From NCBI GenBank assembly GCA_017395245.1, contig JAFPVR010000055.1:21579-85578 (forward strand): DNA of 64,000 bases. The letters are read 5' to 3'. Positions 1 to 64,000 of the stretch are shown here, one piece after another (within the stretch, counting starts at the first letter, position 1; every line of letters begins with the position of its first letter). The notes beneath the pieces were generated by a model, which worked only from the letters and a program-made list of their open reading frames with translations, was not told the DNA's origin and ran no database searches. The stretch is from Bacteroidales bacterium. Lineage in GTDB: Bacteria > Bacteroidota > Bacteroidia > Bacteroidales > WCHB1-69. Made by a program: the position numbers and the translations under genes.

Positions 1-384
1 GTTTTCGGAAGAGACACCCAACATTTCAGACAGTTTGAGGATAATGTCGTCAATATACGGTTTCATCTTGGGTTTCTCCAACACAAGCGTGCAATCAAGG
101 TTGTTCACCATCCAATCCTTGGCATGGACAACCTCCACCACCCTTGCGAGCAACTGCATACTGTCGGCGTTTTTGTAGGTGTCGTCGGTGTCGGGGAACC
201 AAGTGCCGATGTCCTTCAAGCCCGCCGCGCCAAGCAAGGCATCGCACACGGCATGAAGGAGCACATCTCCGTCAGAATGCGCCGCCAATCCCAACTCGTA
301 TGGAATGGCTACGCCCCCGATGACCAACGGTCTATCAGGGGCGAACCTATGGGAATCATATCCAAATCCAACTCGAAAATCCAT
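1..384 (-). CDS. ispF: 2-C-methyl-D-erythritol 2,4-cyclodiphosphate synthase (3' end outside window)
   Basis: Cytosolic MEP-pathway enzyme that closes CDP-methylerythritol 2-phosphate to the cyclodiphosphate for isoprenoid synthesis. The protein starts MDFRVGFGYDSHRF, then AHSDGDVLLHAVCDALLGA; the family's metal ligands are present as D10, H12 and H44. 128 codons are visible out of roughly 160 usual for the family. The gene is last in the minus-strand run porU-porV-ispF. The same neighbourhood is known, from memory, in Porphyromonas gingivalis, so the order appears to be an old one. The start ATG at 384 is 11 bp from a heptanucleotide array that fills the gap after porV. Identification is firm; only the C-terminus is missing. 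Confidence 0.93.
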   Translation of the reverse strand, partial: MDFRVGFGYDSHRFAPDRPLVIGGVAIPYELGLAAHSDGDVLLHAVCDALLGAAGLKDIGTWFPDTDDTYKNADSMQLLARVVEVVHAKDWMVNNLDCTLVLEKPKMKPYIDDIILKLSEMLGVSSEN

Positions 385-394
385 TATTTAAAAT

Positions 395-422
395 GGTTAA
401 TGGTTATTGGTCATTGGTTATT
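395..422. repeat. Heptanucleotide array, GGTTATT type
   Basis: Four heptamers in exact 7-bp register (GGTTAAT, GGTTATT, GGTCATT, GGTTATT) fill the porV-ispF gap. On the minus strand each heptamer with its neighbour gives AATAACC-like units that carry TAA. The array at 9249 is of the same family. Confidence 0.8.
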
Positions 423-446
423 GAAGGTTTAGGGGCACCTTCAATC

Positions 447-1715
447 TTATTTTAAACGACCTTGTTTCTTGATCTCATCCTTGTTGGTGGAGACGAAATC
501 GAAGTTGAGGGTGAAGCGCAAGGTGTTGGCCAGCGGGTGATACTGCTTGGTGGCGATCAGGTAGGAGACATCGATACCGAAGATGCTGTACTTGATACCG
601 GCGCCAACGGAAAGGAACTGACGGTTGCCTTTGTACTGGCTTTCGTGGAAATAGCCGAGACGCACGAAAAAGAGGTTACGGTAGCTGTACTCAGCGCCCA
701 ACGCCCACATAATCTCACGCATCTCCTCCTTGAATCCAAGCGGTGCGTCATAGAACGACTGAATCATGCCCTGCGGCACGGAAACATCAGGGTTCATACC
801 GGCATTGATAACGGGGTTGCCGGCATTGTCATACACAATGTGTCCCGTCACGCTGTCGATCAAATAGATAGGATTTGTAGGGACCAACAGTTTGTTGATT
901 TCACCGTTGACAGCCAACTTGTTGTAGCCGTCGAAGTCCATCTCATAACCGATACCCAACTTGAGGTTGGTGGGCAAGAAGTCACGACGCAATGTTCCAG
1001 AGGAATAAGACATCTTATTGCCCATGTTGGAAATGCACAATCCGGCACGCAACGTGCTGTTCTCAAATGCTTTGACATCAAAATCCTGCTCGTAGAAGAG
1101 GGAGATGTCAGCGGCACCGGCCATACCAGCTCTTGTCTCCTCACCGCCCACAAACTGGCCGGCGGTCAGGTTGGAATAGATGAAGCGCGGCGTAATGGCG
1201 ATGGAGAGTTGGTCGATCAGCTTGCGTGAATAGGTGAAGTCGATGGCGAACTCATTGGGGTTCTGGGTGCTCATCAGCTGACCTTGGTCATCCATGAACT
1301 CAATGTCACCCAAGGAGAAGTAACGCAGCGACATGGCAATGGCGTCCATATCGGTGATGCGCCAATAACCGGCGAGGTAGGCCAGGTTGATATCGTTCAC
1401 CAACTGGCGCAACCAGGGGCTGTAAGAAACGCTGAAACCAAATTTGTTCTCATTGAAGACATACTTCGCAGGGTTGTAGCTTTGGGAGTTGGCGTCGGCG
1501 GAGGTGGCACATCCGATGTCACCCATAGCGCCGGCACGGCTGTCCGGAGCGATAGACAGGAACGGCACCGCCGTGGTGATGGCGTTCAGCTCCTGACCTG
1601 TCAGCTGGCCGGGGTTTAAGGCTCCTTTACTGTCCTGCGCGAAGACTCGCACGGTTGTAAAAAGTAGAACACAGGTTAAAACAGTAACTGTTTTTTTCAT
1701 AACTTGCTTGTTCAT
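447..1715 (-). CDS. porV: T9SS outer-membrane shuttle protein PorV (LptO)
   Basis: FadL-like beta-barrel that carries T9SS cargo from the translocon to the PorU sortase at the outer membrane. A signal peptide (MKKTVTVLTCVLLFTTVRVFA, cut before QD) is followed by ITTAVPFLSIAPDSRAGAMG, typical of the PorV N-terminus, and by amphipathic strands to the end. It lies directly downstream of porU on the same strand, the arrangement known for both genes in Porphyromonas and Flavobacterium. In-frame ATGs exist at 1763, 1715 and 1700; the two later ones place the signal peptide correctly, and 1715 against 1700 is undecided. Length is about 420 aa. Confidence 0.93.
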   Translation of the reverse strand: MNKQVMKKTVTVLTCVLLFTTVRVFAQDSKGALNPGQLTGQELNAITTAVPFLSIAPDSRAGAMGDIGCATSADANSQSYNPAKYVFNENKFGFSVSYSPWLRQLVNDINLAYLAGYWRITDMDAIAMSLRYFSLGDIEFMDDQGQLMSTQNPNEFAIDFTYSRKLIDQLSIAITPRFIYSNLTAGQFVGGEETRAGMAGAADISLFYEQDFDVKAFENSTLRAGLCISNMGNKMSYSSGTLRRDFLPTNLKLGIGYEMDFDGYNKLAVNGEINKLLVPTNPIYLIDSVTGHIVYDNAGNPVINAGMNPDVSVPQGMIQSFYDAPLGFKEEMREIMWALGAEYSYRNLFFVRLGYFHESQYKGNRQFLSVGAGIKYSIFGIDVSYLIATKQYHPLANTLRFTLNFDFVSTNKDEIKKQGRLK

Positions 1716-1829
1716 TGGTAGTTTTGAGTTTTTATAACTTGTTAATACTATAATTAATTCCAAAAAAAACTATGCGTTAACGGCCTTTCGTCTGTTTTAT
1801 TATATCCATCGAAAAAAAATTTTTCATGG

Positions 1830-4800
1830 TCACAAAATCACCAGTTTCTCAATCGTTTCGGCGGTCTGGCCGTCTTGGTTTTTCACGCGAACACGATAGA
1901 GGTAGGTGCCTTTCGCCAACTTGTCGCCATAGTCGTCCAAACCGTCCCAGGAGATGGCCCGACAACGGTTTCCTTCCATGTACTGACTGTCGTACAGCGT
2001 TTTAACCAACTTGCCGGAAATCGTATAGATATTGACTTGGATGTCGAACGTGCCGCCGGGCTGGTTGTGCTCAAAATAGAAGTCGGTGTGCGTGGTGAAC
2101 GGATTCGGATAGTTCAGCACATGGCTCAACTCGAATTTGTCCTCACTCACCACCCGGAAAGTCAGCTCCTGCTCTGCACTGTTGTTGTTGACATCCCACG
2201 CCCGCACGGAAATCGTATGCTCGCCGGGAGCCAGTTCACTCAGCTGATAACGAACTGTACCGCAGTTGAAACTGTCCTTTTCGGTCTGGTAATAGTCGTT
2301 CAGCACAATCTTGGAGCCCGAATTGCGGTCCAGCACACCCGTCAGGTCGTGCCCAATACCGTTCCCGGTGGTGTTGATGCCGAAGTTGTCGGAAATCTTG
2401 GCAATCAACGTCGGGCTCGTGCCGGTGACACCTCCGTTGACAAAGTTCTCGTCGTTCATAAAAAGCTCTATCACAGGACATTCGTCATCTTGAATACCGT
2501 TGGTGTCCATACCGCCGATGATGAAATCCGTGAACGCGCCCGACGCATCCTCATGGTCGGCCCGGGCGTAATAGCTGATTCGCCCATTCCCAAAGCTATA
2601 GTCGATGTCCTTGGGTACGTAGAAGGAGAACTTGAAGCGCCCGTCCTTGACCGACACATTGCCCTTGAAGAGGATGCTTTTCTGCACCTCGAACTCGAAC
2701 GGCTCATAATACGGGGCAGGGTCGTTGATCAAGGTGGTGGCCATCACTTTCTTGTCATAAACAGACGGGAACAATGTCCCGTTGAAAGCCGTGAGTGTCT
2801 GCAAGTTATCGTCCGTCACACGGCCGCAGACCGTCACCTTCGACAGGGCGCGCACCGTGTCGGTGGCATTTCCCACCGCCTGCGCGTTGATGGAGTCGGT
2901 GACAATATTATATTTAGGTACGGACAATTTGATGGAGGGGTCGCCAAACATGACGAACATGCAAAGGTCATTGCCCTTTCCGCCCGACGGTGCGCCACTC
3001 AGGTTTTTCGCCTTTCGATGCAAATCGCTTATCGACAAATAGTTGCCGTTCTCATCCTTCTGAAACATCTGCGTGAAGAAATTGCGACCGAAAATGTTGT
3101 TCGGCAGCGACCACGCCTCGCGCGCGGCAGCAATAACCGCCACAGGACCGCCCTCGTTGCTGAAGAACATGAGGTCTGAGGGAGACTGGATTATCCGATC
3201 GTAAAAGGCGAAGGTGCAGGACAGCGAAATGAGGCCCGGCATGTTGTATTTGTTGTTCCAACGGCTGATGTCGGAGTTCTCCAGGATGCGCTCCGCCGCC
3301 CAGCCGTCCTTCCCGCTGTGCCCTATATACATATAGAACAACGCGCCTCGGTTCATCCGGTTGTTGATGTCGGTCACCGCGTCGGGGTAGCGTTGCCCGC
3401 CGGCATTGGACACCTGCTGGTAAGCGTCGAGGTAGATCTTGTCGAAATTGATGTTCGGGTTGTACTGCGCCACCTTCTCGGTGAAGAGGTCCGCATTGGA
3501 GACGAAATCGTTGTGCTCCTCATCATCCGCCACAAATGCCATGATGTTGCGCCAGTCGCCGAAGTTGGAAATCTGCGACGAATTTTCCGACACGAGGTTC
3601 CGCTTTTCGGTGTACCGGATGCTCTTGTCCACCGCCACAGCCGCCTGCGACACACTCGTGCAAGGGAAACGGCCAATGCCCAAATCGTACAAGCCATCGC
3701 CGTTGTAGCCTTCACCTTCGTCAAGCAATCCTAACGCGTCATCATTGGTGTATTGGGCTCGAATGTCAGATATGTACTTGTACTGCGGCATCGACATGTC
3801 GCCTACATATTCCACATTGTATTGGAAATTAGGTACATAAATCGCCGTTCCTTGCGCCCTTCCCCGAAAATCGTAGCTCGGACGACCAAACAGCAGCAGG
3901 TACTTGGGATAGGCTTTGTTGGTGCGGTCGTAAATCATCCGCATATAGTTGCGGATGGCGATAGGATCCTGCGAGCCGCTGGAAAACTCGTTGTAGACCT
4001 GCTGCGGGGTGACAACCTTCACGCTCAGTCCGTCATTCTCGGCACGAAACTGCGCCAATCGGTTGGCCTGCTGCAAGAAATCGGGATGCGCCACAATCAC
4101 CATATCGACGTTGCCCGTACCATGCAAATTTTGATTGGATACAGATGACAACGGATTAACAGTCAAATAGTTGGTTCCGTCAAAGGCAATAAACTCGCGC
4201 AGACTGTCCGTGTGGGCTTTGAAATGGGAACCTTGTCCGTCACCTGTAAGGGCAAGGCGCACAGATTGCGACGGGTCGGTGACATCCCAAACGGAAGCGG
4301 AGGCACTGACACTCTGCAAGTTGAACTGTGTGACATTGCCGACACCGACCGTCGAGAGGTTGCGGAAGGCGGTCTGCCCGCCACGCAGGGTCAGCGCACA
4401 GGGCACCTCGACCTCAATCCAGTCGAGATAGCCCACCGAGGAAGAGGTCGGCTTGTTGTAGGTCAGCTGCACATCCAAATCCCGCGACGCAGCGTTGAAC
4501 GACAGGTCGCCGGTGGTGATGCAGACCAGCAGGGAGCCGCTGGTGGCACGCAGGTTGAAGCTGCCCGCCGCCACCTGGTTGACTTTGCCCTGGAAGTTAG
4601 AGACCGTGGAAGCCGAAGCGGCCGCCCGCACCGACAATCGGCCTTGCCCCGTGGGCACTCCCGGAAGCCGGAAGTAATAGTCGTGCGACAGCGTTATGTC
4701 GTAACGGTCGCCGAACCAGGTTTTCCCCGACTCGCTCAAATTGATGGCATCCTCCTCAAAGAAGCCGAAGTAAGTGAAATCCTGAACCGTCTTATTGGCA

Positions 4801-5717
4801 TTAAGGCTCTCGTTGTCAACCGTTTGCATACGTTTTTTCGTCCCAACACCCGGGGTCTGCGTCACAAAGTAGTATGAATCATCGGAATAGATGTTGTAGG
4901 CGTGTGTAAACCGCTGACTGGCTGAATCATAGCTGACACGATGGGGCGACAGTCCATAGAAGAGGAAGTAGTCGCCGTTGTCAAAGGAGCCGTCACCGCC
5001 GTCGTGCATCTCCAAGGGCAGTTCCGACAAGTCGTCCACACGCGGATCGTCGTTGCGTTCGGACAGCATCATGCCGCCGTTGCCGAAAACCGCAAGCTGG
5101 GACGATGTGATAGGCGATGACATCCCCATTGCTGTAAGATCCTGATACGTAACTTTATAGACACCCGTCTCCGTCAGCGAGAACTGATACCACTGGCCGG
5201 TGGCGAGCACCGACTGCGCAGCATACCCCCGAGTGCCCTTACGGGCTTTCGCATTCATGCCGGTGATTTCCAAGGTCACGGAGGTCAACTTCTGGTAGCG
5301 GCCGGGGGCGGTCTCCACGATTGGAATGAAATAGAGCCGCGCAAAGACGTCATGGCGGTCGTAAGCAGAACTTATTTCATACTTAACAGATTGATTATGA
5401 AAATCTTGAGGCACAAGTGCCGCCTCTTGTGCGGTCATCTCCTCAAACTCCTGCGACACCACCTTGACATTGTAGTCGGAGAAAAAAATATCAACAGGGA
5501 TGGCCTCATAAAAAACCGGCAGATCGGGGAAATCATATCCGTAAGTGGCGTTTTCGAAGGTGAGAAACGTCTGTTGGGAACCGTCCGAGAAGGTGTTCTG
5601 GAAGGGTTCTCCCCAGCGGATTGAATATTTTTTTTGTATCGTTTGTGCCTGAATATCAACGATTTGAAAACTTACTAAAATAAAAATTACAATCTGTACC
5701 CAAGATTTCTTTGTCAT
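1830..5717 (-). CDS. porU: T9SS sortase PorU, gingipain-type (C25) cysteine peptidase
   Basis: Cell-surface sortase that removes the C-terminal sorting domain of T9SS cargo and helps attach it to A-LPS. The 1295-aa protein has a signal peptide, a long beta-rich N-terminal region, a C25 peptidase core and a C-terminal type A sorting-like domain (LNYPNPFTTHTDFYF to KLVIL). The catalytic pair is visible as H800 in YMYIGHSGKDGW and C834 in GLISLSCTFAFYD, spaced as in gingipains. It is the first gene of the run porU-porV-ispF; its start faces porP across 138 bp. It is somewhat longer than the roughly 1160-aa P. gingivalis protein. Confidence 0.95.
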   Translation of the reverse strand: MTKKSWVQIVIFILVSFQIVDIQAQTIQKKYSIRWGEPFQNTFSDGSQQTFLTFENATYGYDFPDLPVFYEAIPVDIFFSDYNVKVVSQEFEEMTAQEAALVPQDFHNQSVKYEISSAYDRHDVFARLYFIPIVETAPGRYQKLTSVTLEITGMNAKARKGTRGYAAQSVLATGQWYQFSLTETGVYKVTYQDLTAMGMSSPITSSQLAVFGNGGMMLSERNDDPRVDDLSELPLEMHDGGDGSFDNGDYFLFYGLSPHRVSYDSASQRFTHAYNIYSDDSYYFVTQTPGVGTKKRMQTVDNESLNANKTVQDFTYFGFFEEDAINLSESGKTWFGDRYDITLSHDYYFRLPGVPTGQGRLSVRAAASASTVSNFQGKVNQVAAGSFNLRATSGSLLVCITTGDLSFNAASRDLDVQLTYNKPTSSSVGYLDWIEVEVPCALTLRGGQTAFRNLSTVGVGNVTQFNLQSVSASASVWDVTDPSQSVRLALTGDGQGSHFKAHTDSLREFIAFDGTNYLTVNPLSSVSNQNLHGTGNVDMVIVAHPDFLQQANRLAQFRAENDGLSVKVVTPQQVYNEFSSGSQDPIAIRNYMRMIYDRTNKAYPKYLLLFGRPSYDFRGRAQGTAIYVPNFQYNVEYVGDMSMPQYKYISDIRAQYTNDDALGLLDEGEGYNGDGLYDLGIGRFPCTSVSQAAVAVDKSIRYTEKRNLVSENSSQISNFGDWRNIMAFVADDEEHNDFVSNADLFTEKVAQYNPNINFDKIYLDAYQQVSNAGGQRYPDAVTDINNRMNRGALFYMYIGHSGKDGWAAERILENSDISRWNNKYNMPGLISLSCTFAFYDRIIQSPSDLMFFSNEGGPVAVIAAAREAWSLPNNIFGRNFFTQMFQKDENGNYLSISDLHRKAKNLSGAPSGGKGNDLCMFVMFGDPSIKLSVPKYNIVTDSINAQAVGNATDTVRALSKVTVCGRVTDDNLQTLTAFNGTLFPSVYDKKVMATTLINDPAPYYEPFEFEVQKSILFKGNVSVKDGRFKFSFYVPKDIDYSFGNGRISYYARADHEDASGAFTDFIIGGMDTNGIQDDECPVIELFMNDENFVNGGVTGTSPTLIAKISDNFGINTTGNGIGHDLTGVLDRNSGSKIVLNDYYQTEKDSFNCGTVRYQLSELAPGEHTISVRAWDVNNNSAEQELTFRVVSEDKFELSHVLNYPNPFTTHTDFYFEHNQPGGTFDIQVNIYTISGKLVKTLYDSQYMEGNRCRAISWDGLDDYGDKLAKGTYLYRVRVKNQDGQTAETIEKLVIL

Positions 5718-5825
5718 TTTCCGTTATTTAAGTGTGAACCTCACAATAATCCATAACGAAATGACGTTGTAATTATTGCAGGAAAAATTGTAACAAAAAA
5801 GAGGTCAAAGCGTTTAATAATTTTG

Positions 5826-5833
5826 TATCTTTG
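5826..5833 (+). promoter_or_regulatory. -7 promoter box (TATCTTTG) before porP
   Basis: Matches the Bacteroidota TAnnTTTG -7 element and ends 22 bp before the porP ATG. No convincing TTTG -33 box lies at the usual distance. Confidence 0.6.
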
Positions 5834-5855
5834 CCCGCTATAAATATAAACGAAT

Positions 5856-6935
5856 ATGAATAAACGAATTGTTGTCATAATCACTGTCGTATTGGCCTTT
5901 GCAGGTTTTCGTGTGTCCGCGCAGGATGCACTGTTTTCGCAATATTATGCCAACCCGCTCTATTTGAACCCGGCATTCGCGGGCACCAACGTCTGTCCGC
6001 GCCTGGCATTCAACTTCCGCGACCAGTGGCCGTCGGCTCCGGGAACGTTCATGACCTTCACGGGTTCCTACGACGAACATTTCGACAAGTTGTCGGGCGG
6101 TATCGGCGTTTTGCTGTTCGGCGACCGCGCCGGTGAGGGCGGCATCATCAACACCTACACGGCCAGCGTGATGTACTCCTTCAAACTGAAGGTTTCCAAG
6201 AATTTCAATATGCGCTTCGCCTTGCAGGCCACCTACGAGAACCGCAGCCTCAACTGGGAGAATCTCGTTTTCGGCGACATGATCGACCCCAAGTACGGTG
6301 TCATCTATCAGACCGCCGAAATCCAGCCTAACCAGCTGACTATCCACTCGTTTGACATGGCCGCCGGCTTCTTGGGCTACACCCCGCACTTCTACTTCGG
6401 CGTGGCTGCCCACCACATCGTGCCCATCATCGGTGCCAGAGGCTTCATCTCCAACGGCTTGGGCGCCTACGACTACCGTCCCGTGAAGTGGACCGCACAC
6501 GTCGGCGGTTACTTCGACCTCAAACGCAAAAGTAAGAAAGAGACTTCTTTCGGCGATATTTCCATCAGTCCGAACTTCATCTACCAACACCAGCAGAACT
6601 TCAACTACTTCAGCGAGGGTTTCTACCTCAACTTCTACCCGTTCACCCTCGGCATGTGGCTGCGCCACGGCCTCACCTACAAAGGCGAAGTGTTCATGGG
6701 CACCGACACGCTCGGACAACCCATCACCCAGCCTATCTCCTATCACAATATGGATGCTTTCATCGTGATGTTCGGCGTAGAATACGAATGGTTCAAAGTG
6801 GCCTACTCGTATGACGCAACTATCAGTAAATTAGCCAACTACTCCGGCGGTGCGCACGAGGTCTCCCTGCAGTTCCTCCTGCCCTGCCCCAACAAGCGCA
6901 AAGCCTTGAAAGACCTCAACTGTCCGTCTTTCTAA
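5856..6935 (+). CDS. porP: PorP/SprF family outer-membrane protein
   Basis: A 359-aa beta-barrel of the PorP/SprF family, which docks T9SS or gliding components at the outer membrane. The signal peptide ends ...VSAQD and leads into ALFSQYYANPLYLNPAFAGT, the family hallmark. Regularly spaced aromatic strands follow. It is transcribed away from porU and is followed 44 bp later by gldJ. In P. gingivalis PorP is linked to porK-L-M-N; here the L, M and N genes are absent from the locus, so this copy may serve a particular set of cargo (as SprF does) instead of being the core PorP. Family firm, exact orthology not. Confidence 0.88.
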   Translation: MNKRIVVIITVVLAFAGFRVSAQDALFSQYYANPLYLNPAFAGTNVCPRLAFNFRDQWPSAPGTFMTFTGSYDEHFDKLSGGIGVLLFGDRAGEGGIINTYTASVMYSFKLKVSKNFNMRFALQATYENRSLNWENLVFGDMIDPKYGVIYQTAEIQPNQLTIHSFDMAAGFLGYTPHFYFGVAAHHIVPIIGARGFISNGLGAYDYRPVKWTAHVGGYFDLKRKSKKETSFGDISISPNFIYQHQQNFNYFSEGFYLNFYPFTLGMWLRHGLTYKGEVFMGTDTLGQPITQPISYHNMDAFIVMFGVEYEWFKVAYSYDATISKLANYSGGAHEVSLQFLLPCPNKRKALKDLNCPSF

Positions 6936-6979
6936 CACTTTAGAATTCAGAATATTAAAATCGAAAAACAGTTTAAGAA

Positions 6980-8488
6980 ATGAATACAGCAAAGAAATTA
7001 TTAGGATTGTTCACTATCGCAGCGCTGCTGATAGGAATGTCTTCCTGTAAGAAACAGAAATCCGCCACCACGGGCTGGAACTACAACGATGCCAAGAACG
7101 GCGGTTTCGAGGTGGCGCCGTTTGAGGAGCAGGCCACCGGTCCCGGCCTCGTCTTCATCGAGGGCGGTAGCTTTGTGATGGGCCAGATGGAAGAGGACGT
7201 GATGAAGGACTGGAATAACACGCCCCGCCGCGTCTCAGTCGCCTCTTTCTATATGGATGAGTGCGAAATCGCAAATGTTGACTACCTCGAATATCTCTAC
7301 TGGCTGGAGCGCGTCTTCATCCCGCAGGATTTGAAAGTGGTGTATGACAACGCCATGCCCGACGAGGCCGTTTGGCGCGATCGTCTGGGCTACAACGAGC
7401 CCCAGGTGGAATACTACTTCCGCCACCCTGCCTTCCGCTTCTATCCGGTGGTGGGCGTGAGCTGGCTGCAGGCCACAAACTATGCCGCCTGGCGTACCGA
7501 CCGCGTCAACGAGCAGATTCTGGTGGACCGTGGCTATATTGAGTTCGCCGAGACTCCCTCCGCCGAAGGTTACTTCAACACTGATGCCTACCTGACCTAC
7601 GAATCCTACGAGGCTGAAGGTCAAAAACGTCTGCGCTACATCTCCAGCGGCGAATACCGCAACGTGAAGATGGAAGACGGCATCCTGCTGCCCAAGTACC
7701 GCCTCCCCACCGAGGCTGAATGGGAGTACGCCGCCTTCAGCACCGTCGGCAACACCCTCAACGAGCGCGTGCTTGAGCGCAAGGTCTATCCGTGGAACGG
7801 CTCACAGCTGCGTTCCGAAGACAAGAAATACTACGGCGACTTCATGAACAACATCCGCCGTGGCCGTGGCGACTACATGGGTGTCGCCAGCTCCCTCAAC
7901 GACAACGGCTTCTACACCAAGGAGGTCAAGTCCGACTGGCCCAACGATTACGGCCTCTACCAAATGGGCGGCAACGTGTCCGAATGGGTCATGGATGTCT
8001 ATCGTCAAACCTCCCACGACGACGTGACCGAATACAATCCGTTCCGTGGTAACTACTTCGAAACCAAGAAACTGTTGGAAGATGGTACGGTTGCCGAGCG
8101 TGACAGTGTGGGTAGAATCCCGATGGTTCCCGTCTCTGACTTCAAGAACGACCGCCGCCGCAACTACCGCGCCGCCGACAACAAGAACTATCTCGACGGT
8201 GACTGGCAGTCCCTCAAGGACATGGACGACTGGAAGAACGCCACTACCAGCGAGGAAGCCACCGACAGAATGTACGCGAAAACCAACGCCAACTACGACT
8301 TCTCCCTCGTCGGCGACCGCGCCCGCGTTTACAAAGGCGGTTCCTGGAAGGACATTCCTTACTGGTCTTCCCCCGGCGCAAGACGTTACCTCGACGAAGA
8401 CGAAGCCACCGATTACATCGGTTTCCGCTGCGCCATGGCTCGCGTGGGTACACAGACCCAAGGCGCCAAAGCCAGCAAAAACAGGTAA
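6980..8488 (+). CDS. gldJ: Gliding/T9SS lipoprotein GldJ (GldK/PorK relative)
   Basis: A 502-aa lipoprotein with a formylglycine-generating-enzyme (sulfatase-modifying) fold. The signal ends IGMSSC, giving an acylated Cys. TGWNYNDAKNGGFE then EGGSFVMGQM opens the fold; LPTEAEWEYA, MGGNVSEWVMDVYR and IGFRCAMARVG close it. GldJ in Flavobacterium johnsoniae is needed for gliding and T9SS stability and, from memory, lies next to porU-porV; here it lies across the divergent promoter from that pair, which favours GldJ over the paralogue GldK/PorK. A strong terminator follows. Catalytic activity as an FGE is not expected from this subfamily. Confidence 0.8.
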   Translation: MNTAKKLLGLFTIAALLIGMSSCKKQKSATTGWNYNDAKNGGFEVAPFEEQATGPGLVFIEGGSFVMGQMEEDVMKDWNNTPRRVSVASFYMDECEIANVDYLEYLYWLERVFIPQDLKVVYDNAMPDEAVWRDRLGYNEPQVEYYFRHPAFRFYPVVGVSWLQATNYAAWRTDRVNEQILVDRGYIEFAETPSAEGYFNTDAYLTYESYEAEGQKRLRYISSGEYRNVKMEDGILLPKYRLPTEAEWEYAAFSTVGNTLNERVLERKVYPWNGSQLRSEDKKYYGDFMNNIRRGRGDYMGVASSLNDNGFYTKEVKSDWPNDYGLYQMGGNVSEWVMDVYRQTSHDDVTEYNPFRGNYFETKKLLEDGTVAERDSVGRIPMVPVSDFKNDRRRNYRAADNKNYLDGDWQSLKDMDDWKNATTSEEATDRMYAKTNANYDFSLVGDRARVYKGGSWKDIPYWSSPGARRYLDEDEATDYIGFRCAMARVGTQTQGAKASKNR

Positions 8489-8512
8489 TATTTCCATTAA
8501 CAATATAAAAAC

Positions 8513-8550
8513 GGACCTCTTTCCCTTCGGAAGGAGGTCCATTTGTTTTT
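8513..8550 (+). terminator. Rho-independent terminator after gldJ
   Basis: Stem GGACCTC...GAGGTCC extended by TTCC/GGAA, followed by a T-rich run, 25 bp after the gldJ stop. Confidence 0.8.
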
Positions 8551-8725
8551 GGAGCTTCGGCATTCTTGCCGAAGGCTTTTCGATAGGAGCTTCGGCATTC
8601 TTGCCGCAGGCTTTTCGATAGGAGCTTCGGCATTCTTGCCGAAGGCTTTTCGATAGGAGCTTCGGCATTCTTGCCGAAGGCTTTCCGATAGGAGCTTCGA
8701 CATTCTTGTCGCAGGTTTTTCAACA
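8551..8725. repeat. Five tandem 35-bp hairpin units (family B)
   Basis: Units begin at 8551, 8586, 8621, 8656 and 8691. Each is GGAG plus the hairpin CTTCGGCATTCTTGCCGAAG plus a spacer GCTTTTCGATA. The fifth unit has CGACA...TGTCG, a paired change that keeps the stem. With the element at 8726 it fills almost the whole 304-bp gap between gldJ and the META lipoprotein gene; nothing coding is convincing there. Confidence 0.9.
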
Positions 8726-8780
8726 GTAGCGCCACCTCTCGTGGCGGCTTGTTTTGCGGCAGGAATGCCGCGGCTCCTAA
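8726..8780. repeat. Paired-hairpin element (family B)
   Basis: Two hairpins, GCCAC-ctctc-GTGGC and GCGGCA-ggaa-TGCCGC, joined by a TTGTTTT linker and ending in CTCCTAA. The architecture matches the element at 15363 and directly abuts the tandem array. Confidence 0.7.
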
Positions 8781-8792
8781 GACACCGCCATG

Positions 8793-9248
8793 TTATTCCA
8801 CTTTGCTCAGATCGACACCGGTGAAACGCATCACCTCCTGATCGCCCTCGAAGAGGATAAGCTCCTCGCCCACAATCTCATAACGGGTGATGTCGCGCTT
8901 CAGCGCCTGCATAAACTTCCGTTCCACGCCCATGTTTTGGCAGAGGCGCTTGGTGGCACCCTGAAACTCAAGGGTCATCTTATGCTTTTTGTTGATGGAA
9001 TACGTTCCGAAAAAGGTGTTACACCCAAGGTTACCCTGGATGTTGTCAGCAGTGTCGAACGTGATGAACGGGCGCAGGGCAAAGTCCGCGCCTATCTCAA
9101 CACCGCCTAACTTGACGAGATTCCATTGCGTCCCGACGAGAGGATAATGCTCGTCGCTCACGCTTTTCTTGGAGGTTTTGCAGCCGCACCCAGCGAGAAT
9201 CAAGGTTATTGCCACAGCGGCTAAAGCGTAATGTCTCATATTTGTCAT
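8793..9248 (-). CDS. META-domain (HslJ-like) lipoprotein
   Basis: A 151-aa predicted lipoprotein (LILAGC lipobox at residues 16-21 of MTNMRHYAL...) with one META domain: VGTQWNLVKLGGVEI, then NIQGNLGCNTFFGTY and the closing EVMRFTGVDL. Members of this family in E. coli (HslJ) are heat-induced and linked to novobiocin resistance; the molecular role is unknown. It is the last gene of the minus-strand run EnvC-like-engB-META. Its ATG at 9248 touches the edge of a heptamer array that also holds the engB stop; a second ATG at 9239 is equally possible. Confidence 0.85.
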   Translation of the reverse strand: MTNMRHYALAAVAITLILAGCGCKTSKKSVSDEHYPLVGTQWNLVKLGGVEIGADFALRPFITFDTADNIQGNLGCNTFFGTYSINKKHKMTLEFQGATKRLCQNMGVERKFMQALKRDITRYEIVGEELILFEGDQEVMRFTGVDLSKVE

Positions 9249-9275
9249 GGGTTATGGGTTATTGGTTATTGGATT
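9249..9275. repeat. Heptanucleotide array, GGTTATT type
   Basis: Units GGGTTAT, GGGTTAT, TGGTTAT and TGGATTG (last truncated by one base) run from the META lipoprotein start into the end of engB. The engB stop codon (9266-9268) is inside the third unit. Confidence 0.8.
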
Positions 9276-9871
9276 GTGAATTCGTTATTGATTCCGTCAA
9301 TGAAATCCAGAATCTCGTCACGGCCAGCACTGGAGACAGCCGAGGACCGAATCATCATCGGTAACTCCTCCCAGGTCTCCGCAAGGGTATTCTTCATCTT
9401 TTGGACATTACTCATGGTTTTACCAGCTGAGTTTTTGTCGGTTTTGGTGAAGATAATGGCAAACGGGATACCGTTTTCTCCGAGATTGTTGATAAAATCA
9501 ATGTCAATTCGCTGAGGTTCGAGCCGTGCATCAACCAACACGAAGACGATTTGGAGATTCTCGCGAAAGAGCAGATAGTCGGAAATCATCTTCTGCCATT
9601 TCGCACGGTTGGTCTTGGACGTCCTGGCAAACCCATAACCGGGCAAATCCACGAGATACCAGTTCTTATTGATCAGGAAATGATTGATCGTCTGCGTCTT
9701 GCCAGGTTGAGAGGAGGTCTTCGCAAGCCCCTTGTGGTTAGTCAGCATATTAATGAGCGAAGACTTGCCCACGTTGGAGCGACCAATGAAGGCATATTCG
9801 GGCAGGTTGGGGACCGGGCACTTGCGCCAGTCAACCTCGCTTTGCAGGTATTCGGCGGTCTTGATCAGCAT
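9266..9871 (-). CDS. engB: Ribosome-biogenesis GTPase EngB (YihA/YsxC)
   Basis: Cytosolic GTPase needed for assembly of the large ribosomal subunit. All GTP-binding motifs are present in the 201-aa protein: G1 GRSNVGKS at 30-37, G3 DLPGYG at 75-80, and G4 TKTDK at 142-146. Size is normal for the family. Six bases separate it from the EnvC-like gene upstream. The last codons (...NNEFTIQ) run into the GGTTATT heptamer array, which supplies the TAA stop, so the C-terminus may have been reset by the repeat. Function is certain. Confidence 0.96.
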
Positions 9872-9877
9872 AGTCGT

Positions 9878-11191
9878 TTATCTTCGGGCCAACCACTCGT
9901 TGGGATTCACGTAATGGTCGTTTTTCCAGATTTCAAAGTGCAGCTCGTAGGTATTCGACGACGCGCTCTTGGCCACCGTTCCGATGGTCTGCTTGGTGGA
10001 AACTTTGTCGCCCACCTTGACATTTGTTGACGCAAGATTCTGATAGACTGTGATATACTCGCCATGACGTATCATCACGACCTTGGTGCCCATAATGGGC
10101 ATCACAGCGGTGACAACCCCTTCGAAGACGGCACGGGCAGACGAGCCAGACTCGACCAGAATGTCAATGCCGTGGTTGTCAATCATTACGGAGGGGACAT
10201 CGGGGTGCGGGTAGTTGCCGAAATCGCTGATCTTCGCGCCTTTGGCCACCGGCCACGGCAGCTTGCCCTTGTTGCTGACGAACGAGGCGTTGAGGGTCTT
10301 CTCCTCCGGTGTCAGCGCGATGGCCGTGGAGGATTTGGCCGACGAAGAGGCTGAAGACGACGCAGTACCGCCGGAAGAGCCCTTCCCCGACGAGGACTTG
10401 GCACTCTTCTTGCTCCGCTCGGCGTTGGCTTTGGCAATCTCGGCCTTCACCGCACGCTGGATGGCCGCGTCAATTTCCTTGCGTTGCTGCTGTTTCTTTT
10501 TCAGGTCGGCCTGCAGCTTCTGCGACTCCTTCTTCAGTTTCTCAGCATTCTGGGTCTTCTTTTTCCGGTCATTCTCCAAATTCCGGCGCTCCACCTCCTT
10601 GGCATCCACAACTTGCTGGGCTTCCCCTCGCAACACCTCAATCTGCTCGTTCTTCTTGGTCAGTTCCTCTGTGGTTTTCTGGATTTGCACCGACTGTTCG
10701 CGGATATTGCGGGAGAAGAGGGCATAGTAGCGCATACGGCGGAACATCTGTGAGAAGTCGTCGGCGGCAAGGATGAACGTCACCTTGTCGAGGAAACGGC
10801 GGTTGCGGTAGGCGTTATAGACCAGCTGCGCATAGTCGGCCTTCATGTAGGCCAACCGTTTTTCCAAACTCTTGATTTCCTGCTGGTTCTGCTCCTGTTC
10901 GTCCTCCATTTGGATGATTTGCGAGTTGAGATTGGTGATCAGCCTCTCCCGATCCTGAATCTGTTTGCGCAGAAGCGCCGCCTGCTGGACGGCCGCTTTC
11001 TGGTTCGACTCGTTCTTCTTCAGCAGCTTCTGCGTATTGGCGATCTCATTCTCAATCTTCTGTTTGTCTTTCTTGAGCTGTGTACTGCTTTTCCCGCTCT
11101 GCGCTGAAACCAGCGTCGGAAACCCCATAACCCAAACCAGAAAGAGAATCCAGAATAAGCTTCTATGATTTGACAAGTGACAATTACCCAT
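9878..11191 (-). CDS. EnvC-like murein hydrolase activator (degenerate LytM/M23 domain)
   Basis: Exported coiled-coil protein expected to activate an amidase during septum splitting. A signal peptide (FWILFLVWVMGFPTLVSAQ) precedes about 230 residues of heptad-rich coiled coil, a Ser/Ala-rich linker and a C-terminal LytM fold. The zinc ligands are partly lost: NHGID in place of HxGxD, and ELHFE in place of HxHFE, so it is probably a non-enzymatic activator as EnvC is. An upstream in-frame ATG exists at 11269, but the -7 box at 11210-11217 would lie inside that longer frame; the start at 11191 (MGNCHLSNHRSL) is preferred. First gene of the run with engB and the META lipoprotein. Confidence 0.85.
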   Translation of the reverse strand: MGNCHLSNHRSLFWILFLVWVMGFPTLVSAQSGKSSTQLKKDKQKIENEIANTQKLLKKNESNQKAAVQQAALLRKQIQDRERLITNLNSQIIQMEDEQEQNQQEIKSLEKRLAYMKADYAQLVYNAYRNRRFLDKVTFILAADDFSQMFRRMRYYALFSRNIREQSVQIQKTTEELTKKNEQIEVLRGEAQQVVDAKEVERRNLENDRKKKTQNAEKLKKESQKLQADLKKKQQQRKEIDAAIQRAVKAEIAKANAERSKKSAKSSSGKGSSGGTASSSASSSAKSSTAIALTPEEKTLNASFVSNKGKLPWPVAKGAKISDFGNYPHPDVPSVMIDNHGIDILVESGSSARAVFEGVVTAVMPIMGTKVVMIRHGEYITVYQNLASTNVKVGDKVSTKQTIGTVAKSASSNTYELHFEIWKNDHYVNPNEWLARR

Positions 11192-11209
11192 GGTATGAAA
11201 TATATTTTG

Positions 11210-11217
11210 CAAAGATA
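11210..11217 (-). promoter_or_regulatory. -7 box (TATCTTTG) before the EnvC-like gene
   Basis: Minus-strand TAnnTTTG match 19 bp upstream of the chosen ATG at 11191; it rules out the longer frame starting at 11269. Confidence 0.6.
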
Positions 11218-11300
11218 ACAGATATTTGTGCATTATTATTGTGTGAATCAATATTTTATCAACAAACAATCGTTAATCGCCAATTTACAGGATTATTTGT

Positions 11301-11308
11301 TACTTTTG
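11301..11308 (+). promoter_or_regulatory. -7 box (TACTTTTG) before pnuC
   Basis: TAnnTTTG match 22 bp upstream of the pnuC ATG. No TPP or NAD riboswitch-like fold is visible in the short leader. Confidence 0.6.
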
Positions 11309-11330
11309 CCGCGTTTTTAGTGAGAAAAAT

Positions 11331-11948
11331 ATGTCCACCGATATGATTATCGAATTGATCGGCGCGGCCATCGGGCTGATCTACGTAATTTTAGAATACA
11401 AGGCCAACGTTTGGCTTTGGCCTGCCGGCATCGTGATGTCGCTGTTCTACGTGGTGATTTTCTTCCACGGGAAGTTCTACGCCGATGCGGCCGTCTATCT
11501 CTACTACATCGGGGCAAACACCTACGGGCTGCTCGAATGGACACGCGCCCGCCGCCGCAAACTGCCGAACGACAGCGCCGATTCGGGCGAGTTAGCGATC
11601 ACACATGTCCCTAAGAAACGGCTGCTACCGCTCGTCGCAACAGCCTTCGCCCTGTGGGGACTCCTTTACTGGATTCTCAGCACGTTCACCGACAGCCCCG
11701 TGCCCCTTGGCGACGCCTTCACCACCTCCCTTAGCATCGTGGCGATGTGGATGCTGGCGCAGAAGTATCTGGAGCAATGGCTGTTATGGATTGTTATAAA
11801 CCTTGTCTCCACCGCCCTCTATTTCTGGAAAGGCCTCTACTTTACCGGAATATTGTTTATCGTTTACGTGATTGTCGCCATACTCGGATATTTCCGGTGG
11901 CGGAAAGAAATGCTCTACCCAAGTAGTACCCAAGTAGTACCCAAGTAG
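11331..11948 (+). CDS. pnuC: PnuC-family vitamin transporter (nicotinamide riboside type)
   Basis: Inner-membrane facilitator of about seven helices that takes up nicotinamide riboside, which is trapped by phosphorylation inside. The 205-aa protein has the family segment YKANVWLWPAGIVMSLFYVV followed by FYADAAVYLYYIGANTYGLLEW. Some Bacteroidota paralogues (PnuT) carry thiamine instead; there is no thiamine gene or THI-box nearby, so the substrate is left open. The last nine codons and the stop TAG come from an 11-bp tandem repeat (ACCCAAGTAGT), so the C-terminus is repeat-derived. Confidence 0.85.
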   Translation: MSTDMIIELIGAAIGLIYVILEYKANVWLWPAGIVMSLFYVVIFFHGKFYADAAVYLYYIGANTYGLLEWTRARRRKLPNDSADSGELAITHVPKKRLLPLVATAFALWGLLYWILSTFTDSPVPLGDAFTTSLSIVAMWMLAQKYLEQWLLWIVINLVSTALYFWKGLYFTGILFIVYVIVAILGYFRWRKEMLYPSSTQVVPK

Positions 11949-11959
11949 TACCCAAGTCC
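11917..11959. repeat. 11-bp tandem repeat at the pnuC 3' end
   Basis: Three exact copies of ACCCAAGTAGT (11917, 11928, 11939) plus a partial fourth. The pnuC stop codon (11946-11948) is the TAG of the third copy. Confidence 0.9.
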
Positions 11960-11982
11960 ACCCAAGCTCTTTTAGCTTGGGT
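11960..11982 (+). terminator. Hairpin after pnuC
   Basis: Perfect stem ACCCAAGCT / AGCTTGGGT with a CTTTT loop. It lacks a clear T-tract, so termination is uncertain. The left arm is itself a derivative of the 11-bp repeat unit. Confidence 0.5.
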
Positions 11983-12024
11983 ATAGTATGCCTGCAGTAT
12001 GGGAAATGTATGGCTACACCTTGT

Positions 12025-12052
12025 GTAGAGACGTGCTGCAGCGCGTCTCTAC
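12025..12052. repeat. Family-A palindrome (core GTGCTGCAGCGC)
   Basis: 28 bp with arms GTAGAGAC and GTCTCTAC; one unpaired position in the core. It is the first of two copies 26 bp apart in the gap between pnuC and purD. Confidence 0.9.
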
Positions 12053-12078
12053 ATGCGCATCTCTACAGAAGGTGACAC

Positions 12079-12106
12079 GTAGAGACGTGCTGCAGCACGT
12101 CTCTAC
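12079..12106. repeat. Family-A palindrome (core GTGCTGCAGCAC)
   Basis: 28-bp perfect palindrome, nearly identical to the copy at 12025 but with the core mismatch repaired to full symmetry. Confidence 0.9.
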
Positions 12107-12134
12107 ATATGGTGAATCGTTGTCGTAAAAGGGA

Positions 12135-13397
12135 TTACACCGCCTGCCAGCCGATGTCTTTGCGATAGAACAAATCCGAATGTGCCATCTTCGCAACGCC
12201 TTGATAAGCATCTTGTTGCGCTTCCTTGAGCGTATTTCCTTTGCCCACCACGATGAGCACGCGTCCGCCGTTGGAAAACAGCTGTCCGTTCTCTTCCTTC
12301 ACGCCCATGCAGAAAACTTGCTGCGACAAAGCGTCAGGGTTGTTCAGCGGGATGTTTTTCGTGTAGCTACCGGGATAGCCGTTGGCCGCCAACACCACAC
12401 CGAGGAACGCCTCTTCGTGGAATTCTGGAGTAACGTCTTTATTGTCAAGCACATCCAGCATCATTTGGGTCAAATCGCTCTTGAGTTTGGGGAGCACAAC
12501 TTCCGTCTCCGGATCGCCGAAGCGGGCGTTGAACTCGATAACCTTCGGACCGTCCTTGGTCAACATCAAACCGCCGTAGAGGACACCGCAGAACGGACAA
12601 CCTTCTGATTTCAAAGCTTTTGCCGTCGGTTTCATAATGTGTTCCACGGCCCAGTCGATTTGGGTTTGCGGGATGACGGGCACGGGGGCGTAGGCGCCCA
12701 TACCGCCGGTATTTGGGCCTTTGTCGCCATCGTAGGCGCGCTTATGGTCCTGCGCGATGACAAGCGGCACCACCTGCTCGCCGTTGACCAGTGTAAGCAA
12801 CGAGAATTCCGGACCTTGCAGGAACTCTTCCATCACCACCTTGCCCTTGCCGAAACGGTTGTCTAACAGCATGTCTTTCAGCGCGTTGTCGGCTTCTTCG
12901 GCAGTCATGGCAACCACCACGCCCTTGCCGGCGGCCAACCCGTCGTACTTGATGACGATGGGGGCACCCTGCCGGTCCAGATAGGCTTTCGCGCTGTCAT
13001 AATCTTCAAACGTACGGTATTCTGCGGTGGGAATCCGGTATTGGCGCATCAAATCCTTCGCGAACTCCTTGCTCGTCTCGATGCGGGCGGCAGCGGCGGT
13101 AGGTGCGAAAATGCGCAGTCCGGCAGCAGCAAACACCGTGGCTATATCATCCGCTAAAGCCGCCTCGGGCCCCACAACGGTAAGGTCAATATGCTCCGAC
13201 AAGGCAAAATCGCGCAGCTTTTCCGTCTCACCCTCACTGAGATTCACTAAAGTGACAGGCGCACCGGTCTGTGCGGTGATATGCTTCATCCCGACATTGC
13301 CGGGGGCGATGAAAAGTTCAGGTTTCAAGGCGGATTGCGCCATTTTCCAAACGATGGCATGCTCGCGGCCACCGCGTCCGATAATCAATATTCTCAT
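12135..13397 (-). CDS. purD: Phosphoribosylamine-glycine ligase
   Basis: Cytosolic ATP-grasp enzyme for the second step of purine synthesis: phosphoribosylamine + glycine + ATP to GAR. The 420-aa protein starts MRILIIGRGGREHAI and has the expected GARS segments PIVIKYDGLAAGKGVVVA, HKRAYDGDKGPNTGGMGAY and EFNARFGDPETEVVLP. Length matches the family. Only one base separates it from the lytic transglycosylase gene upstream, so the two are almost certainly co-transcribed, although no functional link is obvious. The 3' end faces the two family-A palindromes. Confidence 0.97.
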   Translation of the reverse strand: MRILIIGRGGREHAIVWKMAQSALKPELFIAPGNVGMKHITAQTGAPVTLVNLSEGETEKLRDFALSEHIDLTVVGPEAALADDIATVFAAAGLRIFAPTAAAARIETSKEFAKDLMRQYRIPTAEYRTFEDYDSAKAYLDRQGAPIVIKYDGLAAGKGVVVAMTAEEADNALKDMLLDNRFGKGKVVMEEFLQGPEFSLLTLVNGEQVVPLVIAQDHKRAYDGDKGPNTGGMGAYAPVPVIPQTQIDWAVEHIMKPTAKALKSEGCPFCGVLYGGLMLTKDGPKVIEFNARFGDPETEVVLPKLKSDLTQMMLDVLDNKDVTPEFHEEAFLGVVLAANGYPGSYTKNIPLNNPDALSQQVFCMGVKEENGQLFSNGGRVLIVVGKGNTLKEAQQDAYQGVAKMAHSDLFYRKDIGWQAV

Positions 13398-13398
13398 G

Positions 13399-14772
13399 CT
13401 ATTCCTTGCTTAATGTAAATCCATTGTATCTTGCCATTACCTGATCGACATAGTTCACCGTATGTTTACCAGGATAATAGCCACATTTGACAACCTCATC
13501 GCGATAGTATTCCTTGTGCGACTTTTTGATGAGGTACTCCGCCGTCTGCCCCCACCTCGTCTGGTCGCCGCCATATTTCTCGCACAGCGCGATTGCATCG
13601 AGGATGTGTCCGGGGCCGGAATTGTAGGCACCCGCCACGAAGTAGTAAAGGTCAGCGGTATCCACTTTGTCGCGGAAAATGTTGCAGAGGAAGGAGATAT
13701 ACTTCGCACCAGCCCAAATTTGATCCTCCACGGAGGATGAGTCCGTGATGCCGTATCGCTCGCAAGTGACGGGCATCATCTGCATAACGCCGAAGCTGCC
13801 TCCGAAGCCCACCAGGTCGGGAATGAACCGCGACTCCTGGTAGATGATGGCCGAAATCAGCCGCCAATCAAAACCGTAGTGCGCTGATGCTTTCTTCAGC
13901 ACCCCGTCATAGTAGGAGGTGCTGTTGCGGCTCTTGCCGAACGAGCGCGAAATGACGTAGGAGTGCGGCGAAAGGTATTTCTCGCACAACGACTGATACT
14001 TGTTGGTCTCCTTGAAATTCACAAGCCAGTTGTTGATGGTGTCGTTCAGTTTACCGTTGCTCCGGTTCAAAATCCACGTGCGGGCAAAGTTGTCGCCCAC
14101 ACGCGGCCCGATAGTCAGCTGGGTGTAGAACGGCATCAGCGTGACGGCCTCGTTGTAGTTGCAGACCGCGTAATCAATCTGGCCGTCCACCAGCATATCC
14201 ATCAAATCCTCAATCGCCAAATCGGGATTATGTTGAATTCTCCATGATAAAGAATCCTCCAACATACTGAAATCCAACTTATTGTAATACTTAGCCGCCG
14301 TATTGACTACATGCGGGACAGAGTCGTAGGCGGGATCTTTCTTGCGCATAATGAGCACCGGGTAAGTATAGACAACCGGCTCCGAAACCGTGATATAAAA
14401 AGGATTGTAGTTGGTCTTGTCGAAGTCGAAACAGATGATGTCGTACTGGTTGGAGAGTGCGGTGAGGAACATTTTTTCCGGATCCGACTCAATGACGATG
14501 TTCACCGGCCGCTGGAGATCCTTCTCCAACTGCTTGAGCACATCATGCTGGAAACCGATTACGGAGCCCTGATAGACGAAATAGTCGGCCGCATGGTAGA
14601 AAAGGCAGACCGACAGCGTGTCGCTATGGGCGTGCACCTTTTTCTTCTCCAATTTGGCAATGCGGAGTTTAGGAATAGCCGAGCCATGGCCGTGCACCAA
14701 GACGACCGTAGCGAGAATCAGGGACGCAACGATAAGAAAGAGTAGGCTTGAGTGTTTCCTTCTCAAAACCAA
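13399..14772 (-). CDS. MltF-like lytic transglycosylase with solute-binding domain
   Basis: Periplasmic enzyme cleaving peptidoglycan glycan strands. Layout of the 457-aa protein: N-terminal anchor (HSSLLFLIVASLILATVVLV), a SBP_bac_3-like domain at about 50-270 (SLSVCLFYHAADYFVYQGS onward), then an SLT domain at about 285-450 with ISAIIYQESRF (catalytic Glu, E313), GSFGVMQMMP and AGAYNSGPGHI. This domain pair is that of E. coli MltF. It sits 4 bp after a small lipoprotein gene and 1 bp before purD. Confidence 0.9.
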   Translation of the reverse strand: MVLRRKHSSLLFLIVASLILATVVLVHGHGSAIPKLRIAKLEKKKVHAHSDTLSVCLFYHAADYFVYQGSVIGFQHDVLKQLEKDLQRPVNIVIESDPEKMFLTALSNQYDIICFDFDKTNYNPFYITVSEPVVYTYPVLIMRKKDPAYDSVPHVVNTAAKYYNKLDFSMLEDSLSWRIQHNPDLAIEDLMDMLVDGQIDYAVCNYNEAVTLMPFYTQLTIGPRVGDNFARTWILNRSNGKLNDTINNWLVNFKETNKYQSLCEKYLSPHSYVISRSFGKSRNSTSYYDGVLKKASAHYGFDWRLISAIIYQESRFIPDLVGFGGSFGVMQMMPVTCERYGITDSSSVEDQIWAGAKYISFLCNIFRDKVDTADLYYFVAGAYNSGPGHILDAIALCEKYGGDQTRWGQTAEYLIKKSHKEYYRDEVVKCGYYPGKHTVNYVDQVMARYNGFTLSKE

Positions 14773-14776
14773 GGTT

Positions 14777-15184
14777 TTAGTTCGTCTCGACCATCAGAAT
14801 GGTCTTCTCGGTGGTCTCGCCTTCGTTGACCTGCACCTGCGTTGTGCCCGTGAACTTCTTGGCAACGCCGTTCACAGAGTCAATCTTCACGGCATTGACG
14901 ATCAACAGGGCGGGATAGTCCAACGTGTAGGTGAACACGCCGTGGCCGTCCGTCATCATGCTGTCCACCGCAGAAATTTGGGGCAGGACCGCGAGACCGG
15001 AGTTGTACTTCACCGTGTCGAAGGAGACGAGCGCGAAAGGCACCACGGAGTCAGCGTCCATGCCGTTGGACGAATAATAGCAGGTGAGACGCATCTTGCA
15101 GGAGTGGTCTTTCTTGCATTGGGAGAAGAAAAACAGGCCCACTAAAGCGACCAAAATCGGCAGGAAAATCTTCATTTTTTTCAT
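14777..15184 (-). CDS. Small lipoprotein of unknown function (DUF6452-like)
   Basis: A 135-aa protein with a lipoprotein signal (LVALVGLFFFSQC, Cys acylated) and a lysine-rich start of the mature part (KKDHSCKMRLTCYY). The rest is predicted beta-rich, with no motif of catalysis. Similar small Cys-pair lipoproteins occur next to envelope genes in Bacteroidota; from memory it resembles the DUF6452 family, but I could not test this. It is first in the run lipoprotein-MltF-purD, behind a -7 box at 15211-15218. Starts at residue 1 or at the second Met (MKIFLP) both fit. Confidence 0.65.
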   Translation of the reverse strand: MKKMKIFLPILVALVGLFFFSQCKKDHSCKMRLTCYYSSNGMDADSVVPFALVSFDTVKYNSGLAVLPQISAVDSMMTDGHGVFTYTLDYPALLIVNAVKIDSVNGVAKKFTGTTQVQVNEGETTEKTILMVETN

Positions 15185-15210
15185 AAAGCTCTATTTCTAA
15201 AAACGAATGG

Positions 15211-15218
15211 CAAAAATA
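15211..15218 (-). promoter_or_regulatory. -7 box (TATTTTTG) for the lipoprotein-mltF-purD run
   Basis: Minus-strand TAnnTTTG match 27 bp upstream of the lipoprotein start. Confidence 0.55.
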
Positions 15219-15344
15219 TAAAAAATTCGTAACGCTCCGCCAATCCATTTTATTGTGTTGCAAAATCGTTGTTTTTTCAAAGTGGCGGACTTTTAATAAT
15301 CGGGAAAAAGCGACGGCACTGATGCCCCATATCCGATATTTTTT

Positions 15345-15352
15345 TATTTTTG
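15345..15352 (+). promoter_or_regulatory. -7 box (TATTTTTG) upstream of lspA
   Basis: TAnnTTTG match. The transcript would start just before the family-B cruciform element, which would then sit in the lspA 5' leader. Confidence 0.45.
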
Positions 15353-15362
15353 CAGGCTGTTT

Positions 15363-15417
15363 TAGGAGGTACGGCATCCCTGCCGCACAAAAGTCGCCAG
15401 GAATGGCGACACTCCTA
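15363..15417. repeat. Three-stem hairpin element (family B) in the lspA leader
   Basis: Outer stem TAGGAG...CTCCTA encloses two hairpins, CGGCA-tccc-TGCCG and GTCGCCA-ggaa-TGGCGAC. Same order of parts as at 8726-8780, on the opposite strand. Confidence 0.75.
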
Positions 15418-15490
15418 CAAACCGACAGAATAACAGTTGTTATATGGAAGGCTGAAAAAGAATGTGACAAACGAACAAAACAGGAGTATT

Positions 15491-16156
15491 TTGAAAAAGA
15501 AATATGCATGGGCAGCGGCCGTCATTGTGGCAGTGCTGATAGTGATTGACCAAATCATCAAGGTCTGGATCAAGACGCATTTAACTATAGGCCAAACAGT
15601 TCCACTGCTTGGTGAATGGTTCAACCTGCACTTCGTGGAAAACGAGGGCATGGCGTTCGGCATCAGTTTCGGTCAGCAGGTCGGAAAGTTCCTCCTCTCG
15701 CTGGTGCGCATCCTGCTCGTGGGCGCGCTCGTCTGGTTCACCGCCAACCGCATCAAGCGCGACAAGATGGACTGGGTGACGCTCGCCATCCTTTGCCTTG
15801 TCATTGCGGGCGCGTTCGGCAACATCATCGACAGCATGTTCTACGGCATTCTCTTCACGGAGAGCACTTTCATGGATGTGGCGCAATGGTCGCCCGGCCA
15901 TGGTTACGCCCCTTTCTTCTTCGGAAAGGTGGTTGACATGTTCTACCTCCGCCTCTTCCCCATCCCCGACGGTTTCCCGCTCTGGGGCGGTTCCTGGTTC
16001 TTCCCCGCCATCTTCAACTTCGCCGATGCCTGCATCACCGTCGGCATCTTCCTCGCCATCATCTTCAACAAACGGATTTTCAGCGACTTGGAAGAAAAAC
16101 AGGAGAAAAATGTAGCAAATACTGAAGGTGAAGCGTCTATATCAGAAAACGAATAA
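15491..16156 (+). CDS. lspA: Lipoprotein signal peptidase (signal peptidase II)
   Basis: Inner-membrane aspartyl protease that removes signal peptides from prolipoproteins, of which this window encodes many. Four membrane helices; the catalytic aspartates are in GAFGNIIDSMFYG and FNFADACITVG. The start is uncertain: the frame has no ATG near the domain. TTG at 15491, with AGGAG five bases upstream, gives LKKKYAWAAAVIVAVLIVIDQ, the normal N-terminus; GTG at 15464 is an alternative. The 221-aa protein has an acidic C-terminal tail (EEKQEKNVANTEGEASISE) longer than in most homologues. In many Bacteroidota dksA is next to lspA; here the DksA-like gene is 15 kb away. Confidence 0.9.
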   Translation: MKKKYAWAAAVIVAVLIVIDQIIKVWIKTHLTIGQTVPLLGEWFNLHFVENEGMAFGISFGQQVGKFLLSLVRILLVGALVWFTANRIKRDKMDWVTLAILCLVIAGAFGNIIDSMFYGILFTESTFMDVAQWSPGHGYAPFFFGKVVDMFYLRLFPIPDGFPLWGGSWFFPAIFNFADACITVGIFLAIIFNKRIFSDLEEKQEKNVANTEGEASISENE

Positions 16157-16159
16157 AAG

Positions 16160-16187
16160 AATAAACATCAAACAATAAACATCAAAG
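16160..16187. repeat. 14-bp direct repeat (2 x 7) before the S46 peptidase gene
   Basis: AATAAACATCAAAC then AATAAACATCAAAG, ending 2 bp before the ATG. The period is a multiple of the seven seen in the other arrays. Confidence 0.65.
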
Positions 16188-16189
16188 AA

Positions 16190-18349
16190 ATGAAAGTATT
16201 AGCATTTTTGAAAAAGCAACTGCTGTTATTGGCAGTTTTGGCGATCACGGCTCCGGTTTTTGCCGTGAACCCGCCCGATGAAGGCATGTGGCTGCCGATG
16301 TTCATCAAGAACTACAACTACGCGACGATGCAGAAAATGGGTCTGCGCCTGACCGCGGAACAGTTGTACAGCATTAACAACTCCTCGCTGAAGGACGCCA
16401 TCGTGCAACTCGGCGACGGTTTCTGCACCGGTGAGATCGTTTCCCGCGACGGTCTGATGTTCACCAACCACCACTGCGGCTACTCTTCCGTGGTGGCGCT
16501 CTCAAGCGTGGAGCACGACTACCTCAACAACGGTTTCTTCGCCATGAGCAAGGAAGAGGAACTTCCCGTGGATTTCCACGTCCATTTCCTTGAGAGAATG
16601 GAAGATGTGACCAGCATCGTGCTGGCCAAGGTCGATGAGAAAACGACAGAGAGCGAGCGCGCGAAATATGTGGAAGAGGCTATCAAGAAACTGCGCAAGG
16701 AGAATTCGCAGGACGGCCGCTACAAAGTGGTCGTGAAACCCTTCTACGAAGGCAACGAGTACTACATGTTCATCTACACGATGTATGAGGACGTGCGCCT
16801 CGTGGTCGCTCCCCCGAGCGCCATCGGCAAGTTCGGCGGCGACACCGACAACTGGATGTGGCCCCGTCATACCGGCGACTTCACTGTCTTCCGCATCTAC
16901 ACCGCCCCCGACGGCTCCCCGGCCAAGTACTCCAAAGACAATGTGCCGATGAAGCCGAAACACTATCTGCCCATCAGCTTAAAAGGCTATCAACCTGGCG
17001 ATTACACCATGATTTGGGGTTATCCCGGCACCACCAACCGCTTCATGACCTCCTACGAGGTGCAGAACGAAATCGACATCAACGCCCCGGCCATCTATGA
17101 GCCGTTGGATGTTATCCTGCCCGTGATGCACGATGCGATGGAAGCCGACAACAAGGTGAATCTGCAATACGCCGACAAGCACGCCGGTCTGGCCAACTAC
17201 TGGAAAAACCAGCACGGTGAGGTCGAAAGCCTCAAGGCCCTCAAGGTGGTGGAGTCCAAGGCGAAACAGGAGGCCGAACTGACCAAGTGGATCAACGCCG
17301 ACAAGACCCGTAAAGAGAAATACGGCAACTGCCTGGCTGAAATTGAGAAAATCTGCAAGGAAGTGGACGGCGCCAAGTACAAATCCGCGTTGAACGGCAA
17401 TCTGCAGTTCTCCGCCTCCCCCACCCTGCTCACCACCCTGCGTCTGCACGGCCAGTTGAAACTCGAAAAAGGAGAGAAGAAATTCGAAGACAGCAAGATT
17501 GAGAAGCTGTTGAAGGCGTTTGACAAGTACAACGACGACACCGATCCTGCCACTGAGGCCAAGATCGTGGTGGCCTGCCTCAAGACTTGGGAAGGCCATT
17601 CCGAGGCCAACCGTCCCGACCTGACGTTCTTCACCAAGAACTTCAAAGGCAACTATGACGTTTTCGAGAAGGCCATGCTCAAATCCATCTTCCTCAGCAA
17701 GGAGAACTTCGAGAGCTTCTTGAGAAAACCGTCCAACAAAGTGTTGGAAAGCGATCCCGCCTACCAATATTTCCAGGCTTTGTTCCAGTATGTTTTGACC
17801 GCCTCTTCCGCCATGGACGTGGATGAGAAGTTAGAGGTTCCGCGCCGCACCTACATCGCCGCGTTGAAGGAGATGAATGCCTCCACGCCGATGTATCCGG
17901 ATGCCAACAGCACCATGCGCACCACCTTCGGCACCGTGTGCGACTACTATCCCGCCGACGGTGTACATTATAATTACTATACCACCACGAAGGGTATCTT
18001 AGAGAAAGAAGTCCCCGGCGATTTCGAGTTTGACGTGCCCGCCAAGCTGAAGAAGCTGATCCTCGACAAGGACTTCGGCCAATATTTGGACAAGGACGGC
18101 TCCATGCATGTCTGCTTCCTCTCCAACAACGACATCACCGGCGGCAACTCCGGCAGCCCGATCATGAATGCCAACGGCGAGCTCATCGGCCTGGCCTTCG
18201 ACGGCAACTGGGAGGCTTTGAGCAGCGACATCGTGTTCAACACCGAGCTGCAGCGCTGCATCAACGTGGATGTGCGCTACGTCCTCTTCATCATCGACAA
18301 GTTCGGCGGTGCCGGCTATCTGCTGAACGAAATGGATGTGCGGAAATAA
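16190..18349 (+). CDS. S46-family dipeptidyl peptidase, DPP7-type
   Basis: Exported serine exopeptidase that releases N-terminal dipeptides from peptides, feeding an asaccharolytic or peptide-using metabolism. A signal peptide (to VFA, residue 25) leads into a 719-aa S46 protein with the catalytic His in FTNHHCGYSS (94/95) and Ser654 in GGNSGSP. Substrate choice in this family depends on the residue 18 after the Ser: Arg in DPP11 (acidic P1) and Gly in DPP7 (hydrophobic P1). Here it is Gly672 (LAFDGNW), which predicts DPP7-like specificity. It stands alone, 33 bp after lspA. Confidence 0.93.
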   Translation: MKVLAFLKKQLLLLAVLAITAPVFAVNPPDEGMWLPMFIKNYNYATMQKMGLRLTAEQLYSINNSSLKDAIVQLGDGFCTGEIVSRDGLMFTNHHCGYSSVVALSSVEHDYLNNGFFAMSKEEELPVDFHVHFLERMEDVTSIVLAKVDEKTTESERAKYVEEAIKKLRKENSQDGRYKVVVKPFYEGNEYYMFIYTMYEDVRLVVAPPSAIGKFGGDTDNWMWPRHTGDFTVFRIYTAPDGSPAKYSKDNVPMKPKHYLPISLKGYQPGDYTMIWGYPGTTNRFMTSYEVQNEIDINAPAIYEPLDVILPVMHDAMEADNKVNLQYADKHAGLANYWKNQHGEVESLKALKVVESKAKQEAELTKWINADKTRKEKYGNCLAEIEKICKEVDGAKYKSALNGNLQFSASPTLLTTLRLHGQLKLEKGEKKFEDSKIEKLLKAFDKYNDDTDPATEAKIVVACLKTWEGHSEANRPDLTFFTKNFKGNYDVFEKAMLKSIFLSKENFESFLRKPSNKVLESDPAYQYFQALFQYVLTASSAMDVDEKLEVPRRTYIAALKEMNASTPMYPDANSTMRTTFGTVCDYYPADGVHYNYYTTTKGILEKEVPGDFEFDVPAKLKKLILDKDFGQYLDKDGSMHVCFLSNNDITGGNSGSPIMNANGELIGLAFDGNWEALSSDIVFNTELQRCINVDVRYVLFIIDKFGGAGYLLNEMDVRK

Positions 18350-18381
18350 TCCGCTCCTCCTATCGGACGATTGACATTATT

Positions 18382-18410
18382 GTAGAGACGTCACAATGTG
18401 GCGTCTCTAC
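18382..18410. repeat. Family-A palindrome (core with AAT loop)
   Basis: 29 bp, arms GTAGAGACG and CGTCTCTAC, core TCACAATGTGG. It lies in the 333-bp gap after the S46 gene, which otherwise holds only the GC-rich hairpins at 18487 and the promoter at 18654. Confidence 0.85.
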
Positions 18411-18486
18411 GTGTTTTAAAAGTCAAGGGAAAACCAGCGTGCGTTGCACTTACTTCTCAGGCAGAATGTGTCGAAGCGAGGGAAAT

Positions 18487-18533
18487 CCCCTTCCCGCCGG
18501 GAAGGGGTGGCCGCAGGCCGGGGTAGGGGCGCC
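18487..18533. repeat. GC-rich double hairpin
   Basis: Stem CCCCTTCCC-gcc-GGGAAGGGG followed by GGCC-gca-GGCC and a G-rich tail. It looks like a dispersed repeat, but only one copy is in the window. Confidence 0.6.
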
Positions 18534-18653
18534 CAAAGGCAACGGCCTTAAGAATCGTAAATGCTACAACATTCACTCTTACAATATCTTACAACAAGCT
18601 TTAACTATTAATTGTTAACAAACTCTTGATTATCGTAGTGTTAAAATAATTCA

Positions 18654-18661
18654 TATCTTTG
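18654..18661 (+). promoter_or_regulatory. -7 box (TATCTTTG) before the nuclease-like gene
   Basis: TAnnTTTG match 21 bp upstream of the TTG start at 18683; supports that start. Confidence 0.55.
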
Positions 18662-18682
18662 CCGCCTATTTAAAAGACGGCT

Positions 18683-19210
18683 TTGAAGACGAATCAAACT
18701 GACAGACACAGGATCGACCTCTCCACAGAGGCACTGGCAACCTTTCCAAACGGTGGAAAGGTGGTTGTGTATAATGCTATCGACCGTAACACGGAGGATT
18801 TCTGCCGTATTATGAGTTGTGCGAGGTTCTTTGCTAAACAGGGCAAGCAGGTGGTGTTGCCGCCAAAGTTGGACGTGCCGTATAAGAACCCCGCATACGA
18901 TATGATTTTCGGCACTCTTCGAGGAACACCGTATTATGGCAAATGCCCGGATTTAATCATTGATAATCAAGGATATGAACACGAAGGATATGTTACAGAA
19001 AACCAAAAACATGCAATCAAGAATATGCTCAAACACGGACTATCGCAATCCGATAGGATTATTATAGACAAAGTCAAGTTAACAGAAAACTATGTCAAAG
19101 CGCGAATAAAAGGAAAAGTACATGAAGGGAAAAGGGTAACCGAAGTGTGGATTAGGGATGGTGAAAACTTAAGGCTTGTGTATAAAAATACGAACGACCA
19201 ACCCATATAA
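18683..19210 (+). CDS. Orphan CdiA-CT/restriction-fold nuclease-like protein
   Basis: A 175-aa cytosolic protein with no signal peptide. The central part, FFAKQGKQVVLPPKL, CPDLIIDNQGYEHEG and NMLKHGLSQSDRIIID, resembles the C-terminal toxin or nuclease domains (PD-(D/E)xK-like fold) common in Bacteroidota mobile DNA: a PD motif followed one strand later by E-x-E/K. Here the second motif reads YEHEG, so activity is uncertain. Translation seems to begin at TTG (18683); no ATG lies between the promoter and the conserved region. The gene is visibly more AT-rich than its neighbours, which suggests transfer. No immunity gene is obvious beside it. Confidence 0.6.
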   Translation: MKTNQTDRHRIDLSTEALATFPNGGKVVVYNAIDRNTEDFCRIMSCARFFAKQGKQVVLPPKLDVPYKNPAYDMIFGTLRGTPYYGKCPDLIIDNQGYEHEGYVTENQKHAIKNMLKHGLSQSDRIIIDKVKLTENYVKARIKGKVHEGKRVTEVWIRDGENLRLVYKNTNDQPI

Positions 19211-19428
19211 AATGAATTGGCCGCCGGCCGCCGAATCCGCAGAATCGACACTGCAAAAATACACTTTTTTTAATATGCAGACATTCTTCGATTTTTTTAT
19301 CGCCAGATAGGTAATGCGAACACACCGCTTCTTTCTCCTGAGACCCAAAAACCATTAAACTTCCCCGCCCATTACAAGTCATTACCAAATAACGCAAGAT
19401 TTTATATCTTCCCGTTACCAAATTTTCG

Positions 19429-19436
19429 TACTTTTG
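19429..19436 (+). promoter_or_regulatory. -7 box (TACTTTTG) before the beta-barrel gene
   Basis: TAnnTTTG match 20 bp upstream of the ATG at 19457. The rest of the 246-bp gap shows no other feature. Confidence 0.55.
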
Positions 19437-19456
19437 CGGTTTCAAAAAATTGACCT

Positions 19457-22126
19457 ATGACATTGGCTAAAACACAGAAAGATAGAGGATTAGTTAGAGC
19501 TTATACGTTGATGGCGATGCTGTTGCTGTCGGCGCTTTGCGTATTGGCTCAGCCCCCGGGCGGCGGATACCCCGGCGGAAGGCCCCCGGGCGGTTTCCCG
19601 GGCCGTCCTCCCGGCGACCGCGGCGGCTGGAACCAGCAAATGCCTCAGCAACCTCAGCAACTGAAACAGAAGAAAAAAGTGAGAGAAGGATCCACGTTCA
19701 AGGTCGCAGGCCTCCTGCGCGATTCCATCGCCGGCACCCCGTTAGCCTACGCCAACGTCGCCGTACTTGACGCTGGGGACTCCTCCCTCATCAAAGGAAC
19801 CTCCGCCAACGGCAACGGCTACTTCGAAATCGACGGCATCCCGCAAGGCCAATGCATCCTTCGCGTATGGTGCTTCAACTACACCCCGAAACACATCCCC
19901 TTCTCCGTCAAAAACAACACCAACCTGGATGTCATCAAGCTGATGCCCATCTCCACCACGCTTAACGAGGTGACCATCAAGTCGGAGAAACCCTTGTACG
20001 CCCAGGACGGCGAGAAACTCATCTACAACGTCAGCGAAGATGCCTCCATCCAGACGGGTACCACCGAGGACGCCCTGCAGAATGCGCCCGGTGTGGAGGT
20101 CGATGTGGAGGGCAACATCACCTTGCGCGGCGTGTCGAGTGTGGAAATCTGGATTAACGACAAGCCCTCAAAGCTTACCGAAGAGAACCTCAAGACCTAC
20201 CTGCAGACGCTGCCCGCCAATGCCTTGGAGCGCATCGAGGCCATCACCAACCCGTCGGCCAAATACGCCACCGATGCAGAGGCGGTCATCAACATCGTCA
20301 CCTCCGCACACGTGAAGAGCAACCAGTTTGTCAGTTTCGGTATCAACGGCTCCAACCAGCCATTTATCTCGCCGTGGGTCAGCTACATGTGGACAAAAGA
20401 AAATCTGAGCATAAACTTCTTTTTATCAGGACGTTACAATGCCCGCCGCAATACGGATGAGACGACCTCCTATCAGCGCCGCGATGCCGAAACAGAGGGT
20501 GATTACGACACCACCTGGTCGGCCCAGACTTCCCAGATTGACATCAACCGCCGAGGCAGCGGCAACTTCTTCCTCGGCATCAACTACGAGATTGACACCA
20601 TGAGCGAGATTTCCTTCGATGCCGGCGGATTTTACAACTACAACACCACCGGCCTGACCAAGTCTGAAGACCAGACCTACTACAATGTCTATGAGGAGGA
20701 ACCGTATGATCAGAATTACATCGACACGACCCACAGCAAGACCAAAGGACAGTCCATCTTCGCACATGCAGGCGTGGACTACACCAAAAAATTCGACAAG
20801 AAAGGCCACAATCTGCGCATCAGTTTGAACACGCGTTTCAATCACAACGCCAGCGACCAGTGGTATAACCGTTACTACGATACCTATTACGACCTCGACG
20901 AGCATCGTTACCTGCTGACGCGCAACTACAGTTTCGGAGGCAGCTTGGACACCCGCTACAACCGTCCCTACAGCGAGAACGGGGAGATGAGTTACGGTCT
21001 TCGTGTCGACCACTCCTCCATGAACAACGACTACAAACGCTACAACGACACTATCGGCGTGTTGGTGGACACCTTGCGTACCTACCATTTCAACGGCAAT
21101 TCGACCAATCTCAATGGTGACGTAAACTGGACCCACCGTTGGGGCGGCTTCACCATCAGCACGGGCTTGGGTTTGGGCATTTTGCGCGATGCCTACGACT
21201 ACATCAGCGATATGCCGTTTGCGGATGCCGGCGCACCCATTTACTTCTCGGCACGGCCCTCCATCCACCTTTCCTACCGCACCGAAAACATGCACAATTT
21301 CAAACTCAACTACTCCATGCGCATGTCCCATCCTGGCGAAGAGCAGGTGAGCACCTTCCGGCGCTATAGCGACAACAGCTATTCCACCGGTAATCCGAAT
21401 GTAAAGAGTGGCTACACGCACAGCATGGAAGCCGGCTGGCAGAAGTATTTCAACCGGTTCGGCAATGTCGGCGTGGAACTTTACGGGCGGATGAGCACGA
21501 ATGAAATCAGCTCGCTGACCGACTCCAAATACGATGAATTCCTGGATCGTGTGATCAGCTACTCCACACCGTATAACATGGGAACATCTTGGCGTTATGG
21601 AGCATCGCTGAACGCCACTTACCGTCCGACGGGCTTCATCAACCTGCGTCTCTATGCCAACGTCTATGACTATGGCTATAAGATGGAATACGACCGCATC
21701 GATGAGTTTGGCAATGTCAGCCATCAACGTGATCAACGTGACAAATGGTCATGGAGTGTGCGTCTGAATTTCTGGGCGAAGGCCTTCGACTGGTTACAGT
21801 TTACCGCTTCTGGATTCTACAACTCCCCGACACTCAGTCTGATGAGCGAGCGCAAAGCCCGTTATGCGCTGAATTTCGGTCTGCGCAGCGATTTGTTCAA
21901 GCGCAAACTGTCCATTTACGTCAATGTGCAGGACATCTTCAACTGGGGCGGCAGATACGGTTCCGGTTCCGAAAACACGAACCCGTACTACCTGAGCAAC
22001 AGCACCAGCAAGGTGCTCAACAGCCGTTATATCTCAGCCGGCATCACCTTGCGTTTCGGCAAGATGGAGCTTGAGAGCAAAGCACAACAAACCGGTAGTG
22101 AATCCGATTCCGGCGATTCAATGTAG
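19457..22126 (+). CDS. Outer-membrane beta-barrel protein, TonB-receptor-like (OMP_b-brl_3 type)
   Basis: An 889-aa outer-membrane protein: signal peptide to VLAQ, a Gly/Pro-rich stretch (PPGGGYPGGRPPGGFPG), a charged linker, a carboxypeptidase-regulatory-like domain (residues about 78-160, PLAYANVAVLDAGDSSLIKG), a plug (VSEDASIQTGTTEDALQNAP) and a large beta-barrel ending in a receptor-like strand (LNSRYISAGITLRFGKMEL). Such proteins resemble TonB-dependent receptors but often lack a clear TonB box; the ligand is unknown and no SusD partner is present. The stop TAG at 22124-22126 lies inside a family-A palindrome, so the final residues may be repeat-determined. Confidence 0.85.
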   Translation: MTLAKTQKDRGLVRAYTLMAMLLLSALCVLAQPPGGGYPGGRPPGGFPGRPPGDRGGWNQQMPQQPQQLKQKKKVREGSTFKVAGLLRDSIAGTPLAYANVAVLDAGDSSLIKGTSANGNGYFEIDGIPQGQCILRVWCFNYTPKHIPFSVKNNTNLDVIKLMPISTTLNEVTIKSEKPLYAQDGEKLIYNVSEDASIQTGTTEDALQNAPGVEVDVEGNITLRGVSSVEIWINDKPSKLTEENLKTYLQTLPANALERIEAITNPSAKYATDAEAVINIVTSAHVKSNQFVSFGINGSNQPFISPWVSYMWTKENLSINFFLSGRYNARRNTDETTSYQRRDAETEGDYDTTWSAQTSQIDINRRGSGNFFLGINYEIDTMSEISFDAGGFYNYNTTGLTKSEDQTYYNVYEEEPYDQNYIDTTHSKTKGQSIFAHAGVDYTKKFDKKGHNLRISLNTRFNHNASDQWYNRYYDTYYDLDEHRYLLTRNYSFGGSLDTRYNRPYSENGEMSYGLRVDHSSMNNDYKRYNDTIGVLVDTLRTYHFNGNSTNLNGDVNWTHRWGGFTISTGLGLGILRDAYDYISDMPFADAGAPIYFSARPSIHLSYRTENMHNFKLNYSMRMSHPGEEQVSTFRRYSDNSYSTGNPNVKSGYTHSMEAGWQKYFNRFGNVGVELYGRMSTNEISSLTDSKYDEFLDRVISYSTPYNMGTSWRYGASLNATYRPTGFINLRLYANVYDYGYKMEYDRIDEFGNVSHQRDQRDKWSWSVRLNFWAKAFDWLQFTASGFYNSPTLSLMSERKARYALNFGLRSDLFKRKLSIYVNVQDIFNWGGRYGSGSENTNPYYLSNSTSKVLNSRYISAGITLRFGKMELESKAQQTGSESDSGDSM

Positions 22127-22150
22127 AGACGGGGCGTGCCCCGTCTCCAC
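22123..22150. repeat. Family-A palindrome at the stop of the beta-barrel gene
   Basis: Arms GTAGAGAC and GTCTCCAC, core GGGGCGTGCCCC. The TAG at positions 2-4 of the element is the stop codon of the upstream gene. Confidence 0.9.
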
Positions 22151-22166
22151 AAACGATGGAGAAACA

Positions 22167-23156
22167 ATGTCAAATTCTGAACAAATGAAAAAGATTATAG
22201 GAATAGGCAACGCATTAGTAGACATACTGGTGCACATTGAAAACGACGAAATCCTGGACCGTTTAGGCTTATGCAAGGGCGGCATGGAGATGATTGACGC
22301 GCAACGGAAGCGCGAGATTTTAGAGGTTATTTCCGGGATGCCGCAGACGATGGCCACCGGCGGATCCACCTCCAACACCATGCACGGTTTAGCCCGTTTA
22401 GGCGCGAATGCCGGCTATATCGGCAAGGTGGGCAACGACGACCTCGGGCGGCTTTTCCGGGCCGAATGCGAGCGCTATGGGCTCACCCCGCACCTAATTA
22501 CCACAAACGACGTGGACACAGGCGTGGCCATCACCTTCATCTCGGCCAATGCCGAACGCACCTTCGCCACCTACCTTGGCGCCGCCGCCACCATGCAGCC
22601 CGACCAGGTGGATGCAAAAATCCTGAAGGGCTACGACCTCATTCACATCGAAGGTTACCTCATCTTCAACCACGATTTGATTCTGGACGTCTGCCAGAAA
22701 GCCAAAGCCTGCGGCTTGCAGATTTCCATGGATATGGCCAGCTACAATCTCATCGAGAACAATCTGGACTTTGTGAAGATGCTGCTTCGCGACTATGTCG
22801 ATATTATTTTTGCCAACGAAGAGGAGGCGAAAGCTTTCACAGGCGTGGAAGGTGTGGAAGCGCTGCATGTACTCGCAAGCTACTGTCCCGTGGCCATCGT
22901 GAAGGTCGGCAAGGACGGTTCCTTCATCGAAATGGAAAGCAAAGTCACCGCTATCGCGCCCGTGGATGCGAAGCGCGTGGACACCACTGGAGCCGGCGAT
23001 ATTTACGCCTCTGGATTCCTTTTTGGCTATACAAACGGCTATGATTCGCTGCGATCTGGAAACTTAGCGTCCTATTTGTCCGCGCGACTGATTGAATATG
23101 TAGGGGCCAAACTTCCTGATGACGAATGGATGAAAATAAAAAAAGAGGAGCTTTAA
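22167..23156 (+). CDS. PfkB-family sugar/nucleoside kinase
   Basis: Cytosolic ribokinase-fold kinase of 329 aa. The family's two signatures are present: GGSTSNTMHGLARLGANAGY near the N-terminus and VDTTGAGDIYASGFLFGY with the anion-hole GAGD and catalytic Asp near the C-terminus. Close Bacteroidales relatives are often annotated as adenosine or fructose kinases; sequence alone does not fix the substrate. The start at 22167 (MSNSEQMKK) is chosen over longer readings because those would translate through the palindrome that ends the previous gene; MKK at 22185 is also possible. A terminator overlaps the stop. Confidence 0.88.
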   Translation: MSNSEQMKKIIGIGNALVDILVHIENDEILDRLGLCKGGMEMIDAQRKREILEVISGMPQTMATGGSTSNTMHGLARLGANAGYIGKVGNDDLGRLFRAECERYGLTPHLITTNDVDTGVAITFISANAERTFATYLGAAATMQPDQVDAKILKGYDLIHIEGYLIFNHDLILDVCQKAKACGLQISMDMASYNLIENNLDFVKMLLRDYVDIIFANEEEAKAFTGVEGVEALHVLASYCPVAIVKVGKDGSFIEMESKVTAIAPVDAKRVDTTGAGDIYASGFLFGYTNGYDSLRSGNLASYLSARLIEYVGAKLPDDEWMKIKKEEL

Positions 23157-23169
23157 GTTCCTCTTTTTT
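23140..23169. terminator. Bidirectional terminator over the kinase stop codon
   Basis: Stem AAAAAGAGGA / TCCTCTTTTT with the kinase TAA in the loop; A-tract and T-tract on both sides allow it to serve the kinase (+) and the tRNA-Thr (-). Confidence 0.8.
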
Positions 23170-23178
23170 AATGCTTTG

Positions 23179-23251
<73 letters not shown>

Positions 23252-23266
23252 TTGGTTTTGCGGGTG

Positions 23267-23274
23267 CAAAAATA
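23267..23274 (-). promoter_or_regulatory. -7 box (TATTTTTG) for tRNA-Thr
   Basis: Minus-strand TAnnTTTG match 16 bp upstream of the mature tRNA 5' end. Confidence 0.6.
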
Positions 23275-23381
23275 CACTTTTTTTGGACATACGCAAGTCT
23301 CAAAATTTTTTTTTATCAAATCGATATTTTTCACAGTTATTCAGATATTTTGTATTTTCGCGGTTTCTTTTTCCAATCAAG

Positions 23382-23966
23382 ATGGGCAAGAATTTATATA
23401 TCATCGGTGGTTGCAACGGAGCTGGCAAAACGACGGCTTCCTATACCATCTTGCCCGAAATTCTTGACTGTAAGGAGTTTGTCAATGCCGACGAGATTGC
23501 CTACGGACTCTCCCCGTTCAATCCGGAAGGCGTGATCGTGGAGGCTGGCCGGCTGGCTTTGAAACGTGTAGCCGACCTACTGGAACGTGACGAATCCTTC
23601 TCCATCGAGACCACCCTTGCGGCGCGCACCCTTGTCAAGACGGTGCGTCGTGCGCAGGACAAGGGTTACTACGTCAGCCTGCTCTTCTTCTGGCTCAATT
23701 CCATCGACCTTGCCATCCAGCGCGTGGCTGAACGAGTCAGCAACGGCGGCCACAACGTGCCCGAACCGACTATCCGGTCGCGATATGTCAGCGGAATCCA
23801 CAATTTCTTCCATCTGTACGCCAACGCAGTGGACTACTGGACGGTTTTCGACAACAGCGAAAGCCCCCGTCGCCTCATTGCCTCCGGCGGACGTGCGAGG
23901 AAAATCAAAATAGTTGAACCTGAATTATTTAACCAAATAGAAAGGTATGTCCAACAAAGAAATTAA
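23382..23966 (+). CDS. Zeta-toxin-like P-loop kinase
   Basis: A 194-aa cytosolic protein with Walker A GGCNGAGKT (10-17), followed by FVNADEIAYGLSPFNPEG, the zeta-toxin/AAA-like substrate strand, and FSIETTLAARTLV. Zeta toxins phosphorylate UDP-GlcNAc and block cell-wall synthesis; many chromosomal relatives have other or unknown substrates. ATG at 23382 fits a weak promoter (TATTTTCG at 23353). The downstream 60-aa gene overlaps it by 20 bp, so the two are translationally linked. This looks like a toxin with a small partner, in toxin-first order; the pairing is inference. Confidence 0.75.
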   Translation: MGKNLYIIGGCNGAGKTTASYTILPEILDCKEFVNADEIAYGLSPFNPEGVIVEAGRLALKRVADLLERDESFSIETTLAARTLVKTVRRAQDKGYYVSLLFFWLNSIDLAIQRVAERVSNGGHNVPEPTIRSRYVSGIHNFFHLYANAVDYWTVFDNSESPRRLIASGGRARKIKIVEPELFNQIERYVQQRN

Positions 23967-24129
23967 GGAATTCGAGAAGAAACTGATATTCGGTCTCAAC
24001 CTGGCCGAAAAACGCATGCTTCACGAGAAGGCGCTCCACGAGGAGTTTGTCATCATGCAGTCGGCCGACGGCGAAATCCGCCGCGTCCCCGCCAAACAGG
24101 TGATTGCCGAAAACGTTATTTTCCAATAG
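23947..24129 (+). CDS. 60-aa protein overlapping the zeta-like gene
   Basis: Small charged helical protein (MSNKEIKEFEKKLIFGLNLA ... VPAKQVIAENVIFQ) with no signal peptide and no recognised domain. It begins 20 bp inside the zeta-like gene in a different frame and has good codon structure to a stop just before the rpmA terminator. The size, overlap and lack of other neighbours suggest an antitoxin or accessory factor. The canonical epsilon antitoxin is not recognisable, and toxin-first order is unusual. It could also be a modulator without antitoxin function. Confidence 0.6.
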   Translation: MSNKEIKEFEKKLIFGLNLAEKRMLHEKALHEEFVIMQSADGEIRRVPAKQVIAENVIFQ

Positions 24130-24164
24130 CTAAAATCCGTCAAAACATGTCGGATATACGCTGA

Positions 24165-24200
24165 CAAAAAAGAAAACGCCCTCGAATTGAAGGCGTTTTC
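24165..24200 (-). terminator. Terminator of rplU-rpmA
   Basis: Stem GAAAACGCC / GGCGTTTTC followed on the minus strand by TTTTTT. It may also end the zeta-like pair on the plus strand. Confidence 0.75.
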
Positions 24201-24223
24201 AGTTGAAATCTGGAAAATCTCTC

Positions 24224-24484
24224 TTACTCTTGCGTGGGAATCACGGAAACGTAAGATCTGTCCTTGTAGGTTTTCTTGAATTCGACAATGCCGTCGCACA
24301 AGGCGAACAGGGTGTGGTCCTTGCCCATACCGACATTCTTGCCGGGGTTGTGGACGGTGCCTCTTTGGCGGACGATGATGTTGCCAGCCTTGGCGAACTG
24401 ACCACCGAAGATCTTCAAACCTAATCTTTTACTCGCTGATTCGCGGCCGTTCTGTGAACTACCGACACCTTTTTTATGAGCCAT
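24224..24484 (-). CDS. rpmA: Large ribosomal subunit protein bL27
   Basis: An 86-aa ribosomal protein at the peptidyl-transferase site. It starts [20 protein letters not shown], with [17 protein letters not shown] following, as in all bL27. The N-terminus starts directly with AHKKG, so there is no Firmicute-type leader to be cleaved. It follows rplU by 31 bp on the minus strand, the universal L21-L27 pair, and ends at a strong terminator. Confidence 0.97.
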
Positions 24485-24515
24485 AAGTCTAAATTTTAAT
24501 CGTTAATACAAAATT

Positions 24516-24827
24516 TTACAGGGTAATGTTATCGATCTTGATGGAGGTCAGGCACTGGCGATGACCATTCAATTTCTGATAACCTTTTCTTCTTTTCTTC
24601 TTGAAGACAAGAACTTTGTCACCTTTCAGGTGTTGGAGGACGGTAGCGGTAACATTCGCGCCCGAAACGGTCGGCGTACCCACTTTTACATCACCGTCAT
24701 TGTCCACTAACATGACGCGGTCAAACGTGACTTGCGCACCTTCTTCAGCCTTGAGGCGCTGAACATAGACTCTGCGGTCTTTTTCAACCTTGAATTGTTG
24801 CCCGGCTATTTCTACGATTGCGTACAT
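24516..24827 (-). CDS. rplU: Large ribosomal subunit protein bL21
   Basis: A 103-aa rRNA-binding protein starting MYAIVEIAGQQFKVEKDRR, with KVLVFKKKRRKGYQKLNGHR near the C-terminus, diagnostic of bL21. The ATG at 24827 is preferred over upstream in-frame ATGs because a -7 box lies at 24864-24871 and the protein then has its normal length. It is first in the rplU-rpmA pair. Confidence 0.97.
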   Translation of the reverse strand: MYAIVEIAGQQFKVEKDRRVYVQRLKAEEGAQVTFDRVMLVDNDGDVKVGTPTVSGANVTATVLQHLKGDKVLVFKKKRRKGYQKLNGHRQCLTSIKIDNITL

Positions 24828-24863
24828 TTTGATTTGAATTTTAGTTTGTAAATTTTTGGGCGG

Positions 24864-24871
24864 CAAAAATA
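24864..24871 (-). promoter_or_regulatory. -7 box (TATTTTTG) for rplU-rpmA
   Basis: Minus-strand TAnnTTTG match 37 bp upstream of the rplU ATG. Confidence 0.55.
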
Positions 24872-24971
24872 GGATTTTTTTCAATACAAACATTTCTGTG
24901 CAATTTTTTTTAAACTTTCGCGTTATGGCACGGTTTTTGAAACGTTTTGAATGTACAAAAATTAGAATGAT

Positions 24972-26102
24972 ATGAAAGCATTGAATCAAGTTAAAGTATT
25001 GTTATTCACAATATTAACTGCTGTAGCAACAATGAATGTCAGTTGCGCACAGCCCGAGAAACAGTCCTCGAAATCCGCTTCAAACCACTCGCCGAGATAC
25101 GTTGATCTGACCGAAGCGGCAGAGTCTTCCGTCAACGCGGTCGTCTATATCAAGACGGAATTCACGCAAAAGAACGCCGTTTGGGACGACTTTTTCGGCG
25201 GCACCATCTGGGAGCATTTCTTCGGCTCCGCACCGAGTGCCTACCCGGTGCAAGCGGCCGGCTCCGGAGTCATCATCTCCTCCGACGGCTACATCGTGAC
25301 CAACAACCACGTGGTGGAGGATGCGGTCAAAGTGACCATCACGCTGAACGACAAGCGCGAATACGAGGGTGAAATCATCGGCACGGATCCGGCCTCCGAT
25401 CTGGCGCTCCTCAAGATCAAGGAGACGAAGCTGCCGTACCTGACCTTCGCCAACTCCGACTCCGTGCGCATCGGTGAATGGGTGCTGGCCATCGGCAACC
25501 CCATGGGGCTCAACTCCACCGTCACCGCCGGCATTATCAGCGCGAAAGCCCGTCAGCTTAGCACCGGCCGCGGCACCACCTCCGACGAGGTCTACCTGCA
25601 GACCGATGCGGCTGTCAATTCCGGCAACTCCGGCGGCGCCCTCGTGAACGCCTCCGGCCAATTGGTCGGCATCAACACCGCCATCGCCTCCGGCAACGGC
25701 TACTACACCGGCTACTCGTTCGCCATCCCCTCCAACATTGTGGAGAAAATCTGCTATGACCTCCAGCATTTCGGTGTCACCCAGCAGGCCTACCTCGGTG
25801 TCTCTATTATGGAACTCAACGCTACCAACGCCAAAGAGCTGAACCTCAACGATGTAAACGGCATCTACGTGGCTGAAGTCTCCGAAAACGGTGCCGCTTC
25901 GCAGAACGGATTCCAAGAGGGCGACGTCATCACTCACATTGACGACACCCCCGTCAACAGCCTCCCCGAAGTACGCGGCGTGCTCAAAACGAAATCCCCG
26001 GGCGACAAGGTGAAAGTCGTTTTGGTCCGGAACAACGAAAAATTGACAAAAAGTGTAACTTTATTAAATAGTAAGGGTACAACAGAAAAAGTTGAAAAGT
26101 AG
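24972..26102 (+). CDS. HtrA/DegP-type periplasmic serine protease
   Basis: Envelope quality-control protease of 376 aa. The signal ends MNVSC (Cys25), so it may be a lipoprotein. Catalytic triad: H113 in VTNNHVVED, D143 in DPASDLALLK, S220 in NSGNSGGALVN. One PDZ domain follows (about 275-365, AYLGVSIMELNATNAKEL onward), where E. coli DegP has two; single-PDZ members resemble DegS or Bacteroidota DegQ-like proteins. It stands alone between rplU and rpoD. Confidence 0.93.
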   Translation: MKALNQVKVLLFTILTAVATMNVSCAQPEKQSSKSASNHSPRYVDLTEAAESSVNAVVYIKTEFTQKNAVWDDFFGGTIWEHFFGSAPSAYPVQAAGSGVIISSDGYIVTNNHVVEDAVKVTITLNDKREYEGEIIGTDPASDLALLKIKETKLPYLTFANSDSVRIGEWVLAIGNPMGLNSTVTAGIISAKARQLSTGRGTTSDEVYLQTDAAVNSGNSGGALVNASGQLVGINTAIASGNGYYTGYSFAIPSNIVEKICYDLQHFGVTQQAYLGVSIMELNATNAKELNLNDVNGIYVAEVSENGAASQNGFQEGDVITHIDDTPVNSLPEVRGVLKTKSPGDKVKVVLVRNNEKLTKSVTLLNSKGTTEKVEK

Positions 26103-26150
26103 TGATAGAAATAGAATGGGCATGCCCTCTATAAACTAATGGGCACAACC

Positions 26151-26222
26151 CTATTCCTAAAGCAGCCCCGAAGGGGCAAGAGCTCGGTAGCCCAGGGTAA
26201 GGCCGATAGGCCGCAGCCCTGA
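26151..26222. repeat. Multi-hairpin repeat, copy 1 (family C), upstream of rpoD
   Basis: Hairpin GCCCCGAAGGGGC, then AGAGCTCGGTAGCCCAGGG, an inner stem GGCCGATAGGCC and a closing CCCTG. The sequence from CTATTCCT on is shared with the copy at 27130. Confidence 0.85.
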
Positions 26223-26229
26223 GATATGT

Positions 26230-26263
26230 AGTCAAAGGTCAAAGTCAATAGTCAAAGGTCATA
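26230..26263. repeat. Heptanucleotide array, GGTCAAA type, before rpoD
   Basis: AGTCAAA, GGTCAAA, GTCAAT (six bases), AGTCAAA, GGTCATA, ending 2 bp before the rpoD ATG. It is the reverse complement of the TTGACCT family at 40070 and 45014. Confidence 0.75.
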
Positions 26264-26265
26264 AA

Positions 26266-27126
26266 ATGAGGCAATTAAAAATTTCAAAATCCATCACCAA
26301 CCGCGATTCCGCATCGCTGGAACGCTTCCTGTCCGACATCAGCAAAGTGCAGATGATCGGGGCCGACGAGGAGGTGGAGCTGGCGCGCAAAATCAAGGCT
26401 GGCGACGAAGACGCTCTCAACAAGTTGGTAACCACTAACTTGCGTTTCGTTGTTTCCGTAGCGAAACAGTACCAAAATCAAGGTATCGGGTTGCAGGATC
26501 TCATCAACGAGGGCAACCTGGGACTAATCAAGGCCGCACAGCGTTTCGACGAGACGCGTGGCTTCAAGTTCATCTCATACGCCGTCTGGTGGATCCGCCA
26601 GGCCATCCTGCAGGCCATCGCCGACCAGTCGCGTATCGTGCGCCTGCCGCTCAACCAGGTGGGTGTCATCAACAAAATCAAAAAGGAGACCGCCCGTTTG
26701 GAGCAGACCCTCAACCGTCTGCCCACCACCGAAGAGATCGCCACTGCCATGGACATGCCCGTCTACAAGGTGGCTGAGATTATGAAGATGAACAACCATC
26801 CGCAATCCATCGACTCCCCCATCGCGCCCAACGAGGAGACCCGCTTCGTGGATGTCTTCGTGCACGACACCGACGACAACACCGACACCTCCCTGATGCA
26901 CGAGTCGCTTGCTTCGGAAATCAACGATTTGTTGGAGACGTTGCCCGAGAATGAGGCCGATGTGCTGCGACTCTTCTTCGGCATCGGCACCACGTACGAG
27001 CACACACTCGACGAAATCGGCGACAAATTGGGCATCTCCCGCGAGCGCGTGCGTCAAATCAAGGAGCGCGCCCTGAAAAAACTGCGCCAAAGCAGCAAGA
27101 ACAAAAATCTCAAAAGTTATTTATAA
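26266..27126 (+). CDS. rpoD: Primary RNA polymerase sigma factor RpoD (SigA)
   Basis: The 286-aa housekeeping sigma factor of Bacteroidota, which reads the TTTG / TAnnTTTG promoters seen throughout the window. Region 1.2 (SLERFLSDISKVQMIGADEE), region 2 (LRFVVSVAKQYQNQGIGLQ, then GFKFISYAVWWIRQAI), region 3 and region 4 with the helix-turn-helix (TLDEIGDKLGISRERVRQI) are complete. Region 1.1 is missing, as is normal for this phylum. The gene is bounded on both sides by copies of a structured repeat, and a heptamer array ends at its start codon. Confidence 0.97.
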   Translation: MRQLKISKSITNRDSASLERFLSDISKVQMIGADEEVELARKIKAGDEDALNKLVTTNLRFVVSVAKQYQNQGIGLQDLINEGNLGLIKAAQRFDETRGFKFISYAVWWIRQAILQAIADQSRIVRLPLNQVGVINKIKKETARLEQTLNRLPTTEEIATAMDMPVYKVAEIMKMNNHPQSIDSPIAPNEETRFVDVFVHDTDDNTDTSLMHESLASEINDLLETLPENEADVLRLFFGIGTTYEHTLDEIGDKLGISRERVRQIKERALKKLRQSSKNKNLKSYL

Positions 27127-27129
27127 AAT

Positions 27130-27234
27130 CTATTCCTTAAGCAGCCCCGCAGGGGCAAGAGCTCGGTAGCCCAGGACAAGGCCGAAGGCCGCAGCCCTGG
27201 GAAAACAGGACAAGGCCGAAGGCCGCAACCCTGG
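27130..27234. repeat. Multi-hairpin repeat, copy 2 plus a half copy (family C), downstream of rpoD
   Basis: 27130-27201 repeats the copy at 26151 with small changes (GCCCCGCAGGGGC; GGCCGAAGGCC). 27206-27234 repeats the second half (ACAAGGCCGAAGGCCGCAAC). It begins 3 bp after the rpoD stop and could end its transcript. Confidence 0.85.
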
Positions 27235-27247
27235 GTCAATAGTCAAA
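27234..27247. repeat. Two heptamers, GGTCAAA type, at the gldD start
   Basis: GGTCAAT and AGTCAAA; the final A begins the gldD ATG. Confidence 0.5.
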
Positions 27248-27885
27248 TGAGAAGGCAACCATATTTATATATTACCATGGCAATCCTTTTGGCCTGCGCG
27301 GCAATGGTGTCGTGCAAGCCGAAGGCGCTGCCGGAGCCCAAACCCATGGGCTATTTCCGTATTGACCTGCCCGACCACAAATACAAACTGTTGGACGCTT
27401 CCGAAACTTCACATAACAAGCAGGCGGACATTGCCGTCTCTCCACCCTTTACCTGCGAACAGTCGGTCTATGCTACATCCACTTTGGAAGTTCAGCCTGA
27501 CCGTTGTTTGTGGATGAATATCACCTACCCTGAATTGAACGCCTCGTTGCGGTTCACCTGCTTCACGGTCAAAAACGCCGACAGTCTGCGAAAACTGATG
27601 ATTTCGGAGGACAAGATGGTGAAATTCCACTACCAGAAGGCCGACGATGTGCAGTTTTCCATCATCAACGACCCCGAGGCGCGCATTTGGGGACAAACCT
27701 ACGAAATCTACGGCAAAGAGGTTGCCACACCGTTCCAGTTCTGGCTCACCGACAGCGTGCATAACTTTGTCCGCGCCACGCTCTACTTCGACGGCACCCC
27801 AAACAACGATTCGTTGCAGCCCGTGATTCAATATCTCAAGGAGGATGCGATGCACCTCATCAATACCTTCGCATGGAAACCCTGA
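27247..27885 (+). CDS. gldD: Gliding motility lipoprotein GldD
   Basis: A 212-aa lipoprotein (ACAAMVSC, Cys23) with the GldD hallmark PEPKPMGYFRIDLPDHKYK right after the lipid anchor. In Flavobacterium johnsoniae GldD is required for gliding and for secretion by the T9SS; its exact task is unknown. With gldJ it suggests that this organism has the gliding-type accessory set, more than the minimal Porphyromonas machinery. The next gene starts 13 bp before its stop, so the two are translationally coupled. Confidence 0.9.
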   Translation: MRRQPYLYITMAILLACAAMVSCKPKALPEPKPMGYFRIDLPDHKYKLLDASETSHNKQADIAVSPPFTCEQSVYATSTLEVQPDRCLWMNITYPELNASLRFTCFTVKNADSLRKLMISEDKMVKFHYQKADDVQFSIINDPEARIWGQTYEIYGKEVATPFQFWLTDSVHNFVRATLYFDGTPNNDSLQPVIQYLKEDAMHLINTFAWKP

Positions 27886-28853
27886 CCGACCATATCTTCC
27901 ATCTTTCCTCGGAGGCGGATTTTGAGGCGACTGCGTTGCTGGTTTTCGAACTTCAATACGAAAACAACACCGTCTATCGCACTTATTGCCAGCATATTGG
28001 CAAGTCCAAAGGAAACGTTCGCAACCTATCCGAGATTCCCTTTCTCCCCATTTCGTTTTTCAAGACCCACGACGTGAAGACGGGTGATTTCGAGCCCGAG
28101 CTTATCTTCCGCAGCAGCGGTACCACAGGCATGGAACGTTCGCGACACCTCATAAAGGACGCCGCCTTGTACCGCAAAAGCCTGATAGAGAGCTTCCGCC
28201 ATTTCTACGGAAACCCGTCTGATTACGTCTTTCTGGCCCTGCTGCCCAACTATATAGAGCAGAAAAACTCATCGCTCATCTACATGATGGAGGAGTTGAT
28301 GCGCGAATCGGGCGCGAAAGAAAACGGCTATTACCTTTATAATCACAAAGATATGTATCAAAAACTGATACAACTGCGTGATAATCAACAAAAAACAATC
28401 CTTTGGGGTGTAACGTTCGCACTCTTGGACTTTGCAGAACAGTATACGATTAATTTTCCGCAACTCATTGTGTTTGAGACCGGTGGAATGAAAGGTCGGC
28501 GAAAAGAGATGGTGAAGGAAGAGCTGTACGACATCCTTCGCAAGGCTTTCGGGGTAGCGGACATCCACTCCGAATACGGCATGTGCGAGCTCCTGTCGCA
28601 GGCCTATAGCAAGGGCGGCAACATCTTCTCAACCCCGCCATGGATGCAGCTCCGGCTTCGCAGCGAGAAAGATCCGTTTGACGGCAGCAACCAGATGGCG
28701 ACCGGCGTTATCAACATCATCGACCTAGCCAACCTCCACAGCTGCGCATTCATCGCCACGGAGGATTTGGGTCGCCGCCACCCCAACGGCATCGAGATTC
28801 TCGGCCGCATGGACCATTCCCAAACCCGAGGGTGCAGCCTGATGGTGTTGTAA
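27873..28853 (+). CDS. LuxE-like acyl-protein synthetase / acyl-transfer enzyme
   Basis: A 326-aa adenylate-forming-like protein. It contains IFRSSGTTGMERSRH (80-94), the nucleotide-binding loop of the LuxE family, LIVFETGGMKGRRKEM and HSEYGMCELLSQAYSKGG. LuxE activates fatty acids as acyl-AMP and passes them to a cysteine; in non-luminous Bacteroidota the substrate is unknown, with sugar or lipid modification the usual guess. It overlaps gldD by 13 bp, which ties its expression to gldD. Confidence 0.82.
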   Translation: METLTDHIFHLSSEADFEATALLVFELQYENNTVYRTYCQHIGKSKGNVRNLSEIPFLPISFFKTHDVKTGDFEPELIFRSSGTTGMERSRHLIKDAALYRKSLIESFRHFYGNPSDYVFLALLPNYIEQKNSSLIYMMEELMRESGAKENGYYLYNHKDMYQKLIQLRDNQQKTILWGVTFALLDFAEQYTINFPQLIVFETGGMKGRRKEMVKEELYDILRKAFGVADIHSEYGMCELLSQAYSKGGNIFSTPPWMQLRLRSEKDPFDGSNQMATGVINIIDLANLHSCAFIATEDLGRRHPNGIEILGRMDHSQTRGCSLMVL

Positions 28854-28867
28854 ATCCAAAATTTATG

Positions 28868-28875
28868 TACCTTTG
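28868..28875 (+). promoter_or_regulatory. -7 box (TACCTTTG)
   Basis: TAnnTTTG match 70 bp upstream of the flavin-binding lipoprotein gene; the leader would be about 65 nt. Confidence 0.5.
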
Positions 28876-28945
28876 CCAACCATTTCCAAGACGAGGAAAT
28901 GGCATTTAACATTTTGAAATTCAAACAATTAAAAACATAAAGAAT

Positions 28946-29353
28946 ATGAAAAAATGGTTATGGACAAGTCTTTGTGTCGTTGCTCTCGCGGCAGCGGTGG
29001 CCGTCATATTGGGATGCACCACCAGTGACGAACACATGACAAAGAAAGACGGTGTTTACATTGTGAACACCACCAAGTTGGGTGCCGACGTGCAAGGCTA
29101 CAACGGCCCTACCCCACTCAATATCTATATCAAGGACAACAAGATCCAAAAGGTGGAGGCACTGCCCAACGAGGAGACCCCCGGTTTTTTCCAGCGGGTG
29201 CAGAACGAACTGTTAGGCAAATGGAACGGCATGGATGTGAAGAAGGCCGCCACCGCCGAAATTGATGCGGTTACTGGCGCGACCTATTCCTCCAACGCGG
29301 TGAAGGAGAATGTCAAGATTGGCGTGAAATATTACCAGAAACACAAGAAATAA
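28946..29353 (+). CDS. FMN-binding-domain lipoprotein
   Basis: A 135-aa lipoprotein (AVAVILGC, Cys24) made of one FMN_bind domain, the type found in RnfG, NqrC and extracellular electron-transfer proteins. EIDAVTGATYSS (residues 105-116) contains the D-x-T-G-A-T motif whose last Thr (T113) becomes covalently flavinylated by an ApbE transferase. The domain is soluble and faces the periplasm or cell surface. No ApbE or Rnf gene is in the window, so its redox partner is unknown. It has its own promoter and is followed by a family-A palindrome. Confidence 0.88.
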   Translation: MKKWLWTSLCVVALAAAVAVILGCTTSDEHMTKKDGVYIVNTTKLGADVQGYNGPTPLNIYIKDNKIQKVEALPNEETPGFFQRVQNELLGKWNGMDVKKAATAEIDAVTGATYSSNAVKENVKIGVKYYQKHKK

Positions 29354-29376
29354 ATTGTATAAACATGCCCTGACGT

Positions 29377-29404
29377 GTAGAGGCGCAAAATTTTGCGTCT
29401 CTAC
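29377..29404. repeat. Family-A palindrome (core GCAAAATTTTGC)
   Basis: Arms GTAGAGGC and GTCTCTAC; one arm mismatch. Same core as the copies at 37270 and 46827. Confidence 0.88.
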
Positions 29405-29431
29405 GAAGGCGTAACCGTTTTAAAATTCATA

Positions 29432-30730
29432 ATGTCAACACGCATTCATAGAATCTGCATATCGTTCCTACTGGTGTTCTTGTCAGCGGGAACGATTTGT
29501 TTGCAGGCCCAGGACACCATTCGTCTGATGCAGTACAACCTGATGTACTACACCAACAGTTCTGGGGTGTCGGATTGTAACAGTATGACCAACAATCTGA
29601 ACAACAAGGATGCGCATATCAAGACCATTTTCCAGTACGTGCAGCCCACAGTGCTGTGTGTGTGCGAAATAGGGTCGCAGACGCAGTATGCCGACCGGCT
29701 GCTCAACAACGCCATTAACGTGGACGGCATCGATTATTACCGACGCGGACCGCTCACGAGCCAGTCGGGCGGCACCATCGCCAACATGATTTTCTACGAC
29801 TCCCGCAAGCTGACCCTCTACAAATCGACCAACATCACGACTGCGTATCGCGACATCAACGGTTACACATTCTACTATAATGCTGACAATCTGGCAGATG
29901 GCGACACCATATTCTCAACGTTCTGGATTGCGCACCTGAAAGCGGGCTCCGGCAGCACCAATGAGCAGTATCGCCTTACGCAGACGCAGAAGTTGATGAA
30001 CCGCATCGCCAACTTGGGGTTGCCAGGTAACTACACCTTCTCCGGCGATTTCAACATCTATTCCAGTGACGAGCCTGCCTATCAAGAACTTACGGAATAT
30101 TCGAACAGTCTGTACCGTTTCTATGACCCGGTGAACAGTCCGGGCTATTGGCACAACAATGGGCAGTTTGCCTCGCTGCACACGCAATCTACGCACTCGC
30201 AAGATGCCGACTGTTTCTCCTCCGGCGGCCTCGACGACCGCTTTGATTTCATCCTCGTTTCGCCGTACATTTACTACGGCAGCGACCGAATCCACCTTGT
30301 GGATGGTTCGTATCATGCTTTAGGTCAGGACGGTATGCGGTTCAACGGTTCCGTCCTTTCTCCTGCCAACAACTCTATCCCGAACAATGTCGCCACCGCG
30401 CTCTACCAGCAGTCCGACCACTTGCCAGTAATTCTGGACCTGGCCATTGACGCACATGTCGGCGTACGGGAGCCGCAGGCCGACCATTTTGTCCACGTGA
30501 CCAATCCGGTTCGGGAGAGTTTGGAAATGGAACTTCAGAGCGTCGAGGCCGGTTTCTACACCATTTCACTGTTCTCCATGGACGGTCGGACGCTGGCCGT
30601 GTACCAGGAAGATTTGGACGCGGGAGTACATAAATTGCGCTACCCCTTTCCCTATGGAAGAGGCGCGTATTTAGCACATATTCAGCGTAAAAACGGCCGA
30701 AAAACAGTCAAAAAATTGATTTGTTTCTAA
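29432..30730 (+). CDS. T9SS-exported endonuclease/exonuclease/phosphatase-family protein
   Basis: A 432-aa secreted protein. Signal peptide to LQAQ, then an EEP fold: IRLMQYNLMYY, VLCVCEIGSQTQY (metal Glu), FSGDFNIYSSDEPAYQ and QQSDHLPVILDL (terminal Asp-His). Substrate may be DNA, RNA or a phospho-compound. The last 80 residues (VTNPVRESLEMELQSVEAGF ... KTVKKLICF) form a type A T9SS sorting domain, so it is placed on the cell surface. ATG at 29432 is chosen; a longer frame would start inside the palindrome. Confidence 0.85.
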   Translation: MSTRIHRICISFLLVFLSAGTICLQAQDTIRLMQYNLMYYTNSSGVSDCNSMTNNLNNKDAHIKTIFQYVQPTVLCVCEIGSQTQYADRLLNNAINVDGIDYYRRGPLTSQSGGTIANMIFYDSRKLTLYKSTNITTAYRDINGYTFYYNADNLADGDTIFSTFWIAHLKAGSGSTNEQYRLTQTQKLMNRIANLGLPGNYTFSGDFNIYSSDEPAYQELTEYSNSLYRFYDPVNSPGYWHNNGQFASLHTQSTHSQDADCFSSGGLDDRFDFILVSPYIYYGSDRIHLVDGSYHALGQDGMRFNGSVLSPANNSIPNNVATALYQQSDHLPVILDLAIDAHVGVREPQADHFVHVTNPVRESLEMELQSVEAGFYTISLFSMDGRTLAVYQEDLDAGVHKLRYPFPYGRGAYLAHIQRKNGRKTVKKLICF

Positions 30731-30781
30731 ACATAATCTGCGTCAAACGATGAGAATGACACTTTTGGAATAAAAAAAATG

Positions 30782-30789
30782 TATTTTTG
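30782..30789 (+). promoter_or_regulatory. -7 box (TATTTTTG) before the DksA-like gene
   Basis: TAnnTTTG match 39 bp upstream of the ATG at 30829. Confidence 0.6.
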
Positions 30790-30828
30790 CACTTTCGTTT
30801 TCATCTACAAAAAAGAATCAAAACCGTT

Positions 30829-31215
30829 ATGAGCGAAGTCGTTGTAAACCGTTATTCTGACGAAGATCTGGAAGAATTCAGAGCTTTGATTGAAAAGAAA
30901 ATCGAAGAGGCTAAAAAGAACCTCGAAGTATATCAGGAGGCCTACAGCGGTGTCGGAAATGACACAAAGGACACGGCCCCGACATTCAAAAATCTGGAAG
31001 AGGGAAACCAAGTGCTTTCCAAGGAGGAAAATGGCCGCTTGATGGCCCGTTTGGTCAAATATATCGCCAATTTGGAGGCTGCACTGGTCCGCATCGAGAA
31101 CAAAAGTTACGGCGTGGATCGCATCACCGGCAAACTGATTCCCAAGGAGCGTCTCAGAATCGTCCCTCACGCCACGTTGGACATTGGCACCAAATTGCAA
31201 GAAAAGAAGAAATAA
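30829..31215 (+). CDS. DksA/TraR-family protein lacking zinc cysteines
   Basis: A 128-aa cytosolic protein with a long helical hairpin (FRALIEKKIEEAKKNLEVYQ onward) and the C-terminal GKLIPKERLRIVPHATLD, the signature of Bacteroidota DksA-like proteins, which bind in the RNA polymerase secondary channel and modulate the ppGpp response. No cysteine remains: the usual YGxC is YGVDRITGK here. Zinc-free DksA2-type proteins with fewer cysteines exist, so it may still be active. Acidic residues at the hairpin tip are hard to place without alignment. It has its own promoter and is followed after 26 bp by the ABC ATPase. Confidence 0.82.
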   Translation: MSEVVVNRYSDEDLEEFRALIEKKIEEAKKNLEVYQEAYSGVGNDTKDTAPTFKNLEEGNQVLSKEENGRLMARLVKYIANLEAALVRIENKSYGVDRITGKLIPKERLRIVPHATLDIGTKLQEKKK

Positions 31216-31241
31216 GGTGTTTTTCGCGTGATTAGACCGCG

Positions 31242-32978
31242 ATGAATCCTTTGTTACAGATAGAAGACCTGTCGCTCGATTTGCGGCGCGACACCCAATG
31301 GAACCCTATTTTGCACCATATCCAGTTCTCCCTCGCAGAAGGGGAGACGTTGGGTATTGTCGGTGAGTCTGGTTCCGGAAAGTCTGTCACCGCCTTGTCC
31401 GTCATGCGGCTTCTGAACGAGCGGGCCGCCCGCTACCCTTCCGGCCGCATCCTTTTCCACCGCGATGGTCCCGACAAGCCACCTATAGACATACTGAAAG
31501 CCCAAGAATCTGACATGCAGTCGATTAGAGGCAATCAGATTGGGATGATTTTCCAGGAGCCGATGACCTCGCTCAACCCGGTCATCCGTTGCGGCGAGCA
31601 AATCACCGAACAGATTCTGCTACACAAGAAAGTGACGGAAAAGGAGGCGAAAGAACAAGTCCTCCACTTGTTCAACGAAGTGATGCTGCCGCGTCCGGAA
31701 CAGCTTTTCGATTCGTACCCTCATGAACTCTCCGGCGGGCAGAAGCAGCGCGTCATGATTGCCATGGCCATGAGCTGCCAACCGAAACTGCTCATTGCCG
31801 ACGAGCCGACCACCGCCCTTGACGTCACCATCCAAAAGAACATCCTCGCGCTCATCCGCGACCTGCAGCAAAAATACGGAATGGCCGTGCTTTTCATCAC
31901 CCACGACTTAGGGGTAATGGCTGAGATTTCCGACCGCGCCATCGTGATGTACAAGGGCGAGATTGTGGAGGATAACAGTGTGCGTGACCTCTTCCTTCAT
32001 CCGCAAAATGCTTACACCAAGCAACTTATTGCCTGCCGGCCTTCGATGACCACCCGTCTGCGCAAACTTCCGCAAGTATCTGATTTCGACGGAAATACGG
32101 ATACCGATATCAAACAAGTCGTTCATAATCTGACCGTTACGCCAGAAGAGCGAAAAGCTGCTCACCAGCGGCTGTATGCCGGTGACAAAATCGTGACAAT
32201 CAAGAATTTAAACAAGATTTACAAGGTACGGAAGCGCAAACTGTTTGAAAAACAGAAGTTCTTCCATGCTTTGCACGACATCAACCTCGACATCTACGAG
32301 GGCGAAACGTTGGGACTTGTCGGCGAGTCGGGTTGTGGCAAAACCACTCTCGGCCGCTCCATGCTACGGTTGATTGAGCCAACGTCCGGTGAGGTCAACT
32401 ATCAAGGGAAAGACCTGACACAACTCCCCATGTCGGAGATGCGGAAAATGCGGAAAGACCTGCAAATCATCCTGCAAGACCCGTATTCATCGCTCAACCA
32501 GCGACTTACCATCGGAGAAGCCCTCATGGAACCGATGCGGGTACACGGCATCCTGAACAATGACAAAGAACGCAAGAAACGTGTCATCGAGTTGTTGGAG
32601 CGCGTAAGCCTCAATGAATCACACTTTTATCGTTATCCGCACGAGTTTTCTGGTGGACAGCGGCAGCGTATCTCCATCGCACGTGCCTTGGCGGTGAACC
32701 CGAAGTTCATCATCTGCGATGAATCGGTTTCTGCCCTCGATGTGTCAGTGCAGGCGCAAGTCCTCAACCTGCTCAACGAGCTCAAGGCTGAATACCGGTT
32801 CACCTACATCTTCATCTCGCACGACCTGTCGGTGGTAAAATTCATGGCCGACCGCATTGCCGTCATGCAGCAGGGTGTCATCGTGGAAACCGGCGAGGCG
32901 GACGCCCTCTGTGCCCACCCGCAGACCGATTACACACGCAAACTCATCGACTCCATCCCTAAAGGCATCACAGGGTGA
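31242..32978 (+). CDS. Double-cassette oligopeptide ABC transporter ATPase (DppD-DppF fusion, YejF-like)
   Basis: A 578-aa cytosolic ATPase with two complete cassettes. First: Walker A GESGSGKS (41-48), [22 protein letters not shown]. Second: GESGCGKT (361-368), [22 protein letters not shown]. This is the nickel/dipeptide (DppDF/OppDF) subfamily in the fused form known from YejF. It would energise uptake of peptides, in keeping with the exported S46 and C10 peptidases. No permease or binding-protein gene is adjacent, so the membrane partners are elsewhere. Confidence 0.93.
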
Positions 32979-33013
32979 GACAGACAAGTGATCACACATC
33001 AAACATTATAGCA

Positions 33014-33931
33014 ATGAACAACATTTGGAAAATCGTAATCCGTATCGGCATCGGCCTATTTTTTATTGTCTCGGCGGTGCTGAAGCTGCTGTCTTTGGAC
33101 AGTTTCGAGCTGTACATCTACAGTTTCGACATTGTAAACTTCGTTTGGAGCGGTCTGGCTGCGCGGGCCATCATCGCTTGCGAGCTTCTGGTCGGCATCC
33201 TGCTGATTGCCAAGATTCGATACAAGGAGGCGTGGTGGCTGGCCATGCTCATGCTGGCAGGCTTCTCGCTGCTGCTGGTCTATGTGATGCTGTTCCGCCA
33301 CGACAGCAACTGCCACTGCATGGGCGACCTGGTGGAGATCAAGCCTTCCATTTCGCTGATTAAAAACCTGATAGCCATTGCATTGCTGTTATTTGTACGC
33401 AAGGAGGACGACTACCAGATTGGACCCTTAGGTCGCAAACTGGTGATAATTGGAGCTTTCGTGGCCGCCCTTGTGCCACCCTTTGTCCTGTTCCCGATGG
33501 ACGGTGTCTATAACCTCTTCGCTAAATCCGACGAGTTGGAATACAGCGAAATCGATTTCCATGCGCTGATGGCGGATTCCACCATGCAAGATGTGGACCT
33601 TGCACACGGCAACTATATCGTAGGCATTATCTCCTCGGGCTGCGGTTTCTGCAAGACCAGTTGTTTGAAAATGTCGGAGATTGTATCCAACAACCAGTTG
33701 GACACCAACAAGATACTCTATTTCGTATGGGGTGACAGCGCATCGGTGCAGCCATTTCAGGAGGAAACCAAGACTGAATCGTTCCGCTATGTGCGCGTAA
33801 GCCCGATTGCGGCCATACGAGTTGTCAACGGGCAGTTCCCGACCTACCTGTTCATCCGAAACGGCGAGGTGGAGGCCACAGCAGACCTGCGCCACCTCAC
33901 CGAGAAGGCCGTACGCGAACATCTTCAGTAA
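33014..33931 (+). CDS. MauE/DoxX-type membrane protein fused to a thioredoxin-like domain
   Basis: A 305-aa inner-membrane protein: about four helices in the N-terminal 135 residues (IRIGIGLFFIVSAVLKLLSL, then LLVYVMLFRHDSNCHCMGDL with a Cys-His-Cys motif), one more helix, then a periplasmic thioredoxin-like domain with SSGCGFCKTSC (C210, C213, C217). MauE-like proteins pass electrons to periplasmic disulfide systems, so this is probably a self-contained thiol-disulfide relay. The stop TAA (33929-33931) falls inside a degenerate family-A element (GTAAAGAC). Confidence 0.8.
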   Translation: MNNIWKIVIRIGIGLFFIVSAVLKLLSLDSFELYIYSFDIVNFVWSGLAARAIIACELLVGILLIAKIRYKEAWWLAMLMLAGFSLLLVYVMLFRHDSNCHCMGDLVEIKPSISLIKNLIAIALLLFVRKEDDYQIGPLGRKLVIIGAFVAALVPPFVLFPMDGVYNLFAKSDELEYSEIDFHALMADSTMQDVDLAHGNYIVGIISSGCGFCKTSCLKMSEIVSNNQLDTNKILYFVWGDSASVQPFQEETKTESFRYVRVSPIAAIRVVNGQFPTYLFIRNGEVEATADLRHLTEKAVREHLQ

Positions 33932-33955
33932 AGACGTGCCACGGCGCGTCTTTTC
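33928..33955. repeat. Degenerate family-A element at a stop codon
   Basis: Arms GTAAAGAC and GTCTTTTC, core GTGCCACGGCGC. The TAA in the left arm ends the MauE-like gene. Confidence 0.75.
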
Positions 33956-33994
33956 AAACGCGCCTCACAAGTTTCCACAGACGTACCCATATCT

Positions 33995-34022
33995 ATAGAG
34001 ACGTGCCTCGGCGCGTCTCTTC
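33995..34022. repeat. Degenerate family-A element
   Basis: Arms ATAGAGAC and GTCTCTTC, core GTGCCTCGGCGC; close relative of the copy at 33928, 67 bp away. Confidence 0.75.
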
Positions 34023-34074
34023 TATTTTATAGAGAGGAAAAAATTTTTTTATGCCATACTTAACAAAAAAAATG

Positions 34075-34082
34075 TATTTTTG
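34075..34082 (+). promoter_or_regulatory. -7 box (TATTTTTG) before the TetR-like gene
   Basis: TAnnTTTG match 30 bp upstream of the ATG at 34113; a longer frame from 34080 would begin inside it. Confidence 0.6.
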
Positions 34083-34112
34083 CCGCGTAAATCATTTCAA
34101 AACACATTATAT

Positions 34113-34661
34113 ATGGCTTTGTCTGAGAATAAAAAAAGAGAACTCTTCGAATACTACTCACAGAACGGCTTCCGTCAACCGATGGACAAAATCGCCGATA
34201 GTTTGAGAATTTGCCACAAAACATTCTTCAACCGTTACTGTAACAAGGCCAAATCCGTTGAGATTGCATGGCAGTATTGGCAAGGGGTCTGCCAGAAAAA
34301 GTGGATTGCCCTCATGCAGCACTGCAACCACAGCGTGGAAGCCCTGACGGTAACGGTGTTCCACTTCCGTTCAATGAGCCGGGAAGAGCCTCATTATTAC
34401 GAGCTTACACGAGACAGACGTTTATACCTTGGTACGGATTCTTTCTTCTACACCGCCCTGAAAACCGTATTGGAGCGCGGCAAGCAGTGTTTCCATATCC
34501 ATGAGAATCTAAATGAGGAAACCTACATCCAGTTCCTGCTGAACAACCTCTTTCAGATTGATGTGGAGGAGGAGCGGCGACCGGATGTCCTGCGTTACGT
34601 CCTTTTGCCGGCCCTGACCGAACGCGGTATGGAACTGTTTATGGAAACCCCGTTCGCGTAA
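34113..34661 (+). CDS. TetR-like DNA-binding protein
   Basis: A 182-aa cytosolic protein. The N-terminal 50 residues (KRELFEYYSQNGFRQPMDKI then ADSLRICHKTFFNRYCNKA) fit the TetR helix-turn-helix, with the F-x-x-Y-x-x-K end of that motif class; the rest is helical and would bind a ligand. Divergence from well-known TetR members is strong. No target operon is obvious: the downstream gene has its own -7 box. Its stop TAA (34659-34661) is in a degenerate family-A element. Confidence 0.7.
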   Translation: MALSENKKRELFEYYSQNGFRQPMDKIADSLRICHKTFFNRYCNKAKSVEIAWQYWQGVCQKKWIALMQHCNHSVEALTVTVFHFRSMSREEPHYYELTRDRRLYLGTDSFFYTALKTVLERGKQCFHIHENLNEETYIQFLLNNLFQIDVEEERRPDVLRYVLLPALTERGMELFMETPFA

Positions 34662-34685
34662 AGACGTTATAATTCACGTCTCCTC
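34658..34685. repeat. Degenerate family-A element at the TetR-like stop
   Basis: GTAAAGAC ... CACGTCTCCTC with an AT-rich core GTTATAATT. Its TAA is the stop codon of the upstream gene. Confidence 0.65.
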
Positions 34686-34748
34686 AGCCCATTCCAAACA
34701 GTCTCTGCAAATTAAACATGGCGTATTCCCATCAATCTAAAAAAGTGG

Positions 34749-34756
34749 TATTTTTG
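34749..34756 (+). promoter_or_regulatory. -7 box (TATTTTTG)
   Basis: TAnnTTTG match 14 bp upstream of the ATG at 34771; a near-leaderless transcript would result. Confidence 0.55.
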
Positions 34757-34770
34757 CCGCCAATTTTGAA

Positions 34771-36033
34771 ATGATGAAAAGAATCGCCCTTACAATTTGC
34801 ATATTGCTTTCCTTGTTCGCCGGACGAGCCAGTTACCTGTTGATTCCCATGGACCTCGCACAGGCTAATCACCTGAAGGCTTACGGCATTGCCTATTTCG
34901 CTGTGGCTCACCAAGTTGACATGAGCTGGCTGCTAAACTACCGAGGTGGCAGTTTCATGTGCCCCTACAGCAGCGTCTTGGAAGATGAGTGCGTCATCCG
35001 CGGTGTCTCCTACGAGGTCATCGCCGACATGCAGGCCACGCAGATTCTCAACGAAATTGCGGTAGTGGAGAACAATATGAACGAGATTCGCCTCACCAAG
35101 GAGCCGAAAATTGCCGTCTACTCCCCGAAAAACAAGCTGCCGTGGGACGATGCCGTGACCCTCGTACTCACTTACGCCGAAATCCCTTACACCGTGATTT
35201 ACGATGAGGAAGTCATCAAGGGTGAACTGCCGAAATACGACTGGTTACACCTGCACCATGAGGATTTCACCGGCCAATACGGGAAGTTTTGGGCCAGTCA
35301 GCGCAACACCAAGTGGTATCAGGAGGATGTGAAGGAGAATGAAGAACGGGCCGCACAGTTAGGTTTCACCAAGGTGTCACAGATGAAGCTGGCCGTGGCC
35401 AAGGGCATCCGAGACTTCGTGGCCGGCGGCGGTTACCTTTTCGCCATGTGCTCCGGCCCCGACAGCTACGACATTGCGCTTGCTGCCGAAGGGGTGGACA
35501 TCTGCGAGAGCATGTTTGACGGTGACCCAATGGACCCGCAGGCGCAAAGCAAACTCAATTACGATAACTGTTTCGCTTTCACCAACTTTCATATTGAAAC
35601 AAACCCTTACGTCTATGAGGTTTCCGACATTGACGTAAGTCCCACGCAGCATATCTCCAACAAATCGCACGACTATTTCACGCTGTTCGAATTCTCGGCA
35701 AAGTGGGATCCTGTACCCACCATGCTGTGCCAGAATCACTTGCAAGTGATTCCCGGCTTCATGGGACAGACCACGGCATTCCGTAAGGAGCTCATCAAAC
35801 CGACTGTAACCATTATGGGCGAGTGCGCTTATTTCAACGAGGCCCGCTACATCCACGGTGAATTCGGCAAGGGCACCTGGACGTTCTACTCCGGCCACGA
35901 CCCCGAGGATTACCAGCACCTCGTCAACGACCCGCCCACCGACCTGAATCTATTCCCCAATTCGGCCGGTTACCGCCTGATTCTCAACAACGTGCTGTTC
36001 CCTGCCGCGAAAAAGCAGCAGCAGAAGACTTAA
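34771..36033 (+). CDS. Exported conserved Bacteroidota protein, amidotransferase-like
   Basis: A 420-aa protein with a signal peptide (IALTICILLSLFAGRA) followed by SYLLIPMDLAQANHLKAYGI, a start shared by proteins often labelled 'asparagine synthetase B' in Bacteroidota. It lacks the N-terminal catalytic Cys and the synthetase domain of AsnB, so that label is not supported. KIAVYSPKNKLPWDDAVT and FVAGGGYLFAMCSGPDSYDI resemble a class I glutamine-amidotransferase-like (BPL-N type) fold. Function unknown. The final residues and stop TAA (36031-36033) overlap the first heptamer of an AGACTTA array. Confidence 0.65.
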   Translation: MMKRIALTICILLSLFAGRASYLLIPMDLAQANHLKAYGIAYFAVAHQVDMSWLLNYRGGSFMCPYSSVLEDECVIRGVSYEVIADMQATQILNEIAVVENNMNEIRLTKEPKIAVYSPKNKLPWDDAVTLVLTYAEIPYTVIYDEEVIKGELPKYDWLHLHHEDFTGQYGKFWASQRNTKWYQEDVKENEERAAQLGFTKVSQMKLAVAKGIRDFVAGGGYLFAMCSGPDSYDIALAAEGVDICESMFDGDPMDPQAQSKLNYDNCFAFTNFHIETNPYVYEVSDIDVSPTQHISNKSHDYFTLFEFSAKWDPVPTMLCQNHLQVIPGFMGQTTAFRKELIKPTVTIMGECAYFNEARYIHGEFGKGTWTFYSGHDPEDYQHLVNDPPTDLNLFPNSAGYRLILNNVLFPAAKKQQQKT

Positions 36034-36150
36034 GACGTGAGACTTAAGACTTAGGACTTAAATTGGATATCAGAATATTGCATTGCTATAACGTATGATT
36101 GTGTAAGAAAGGAGACCTTAAAAGTCTCAAGTCTTACGTCTTACGTCTCA
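36026..36150. repeat. Composite element 1: inverted heptamer arrays around a core (family D)
   Basis: Left array: five exact heptamers, AGACTTA, AGACGTG, AGACTTA, AGACTTA, GGACTTA (36026-36060). Right array: AGTCTCA, AGTCTTA, CGTCTTA, CGTCTCA (36123-36150), complementary to the left. The 62-bp core contains TTGGATATCAG and ATTGCATTGC. A second element with a related core in the reverse direction is at 58764. Confidence 0.8.
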
Positions 36151-36177
36151 AAACAATTATCTGAAGAATGGTTTTCA

Positions 36178-37002
36178 TTAAATGTATGGAACCATATTAT
36201 ATATCAGTTCCACCACCTGCGGACCGGCAGCGGCGGCGGCCTCCAAGACCTCTTCATGGCTGGCTTTCTCCACGCGACCGATAATGCCCAAATCCGTGAT
36301 GACGGAAAGCGCGAACACCTCGATGCCGCGATGGCGGGCCATGATGGCTTCCGGAACGGTGGACATACCCACGGCATCGGCGCCGAAAAGATAGAACATC
36401 TTGTACTCCGAAGGCGTTTCAAAGCAAGGACCCGACACACCGATATAGACACCCTCCTGCAAGTGGATGTTCAACTTTTTGCCGGTTTGCTGCGCCAATT
36501 TCACCAAACGGTGCGAATATACCTCGCTCATGTTCGGGAAACGCGGACCTAACTCATCGTCATTCGGACCAATGAGCGGATTGGTGAAAAAGTGGTTGAT
36601 ATGGTCGCGGATTAGCATGATGTCGCCCACCTGGAACGTGGGATTCATGCCGCCCGCTGCATTCGAAAGGATGACAGTTTTTACGCCAAGACCGGGCAGA
36701 ATCTGCTGCGGATAGGTCACTACATCCATTGGGTAGCCCTCATAATAGTGGAAACGGCCGCTGAAAACGAGCACTTCCACACCGTTCAACCGACCAAAAA
36801 TCAACGTTCCCTTGTGCCCTTCCACCGTGGAAACTGGAAAATAGGGGATGTCCTGGTAAGGAATCTCATCCACAATATCGACTTTATCCGTCAGGCCACC
36901 CAAACCGGAGCCTAACACGATGGCGATTTTCGGATCTATTGTTTTACGGAAGTTCAAATATTCAACCGTTTTTTCAACTCTTTTTCTCTTTTCCTCTAAC
37001 AT
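36178..37002 (-). CDS. punA: Purine-nucleoside phosphorylase (trimeric type)
   Basis: A 274-aa cytosolic enzyme splitting inosine and guanosine with phosphate for purine salvage. IAIVLGSGLGGLTDKV near the N-terminus, GRFHYYEGYPMDVVTYP, and ILSNAAGGMNPTFQVGDIM are the diagnostic segments of the trimeric PNP family; the purine-binding Glu is in CFETPSEYK and the Asn in SVITDLG is replaced by Asp, a position that differs among MTAP/PNP relatives. It is the last gene in the run M23-phoH-lpxK-punA; its start lies 29 bp inside the lpxK end. Confidence 0.93.
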   Translation of the reverse strand: MLEEKRKRVEKTVEYLNFRKTIDPKIAIVLGSGLGGLTDKVDIVDEIPYQDIPYFPVSTVEGHKGTLIFGRLNGVEVLVFSGRFHYYEGYPMDVVTYPQQILPGLGVKTVILSNAAGGMNPTFQVGDIMLIRDHINHFFTNPLIGPNDDELGPRFPNMSEVYSHRLVKLAQQTGKKLNIHLQEGVYIGVSGPCFETPSEYKMFYLFGADAVGMSTVPEAIMARHRGIEVFALSVITDLGIIGRVEKASHEEVLEAAAAAGPQVVELIYNMVPYI

Positions 37003-38092
37003 GGTCTTTCACTATTTGGTTAAACGTATCCCGCTGTGCCTCAGTAAGAAACTCAACTTCCACCGGAACCACAAAAACGGGTAGCAAAGATACAATATTT
37101 CTGATATGCTCTGACTGTAACCGCATCCAATCTTTTTCCGTGGTAACCAGCACGGCACGTTCACCTGTGTTGTTAAAGTGCTGATCATAAACGGATTGAA
37201 TTTCTTTTTCGGTGAATGTGTGATGGTCAGGGAAGGCATAATGTTTCACCACATTTATTTTTCTCGCTATTGCAGAGACGCAAAATTTTGCGTCTCTGCA
37301 AAGATAATCAAGCAGCGGCTTCGGATTTGCAATGCCCGTCAGCAGCACCACATCCCGAACGGTCTCACAATCAAGATTTTTAGCAGCCGGGGTGACAGGC
37401 GACAACTGTTCGTAGCGGAAACGGGTGAAAAACAGGTCTTGATGCGGTTTCAGACGAAGCTGATAGCGCCATTTAGACTCGTCAACGGAAGCCCCATCGG
37501 GCACTTTTGTCACCACAACCATGTCGGCAAAACGCGAGGCTCGCGGGAACTCGCGCAACTTTCCTGCAGGCATCGGCATGTCCGGGCGAAAAGGGCGGTC
37601 GTATTCCGTCAGCAGGATATGGAACGTAGGCCGGAATCGCAGATGTTGGTATGCATCATCCAGCACAATCACGTTTGTTTCAGGATGCTCATCTAAAAGG
37701 TTCCGCACCCCTTCGCAACGGTCGCCATCCACGGCCAGGGGAACGTCTGGAAAACGCAAATGCGTCATAAACGGCTCATCACCAAACACTTCCGCATTCC
37801 TATCTTGTGGATCTGTCTGTAATACAGCCTGATAACCCTTCGATTTCCGGCCATAGCCGCGACTGAGCACCGCCACATGGAAGTCCTGCTTCAGTAGGTT
37901 TATAACATATTGGGTATGAGGGGTTTTACCTGTTCCTCCCACAGCCAAGTTGCCAATGTCAATGGCGGGGACAGACGAAACCTCGCTCCATAGTATCCCT
38001 TTTCGGTATAGAAAGCGCCGAATCGCCGCCACACACCCGAAAAGCAGGGAAAAAGGGGTCAGCAATATACCTATGAAGAGCTTAAATTGCAT
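36974..38092 (-). CDS. lpxK: Tetraacyldisaccharide 4'-kinase, interrupted in frame by a palindrome
   Basis: Inner-membrane kinase that adds the 4'-phosphate of lipid A. The 372-aa protein has an N-terminal membrane helix (FIGILLTPFSLLFGCVAA), then DIGNLAVGGTGKTPHTQYV with the P-loop at 51-57, VLSRGYGRKSKGYQ and NVIVLDDAYQHLRFRP. Residues about 264-274 (CRDAKFCVSA) are encoded by a 32-bp perfect palindrome of family A, a stretch not expected in LpxK. The reading frame continues normally afterwards. It overlaps phoH by 11 bp upstream and punA downstream. Confidence 0.93.
   Translation of the reverse strand: MQFKLFIGILLTPFSLLFGCVAAIRRFLYRKGILWSEVSSVPAIDIGNLAVGGTGKTPHTQYVINLLKQDFHVAVLSRGYGRKSKGYQAVLQTDPQDRNAEVFGDEPFMTHLRFPDVPLAVDGDRCEGVRNLLDEHPETNVIVLDDAYQHLRFRPTFHILLTEYDRPFRPDMPMPAGKLREFPRASRFADMVVVTKVPDGASVDESKWRYQLRLKPHQDLFFTRFRYEQLSPVTPAAKNLDCETVRDVVLLTGIANPKPLLDYLCRDAKFCVSAIARKINVVKHYAFPDHHTFTEKEIQSVYDQHFNNTGERAVLVTTEKDWMRLQSEHIRNIVSLLPVFVVPVEVEFLTEAQRDTFNQIVKDHVRGKEKKS
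37270..37301. repeat. Family-A palindrome inside lpxK
   Basis: A 32-bp perfect palindrome: TTGCAGAGAC ... GTCTCTGCAA around GCAAAATTTTGC. The arm change GTAG to GCAG is matched on the other side (CTGC). It is translated in lpxK. Confidence 0.9.
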
Positions 38093-39104
38093 TTTCAGCG
38101 GTTTCACTGCGCTTGGCCGCTTCCCGTTCCGCACGGCGCTTTTGCGCGGCCTCCTCCATTTCATTTTCGTAGGCCTCGTAGCGATTGATAATCTTGGTCA
38201 CGAGATGGTGGCGCACCACATCTTTGTTGTCCATGTAGATAAAGTCGATACCCTTCACGCCGCGCAAGATGCGGTCGGCGAGGATGAGCCCTGACTGCTG
38301 ATGTTTGGGCAGGTCGATCTGGGTGATGTCGCCGGTAATGAAGAACTTGGCGTTCTTGCCCATGCGGGTGAGGAACATCTTGAGCTGTGCGGAAGTGGCA
38401 TTCTGGGCCTCGTCGAGGATGACATAGGCATTGTCGAGCGTGCGCCCGCGCATGAAGGCCAATGGCGCAATCTCAATGACTTTGTCCTCCATCATCGTCA
38501 CTAATTTCTGCATGGGCATCATATCCCAAAGCGCATCGTAAAGCGGTTGAAGGTAGGGGTCAAGCTTATCGCGGAGATCACCGGGCAAGAAACCGAGATT
38601 TTCGCCGGCCTCCACCGCCGGACGGGTAAGGATGATACGCTTTATCTGCTTGTTTTTCAATGCCTTGACAGCCAATGCCACAGCTGTATAGGTTTTGCCA
38701 GTACCCGCCGGACCTACCACAAAAACCATGTCGTTCTTCTCCGCACTCTCCACTAACCGTTTCTGGTTCGGGGTTATGGCCTTGATGATTTTACCCTCAC
38801 GCCCGTGCACGATGACATTGCCATCGGTCTGGTTGAGGGCGTAAAAACTGTCGTCCTCCATCGCCGTGATGTTGATGATATCGGTTTCGGTGAGTTTCCC
38901 GAATTGTTCTATATGCCTTTCCAGCAGTGAGATTCGGTTCTCAAATTCCTGCACGTCGTCATCGGCGCCGGAGACTTTGATTTCGGTGCCACGGGCCACA
39001 ATCTTCAGTTTCGGGAAGATGTGCGTCAGCATGGTGATGTTATTATTCTGGAAGCCAAGCAGTTCAACTGCAGTATCGGGATTGAGGTCTATAATGGTGT
39101 CCAT
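38082..39104 (-). CDS. phoH: PhoH-family ATPase
   Basis: A 340-aa cytosolic RNA-helicase-like P-loop ATPase, linked in other bacteria to RNA metabolism with YbeY. N-terminal KH-like part (about 1-100), then Walker A GPAGTGKT at 131-138, ILTRPAVEAGENLGFLPGDL, Walker B VILDEAQNAT and FFITGDITQIDLP. A charged C-terminal tail (EEAAQKRRAEREAAKRSE) follows. The ATG at 39104 is chosen because it lies 8 bp after the stop of the M23 gene; another ATG at 39125 would overlap it. It overlaps lpxK by 11 bp. Confidence 0.94.
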   Translation of the reverse strand: MDTIIDLNPDTAVELLGFQNNNITMLTHIFPKLKIVARGTEIKVSGADDDVQEFENRISLLERHIEQFGKLTETDIINITAMEDDSFYALNQTDGNVIVHGREGKIIKAITPNQKRLVESAEKNDMVFVVGPAGTGKTYTAVALAVKALKNKQIKRIILTRPAVEAGENLGFLPGDLRDKLDPYLQPLYDALWDMMPMQKLVTMMEDKVIEIAPLAFMRGRTLDNAYVILDEAQNATSAQLKMFLTRMGKNAKFFITGDITQIDLPKHQQSGLILADRILRGVKGIDFIYMDNKDVVRHHLVTKIINRYEAYENEMEEAAQKRRAEREAAKRSETAENAI

Positions 39105-39111
39105 GTTCGAT

Positions 39112-40026
39112 TTATTCGATGACAAGATAGTTCAAAGGATTGATAGGAAAGCCGTTATACCATAGCTCGAAGTGCAAATGGTAGGAGTTGCCTCCTTCCG
39201 AGCCAGCATTTCCGGCCGTGGCGATAGGCATACCGGCAGTCACCCGCGAACCCAACGTTTTGAGCAAGGCGGCGTTGCGTTTGTAGATGGAAATCATATT
39301 GCCGGGATGCTGCACGATAATGGTATAACCATCTGACGCTGTGTAGTTTGCGGCAATCACCACGCCGTCGGCCACGCAAGTGACCGTCTTGTTGTCGTTG
39401 GGGGTAATGTCAATGCCGTAATGGTTCTGCGACGCGTCGAAAAGCCGGGTGACGGCACCCATGGCCGGCGGATATATCGAGATGTTGGTGATTTTGGCCT
39501 GCTCGATATTGGGAACACCCCCGCTATTGGCCGAGCTGTTTTCCCCGACACGTCCGAGAATCATTTCCGCCTCCTCCAGCACCTCATGCAGCCCTTCACC
39601 CCGTGAGGGATCGCGATCCACAGGATGCACGTCCGGGGTTGTCTGTGCCTCGTCATCCTCATAAACCGCTCCGTCATTGCCCTCCAACATACCGGTAAAG
39701 TTTTCTATAAACTGCTGGTTAATAGCAAGTTGTTTCTCCAATGAATCCACTCGCGCCGCCGTTTGCTTGTACATCTTGTAGTCTTTCTGGTCTGTATAAC
39801 CGGGAATATAGACGCGCAACGGAGTTAGGGCAATCAGCACGGTGGTCAGCACAATGATGACGAAAGCAGCGAGGATGGCCACCACGGCCATCTTCTGGAT
39901 GGTGATGCGGCGGATGACGAAGCTCTGCTCGTGGGTATCCTCATTGGAGAACACCAGCCTGTAGCGCGTCTTCCACTCGCTCACAATGATATTCCATACA
40001 TGCTTTATCTTCTCAAACTTGCTCAT
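39112..40026 (-). CDS. Membrane-anchored M23 metallopeptidase
   Basis: A 304-aa peptidoglycan hydrolase with one N-terminal membrane helix (MAVVAILAAFVIIVLTTVLI), a short coiled coil and a C-terminal LytM domain. The zinc site is complete: HYGID (His and Asp) and HLHFE (second pair). It is therefore a likely active endopeptidase, in contrast to the EnvC-like protein at 9878. ATG at 40026 follows a -7 box at 40054; an in-frame upstream ATG at 40077 is ruled out by that box. First gene of the run with phoH, lpxK and punA. Confidence 0.9.
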   Translation of the reverse strand: MSKFEKIKHVWNIIVSEWKTRYRLVFSNEDTHEQSFVIRRITIQKMAVVAILAAFVIIVLTTVLIALTPLRVYIPGYTDQKDYKMYKQTAARVDSLEKQLAINQQFIENFTGMLEGNDGAVYEDDEAQTTPDVHPVDRDPSRGEGLHEVLEEAEMILGRVGENSSANSGGVPNIEQAKITNISIYPPAMGAVTRLFDASQNHYGIDITPNDNKTVTCVADGVVIAANYTASDGYTIIVQHPGNMISIYKRNAALLKTLGSRVTAGMPIATAGNAGSEGGNSYHLHFELWYNGFPINPLNYLVIE

Positions 40027-40053
40027 TTCTGTCTTTCCATCCGTTTGGAGGCG

Positions 40054-40061
40054 CAAAAGTA
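40054..40061 (-). promoter_or_regulatory. -7 box (TACTTTTG) for the M23-phoH-lpxK-punA run
   Basis: Minus-strand TAnnTTTG match 28 bp upstream of the ATG. The heptamer array at 40070 covers the -33 region. Confidence 0.6.
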
Positions 40062-40069
40062 CATTTTTT

Positions 40070-40111
40070 TTGACCATTGACCATTGACATTTGACCTTTG
40101 ACTGTTGAAGA
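40070..40111. repeat. Heptanucleotide array, TTGACCT type
   Basis: Six units in exact register: TTGACCA, TTGACCA, TTGACAT, TTGACCT, TTGACTG, TTGAAGA. It is placed over the upstream promoter region of the M23 gene. Confidence 0.8.
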
Positions 40112-40220
40112 CTTTTTTGTGTATTTTATAATTCTCTAACTCATAACCAATTAAGTCAACCCCTGAAAAATAATCTATCAACAATGCCATTTTTGTGGGT
40201 CTTTTGTAAAGAAATAATCG

Positions 40221-40228
40221 TATTTTTG
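40221..40228 (+). promoter_or_regulatory. -7 box (TATTTTTG) before the four-helix-bundle gene
   Basis: TAnnTTTG match 26 bp upstream of the ATG at 40255. Confidence 0.6.
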
Positions 40229-40254
40229 CCCCCGAAAAAATAAACTAAAGCATT

Positions 40255-40728
40255 ATGAACGAAAGAGAGATTAACGTAAGTTTTTTCAGATTTGAGGACT
40301 TGAGGATTTATGCCAAAGCTATGGATTACATCGTGTGGTTGTATCAACAGCTTCCTACGAATGAAGTAGCTGACAATCAGAAATTTATGCAGAAATCGTT
40401 CTTGAGATCCGCTCAAGACATTGCCCTGAATACGGCCGAGGGCTCTTCCCGCAATAGAACCCAGTTCCTGTATTATTTGAAGATGGCGAAGAGTTCTGTC
40501 AGAGAGTGCGTGGTGCACACGGAAATCGCTTTCCGCTCCGGCGTCATCACCGAAGAGGCCAAAGATCACTCCCGCAACGAGTTGATGGAGCTGACCAAGA
40601 TGATCGGCTCGCTCATCGCTTCCCTGCAGCGCAGCACCATCGGCTACGGTCATTCAGAGAGACCGTCCGAAGATGTTGACGATATGAACATCCCCGAAGC
40701 GGACGATTTCGACGAGATGAAATTCTGA
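40255..40728 (+). CDS. Four-helix-bundle protein (23S rRNA intervening-sequence/Avd-like family)
   Basis: A 157-aa cytosolic protein. FFRFEDLRIYAKAMDYIVWL, then FLRSAQDIALNTAEGSSRN and YLKMAKSSVRECVVH match the S23/IVP four-helix bundle (TIGR02436-like). Relatives are found inside rRNA intervening sequences, or as accessory (Avd) proteins of diversity-generating retroelements; neither rRNA nor reverse transcriptase is near, so this is a free-standing member of unknown role. A longer acidic C-terminal tail (SEDVDDMNIPEADDFDEM) is unusual. It has its own promoter and terminator. Confidence 0.85.
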   Translation: MNEREINVSFFRFEDLRIYAKAMDYIVWLYQQLPTNEVADNQKFMQKSFLRSAQDIALNTAEGSSRNRTQFLYYLKMAKSSVRECVVHTEIAFRSGVITEEAKDHSRNELMELTKMIGSLIASLQRSTIGYGHSERPSEDVDDMNIPEADDFDEMKF

Positions 40729-40767
40729 TTATCCCTAAAACCACGTAAATTCTAAACGTATATACAT

Positions 40768-40804
40768 AAAAGGATGTCTTTCTGGATGTCCTTTTTTGTT
40801 TTTA
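40768..40804 (+). terminator. Terminator after the four-helix-bundle gene
   Basis: Stem AAAAGGA / TCCTTTT with a 14-base loop, followed by TTGTTTTT. Confidence 0.65.
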
Positions 40805-40826
40805 ATTATCACACATTCGACCTTTT

Positions 40827-42908
40827 ATGAAATTCAAGCACATCTTACTGCTCCTGTTTTTGGTTCCCTTTTCGCTTTCAGCGAGAACACTGACCAAAAG
40901 CGAGATGACCACATTGGGCATTCGCGCTTTCCAGCAAAAGGCTGTCGGCATCTATCCGGATGCCGTTTCCTACTTCCTTCAGGGTTGCGACTATCTGCGT
41001 GATGGAGGGGACATCTATGCCGCCGTGCTACACTTCGACCACGGATTCCTGATTCTATCGGCTGAGGACGCCGTCATGCCTATTCTGGCCTACGGATTCA
41101 CGGATGACATAGACGTGGACAACCTTGCGCCAGGCGTGGAATCCCTACTGTCGCAGTACAAGGATGAGATTGCCGTCGCGCGTCGCACGCAACTACCTGC
41201 AAGTGAGCGCATCCAGAACGCCTGGAAAGAGCTGCGGAACCCCTCCCGCGCCACGATGACGGAAACGGTCGTCGCCCCGTTAATCACAGCCAAGTGGAAC
41301 CAGAACAAGTACTACAACTACTACTCCCCACGCGATGCGGAATCGCCGAGCGGCTATGACGGCAAGGTGCCGAACGGCTGCGTGGCGGTGGCCATGTCCC
41401 AAATCATGTACTACTACCGTTACCCCGAAAGCGGCACGGGCAGCCATACGAACTACACTTACGACTATGGCAACTTCTATGTCAACTTCGGGCAGCAACA
41501 CTACTGCTACGAAGCTATGGTTGACAAGCTTAATTTCTACAACAACGAGGTGGCCAAACTGATTTTCCATGCCGCCACATCGGTGGATATGGGTTACGGC
41601 GCCGACGGTTCGGGAGCCTATTCGCATGATGTCCCGAACGCGATGTCCACCTATTTCAGATACAACTCCGACAGCCATTACCGCCAAAAGCATGACTACA
41701 GCGACTCTTCGTGGCGGCAGATGCTCAAAGCCGATCTGGATGCCGCCAGACCTCTCTATTACTCCGGCTATTCGGAGAGCGGCGGCCATGCGTTCATCTG
41801 CGACGGCTACAACAGCGACGAATATTTCCATTTCAACTTCGGCTGGGGCGGGTCCGGCAACGGCTACTACATCACCCAAAGCAATGACGACAACGCGGTA
41901 GGCGGCTTCAACCACGGTCAGTGCGCCATTTTCAACCTGCACCCGCGCTACGATGATTATCCCCTCTACTGCGACGATCACGAAATCACTGCCACGGAAG
42001 GCACATTGGAAGACGGCAGCGGCAATCTTGACTACCAGAACAACACCCACTGCACGTACGTCATCGCGCGCCCGATGCAGTACTCCGTGGAAATCACCCT
42101 GACAAAACTGTTAACGCAGGAAAACCACGACTATCTGCGATTCTGGAACGGCCATCCTTCCCAAGACAGCCTCCTCGCCGAGTTTTCCGGTGCCGTTTCG
42201 AACGCCTCCTTCCAGCTCAGCACCGACAGCCTGTACATCACGTTTGAGACGGATGACTCGGTGACAGACCAAGGCTGGCACTTTCATTTCTATTCCCTGC
42301 GCGAGGGCGTGAGCTGCGGCACCCACGCCACACACGAACCGTCAGGCATGATTTCCGACAACAGCGACGAGAACAACAACTACCGCGACAACATGAATTG
42401 TCGTTGGATGATTCGCATTCCGGAGGCTTCTTACATCACCTTCACGTTTGAGGAATTGGATATCAGTCCGGAGGATCACCTTGAGTTTCACGACATCAGC
42501 ACCTCGCCCTACGAGCTGTTGGACAGCTATACGGGCAACGACAATCCCGGAGTCGTCACCTATTACACAAGCAGGATTCAGGTGACGTTCACGGCGGACA
42601 ACTATCTAAACGCCGCAGGTTTTAAGGCCTACTGGTCAACCGACTTGTCTGGCGTTGAGGATTTCGGCACCCCGGTGTCCGTTTATCCGAATCCGGCATC
42701 CAGCATCCTCCACGTCACCCTGCCTGGCGCAAATGACGGCTGCGTCGCCACTATATATAATATGGTAGGACAGGCTGTCTTCACGCAGGTCTACGAAGGA
42801 GGAAAAACCATCGCCATCCCCGTGGACGGTTTTGTCAACGGCATGTATTTGTTGGAGCTGGAAAGCGACGGCCGTGTCCTTCATCAAAAAATTATGGTGA
42901 AGCATTAA
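40827..42908 (+). CDS. T9SS-exported C10 (streptopain-type) cysteine protease with CUB-like domains
   Basis: A 693-aa secreted protease. Signal peptide to SLSA, an inhibitory prodomain (to about 150), then the C10 catalytic core with C185 in VPNGCVAVAMSQIM and H321 in SGGHAFICDGYN. Two CUB-like beta domains follow (about 385-500 and 500-600, each with D-x-L-x-F/E strands such as HDYLRFWNG and EDHLEFHD). The last 80 residues (VSVYPNPASSILHVTL ... VLHQKIMVKH) are a type A T9SS sorting domain. Related proteins are PrtT and interpain of oral Bacteroidales. It probably supplies peptides to the ABC and S46 systems. Confidence 0.92.
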   Translation: MKFKHILLLLFLVPFSLSARTLTKSEMTTLGIRAFQQKAVGIYPDAVSYFLQGCDYLRDGGDIYAAVLHFDHGFLILSAEDAVMPILAYGFTDDIDVDNLAPGVESLLSQYKDEIAVARRTQLPASERIQNAWKELRNPSRATMTETVVAPLITAKWNQNKYYNYYSPRDAESPSGYDGKVPNGCVAVAMSQIMYYYRYPESGTGSHTNYTYDYGNFYVNFGQQHYCYEAMVDKLNFYNNEVAKLIFHAATSVDMGYGADGSGAYSHDVPNAMSTYFRYNSDSHYRQKHDYSDSSWRQMLKADLDAARPLYYSGYSESGGHAFICDGYNSDEYFHFNFGWGGSGNGYYITQSNDDNAVGGFNHGQCAIFNLHPRYDDYPLYCDDHEITATEGTLEDGSGNLDYQNNTHCTYVIARPMQYSVEITLTKLLTQENHDYLRFWNGHPSQDSLLAEFSGAVSNASFQLSTDSLYITFETDDSVTDQGWHFHFYSLREGVSCGTHATHEPSGMISDNSDENNNYRDNMNCRWMIRIPEASYITFTFEELDISPEDHLEFHDISTSPYELLDSYTGNDNPGVVTYYTSRIQVTFTADNYLNAAGFKAYWSTDLSGVEDFGTPVSVYPNPASSILHVTLPGANDGCVATIYNMVGQAVFTQVYEGGKTIAIPVDGFVNGMYLLELESDGRVLHQKIMVKH

Positions 42909-42965
42909 ACAAAACGGGTGAAAGGTTGTCTTACTGGTAACTTTTAACCCTTAAATACCAGCGAT

Positions 42966-44198
42966 ATGAAAAAGTTAATGATGATGATGAGTATCTTCCT
43001 GATGACAGGTTTAGTGTCAATGGAAGTCATGGCCCAGACGCCCGCCTCATCCAGCCGTTCCGCCGCTGGCAGCAAGCCCGCCGCCACGGCGACTAAGCAA
43101 AACAGCAACTCTTCCGCCTCAAGTCAGGCCGCCCGTCAGATGCAGAGAGGCGACGCACAGCTGAACAAAGCCAACAACAGTTACCAAAAGGCACAACAAA
43201 GCGCGGCCCGTCCCGCCAACACACGTCCGGCTTCCAACGCCTCCACTTCCAGAACCATCACGACAACTCGTCCGGCCAACAACAACACGAGTGCAAACAA
43301 GCCTCAGAACACCACCACGACGACCCGTCCGGCTTCCAGTTCTTCCACTTCCAGAACCACCACGACTACCACGACTGCCCGTCCGGCTACTAACAATACG
43401 AGTGCTAACAAGCCGAACACCACCACGACCACGGTGCGTCCGGTAACTAACACTACCGCTACGCCATCCGCTACGAGCAACACCACGGCAAAGCCCGCCA
43501 ACGCGACTGCGACCACTACCAGCAGAACTCCCGCAACAAGTACTACGACGGCCCAACCCGCAACTCCGGCGACCACAACGACGAAACCAGCAGCTGAGAC
43601 GGTCACCGCTGAAAAGCGCGGATACACCGCCCAAGGAACGCCCAGCCCGCAGCCCGTCACGGCACCCCGCACGGAAGGACCTGCGGCAGGAGCTGGCAGC
43701 AACAGCGGCAACGACGACAAAATGGGAGGACCCGGACATCCCGGAGGCCCCGCCCCGCACAACCCCTACGTACACCCGAACCACCACAACTACCACGGCC
43801 ACATGAACGTCCCCTCCCGTATAAGACCGGTCTACTACAACGGCATCCCCTACTACTTCTACAACGGAGTCTACTGCCGCCACATGAACGGATACTACGT
43901 AATCTGCCGCCCGCCCCTCGGAGCCGTCATCGCCTACGCTCTTTTCAACACCTGGAGACCCGTGGTTGTGGTCCACAACAACATCAGATACTACTACGAC
44001 GATGGCACTTTTTACCTCCCTTACAACAATAATTACCAAGTTGTAGCCCCTCCGATCGGTGCCCGAGTGGCCGAACTCCCCAGCAACTACGAAGTGCTCT
44101 ACCTCGAAAACAACGTTTACTACAAAGTGGAAAACGTTTATTATAAGGCAGTTGTAGTAAATGGATATATCTGGTATGAGGTCATTTTCGTCAGCTGA
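42966..44198 (+). CDS. Exported Thr/Ser/Ala-rich protein with DUF6515-like C-terminus
   Basis: A 410-aa exported protein. After a signal peptide (IFLMTGLVSMEVMAQ) come about 210 residues of low complexity in which blocks like TTTTRPASSSSTSRTTTT and NNTSANKP recur; this could be an O-glycosylated stalk, as Bacteroidota glycosylate D-S/T-A/L/V-type sites. Then a Pro/His-rich segment, and a Tyr-rich C-terminal domain (YYNGIPYYFYNGVYCRHMN) resembling DUF6515. Function unknown. A long open frame on the opposite strand is a by-product of the biased composition. Confidence 0.75.
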   Translation: MKKLMMMMSIFLMTGLVSMEVMAQTPASSSRSAAGSKPAATATKQNSNSSASSQAARQMQRGDAQLNKANNSYQKAQQSAARPANTRPASNASTSRTITTTRPANNNTSANKPQNTTTTTRPASSSSTSRTTTTTTTARPATNNTSANKPNTTTTTVRPVTNTTATPSATSNTTAKPANATATTTSRTPATSTTTAQPATPATTTTKPAAETVTAEKRGYTAQGTPSPQPVTAPRTEGPAAGAGSNSGNDDKMGGPGHPGGPAPHNPYVHPNHHNYHGHMNVPSRIRPVYYNGIPYYFYNGVYCRHMNGYYVICRPPLGAVIAYALFNTWRPVVVVHNNIRYYYDDGTFYLPYNNNYQVVAPPIGARVAELPSNYEVLYLENNVYYKVENVYYKAVVVNGYIWYEVIFVS

Positions 44199-44240
44199 AA
44201 AAAAAATTTCATAAATGTATGCGCGGTAAAGAAAAAAGTG

Positions 44241-44248
44241 TATCTTTG
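44241..44248 (+). promoter_or_regulatory. -7 box (TATCTTTG) for tRNA-Gln
   Basis: TAnnTTTG match 16 bp upstream of the mature tRNA, the same spacing as for tRNA-Thr at 23179. Confidence 0.65.
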
Positions 44249-44264
44249 CCGCGCATTTCGCTAT

Positions 44265-44335
44265 TGCCCTGTTGTGTAATGGTAGCACCGCAGATTCTGG
44301 TTCTGTTTGTATGGGTTCGAATCCTATCGGGGCAA
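44265..44335 (+). tRNA. tRNA-Gln (anticodon CTG)
   Basis: Acceptor TGCCCTG pairs with CGGGGCA (one G-T), D-arm GTGTAATGGTAGCAC, anticodon stem GCAGA/TCTGT around TTCTGGT, T-arm with GGTTCGAATCC. CCA is not encoded. The anticodon CTG indicates glutamine. Confidence 0.93.
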
Positions 44336-44342
44336 CAAAAAA

Positions 44343-44374
44343 ACTGAGTCCAACGCTGGATTCAGTTTTTTTTT
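44343..44374 (+). terminator. Terminator after tRNA-Gln
   Basis: Ten-base stem ACTGAGTCCA / TGGATTCAGT (one G-T), loop ACGC, followed by nine T. Confidence 0.88.
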
Positions 44375-44407
44375 GCATTTTTGCACCGGTAATTTTACTT
44401 CGTCAAT

Positions 44408-45031
44408 ATGTTAGTATTAGGTGTCGCCGGTGGATCCGGCTCGGGAAAAACCTCCGTGGTTCAGAAAATCGTCAACCAGTTCCCCAAACATCACGTCAGC
44501 GTGCTGTCGCAGGACGCGTACTATCGCGACAATGGCGACCTCACGCAGGAGGAGAAAGAGAAAATCAACTTCGACCATCCCTCTGCCATTGAATTTCCCC
44601 TGATGGTCGAGCATATCCAACGGCTCAAGGCTGGTGAAACCATTCCCATGCCCACGTATTCGTATGTCACCTGCCGTCGCGGCGAGGAAACCATCCCCGT
44701 GCATCCCGCCGAGGTGCTCATCGTGGAGGGCATCCTCGTGTTCACCAACCCTGAACTGTGCGACACGATGGACATCAAGGTGTTTGTCGACACCGACGCG
44801 GACGAACGCCTCATCCGCATCATCAGCCGCGATGTCATCGAACGCGGACGTGGCCTCGACAAATCCATCCGCCACTACCGCACCTTCGTGAAACCCATGC
44901 ACGAACTCTTCATCGAGCCCACCAAACGCCTCGCGGACATCATCATCCCCGTGGGCGGCCAAAACAATATCGGCATCGACATCCTCACCGCGAAAATACG
45001 GGAGACGCTGACTTTGACCGTTGACCTTTGA
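44408..45031 (+). CDS. udk: Uridine kinase
   Basis: A 207-aa cytosolic kinase phosphorylating uridine and cytidine for pyrimidine salvage. P-loop GGSGSGKT at 8-15, then SQDAYYRDN, NFDHPSAIEFPLM and EVLIVEGILVF are typical of Udk. It pairs functionally with upp, 13 kb away. The C-terminal codons (LTVDL) and the stop TGA (45029-45031) are formed by a TTGACCT heptamer array, so the end of the protein has been written by the repeat. No promoter box is obvious; it may be read from the tRNA-Gln promoter by leak-through. Confidence 0.95.
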   Translation: MLVLGVAGGSGSGKTSVVQKIVNQFPKHHVSVLSQDAYYRDNGDLTQEEKEKINFDHPSAIEFPLMVEHIQRLKAGETIPMPTYSYVTCRRGEETIPVHPAEVLIVEGILVFTNPELCDTMDIKVFVDTDADERLIRIISRDVIERGRGLDKSIRHYRTFVKPMHELFIEPTKRLADIIIPVGGQNNIGIDILTAKIRETLTLTVDL

Positions 45032-45054
45032 CCATTGACTTTGACCTTTGACTT
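45014..45054. repeat. Heptanucleotide array, TTGACCT type, overlapping the udk end
   Basis: TTGACCG, TTGACCT, TTGACCA, TTGACT (six bases), TTGACCT, TTGACTT. Translated in udk as LTVDL and stop. Confidence 0.85.
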
Positions 45055-45093
45055 TGTAACTGTTGGCTATAAATTCCGTAAACAAAAAAACAG

Positions 45094-45101
45094 TATTTTT
45101 G
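45094..45101 (+). promoter_or_regulatory. -7 box (TATTTTTG)
   Basis: TAnnTTTG match 27 bp upstream of the ATG at 45129; supports that start over the longer frame from 45063. Confidence 0.55.
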
Positions 45102-45128
45102 TGCCTTTGTTTGAAAATTTTGTGCATT

Positions 45129-46811
45129 ATGAGAAATAAACTCTTGATTATCCTGTTACTATCTGTTTTTCAGGTAGTTGTATTCAAAAACAATATCCTT
45201 TCAGCACAGAAGCTGAAGCCCTCAGAGGTACCTTCCGATGTGGTGGAGACCTTGGAGGAGCAATATTCCTACGTTAAGGTGACCGGCTGGGCTAAGGAAG
45301 GCCAAAACTACGTGGCCAGCATCAAGGACGGCTCCACAAGCGGCAAAGTCTACCTGAGCGGCGCAGGCGAATGGATACGCACGCTGTTCACCGTTCCTAT
45401 CAACGAGCTGCCCTCCACAATAACCGAGTACGTGAAAGAGAACTACCCCGAATACCTCATCAGCGTTAGCGCGTTGGAGGAAAAAGAAGATGTGAGCACG
45501 CACTACTACCTCGAAGTGCGCGAGGACGCTGTGGGCTCCAAACCCTCAGTGCTGACCTTCTCGTCCACGGGCACGAACCAGCTGCTCACCCGCAACGATC
45601 CCGAAGGATTCCAGGATCCCCGGGTGAAACAGCCCGACAAGATTGAGCAGGCCAAGGCCGCCGCCGCCGAGAAGCAGGCACAGAAAGCCGAAGCTGCCAA
45701 ACGCGAGGCCGAGGAGAAAGCCGCCGCTGAAAAGGCCGCCAAGGAAGCGGCCAAGGCTGCCGCCAAGAACCCTGCCCCGAAACCGGCTGCAACCGCTTCT
45801 AAACCGGCTACCACAGCTGCAAAGCCGACGAATACCGCTGCAAAGCCGGCAACCTCAACTGCCAAATCCGCCACCCCGCAAAAAGAGGCCAAGCCCAAGA
45901 AGGAGAAACCCGAACCCGTGGTGAAAGACGAGCATGGCAATATCGCCATCAAAGCCAACACCGTACCCGAAGTCGTCACCAAAGCTCTGGTCAAGAAAGT
46001 GTTGCATCCTGCCGAACTCAACTGGTTCCTCGTGGACAGCATGTACATTGCCCGCTGCCTCAACCAAGGCAAGAAAACAGCCGTCTACATCAAACCGAAC
46101 GGCACGTGGGAGAAAACCCTCACCATCATGCCCGAGGAAAGCGTCACAGGTCTGATGTCCAAGCACTTGAACGACTTCTACCCCGGCTGGCGTTTCAAGA
46201 GCTGCGTCAAGGAGCAGCGTGCCGACAAGGACGACAAGACCATGGTCGAATTCTATGAGAAAGCCAACTACAAGGCCAAGCTGGTCACGACCGTCTTCTT
46301 CGACAAAGCTGGCAAGTTGATCCGTACCATCGATCCCGACTACGAGCTGGGCGGCGGCAACAAGAAGGAGAGCCCGGAGGATGACGCCCTTAACAAATAC
46401 TACGAAAAGATGAACATGAGCCTTGACAACGACGATGCCACCCGCGTGCCCGAGAACGTGAAGGCCGCCTTCAAGCTCAAATACCCGAAGGTGAACAACG
46501 AGGTGTGGACCGAGGACGGATATATGAACTACATCGTCGCCTTCTACACCACCCGAGGCAAGGAATTCTGCGTCTATAACAGCTACGGCGAACTCACGGA
46601 GACATGGGTGCTCGGCAAGAACGAGAGCCTCTCCGCCACCATCCAAGACTACCTCAAAAAAGAGTACAAAAGCTGCAAGCTCAAAGAGTTCTACACCGTG
46701 AAACGTCTCGCCGACAAACTTACTGCCTATAAGGTCATCATCGTTGACAAGAAAACCCAGGAAGAGCAAGAACTTTGGTTCAACCTCTCTGGAAAACCCA
46801 TCGAATATTAG
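45129..46811 (+). CDS. Exported protein with three PepSY-like domains and a KAAE-rich linker
   Basis: A 560-aa protein: signal peptide (IILLLSVFQVVVFKNNILSA), a PepSY-like/BLIP-fold domain (about 27-150), a highly charged Lys/Ala/Glu then Pro/Ala-rich linker (about 165-265, AEKAAKEAAKAAAKNPAPKP), and two further PepSY-like units (VPEVVTKALVKKVLHPAELN; VPENVKAAFKLKYPKVNNEV). Each unit has the strand-helix pattern V-P-x-x-V...Y...W. Such periplasmic proteins are common in Bacteroidota; no function is established. The stop TAG (46809-46811) overlaps the first of two AGACTTA-type heptamers. Confidence 0.7.
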   Translation: MRNKLLIILLLSVFQVVVFKNNILSAQKLKPSEVPSDVVETLEEQYSYVKVTGWAKEGQNYVASIKDGSTSGKVYLSGAGEWIRTLFTVPINELPSTITEYVKENYPEYLISVSALEEKEDVSTHYYLEVREDAVGSKPSVLTFSSTGTNQLLTRNDPEGFQDPRVKQPDKIEQAKAAAAEKQAQKAEAAKREAEEKAAAEKAAKEAAKAAAKNPAPKPAATASKPATTAAKPTNTAAKPATSTAKSATPQKEAKPKKEKPEPVVKDEHGNIAIKANTVPEVVTKALVKKVLHPAELNWFLVDSMYIARCLNQGKKTAVYIKPNGTWEKTLTIMPEESVTGLMSKHLNDFYPGWRFKSCVKEQRADKDDKTMVEFYEKANYKAKLVTTVFFDKAGKLIRTIDPDYELGGGNKKESPEDDALNKYYEKMNMSLDNDDATRVPENVKAAFKLKYPKVNNEVWTEDGYMNYIVAFYTTRGKEFCVYNSYGELTETWVLGKNESLSATIQDYLKKEYKSCKLKEFYTVKRLADKLTAYKVIIVDKKTQEEQELWFNLSGKPIEY

Positions 46812-46823
46812 ACTTAAGACGAG
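46810..46823. repeat. Two AGACTTA-type heptamers
   Basis: AGACTTA and AGACGAG, running into the palindrome at 46827. The first supplies the AG of the upstream stop TAG. Confidence 0.55.
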
Positions 46824-46826
46824 AAT

Positions 46827-46854
46827 GTAGAGACGCAAAATTTTGCGTCTCTAC
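46827..46854. repeat. Family-A palindrome (core GCAAAATTTTGC)
   Basis: 28-bp perfect palindrome, arms GTAGAGAC and GTCTCTAC, sitting between two different heptamer arrays. Confidence 0.92.
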
Positions 46855-46855
46855 G

Positions 46856-46890
46856 ACAATCTGAATCTTGAATCTTGAAACCTGAAACCT
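46856..46890. repeat. Heptanucleotide array, GAATCTT type, before prmA
   Basis: ACAATCT, GAATCTT, GAATCTT, GAAACCT, GAAACCT in exact register; the prmA ATG is 2 bp later. Confidence 0.78.
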
Positions 46891-46892
46891 AT

Positions 46893-47735
46893 ATGAAATA
46901 CCTCGAAATCAAATTACAGATCACCCCGTCAGACCCGTGGAAAGAGGTTTACACCTCGCTGATGGCGGATGCCGGTTGCGACAGTTTCATGGACGGCGAC
47001 AGCGAAAACGAGCTGTTGTGCTACATTCCCGAGAAAGACTATCAGGAGGATGTCTTCAAAGATTTGCTGGAGAACCCTGAATTTCCCGAGGTGATGCTTT
47101 CCTGGTCGGTGGCGCCTATGGAGGACAAGGACTGGAACGCAGCATGGGAGGCCAACTACGAGCCGGTGCTGATTGACGGCAAATGCTACATCCGCGCCCC
47201 CTTCCACACCCCGATGCCGAAAACCGAGTATGAAATTGTGATTGAGCCGAAGATGTCGTTCGGAACGGCACATCACGCCACGACCGCACAAATGGTCTCC
47301 TACCTGCTGGAAACGGACGTGCGGGGCAAGGCAGTGCTCGACATGGGGGCTGGCACGGGCGTATTAGCCATCCTCGCCACGATGAAAGGAGCTAATCCCG
47401 TCACCGCCATTGACAACGACGAATGGGCCTACCGCAATGGTTTGGAAAACGCGCAACATAATCATTGTGAAAAACTTAAGGTATTATTGGGCGATGCTTC
47501 CCTATTGGGCGAGGACCGTTACGACATTATTCTGGCCAACATCAACCGCAATATTTTGCTGCAGGACATCCCGCAATATGTGCAGTGCATGAACGACGGC
47601 GCACTGCTTTTCCTGAGTGGTTTTTACGAAGAAGACCTGCCCGCGCTTCGCTACTGCTGCGCCACGAACGGCCTGCGCTACCTCGACCACAAAGTCAAGG
47701 ACAAGTGGGTGGCGGCGCGGTTTGAACGCATCTAA
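46893..47735 (+). CDS. prmA: Ribosomal protein L11 methyltransferase
   Basis: A 280-aa SAM-dependent enzyme that methylates ribosomal protein L11. KTEYEIVIEPKMSFGTAHHA, then VLDMGAGTGVLAILATMKGA (SAM motif I), AIDNDEWAYRNGLEN and DIILANINRNILLQ (motif IV) are diagnostic. ATG at 46893 (MKYLEIKLQI) is the natural N-terminus; an upstream TTG would translate through the heptamer array. It faces the beta-helix gene across a short hairpin. Confidence 0.93.
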   Translation: MKYLEIKLQITPSDPWKEVYTSLMADAGCDSFMDGDSENELLCYIPEKDYQEDVFKDLLENPEFPEVMLSWSVAPMEDKDWNAAWEANYEPVLIDGKCYIRAPFHTPMPKTEYEIVIEPKMSFGTAHHATTAQMVSYLLETDVRGKAVLDMGAGTGVLAILATMKGANPVTAIDNDEWAYRNGLENAQHNHCEKLKVLLGDASLLGEDRYDIILANINRNILLQDIPQYVQCMNDGALLFLSGFYEEDLPALRYCCATNGLRYLDHKVKDKWVAARFERI

Positions 47736-47751
47736 TCCAAACGGATTTTTT
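47734..47751 (+). terminator. Short hairpin between prmA and the convergent gene
   Basis: Stem AATCC / GGATT with loop AAAC and a run of T; small, so termination strength is doubtful. Confidence 0.45.
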
Positions 47752-49225
47752 ACGGATTTACAGTGAACACCATCCTCTTGACGGACAAGAACTCGCGGGA
47801 GGAGAGCCGTACTTTGACCTTAGCGGGCCTCCCGTTTGGACGAACCACCTTCAATCCATTGACTGTCACATCGCTGATGTAATCCACAGGCTTTTTGAGC
47901 TCGCTGACCTTGCCGGTGGGCTCGTAAAGATTCAGGGTGCCGACGGTAGCCGGCGCCACCACCGTCATATTCTCGATTTTCAAGTTCGGCCAGCATTTGG
48001 CACTCAATTCCGGACGGGAATTGGAGGCTGTGTCCAACAGCATCACGTTGACCAACGAACGGTGGCGGGACGTGACCTCAAAGAGGCAGTCGCGCATTTC
48101 GATGTCGAAAGGGGTGTAGGCATTGTAACTGGATCGGATGCGCACGGGAATGCAATCGACGAAATGGCACGAGTCGAAAACAACGGTGCCGTACATGGAG
48201 GAAAACTGGGTCTGCCGCTGGCGCAGAGTACAGCACTCAAGCCTGGCATCGCGACCGTAACAGTGGATATCGAAACGATTGAGGTCGCAATCGCGCAACG
48301 TGGTGTTCGACAGGTAGTTGGTGCCGAAAACGCCCCAATTAGCATCGGCTGTAACCCGCTCGAATGTGGTGTTCCAGAGGTTGCTGAGCGAGAAGGCATA
48401 GCCGTAGTCACGCGAAGCTCCGTAACCCGAGTAGGTCCCGTCAACGGTCACATCGCGAAAGGTCACATTCACAGAGTTGGTAATGCCAAACACCCCGTCG
48501 CCGATCATCCGGCTCTTGGGGGTGGTCACATGCACGTCCTCAATCAGCAAATTGCACTGCCCAATCACCGACAGACAGTGGGTTCGGAACTGAGACTGCT
48601 CGGTGCGGAACATATTAAGTCCGCGGAACACTTTCTGTTCCATATCAACGTCCACGAAGTCGGCCTGCAGTTTGGTGGAATCGGTATTCCAAGGTGCGAT
48701 GGGCGCGTTGACGGCAATGCCGTCACGCAGCAACAGAATATCGCGACGGAGAATGCGATAGCCATAGCCGATGCGCTCGGTCCAAGGATGTAAATCTTTA
48801 AGGATAAGCAGTTTATCGGCATTAGCCAATGCAGGCACATCGCGAAAGTCTCCTCCATCAACCAGCATTTTGTCCAACGCCACTGGCTCCGACGGGCTTT
48901 CCAAGGAAAAGAGCGTGCCGTGGCGCACATTATTGGTGACGTAAAGGATAAGGCCGCGGAAATCGGTATGCGGCCCGAGCGGGATCGTCTGGTAGTCAGA
49001 CGGCAGCTCAATATCCAAGGTGTCAATACCCTCGTAAGACACCTCCATGCCTTGCGCAAGCGCCTCCGCATGGGCGTTATACATGGCCCAATAGCGGTCG
49101 ATACCGTCGCGGGCCTCCCGCAGACCAAAGTTATAGGGAGAAATCTGCGCCATAGTGGTGAAAATGAGGGAATTGGACGCCAAAAACAAGGCGGTCGCAA
49201 CGAAGGTTCGTATCCGATGATTCAT
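47750..49225 (-). CDS. Exported right-handed beta-helix protein
   Basis: A 491-aa protein with a signal peptide (TALFLASNSLIFTTMAQ) and a C-terminal two-thirds made of short parallel-helix coils: NSVNVTFRDVTVDG, NLWNTTFERVTADA, LSNTTLRDCDLNRF, DARLECCTLRQ, VVFDSCHFVDC. The fold is that of polysaccharide lyases and surface carbohydrate-binding proteins. No catalytic set is recognisable and there is no T9SS sorting domain, so it probably stays periplasmic. Preceded by a -7 box at 49268-49275. Confidence 0.75.
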   Translation of the reverse strand: MNHRIRTFVATALFLASNSLIFTTMAQISPYNFGLREARDGIDRYWAMYNAHAEALAQGMEVSYEGIDTLDIELPSDYQTIPLGPHTDFRGLILYVTNNVRHGTLFSLESPSEPVALDKMLVDGGDFRDVPALANADKLLILKDLHPWTERIGYGYRILRRDILLLRDGIAVNAPIAPWNTDSTKLQADFVDVDMEQKVFRGLNMFRTEQSQFRTHCLSVIGQCNLLIEDVHVTTPKSRMIGDGVFGITNSVNVTFRDVTVDGTYSGYGASRDYGYAFSLSNLWNTTFERVTADANWGVFGTNYLSNTTLRDCDLNRFDIHCYGRDARLECCTLRQRQTQFSSMYGTVVFDSCHFVDCIPVRIRSSYNAYTPFDIEMRDCLFEVTSRHRSLVNVMLLDTASNSRPELSAKCWPNLKIENMTVVAPATVGTLNLYEPTGKVSELKKPVDYISDVTVNGLKVVRPNGRPAKVKVRLSSREFLSVKRMVFTVNP

Positions 49226-49267
49226 AAACGATGGTGGTCATAAGGATTAACAAAGCATATCGGACGG

Positions 49268-49275
49268 CAAAGGTA
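49268..49275 (-). promoter_or_regulatory. -7 box (TACCTTTG) for the beta-helix gene
   Basis: Minus-strand TAnnTTTG match 43 bp upstream of the ATG at 49225. Confidence 0.5.
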
Positions 49276-49305
49276 CACAAATTTCGGATACGAGGCACAT
49301 CGTTT

Positions 49306-49333
49306 GTAGAGCCGTGCTGCAGCGCGGCTCTAC
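49306..49333. repeat. Family-A palindrome with compensated arms
   Basis: Arms GTAGAGCC and GGCTCTAC: the A-to-C change on the left is matched by T-to-G on the right. Core GTGCTGCAGCGC is that of the copy at 12025. Confidence 0.88.
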
Positions 49334-49347
49334 AATCATAAAATTGT

Positions 49348-49355
49348 TATTTTTG
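49348..49355 (+). promoter_or_regulatory. -7 box (TATTTTTG) before the first GH97 gene
   Basis: TAnnTTTG match 32 bp upstream of the ATG at 49388. Confidence 0.6.
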
Positions 49356-49387
49356 CACCTTGTTCTTGAACGATAAACCTTTTCAAT

Positions 49388-51733
49388 ATGAAAAAATTAT
49401 ACCTCCTGATTCTATTTTGCGTACCGCTTTTCACGTTCGTGTCTAACGCTCAAAACTTCCCAAAAGCGACCGCAATGCCTGCCGATGCCGTCACACTGCA
49501 AAGTCCCGACGGGCAGCTGCAGCTCAAGTTCGCCGTGGTGGACGGGCATCCGCAATATACGCTCGACCTAGCCGGAAGGCCCGTGGTACTGCCCTCGCGA
49601 ATGGGCTTTACCCTCATCGGGCGCAAAAGCCTTGACCACGACTTTGCCTTAACGAACTCACAGACAAGCACTTTCGACGAAACCTGGGAGCCGGTGTGGG
49701 GTGAGGAGGCCTCCATCCGCAACCACTATAACGAGCTGCTCGTGACCTTGGAACAGCACGGGGCACTCGACTGGCAGGGCAAGGTAATCCCCCGGGCCAC
49801 CGTTATGCTGATTCGCTTTCGCCTATACGACGACGGCTTAGCGTTCCGTTACGAATTTCCGTACGAAAACGCGCTGACTTACTTCAAGATAGAGGAAGAA
49901 CTGACTGAATTTGCCATGGCCAGCGATCACACCGCCTGGTGGATTCCCGGCGATTACGACACGCAGGAGTACAACTACAACGAGTCGAAGCTGTCGGAGA
50001 TTCCCGTCAGGGCAGAAGCAATGCACCGCACCTACGACGGCATTTGGAGCGTCTTCTCCAATTCTGCCGTGCAGACTGCTTTGCAGATGAAAACCGCTGA
50101 CGAGCTGTACCTTAACATCCACGAAGCCGCTGCCCTCAACTTCCCGACCATGCACTTGCTGATTGACACAGAGAGCCTCGTGTTCCATGCCGCGCTCACC
50201 CCCGATGCAGAGGGTGTGAAAGGAAGGCTGCAGACCCCGTGTCGTACCCCCTGGCGCACCGTCATGGTCTGCGAGAAGGCCACCGACGTACTCGCCTCGC
50301 GCCTGATTCTCAACCTCAACGAGCCTTGCGCTATCGAGGATGTCTCCTGGATTCATCCGGTGAAATACATGGGCGTGTGGTGGGAGATGATTACCGGCAA
50401 AAGCTCGTGGAACTACACCGATGACTTCCGTTCCGTACGGTTGCCCGGCGATGAAGGCGAGGGCGTTACGGACTATGCACATGCCAAGCCCAACGGACAC
50501 CACGGGGCCAACAACGCCAACGTGCGCCGCGTCATCGACTTTGCAGCCGCCAACGGCTTCGACGCCGTCCTCATTGAAGGGTGGAACATCGGTTGGGAAG
50601 ACTGGGTCGGCAACCAGAAATACTACGTGTTCGATTTCGTCACCCCGTATCCCGACTTCGACCTGCCCGCGCTGAACAAATACGCCCACGAGAAAGGCAT
50701 CCGGCTAATCATGCATCACGAAACCTCTTCTTCAACAGCAAATTACGAACGATGGATGGAAAAAGCATACACGCTGATGAACCAATACGGCTACGATGCG
50801 GTCAAGAGCGGCTATGTGGGCGACATTCTGCCGTATGGCGAGAACCATTTCAGCCAGCCGACCAACAATCACTACCACTACGCGGTGACAGAGGCGGCCG
50901 GGCACCACATTATGGTTGACGCCCATGAGGCCGTGCGCCCGACGGGGCTCTGCCGCACCTGGCCCAACATGATCGGCAACGAAAGCGCGATGGGCACCGA
51001 ATTCAAGGGCAAAATCCATCCCGGGCACGCCACCATCCTGCCGTTCACGCGACTGCAAGGCGGCCCGATGGACTACACCCCAGGCATCTTCCAGACCGAC
51101 ATCGGCAAGTTCGTCAGCTGGCAGCAGGGCAACCGAATGTGCCACACAATATGCAATCAGTTAGGACTTTACGTCACCTTCTATTCGCCACTGCAGATGG
51201 CCGCCGACCTTCCCGAACATTATGAACCGTTCATGGACGCTTTCCAGTTCATCAAGGACGTGGCAGTGGACTGGGACAAGAGCCTCTATCTGGAGGCCGA
51301 GCCCGGCGCATACATCGTGACAGCCCGGCATCCGAAGATTTCGTCGTTGAACAAGGCCGCCGACGGAGTGGGTGAATTGTCTGACGGCAAGAAAGGCGTG
51401 ATTTCCGGTGCCGCAAGGTTTGTGTATGCCATTCCCGACACCGTAGAGACGTTGCGCGCAACGTCTCTACAAAACCCGCGAAACGTATGGTTTATCGGCG
51501 GCATCACCGACGAAAACGCCCGCGAGGTCACGGTGAAATTGGATTTCCTGAAACCCGGCGTCAAATACGAGGCCACCATTTATGCCGACGCCCCCGACGC
51601 CTGCGGATTACCAGGCGAAGGTTATAAACCACAAGCCTACACCATCACCAAGAAGAAAGTCACCTCGAAGAGCGTGCTGAAGCTGCGGATGGCCCCGTGC
51701 GGGGGATTCGCAGTTTCGGTGCGGGAAATCTGA
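49388..51733 (+). CDS. GH97 inverting alpha-glucosidase (SusB-type), paralogue 1
   Basis: A 781-aa exported glycosidase releasing glucose from alpha-glucans. Signal peptide to SNAQ, N-terminal beta-sandwich ([20 protein letters not shown]), (beta/alpha)8 barrel with [11 protein letters not shown], and a C-terminal beta domain. The inverting-type residues of SusB, E439, E508 and E532, are matched by E445 (MHHETSSS), E514 (HEAVRPTG) and E538 (MGTEFKG), each offset by six; the retaining type has Asp instead of the first. About ten residues near 686-695 (VETLRATSL) come from a family-A palindrome in frame. A close paralogue follows. Confidence 0.95.
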   Translation: MKKLYLLILFCVPLFTFVSNAQNFPKATAMPADAVTLQSPDGQLQLKFAVVDGHPQYTLDLAGRPVVLPSRMGFTLIGRKSLDHDFALTNSQTSTFDETWEPVWGEEASIRNHYNELLVTLEQHGALDWQGKVIPRATVMLIRFRLYDDGLAFRYEFPYENALTYFKIEEELTEFAMASDHTAWWIPGDYDTQEYNYNESKLSEIPVRAEAMHRTYDGIWSVFSNSAVQTALQMKTADELYLNIHEAAALNFPTMHLLIDTESLVFHAALTPDAEGVKGRLQTPCRTPWRTVMVCEKATDVLASRLILNLNEPCAIEDVSWIHPVKYMGVWWEMITGKSSWNYTDDFRSVRLPGDEGEGVTDYAHAKPNGHHGANNANVRRVIDFAAANGFDAVLIEGWNIGWEDWVGNQKYYVFDFVTPYPDFDLPALNKYAHEKGIRLIMHHETSSSTANYERWMEKAYTLMNQYGYDAVKSGYVGDILPYGENHFSQPTNNHYHYAVTEAAGHHIMVDAHEAVRPTGLCRTWPNMIGNESAMGTEFKGKIHPGHATILPFTRLQGGPMDYTPGIFQTDIGKFVSWQQGNRMCHTICNQLGLYVTFYSPLQMAADLPEHYEPFMDAFQFIKDVAVDWDKSLYLEAEPGAYIVTARHPKISSLNKAADGVGELSDGKKGVISGAARFVYAIPDTVETLRATSLQNPRNVWFIGGITDENAREVTVKLDFLKPGVKYEATIYADAPDACGLPGEGYKPQAYTITKKKVTSKSVLKLRMAPCGGFAVSVREI
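51443..51470. repeat. Family-A palindrome inside GH97 paralogue 1
   Basis: 28-bp perfect palindrome, core GTTGCGCGCAAC, translated as VETLRATSL. The same sequence stands at the matching place in paralogue 2. Confidence 0.95.
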
Positions 51734-54151
<2,418 letters not shown>

Positions 54152-54210
54152 CGCAAGAATTATAACTACGGAAGATTATTTGGAAAAAGAATACACCTTT
54201 ACTATACGAA

Positions 54211-55170
54211 ATGATGCATAACCCTACAATAATCAAGTTCGAGAATGGCAACCGCTACAAAGGCGACGTGAACGCGGAGGGACAACCGCACGGCATCGGG
54301 CACATGGACTATGACCTGAACGGCTACTATGCCCAATATGACGGCCATTGGGAGAACGGAAAGCGCTGCGGGAAAGGACATTACAACCAGTTCAGCAAGG
54401 GTGGACGAAGGTACACATACGACTACGAGGGCGACTGGCTCGATGACAAGGAGCACGGTCAGGGCACTTTGATGGAAAGCAGCGAGAAAGGTCTGCACTG
54501 CTCCTCCGTCACCAAGGCCTACACCGGCGGATTTCGCGAAGGCAAGTATCACGGCCACGGAGTTATCGTTGAGGACAACTTTGACGGTAGTTTCACCAAT
54601 GGACAGAACCGTTTCGAAGGGGAGTTTGAGGACGGGAAAACCATCGGTCACGGGGTTTGGGAATACGCAAACGGCGACCGATTCGAGGGCGAGTTTTCCG
54701 ACTACGGCAACAAAAACGGCCACGGTATCTATACTTTCGCAAACGGACTGAAGTTTGAGGGCGAATGGAAGGACGACTGTTTCCTGACCGAGACCTGCCA
54801 AGCCGATCCGTCGCAGGAAACCCCTACCCTGCTGATCACCGAGCACCATCACGGTTTCGACTACAATTACACAGGCAAGTTTTTGTTCGCGGCAGAACAA
54901 GGCACAATACGCTACGAAAATGCCGCCACCATCCGCAAAGACTCGAGTTTCAATATGCGGGATGCCTCCATTGACATCGTTGAGGTGACTTCCGATAGCG
55001 TAACCTACACGGTGAAAGGCGATTTTACCGCGGACAGCAAAGCTTTCAACGACACCATCCGTCGGGGCGAGACCAAGAAATACGAAGACTCAAGAGACTG
55101 TACTGCAACTATATACGACGAAGACTATGACTACACCATCGAAAGCTGGATTGAAATAGTCTGCGTATAA
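54211..55170 (+). CDS. MORN-repeat protein
   Basis: A 319-aa protein without a signal peptide. At least six MORN units (Y/F-x-G-x-W/F-x-x-G-x-x-x-G-x-G) are visible between residues 10 and 195: NGNRYKGDVNAEGQPHGIGH, YDGHWENGKRCGKGHY, YEGDWLDDKEHGQGT, YTGGFREGKYHGHGV, FEGEFEDGKTIGHGVW, FEGEFSDYGNKNGHGIY. The C-terminal 110 residues form an unrecognised beta-rich domain. MORN repeats often bind lipids or proteins; the role here is unknown. It follows the GH97 pair by 59 bp and may be co-transcribed, but a link to glucan use is not evident. Confidence 0.85.
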   Translation: MMHNPTIIKFENGNRYKGDVNAEGQPHGIGHMDYDLNGYYAQYDGHWENGKRCGKGHYNQFSKGGRRYTYDYEGDWLDDKEHGQGTLMESSEKGLHCSSVTKAYTGGFREGKYHGHGVIVEDNFDGSFTNGQNRFEGEFEDGKTIGHGVWEYANGDRFEGEFSDYGNKNGHGIYTFANGLKFEGEWKDDCFLTETCQADPSQETPTLLITEHHHGFDYNYTGKFLFAAEQGTIRYENAATIRKDSSFNMRDASIDIVEVTSDSVTYTVKGDFTADSKAFNDTIRRGETKKYEDSRDCTATIYDEDYDYTIESWIEIVCV

Positions 55171-55189
55171 CATTCTATCTGTAAACCCC

Positions 55190-56593
55190 TTATTTGCAAG
55201 ATCTTCGTTGCTTTTCCCGCAGGATTTTCAAGTCCTTGTTCCGGGAAGTGGGCATTTTATCCCCCTGAAAATCTTCTATATACTTTTCCGGACACCTACT
55301 GATCATATACAAGGCAATATTATACAAGCCCTGCTCCAAATCTTCATGCTTGTCTTCCACTTTCTTTTTGTTTTCGGCGAACCATTCCGGATCTGACTTT
55401 ATCTTGTGGACGAGCTTGTTGACCTCAGCATCTATACCGGCCTTGTCATAGCAGAGGTGCAACAACGCCTTGGGCAAGAAATGGCTGCCAAGTTCATAAA
55501 GCGACCCCGTGCCGTAATTGAGCATAATATAGTCGGCTCGTGCCAGCTCCTGATCGAGATCCAAATCCAACACGGAGGTGTTCGCGGAGTCAAAATAGAC
55601 TTTGTAATTGTAATACCAGTAGGGATGATTTCGGAAAATATCCTGCAATGGGACATTGTAGGTGAAATTCCAAAAATAAGAGTCGCCAATGGTTAACAAG
55701 ATGGGCTCAACCGCCGCAGGATCCTCCTTGACCGTCACATCAACATACCAATACGGAGACGACTTCATGGGGAAAACCAGATTTAGAAGATCTTCCAAAT
55801 CTTTGTCGGGCTTGCGCGGTTTTGCCTGATATTTTTCGCCAATCTCCAAATGATGTAGTCGCTGACCGCTCAAATCCTCCATGTACCGAAGAATGGAATC
55901 GAAAACATGAACAGCGGCGATATTGCTCCAATGCGTCCCCTTTTCATAGAACAACGGATAGTTTACGGTATCCTTGATGGCCTTGAAAACGGCCACATTG
56001 TCTATGTAGTGTATGCCCAGTTCATCAAACCGTTTTACATAATAATTATATGCCCGAAAGCCTTCAGGACGGGTATACAAGCTGTTTTCAGCTAAAAACT
56101 CCGGGAAAATAACATCTTTTCCAGGGTTTATGTTGACAAAAATGTGGATACCGAGCTCTTCTAATAACTGCTGCATTTTCCAAAGACGCAACGCCTCGGT
56201 CTCGCAACGCGATCTCATTACGGCCGTGTCATTCGTATAATTGTACATCAGACTCTCGAAATGATCCTTGACATACACGTCCTCAAACAGCCAGTTGCCT
56301 TTCCCGCGCACAACGGTGGTGTTGTCCGTCTCCCGGAAGCAACTCCATCGATATTGGTTGTACAACCGGATAAACCACTCCCGAAAACCGCAGTGCTCCC
56401 GGCAATACTTCTCCAAATCGTCTTGGAAAGTGCCGTCCACATAGTTTTGGAAGGTCAGTTTCGGCTTTTCCGCTTCGACCGTCACGCCCGCGAGCGATTT
56501 GACATGCACGATACCCGTAAAGGTCTGGACCAAGAGAAGGGTCAAAACCACGATTGTACTAACAAACAATATCTTATACAGGTTCTTTCGCAT
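55190..56593 (-). CDS. AlgX/AlgJ-like (SGNH, DHHW-type) acetyltransferase partner
   Basis: A 467-aa membrane-anchored periplasmic protein (KILFVSTIVVLTLLLVQTF anchor). GTHWSNIAAVHVFDSI and LLTIGDSYFWNFTYN are the His and Ser segments of the AlgX/AlgJ SGNH fold, which moves acetyl groups onto an exported polysaccharide. It lies 9 bp downstream of the MBOAT gene, the classic AlgI-AlgJ pairing. The acceptor polymer is not known; no alginate or cellulose synthase is in the window. The protein has a long basic C-terminal tail (RNKDLKILREKQRRSCK). Confidence 0.88.
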   Translation of the reverse strand: MRKNLYKILFVSTIVVLTLLLVQTFTGIVHVKSLAGVTVEAEKPKLTFQNYVDGTFQDDLEKYCREHCGFREWFIRLYNQYRWSCFRETDNTTVVRGKGNWLFEDVYVKDHFESLMYNYTNDTAVMRSRCETEALRLWKMQQLLEELGIHIFVNINPGKDVIFPEFLAENSLYTRPEGFRAYNYYVKRFDELGIHYIDNVAVFKAIKDTVNYPLFYEKGTHWSNIAAVHVFDSILRYMEDLSGQRLHHLEIGEKYQAKPRKPDKDLEDLLNLVFPMKSSPYWYVDVTVKEDPAAVEPILLTIGDSYFWNFTYNVPLQDIFRNHPYWYYNYKVYFDSANTSVLDLDLDQELARADYIMLNYGTGSLYELGSHFLPKALLHLCYDKAGIDAEVNKLVHKIKSDPEWFAENKKKVEDKHEDLEQGLYNIALYMISRCPEKYIEDFQGDKMPTSRNKDLKILREKQRRSCK

Positions 56594-56602
56594 CGCCAGG
56601 AT

Positions 56603-58021
56603 TTAAAATCGGAAATAGATGAACGGACTGAAACCTGCAGCATTGAGGGCGCCGAGACAGAACAACAGAAGGGAAACAGCCACAGGCCATGCCGCCAGGT
56701 GCTGTTTTTTGGAGAAATCGGTGTAAAAGACCGCATTTTGCAGCTTTTTACCGAAGGGAAGCAGAACAACAAACGCGAGAACCAAAGCCATGACAAGCGT
56801 GGTGTAGAATTGCGGGCTTTGTATGGCCACAAATGACGTAAAATCAAAGGCAAAGAGCCTCGAAATGAAGGTAAAAGCGTCCGACAGGTTCTCAATGCGG
56901 AAGATAGCCCACCCCACCGTCACGATAAGGAACGTGAGGATGACGCTGGGAACTTTTCCCATTTTTTCGTAAACTTTCCCCAAACCCATGCGTTCCAAAA
57001 CGAGCCAGATGCCGTGATAGGCACCCCAAACCACGAAATTCCAGCTTGCGCCGTGCCATAATCCGGAAAGGAGAAACACCACCCACAGGTTGAAATACAT
57101 CCTCGGCTTGGAACAGCGGTTGCCACCGAGCGGGATGTAGAGGTAGTTGCGCATAAAGGTGCCCAACGTGATATGCCAACGCCGCCAGAACTCGCTGACA
57201 CTCGCCGAGTTATAGGGATTGTCAAAGTTTTCTGGGAAGTGAAATCCCATCATCTTACCCAATCCGATGGCCATATCGGAATAGCCCGAAAAGTCAAAAT
57301 AGAGCTGCATGGTATAGCCTAAAATGGCAATCCATGCAGTGCCGGTCCCCATCGTCGCCAAATCGCCCGCAAGCAGTATATCCACCTGTTTTCCAATCAC
57401 ATCAGCAATCAACACCTTTTTGGATAGACCTATCGCAAAACGGTAAAACCCTTGCAGACTCTCCGCCCAATTTTGCTCCCGGCTGCGAATTTCATCCGCA
57501 ATGTCACAATACCGCACGATAGGGCCGGCTATGAGCTGGGGGAACATGATAATGTAGAGCATGTAGTCCGTCAGCCGCTCCATCGGCTTGTGGACGTTGC
57601 GGTAGATGTCGACCACGTAGGTGATGGACTGGAACGTGAAGAAGGAGATGCCGATGGGCAACAGCACTTTCGTAAAAGTGAACGGCTGCAAACCGAAAGC
57701 ACCGAGCACCGCATTCAGGTTGTCCACAAAGAAATTCGCATACTTGAAATAGCCCAAAAGCCCGAGGCTGAGGGCAATGGCCAATCCCGCAAAGAGCTTC
57801 TTACGCACAAGATTATCCGTCTTGTACAACCCTTTTACCAGATAGAAATTGATGACAGTGGAACCTAACAACAGCAGGACGAAGGTGGGGGCACCGTAGG
57901 CGTAAAAGACGACGGAAAACAGCAGCAACACAAGATTCCGCCACCGTTTCGGACAGGCGAAATAACCTATCAGAAAGAGGGGCAGAAACAGAATCAGGAA
58001 AACGTTACTGCTGAAAACCAT
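56603..58021 (-). CDS. MBOAT-family O-acyltransferase (AlgI-like)
   Basis: A 472-aa inner-membrane protein with about ten helices that brings acetyl groups across the membrane for polysaccharide O-acetylation. FSSNVFLILFLPLFLIGYFA starts the typical N-terminus; MAIGLGKMMGFHFPENFDNP, RRWHITLGTFMRNYLYIPLG and GLWHGASWNFVVWGAYHG with the invariant H323 are family signatures. ATG at 58021 is chosen, since a longer reading starts within the family-A palindrome at 58034. It forms a two-gene unit with the AlgX/J-like gene. Confidence 0.93.
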   Translation of the reverse strand: MVFSSNVFLILFLPLFLIGYFACPKRWRNLVLLLFSVVFYAYGAPTFVLLLLGSTVINFYLVKGLYKTDNLVRKKLFAGLAIALSLGLLGYFKYANFFVDNLNAVLGAFGLQPFTFTKVLLPIGISFFTFQSITYVVDIYRNVHKPMERLTDYMLYIIMFPQLIAGPIVRYCDIADEIRSREQNWAESLQGFYRFAIGLSKKVLIADVIGKQVDILLAGDLATMGTGTAWIAILGYTMQLYFDFSGYSDMAIGLGKMMGFHFPENFDNPYNSASVSEFWRRWHITLGTFMRNYLYIPLGGNRCSKPRMYFNLWVVFLLSGLWHGASWNFVVWGAYHGIWLVLERMGLGKVYEKMGKVPSVILTFLIVTVGWAIFRIENLSDAFTFISRLFAFDFTSFVAIQSPQFYTTLVMALVLAFVVLLPFGKKLQNAVFYTDFSKKQHLAAWPVAVSLLLFCLGALNAAGFSPFIYFRF

Positions 58022-58033
58022 TTTGGGGTATTT

Positions 58034-58061
58034 GTAGAGACGCACGGCCGTGCGTCTCTAC
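58034..58061. repeat. Family-A palindrome (core GCACGGCCGTGC)
   Basis: 28-bp perfect palindrome between the MBOAT start and the upp end. A half-site ACGTCTCTA at 58072-58080 overlaps the upp stop codon. Confidence 0.92.
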
Positions 58062-58078
58062 GACAGGCATTTACGTCT

Positions 58079-58735
58079 CTATTCCTTGATACCGTAGGCC
58101 AGATCGCCGGCATCGCCGAGGCCGGGCACAATATAGGATTGCGCAGTCAGTTCCTCGTCAACGGCGCCGATCCAGAAGGTGCAGTTGTCGAAGGGGAGCT
58201 TGCTCATCACGTAATCCAGACCTTGACGGCTGACAATCGCGCTCACGATGTGCGTGTGCAGCGGGTCGCCCTTGCTCATCAGTTCCTCGTAGGCCAGCAC
58301 TAACGACTGTCCGGTGGCCAGCATCGGATCGCAGAGAATCAGCGTCTTACCGTCCAAATCCGGCGAGGAGAGGTAGTCAACCTGAATTTCGAACGAACCG
58401 TCCCGGTAGTATTTCCGGAAAGCGGAGATGAAGGCATTTTCGGCACGGTCGAAGTAGTTGAGCAGCCCCTGGTGCAACGGCAGCCCAGCCCGCAAAATCG
58501 TGGCCAACACCGGCTTCTCGGTGATGCGCGAAATAGTGGCGATGCCAAGCGGGGTCGTCACCTCCTCCTCAGCGTAAGACATCTTCTTGCTGATCTCGTA
58601 GGCGAAAATCTCACCGATGCGCTCCAGATTCCGGCGGAAACGCATGCTGTCGGCTTGCACCTTGGTACTCCGCACTTCGGCGATGAACTCGTTGAAAAGG
58701 GAGTTCGTGTTTCCTAAAATGTGTAGGTTATTCAT
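58079..58735 (-). CDS. upp: Uracil phosphoribosyltransferase
   Basis: A 218-aa cytosolic enzyme: uracil + PRPP to UMP. MRFRRNLERIGEIFAYEISK, ATILRAGLPLHQGLLNYFD, the PRPP loop LILCDPMLATGQSLVLA and the C-terminal GLGDAGDLAYGIKE, which binds uracil, are all present. The stop TAG is followed by AGACG, which is half a family-A element. Its start is 28 bp from composite element 2. Confidence 0.95.
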   Translation of the reverse strand: MNNLHILGNTNSLFNEFIAEVRSTKVQADSMRFRRNLERIGEIFAYEISKKMSYAEEEVTTPLGIATISRITEKPVLATILRAGLPLHQGLLNYFDRAENAFISAFRKYYRDGSFEIQVDYLSSPDLDGKTLILCDPMLATGQSLVLAYEELMSKGDPLHTHIVSAIVSRQGLDYVMSKLPFDNCTFWIGAVDEELTAQSYIVPGLGDAGDLAYGIKE

Positions 58736-58763
58736 AATGTGATTTTTAATGGTTGATGTTTTT

Positions 58764-58920
58764 AGACTTTAGACGTAAGACTTAAGACTTTGGGGCTTTT
58801 CGATACTGCAATGCTGATATTCAACATTGTTCTTTTGTATTCATACCTTTGAAATAATACATTTAGTCTCAAATCCTAAGTCTCAAGTCTCAAGTCTTAA
58901 GTCTCAGGTCTCAGGTCTCA
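58764..58920. repeat. Composite element 2: inverted heptamer arrays around a core (family D)
   Basis: Left array: AGACTTT, AGACGTA, AGACTTA, AGACTTT (58764-58791). Right array: eight units from AGTCTCA to GGTCTCA (58865-58920), in perfect register. The core read on the minus strand contains TTGAATATCAG and CATTGCAGTATCG, matching TTGGATATCAG and ATTGCATTGC of element 1. The purB stop (58918-58920) is the end of the last heptamer. Confidence 0.82.
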
Positions 58921-60213
58921 ACACCCGAACACCCGTTCAAATATTGCGGGCACCTGTTTGAGGTAATATTCCAACGTGAAACATTGGTCGAGTTCCTCGG
59001 GGGTGAAGTTGGCCATCACCGTCTCGTTTTGGGAGAGCAGTTCTTTGTAGTCCTGCCCTTCGAACCAGGCCTTCATGGCGATGGGTTGCACGAGGTCGTA
59101 GGCGCTCTCGCGAGAGAATCCCTTGTTGATAAGGGCGGTCATGACGCGCTGCGCGAAGATGACTTTGTGGGTCAAATAGATGTTTTTCAGCATATTCTCC
59201 GGGAAGACGACGAGGTTTTCGAGGATATTGCCGAAGCGGTTGAGCATATAGTCGAGCAGGATGGTGGCGTCGGGGAGCATGATGCGCTCGGCGGAGGAGT
59301 GGGAAATGTCACGTTCGTGCCAAAGCGGGATGTTCTCGTAGGCACTGACCATGTAGCCGCGAAGGATTCTGGCGCAGCCGCACATGTTCTCGCTGCCGAT
59401 GGGGTTGCGCTTGTGGGGCATGGCAGAGGAACCCTTCTGTCCCTTGCCGAAAGCTTCTTCCGCCTCACGCAGCTCGGTGCGCTGCCAGTGGCGGACCTCA
59501 ATGGCCATCTGCTCCATGGTGGAGGCAATGAGCGCGAGGGTGCCCATGTAGTGCGCGTGGCGGTCGCGCTGCAGCACCTGCGTGGAGATGCGGGCGGAGT
59601 GGATGCCGAGCTGCTCGCAGACGTAGTCTTGCACGAACGGCGGGGTGTTGGCGAAATTGCCCACGGCACCGCTGATCTTGCCGCACTCCACATCGGCGGC
59701 GGCCATCTCGAAACGCTCGATATTGCGGCGCATCTCCTCGAACCACAACGCCCATTTCAGTCCGAGGGCGGTGATGTCGGCGTGCACGCCGTGCGTGCGC
59801 CCGATGCAGGGCGTGTCCTTGAACTCGTAAGCCCGTTTCTTAAGGATTTCGATGAACCGTTGCAAGTCCTTGCGAAGGATATTGTTGGCTTGGAGAAGCA
59901 GGTAGCCGTTGGCGGTATCCACCACGTCGGTGGAGGTGAGCCCATAGTGCACCCACTTTTTCTCATCGCCGAGGCTTTCGCTCACGGCACGGGTGAAGGC
60001 CACGATGTCGTGGCGGGTCTCCTTCTCGATTTCGTATATGCGTTGCACGTCGAAAGTCGCCTTCGTGCGCAGCTTTTCAACGTCTTCCGCTGGAATCACG
60101 CCGAGCTGGCTCCACGCGGCGGCGGCTTCGATTTCCACTTTCAAATAGGCGCCGAATTTGTTTTCTTCCGTCCAGACGGCGCTCATCTCCGGACGCGAGT
60201 AACGGGGTATCAT
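58918..60213 (-). CDS. purB: Adenylosuccinate lyase
   Basis: A 431-aa cytosolic enzyme used twice in purine synthesis (SAICAR to AICAR; adenylosuccinate to AMP). It starts [20 protein letters not shown] and contains the fumarase-superfamily signature [16 protein letters not shown] (about 260-275), with [14 protein letters not shown] and [13 protein letters not shown] upstream. The last residues (FERVFGC) run to a TGA that lies inside the final heptamer of composite element 2. A -7 box at 60234-60241 precedes the gene. Confidence 0.96.
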
Positions 60214-60233
60214 AATCGCAAATTTTTGAGCGG

Positions 60234-60241
60234 CAAAGATA
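60234..60241 (-). promoter_or_regulatory. -7 box (TATCTTTG) for purB
   Basis: Minus-strand TAnnTTTG match 21 bp upstream of the ATG. Confidence 0.6.
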
Positions 60242-60253
60242 CGAAATAATGAG

Positions 60254-60281
60254 GAATGTAGAATGCTGAATTAAGAATGGC
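60254..60281. repeat. Heptanucleotide array, GAATGNN type
   Basis: GAATGTA, GAATGCT, GAATTAA, GAATGGC in exact register, ending 2 bp from the stop codon of the next gene. Confidence 0.65.
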
Positions 60282-60283
60282 GG

Positions 60284-62656
60284 TTATTTGGTCTTTACCA
60301 TTTTGATTCTGGCCGTTTGCCCGTTATCGGATACCAATCTCAAAAAATAGATACCGTCGGGACGTGTTGACAGATCTATGCAAGGGGCTGTAGTGTTGAT
60401 TTTCCCGTTTTGCACTATTTTCCCGGATATGTCAAAAACGCTGTAGTTCACGTCTCCTGTTGTCTCCCATTCCACATTGAAAACCCCACCCGACGGGTTC
60501 GGCCAAATCCGGATGTCTGTGAATGTGTGTTCGTCGATGCCCACCGGGTCGGTGACATTGAGGATTTTCATCACGTTCTGGGCGGCCATGTACTGGTCGT
60601 TGCCGGGCTGCGAGGCGGTGATGATGGCGAGCCCCACGCTGTGCATGGTCAGGATGCTGCCGTTGATGGTGGCCACGCTCTCGTCACTGCAAGTGAACTG
60701 CACGGGCAGCCCTGATGTCGCGGCGGCGGCCAGCACTACGGGGTTGTCGCTCAGCGGGAAAGTGAGGTCCTGCTCCCAAAGGATGCTTTGCGCCAGCAGA
60801 TCGGACCCGTCGTCAGTCACAGTGAGGATTTTGGAGACATCGGCGGCGGGGTTCCAGGTGGCGTTGCCCGACTGCGAGGCGGTGATGATGGCATACCCTG
60901 GACTATGCAGCGTAAGGATGTTGCCGCTTACCGTGGCGATGCTTTCGTTGCTGCTTGTGTAGGTCACGGGCAGTCCCGAGGTGGCAGTGGCGTTGAGGGA
61001 CAGCGTGCCGTCGGAGAGGCCTGCGGTGAGTTCCTGGTTCCAGGTGATGGTCTGGTTGAAGGTGGTGTTGGTATGTTCGTAAGCCCCGATGTCGGCGATG
61101 TTGTTGCCGATGCGCGGGTTGCCGTCCATGTCCGTGGTGGGCAAATAGGTGATAAACGCTGTGTTGGGGTCGCCGGCGTCTATCAGCGGCGAGTTGGGCA
61201 GCACCCGCCAGTCGGCGACGAGGTTCGAAAGGTCCGTGGCAATGGTCGTGGCACCCACCATAGACGACGGTGCGACAAACAAGGGTTGCGTCAGTGAATC
61301 CAGCACGATGTTGGTGCTGTCTGCAGCGAAATCGCTGGTAGGATTTGTTTCGCTGGCACAATAGGTGTATGGCATAGCGTAACTGGTGGACCATCTGCTG
61401 TTGGAGACCGTACTGCCGCGCTTGTTGTTCCAGGCCACCGTGTTCTTGATCGTCGCCGCCTTGACGGTTCGGATGCCCCCGGTGCCGTTGGTATAGGCGG
61501 TCTGCGCGAGGTTGTTGGCCACCACGCAGTTGGTCATAAATAACCGTCCCACAGGATCTCCGGTGTTGCTGGAGGATGTGGAAGTTCCATTGGCATACGA
61601 TGCCACCCCGCCGGTTACATCGATGCCTTCGGTGGAGATGGCGCTGTTGTTGGCAATCACACAGCCCAAAATATGCGTGGTGTGGGTGTAAGCACTGATG
61701 CCTCCGGCGATATAGGGCCAGTTGTTGTCCGCACTGGCTGTGGTAGCTGTGGTATAAACGGTGTTGTCGATGATGCGCGAGTTGAGGATCCTCCACTCGC
61801 ATTTTGTCTTGGCATAGTCAAAATCATTGCTCTGCGTGAGGATGCCGCCAGCCTTGGCCGTCAGCCCGGAAGCAACATTCTTCACAACGTCACAATTGTT
61901 TACAATAATATAATTGGTTGTATTATAAGCATACGTGTTAAACGTCATCCCGCCGAATTGGCTGCCGGTGTTTTCCGCAATCACACAGTTGTCGAATTCA
62001 AACGTGGCACCATAGGTCTGGCTGCCGTTGTACATTTTCACACCTCCGTTGGTCGTGCTTCCATTTATCTTGCAGTCTGAAACTTGAAAGGTGGAACTAT
62101 AGTACGAGTTGGAGTACTCCAATCCCAAATATATACCACAAGCATTATCTGTCATGGTGCAGTTCGAAATCGTGTGTGTGTTGTTGGCTACGTCACGGAT
62201 ACCGTACTGATTGCCCCCTGTCACATAAAAACCGTCAAAATCGACTGGGCGGCAATGATAGGTGCCGTTATAGGAAAAGTAACTGTTGATTTGGACAGCG
62301 TAATTGCTGTTGTGCTGGGCATCGATGATGGAGCAGGAACTGTCGGGGGCGATGCCGTAGGTGAGCGGTTGCCGCTGATACAGGTGAGTTTCCGTGCCTG
62401 CAAAACCACCATATACGTGTGTGCCGTTCTTGACGGTGCAGGCCGGATAGGTGCCTGCCGCCACAAACACCGAGTCATCGTAGGGCGAGGTGATGAGCGC
62501 CATCGCCCCGTTGATGGTGGCCTTGGCAGTTGCCCACGACAGGCCGTTGTTGCTGTCGTTGCCGCTGTTGGAAACGAAATAGGTGGTCTGCGCAGAAATT
62601 GTCGTGGCCTGAAAAAGGCATAACAGAACAAACCAGAAATGCTTTTTTTTTATCAT
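60284..62656 (-). CDS. T9SS-exported beta-helix protein with two Ig-like repeats
   Basis: A 790-aa surface protein. Signal peptide (LLCLFQATTISAQ), then a right-handed beta-helix of about 500 residues opening with SNSGNDSNNGLSWATAKATI, a motif common in Bacteroidota pectate-lyase-like proteins. Two Big-2-like domains of about 85 residues follow, each with the core TSGLPV(T/Q)(Y/F)T and SIATV/SVATI. The C-terminal 75 residues (IRIWPNPSGGVFNVEWETTG ... ARIKMVKTK) are a type A T9SS sorting domain. No lyase residues are recognisable; adhesion or glycan binding is likely. Confidence 0.85.
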   Translation of the reverse strand: MIKKKHFWFVLLCLFQATTISAQTTYFVSNSGNDSNNGLSWATAKATINGAMALITSPYDDSVFVAAGTYPACTVKNGTHVYGGFAGTETHLYQRQPLTYGIAPDSSCSIIDAQHNSNYAVQINSYFSYNGTYHCRPVDFDGFYVTGGNQYGIRDVANNTHTISNCTMTDNACGIYLGLEYSNSYYSSTFQVSDCKINGSTTNGGVKMYNGSQTYGATFEFDNCVIAENTGSQFGGMTFNTYAYNTTNYIIVNNCDVVKNVASGLTAKAGGILTQSNDFDYAKTKCEWRILNSRIIDNTVYTTATTASADNNWPYIAGGISAYTHTTHILGCVIANNSAISTEGIDVTGGVASYANGTSTSSSNTGDPVGRLFMTNCVVANNLAQTAYTNGTGGIRTVKAATIKNTVAWNNKRGSTVSNSRWSTSYAMPYTYCASETNPTSDFAADSTNIVLDSLTQPLFVAPSSMVGATTIATDLSNLVADWRVLPNSPLIDAGDPNTAFITYLPTTDMDGNPRIGNNIADIGAYEHTNTTFNQTITWNQELTAGLSDGTLSLNATATSGLPVTYTSSNESIATVSGNILTLHSPGYAIITASQSGNATWNPAADVSKILTVTDDGSDLLAQSILWEQDLTFPLSDNPVVLAAAATSGLPVQFTCSDESVATINGSILTMHSVGLAIITASQPGNDQYMAAQNVMKILNVTDPVGIDEHTFTDIRIWPNPSGGVFNVEWETTGDVNYSVFDISGKIVQNGKINTTAPCIDLSTRPDGIYFLRLVSDNGQTARIKMVKTK

Positions 62657-62724
62657 GATTCTTACTTATTATTTTTGATAATCAAATATTTACAATAAAA
62701 GATACCCCTGACGGGGCAGTGGTG

Positions 62725-62732
62725 CAAATATA
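62725..62732 (-). promoter_or_regulatory. -7 box (TATATTTG) for the beta-helix gene
   Basis: Minus-strand TAnnTTTG match 69 bp upstream of the ATG at 62656. Confidence 0.5.
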
Positions 62733-62832
62733 CATAAATTACCATTATAAAATGAGTGTAAGAATAAAATGTTCTATGCTGGATTCCCATCCAATGCCAG
62801 GCCAGTGACGGCAAAACGGTCAGAGATCAAAA

Positions 62833-62980
62833 TCAGAACGTGTACCGGACGCCGAGATTCACGCTCTAGTCAAAGTAGTGGGCGTCATAATGTTCGGCGA
62901 AGAGACAGCCGTAGCCCGGGCGGAAGTCGAACTGCAAGGCCAAAGGCACTTTGAATTTGTACTCCATTCCGAAGATGCCG
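62833..62980 (-). pseudogene. Broken C-terminal end of an outer-membrane protein
   Basis: On the minus strand this reads QIDGIFGMEYKFKVPLALQF, then DFRPGYGCLFAEHYDAHYFD, a TAG stop (62866-62868), and SVNLGVRYTF with a TGA stop. It matches the end of the gene at 63797 (IFGLEYLIDTYLAFQFDFRP ... FDWGLNFGVRYTF), where the TAG position is Trp. It has no start and directly abuts the stop of the FGE-like gene, so it is a duplicated remnant. The rest of the gap (62657-62832) shows only a -7 box. Confidence 0.8.
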
Positions 62981-62981
62981 T

Positions 62982-63740
62982 CTATTTGGATTCTTCGCTC
63001 AATGCCAGACGAAATCCAACATGGTTGAACTGGGCGTTAGGAAGGCCCTGGGCGCGGGCGGAGACACGGCAGACATCCCAATAGCTGGTCATGCCGCCGC
63101 CGCGATAGACCTTGGTTTCGCTCAGATTATATCCAGTGGGATTCTCAAGCGGCACACTGGAGTTCCATTCGTAAAGATCAAAACCGTCGCTGCACCATTC
63201 ATACACGTTGCCGCTCATGTCGTAGATGCCTAATTCGTTGGGCTTCTTGGTGCCGACAGCATGAGGCTTGTCCTCGCTGTTGTCCTTGCACCATGCCACC
63301 TCCTCCAAATCGTTGGAGCCGCTGTATTTGTAATTTTTGGAAAGATCTCCACCGCGGGCGGCGTATTCCCATTCCGCTTCGGTGGGCAAACGGTATTTTT
63401 TGCCTGTGAGCAGGTTCAATTTACTAATGAATGTCTGTGCTTCATACCAGCTGACGCCTGTGACGGGCAAACTGTCGCCGACAACCTTGGATGGGTTCTT
63501 GCCACCCATCACAAACATCCAAAGTTCTTGGGTCACTTCGTATTTCGACATATAGAAACTGCTGAGTTGTACTGGATGTGCAGGAGCCTCGTTCACGGAG
63601 CAGTCGGAATGCTTGCCCGTGCAACCCATCATGAATTCCCCGCCTCGTACATAAACCAGTTCCATGGTGGGAGCCTGAGCATAAACCGATGATGCAAGCA
63701 CGACGGCCATAATGGCGATAAAAAGAGGTTTGTTTTTCAT
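62982..63740 (-). CDS. Exported formylglycine-generating-enzyme-like (SUMF1-fold) protein
   Basis: A 252-aa protein with signal peptide (FIAIMAVVLASSVYAQ) and one FGE/sulfatase-modifying fold: LVYVRGGEFMMGCTG, SFYMSKYEVTQELW, VTGVSWYEAQTFIS, YRLPTEAEWEYAARGG, YDMSGNVYEWCSDGF and HVGFRLALSEE. The paired active-site cysteines of true FGEs are not clearly present, so it is probably a structural or binding member, as are GldJ and GldK. ATG at 63740 is chosen because a -7 box at 63768 would lie inside a longer reading from 63794. It lies between two copies of an outer-membrane-protein end. Confidence 0.85.
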   Translation of the reverse strand: MKNKPLFIAIMAVVLASSVYAQAPTMELVYVRGGEFMMGCTGKHSDCSVNEAPAHPVQLSSFYMSKYEVTQELWMFVMGGKNPSKVVGDSLPVTGVSWYEAQTFISKLNLLTGKKYRLPTEAEWEYAARGGDLSKNYKYSGSNDLEEVAWCKDNSEDKPHAVGTKKPNELGIYDMSGNVYEWCSDGFDLYEWNSSVPLENPTGYNLSETKVYRGGGMTSYWDVCRVSARAQGLPNAQFNHVGFRLALSEESK

Positions 63741-63767
63741 AATGTATTTGATTTTTAGTTGAACCTG

Positions 63768-63775
63768 CAAATATA
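63768..63775 (-). promoter_or_regulatory. -7 box (TATATTTG) for the FGE-like gene
   Basis: Minus-strand TAnnTTTG match 27 bp upstream of the ATG at 63740. Confidence 0.55.
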
Positions 63776-63796
63776 CATATTTTTCAAAGTTCAAGG

Positions 63797-64000
63797 TCAG
63801 AACGTGTAGCGCACTCCGAAATTCAAACCCCAGTCAAATTTGTGGTCGGCGAAATACCGGTTGAAGACGCAGCGGTAACCTGGGCGAAAATCGAACTGGA
63901 AGGCGAGGTAAGTGTCGATGAGGTATTCCAAACCGAAAATGGCATTCGCGCCGCCTTTGGCGTTGTGGCGGCTCCATTGCTGCCCATATTCGTTGAAATA
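63797..64000 (-). CDS. Outer-membrane protein, C-terminal 67 residues (5' end outside window)
   Basis: Open from the right edge of the window to TGA at 63797. The residues AIFGLEYLIDTYLAFQFDFR and the last strand FDWGLNFGVRYTF, ending in Phe, are those of a small outer-membrane beta-barrel (OmpW or OprF-type end recognised by BamA). The full length is unknown. A degraded copy of the same end lies at 62833. Confidence 0.7.
   Translation of the reverse strand, partial: YFNEYGQQWSRHNAKGGANAIFGLEYLIDTYLAFQFDFRPGYRCVFNRYFADHKFDWGLNFGVRYTF

Follow-up and report, generated by a model that had tools for sequence, protein, structure and literature searches.

GTAG-tagged REPs are short, high-copy palindromes that lie mostly downstream of genes and avoid divergent spacers, some of them being found inside ORFs. 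In the excerpted text of their description, the GTAG termini 'often provide' a TAG stop to flanking ORFs, and the repeats are recorded in Proteobacteria, Cyanobacteria, Chloroflexi and the PVC group, not in Bacteroidetes (Di Nocera et al. 2013, PMC3733652). Excerpts on E. coli REPs place palindromes within 15 nt of stop codons and refer to earlier work in which ribosome stalling was reported (RepRanger, PMC12306157). Tandem heptamers are also documented. In extracts of the report on TAACTGA repeats of marine Beggiatoaceae, intergenic tandem units that a few Bacteroidetes carry as well, the stop codon of the upstream gene is overlapped by 13 sets, and forward repeats place stops in all three frames (MacGregor 2015, PMC4679880). 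GGGNATC heptamers of Xanthomonas and Nostoc are described, in the portions cited here, as over-represented between genes, other long unit sizes not being so; many lie within 50 bp of stop codons and some overlap them (Rehm et al. 2015, PMC4692102). The rumen Bacteroidales locus studied here carries repeats that recall both types. Like GTAG-tagged REPs, its palindrome is short (28 bp), high-copy, close to 3' ends and located mostly in co-directional or convergent spacers, and like the bacterial heptameric simple sequence repeats, its arrays are tandem 7-bp units that are intergenic, other unit lengths being rare.

A sequence-only reading had listed ten genes, about a fifth of those in the window (the whole 64,000-nucleotide stretch analysed), with a stop codon inside a repeat. 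The features concerned are as follows.

9247..9272, minus strand: engB, heptamer array CCAATAA/CCCATAA (gene sense) containing the stop TAA (9266-9268)
11916..11957, plus strand: pnuC, 11-mer array (TACCCAAGTAG, 3.8 units) encoding the final ~10 residues and the stop TAG (11946-11948)
22123..22150, plus strand: beta-barrel gene, palindrome at the stop (G-TAG-AGACG); G003 and G016 have the same ATG-TAG end without a palindrome
33928..33955, plus strand: MauE-like gene, palindrome variant GTAAAGACG...CGTCTTTTC at the stop TAA
34658..34685, plus strand: 'TetR-like' gene, palindrome variant GTAAAGACG...CGTCTCCTC at the stop
36025..36060, plus strand: gene 34771-36033, heptamer array (AAGACTT type) with the stop TAA; complementary array at 36122-36148
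45014..45039, plus strand: udk, heptamer array (TTGACCT type) with the end of the tail and the stop TGA (45029-45031), within a longer degenerate array (45009-45056)
46809..46822, plus strand: PepSY-like gene, heptamer-like remnant at the stop TAG (~1.5 units, under the array threshold)
46826..46856, no strand assigned: family A palindrome ~15 nt past the PepSY-like gene
58074..58081, minus strand: upp, half-site TAGAGACG supplying the stop TAG
58033..58063, no strand assigned: full family A palindrome downstream of upp, ~16 nt beyond the half-site
58878..58920, minus strand: purB, heptamer array GACTTGA/GACCTGA (gene sense) with the stop TGA (58918-58920); complementary array at 58761-58790

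The names engB, udk, purB, upp, pnuC and MauE fit Pfam matches; neither the 'TetR-like' gene nor the one called 'amidotransferase-like' (34771-36033) had a Pfam or NCBIfam match, and the PepSY match fell under the Pfam cut-off (24.9 vs 28.3 bits). Under strict automated criteria, eight of the ten stops lie in repeats (engB, pnuC, beta-barrel, MauE, 'TetR-like', 34771-36033, udk and purB), that is, 8 of 52 called genes, and 10 of 52 do so by loose ones, the upp stop being in a half-site and the PepSY stop in a degenerate pair of heptamers.

Repeat statistics were obtained from a 1.07-Mb sample of the genome (G000) with 775 complete genes, called with a purpose-written hexamer script rather than a published caller. 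By the strict criteria, 65 of the 775 stops (8.4%) fall inside a repeat, so the proportion of a fifth does not hold genome-wide. The overlap itself is real and extends beyond the window, and for both main families it exceeds what random intergenic placement gives: 19 of 97 mostly non-coding palindromes lie on a stop (6.0+-2.4 expected), as do 38 of 149 mostly non-coding heptamer arrays (12.2+-3.3 expected). The corresponding count for 11-mer arrays was 0 of 8 vs 0.7, in a test that leaves out the mostly coding pnuC array. Start codons are overlapped by one palindrome and one heptamer array, against 6 and 13 expected (1 of 96 and 1 of 136 copies). Avoidance of starts by heptamers is weaker in the relatives (5 overlaps vs 9 to 13 expected), which are MAGs according to their titles and whose counts contain orthologues of G000 genes, so that their independence from G000 is incomplete. 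Under a harder null, in which each repeat is shifted at random inside its own spacer, the heptamer excess at stops persists (36 vs 21.7+-3.8; strict genes, 34 vs 19.3+-3.6; relatives, 28 vs 17.4+-3.1). That of the palindromes is weak (19 vs 14.0+-3.2; strict, 19 vs 13.6+-2.9; relatives, 17 vs 12.3+-2.7), and for them the exact register is therefore the signal. The proposal that the repeats live at gene ends is supported at nucleotide resolution, but in either family the majority of copies lie away from stops: 19 of 124 palindromes and 45 of 161 heptamer arrays overlap one, and 77 and 111, respectively, are wholly non-coding. TAG ends 144 of the 711 genes whose stop is repeat-free, but 19 of the 45 with a stop in heptamers and 16 of the 19 with one in palindromes.

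The palindrome (family A) has the form GTAGAGACG-N10-CGTCTCTAC, with 244 exact copies in 3.78 Mb; allowing up to three mismatches, 124 copies were found in the 1.07 Mb, against one in shuffled sequence. In exact copies, GTAG is complementary to CTAC at the opposite end. The 95 copies in typed spacers comprise 65 co-directional, 21 convergent and 9 divergent cases, divergent spacers making up 21% of spacer bases, and coverage is maximal 10-40 nt past stops. Where a palindrome overlaps a stop, it does so at the same offset in 16 of 19 copies in G000, mostly G-TAG-AGACG, and in 18 of 19 in the relatives. Against these 34 copies in the stop register, two palindromes are read through within 60 nt of a gene end, in one of which the gene is truncated by the end of its stretch. 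The sequence-only reading had reasoned that a unit whose length is not a multiple of three offers a stop in every frame and can thus end any gene; this applies to the 7- and 11-mers in tandem but not to the palindrome, as each of the 81 exact copies sampled closes one frame, the remaining two frames containing a stop in 0 and 2 copies, respectively, and read-through copies are near-absent.

The single register and the near-absence of read-through copies would be expected if an enzyme inserted or copied repeats at gene ends, recognizing GTAG or GTAA in the case of the palindrome and stop-containing words in that of the heptamers, whose nucleotide-exact peak at stops (below) also fits. Some palindrome-free relatives have GTAA or GTAG at the corresponding position, including those of MauE (L270), the TetR-like gene (L265, L279 and L280), L052:8349 (L297 and L302) and the beta-barrel gene (G003 and G016). 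However, these tetranucleotides occur at 162 of 775 gene ends anyway, and most MauE and TetR-like orthologues lack them (present in 1 of 18 and 3 of 16 closer orthologues, respectively). Selection against read-through could yield the same register, and such targeting leaves the many wholly non-coding copies aside. For the three Y1_Tnp matches in the genome, no transposase flanked by the palindrome was found in the ~3.3-kb loci covered, and none was clearly linked to it: two of these loci contained no palindrome, and one palindrome lay ~0.67 kb from the weakest match. We give stop-targeted mobility a small chance of being the main explanation.

Palindromes also fold strongly. Over the 90 nt from the stop, the mean z was -3.6 with a palindrome at the stop and -4.1 with one nearby, vs -1.3 for repeat-free ends (120 sampled from 684). 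Such values are consistent with transcription terminators or mRNA-stabilizing hairpins placed right after the stop, and a complementary partner array was found for 24 of 161 heptamer arrays in G000 vs 7 with random partners. Heptamer-anchored ends, however, fold no better than repeat-free ones (z -1.43 vs -1.32), for which reason a hairpin function of heptamers was rejected, and the complementary partners in the relatives are at control level (8 vs 10 of 105 arrays). That the repeats as a whole serve as terminators or stabilizers is very improbable.

Period-7 arrays numbered 161, of which 149 were mostly non-coding, against none in shuffled sequence, and arrays of periods 4, 5, 6, 8, 9, 10 and 11 numbered 0, 0, 5, 1, 12, 0 and 9. 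They use 67 distinct words, 58 of which contain a stop triplet vs 49+-3 after permutation (p 0.001, the words being interdependent as variants of one another). Array edges peak at the stop codon, at about five times the density found just downstream: 38 arrays lie at -3 to +4 vs 29 at 5 to 39 nt in G000 (rate ratio 5.7, p 4e-12), and 23 vs 19 in the relatives (5.3, p 2e-7). A weaker peak precedes start codons by 0-9 nt, with 17 arrays in G000 and 12 in the relatives ending 5-9 nt before the start (p 9e-7 and 7e-4 vs 10-39 nt); a further 11 and 3, respectively, end at 0-4 nt. Edges are equally abrupt at stops and elsewhere. Seeding of arrays in situ from the gene's own end was considered and rejected as a general rule, matches past the array edge amounting to 33.5% at stops vs 35.5% elsewhere, although single cases may differ. 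An excess of in-phase stops (13 of 31 arrays starting at -3 to -1 and 5 of 13 at 0 to 1, vs 3.8 and 1.3 expected) arises partly by definition and was likewise set aside.

At least one strand has all three frames closed in 144 of 161 arrays, vs 96+-5 with the unit permuted (relatives, 78 of 105 vs 61+-4). The claim that arrays could end any gene largely stands for heptamers, but only 35 of 161 close all frames on both strands. Closure on at least one strand, together with the stop-rich words, is what selection for fail-safe translation terminators, catching read-through and frameshifts at gene ends, would produce. Arrays that intrude into genes carry many sense-strand stops (25 vs 2 in G000, 13 vs 6 in relatives), but in part because of how this class is defined. 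Among arrays that begin at the stop the sense bias is modest (21:13 and 13:5), those more than 40 nt away show 30:18 and 11:16, and 17 of 136 typed arrays lie between divergent genes. The stop density of anchored arrays shows little strand preference (sense/antisense per nt, 0.104/0.094 in G000 and 0.105/0.081 in relatives). We consider selection for such a role quite unlikely.

We then compared protein ends between orthologues. Of 20 pairs in which one stop carries a repeat, 6 had the same end, vs 96 of 126 without; shifted ends mostly differ by a few residues, and genes with loose C-termini may simply tolerate repeats better. The orthologue compared with L009:1863-2432 may be frameshifted or misassembled, and the L030 rows were covered in part. 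Among the 19 palindrome genes, the same final codon was seen in one or more repeat-free orthologues for 6 of 9 tested (2 of 5 and 4 of 4 by batch), with orthologues hand-picked for MauE with its neighbour and two other genes, L028:16706-18910 having yielded no sequence. For heptamer genes the figure was 3 of 9 (raw 4, the equality for the variable udk tail being due to chance), and shifted ends are not rare among them. The purB end is unchanged in 12 of 12 close relatives while the sequence behind it differs (repeats there being named by eye), and that of 34771-36033 in 10 of 10; upp, MauE and the TetR-like gene likewise have a fixed end with DNA behind it that varies between species. The array of 34771-36033 in G008 carries that gene's own ACG TAA, the case that had prompted the idea of seeding in situ considered above. 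The sequence-only reading had proposed that repeats rewrite C-termini. Repeat-encoded tails of ~4-11 residues do occur in udk (TLTVDL), pnuC (from the 11-mer), L009:2536-3684 and the G036 orthologue of L020:4754-8140, and L017:235-2262 is five residues shorter than its orthologue, and the proposal holds for part of the genes. But the outcome that the same reading had named as refuting it, an identical final codon in orthologues free of the repeat, was observed for purB, upp, MauE, the TetR-like gene and 34771-36033, as well as for the beta-barrel gene and others.

The cases of udk, pnuC and L017:235-2262 are accounted for by random insertion or slippage with tolerance at gene ends, whereby whatever enters the last codons appears as a stop within a repeat. 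In line with this, counting back from the end of the stop codon, 49 arrays start at 4-27 nt (2.0 per nt) vs 38 at 5-30 nt downstream (1.5 per nt). Yet this leaves the fivefold peak at -3 to +4, the start-side peak and the single palindrome register unaccounted for; alone it is insufficient on present evidence, and we regard it as unlikely to be the whole explanation. A more specific process, in which period-7 DNA is built or deposited precisely at stops in units that include the stop triplet, and dozens of words and the palindrome are exchanged between species behind a fixed protein end whatever their sequence, seems distinctly improbable.

The reading that we favour, and hold to be probable, is that, in this rumen Bacteroidales genus, the DNA flanking genes on their 3' side is occupied by two fast-turnover families of non-coding repeats, the heptamers filling up to selected limits and the palindrome sitting on existing ends. 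The palindrome would be a REP-like, mobile element preferring GTAG or GTAA ends, with a GTAG foot that offers its stop triplet in one register only; where it meets a gene end, it would lie mainly directly on an end already present, so that the stop is kept or a few residues are trimmed. Heptamer arrays of many words would fill intergenic space as far as selection protects, the limits being the stop codon at one border and, at the other, the start codon plus the few nucleotides ahead of it. From the edge positions we infer such expansion to a limit, each edge marking where purifying selection halts an expanding or inserting array. Stop-bearing heptamers would then be the survivors, because they are unable to extend the protein far. 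A role in translation termination need not be assumed.

Gene ends are where small repeats can enter without killing the gene, and with 40 genomes of one genus showing the same gene and protein end with a different repeat behind it, repeat turnover becomes observable. The system thus offers a testable case of intergenic repeat turnover, of stop codon identity set by the adjoining repeat and of the preference for length seven seen here. Our literature search found no paper joining rumen Bacteroidales with intergenic palindromic and tandem repeats, and among the text matches listed for GTAGAGACG, titles point to primers and unrelated sequence. Stop-providing GTAG palindromes and three-frame-stop heptamers are already in print; the many heptamer words and the nucleotide-exact anchoring look new. 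The likeness to E. coli REPs is drawn from their description, and no repeat-supplied stop is described in the excerpts cited (PMC12306157). GTAG-tagged REPs have an unpaired tag at one end in the excerpted account (PMC3733652), whereas here GTAG pairs with CTAC, so that the element is a full palindrome; that six of nine tested genes keep their protein end without it goes beyond that description. The GGGNATC words are, in the portions cited, G-rich and quadruplex-forming, unlike the heptamer words listed here, which lack such G-runs. The Beggiatoaceae repeats, as the extracts present them, consist of one main word lying mostly upstream of starts, whereas here 67 words are used and the strongest peak is at stops.

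The source genome comprises 3.78 Mb in 129 contigs (the window is C34:21579-85578), and the window's purB is 99% identical to purB of several rumen Bacteroidales MAGs. Genes were called in a sample of 1,065,014 bp (the window and 59 stretches, L002-L060), which also served to train the hexamer model used. This gave 812 genes, 775 with a complete end; the count for the window was 52. The repeats of family A are perfect palindromes of 28 bp, GTAGAGACG-N10-CGTCTCTAC, for which a pattern search that permitted other middle lengths found 244 exact copies genome-wide, nearly all of those listed being 28 bp; the pattern read backwards found 0. With up to three mismatches, 124 copies were detected in the sample versus 1 in shuffled sequence. 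Tandem arrays of period 7 numbered 161 (149 mostly non-coding), and shuffled sequence had none; the counts for periods 4, 5, 6, 8, 9, 10 and 11 were 0, 0, 5, 1, 12, 0 and 9. With rotations and strands collapsed, we distinguished 51 heptamer words in the sample, 42 in its relatives and 67 in all. Grouped by purB identity (at least 96%, 12 loci; 86–92%, 20 loci; lower, 48 loci), heptamer density was 206, 28 and 46 per Mb and palindrome density 103, 14 and 0 per Mb. Period 8 was enriched in the 86–92% loci (63 per Mb), and octamer arrays, TAACCNNN, replace heptamers downstream of udk in two relatives (L146 in G020 and L147 in G036). Two further repeats were found in the window, and text resembling the second (AAGCAGCC...GGC) also comes after the stop at L009:1863.

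Further repeats in the window
8551-8721: 4.9 tandem copies of a 35-bp unit that contains a hairpin, GGCATTCTTGCCG; the array lies downstream of the gene whose end is at 8488 and would be another repeat family
26151-26206 and 27130-27185: two copies, 93% alike, of a 56-nt repeat, about 50 nt past the stop ending at 26102 and 3 nt past the stop ending at 27126, respectively

The stop codon lies inside a repeat in 65 of the 775 genes. The location of repeats at gene ends proposed in the sequence-only reading is borne out, with overlaps about three times as frequent as under random intergenic placement in both families; against the same expectation, both avoid start codons. Under a stricter, within-spacer null the heptamer excess persists (36 overlaps versus 21.7±3.8 expected), whereas that of the palindromes is smaller (19 versus 14.0±3.2).

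Palindromes overlap stops in a fixed register, shared by 16 of 19 cases in the sample (14 TAG and 2 TAA) and 18 of 19 in relatives (all TAG), with G preceding the stop in 15 cases in each set. The idea that a 28-bp unit stops every frame fails here: the palindrome holds a stop in one frame only (81/81), the others giving 0/81 and 2/81. With a single stop frame, random insertion near gene ends should yield about two read-through copies per stop-giving copy, yet we counted 34 stop-giving palindromes and, up to 60 nt from gene ends, 2 read-through ones, one of these in a gene truncated where its stretch ends. Such scarcity would follow either from selection against read-through or from insertion onto ends already in place. 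Palindromes entirely within called genes (26 in the sample, 15 in relatives) share one phase in 22/26 and 11/15 cases; two neighbouring paralogues, 49475-51733 and 51779-54151, each carry a translated, in-frame palindrome (at 51443 and 53861) 263 nt before their end.

Orthologue comparisons separate the genes into two groups. The MauE-like gene ends at the same codon without the palindrome in all 18 closer orthologues (53–85% identity), while 11 more distant ones (50–54%) carry other tails. The TetR-like gene keeps its end codon in 15 of 16 orthologues, the remaining one being one codon longer, and L052:8349-9518 in 28/28 with an end inside the locus; a further orthologue of the latter has a palindrome (G036) and another a half-site (G028). 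Among the matches listed for L030:13930-14619, the palindrome occurs in three species, the same codon is used in repeat-free L327, L329, L330 and L334, and further relatives differ in length. For the beta-barrel gene, the palindrome is present in the source genome and G036; at the corresponding position G003 and G016 have simply ATG TAG. The end position of purB is identical in 12/12 close relatives and its length in 11, the twelfth being six nucleotides longer with its last residues unchanged; by eye, the sequence behind it varies (GACTTGA, AGTTAGC or TAACCTT arrays, a palindrome or degenerate sequence), and where the arrays are of AATTAGC type (three relatives) the last residue is N, the others having C or K. 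Likewise, upp ends in GIKE* in 12/12 close relatives irrespective of the downstream sequence, and 34771-36033 in KKQQQKT* in 10/10, with differing sequence past the stop (arrays, by threshold, in four). The proposal that repeats rewrite C-termini fails for the six window genes among these, whose ends are unchanged, and stands for four others: udk, in which all residues past KIRETL vary and the window's tail, TLTVDL, is array-encoded; pnuC, where the final ~10 residues are supplied by the 11-mer, which G036 shares and G020 lacks; L017:235-2262, which is 5 residues shorter; and L009:2536-3684, with a rewritten end. Of 9 palindrome genes compared, 6 have one or more orthologues that lack a repeat and keep the end; so do 3 of the 9 heptamer genes (4 by raw count), and the single 11-mer gene has none.

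For genes that keep their end, the simplest reading is that the stop predates the repeat. In four genes (MauE-like, TetR-like, L052:8349 and beta-barrel), GTAG or GTAA stands at the corresponding end in some palindrome-free relatives, a pattern compatible with insertion beside such a site; this is weak evidence, given that GTAA and GTAG account for 162 of 775 gene ends and occur in only 1/18 (MauE-like) and 3/16 (TetR-like) closer orthologues. Compared pairwise with one close relative, G036, protein ends were the same in 96/126 pairs with a repeat at neither stop, 1/10 with a repeat only in the source genome, 5/10 only in G036 and 4/5 in both; the one-sided pairs pooled gave 6/20 (Fisher P=9e-5). 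Differences exceeding 5 residues occurred in 10/126 repeat-free and 2/20 one-sided pairs. Pairs with repeats at both orthologous stops (5) exceed the chance expectation (hypergeometric P=0.008).

With distances counted from the first base past the stop codon, near edges of heptamer arrays cluster at -3 to +4 (38 arrays in the sample, 23 in relatives), at 5.7 and 5.3 times the respective rates at 5–39 nt; another 28 and 23 begin within the gene, 4–40 nt ahead of the stop codon's end. A smaller peak comprises arrays ending 5–9 nt before a start (17 and 12), most commonly at 5–6 nt, with 11 and 3 ending at 0–4 nt; arrays ending 0–9 nt before start codons possibly mark a protected initiation region. 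Stop triplets are over-represented among the words, as might be thought to favour arrays dedicated to supplying stops as fail-safe terminators, but this is also expected if protein-extending arrays are weeded out, and the only modest strand preference of arrays starting at or after the stop counts against such a role, which we regard as improbable. Heptamer ends were indistinguishable from other gene ends in folding, while palindromes fold well. Some arrays (24/161 versus 7 in the control in the sample, 8/105 versus 10 in relatives) are accompanied by a complementary array no more than 200 nt away; such pairs could form a long stem composed of heptamers.

Complementary heptamer array pairs in the window
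36025-36060 with 36122-36148
58878-58920 with 58761-58790

Heptamer arrays would act like filler, their borders set by selection-protected sequence. Palindromes lying mainly on pre-existing ends, together with heptamer arrays filling the spacer up to such borders, is the explanation that we favour, with some reserve. The literature searched yielded no description of a genus in which arrays of dozens of heptamer words start at the stop codon. GTAG palindromes supplying stop codons (PMC3733652), heptamers overlapping stops and closing all three frames (PMC4679880) and heptamers near stops (PMC4692102) have each been reported.
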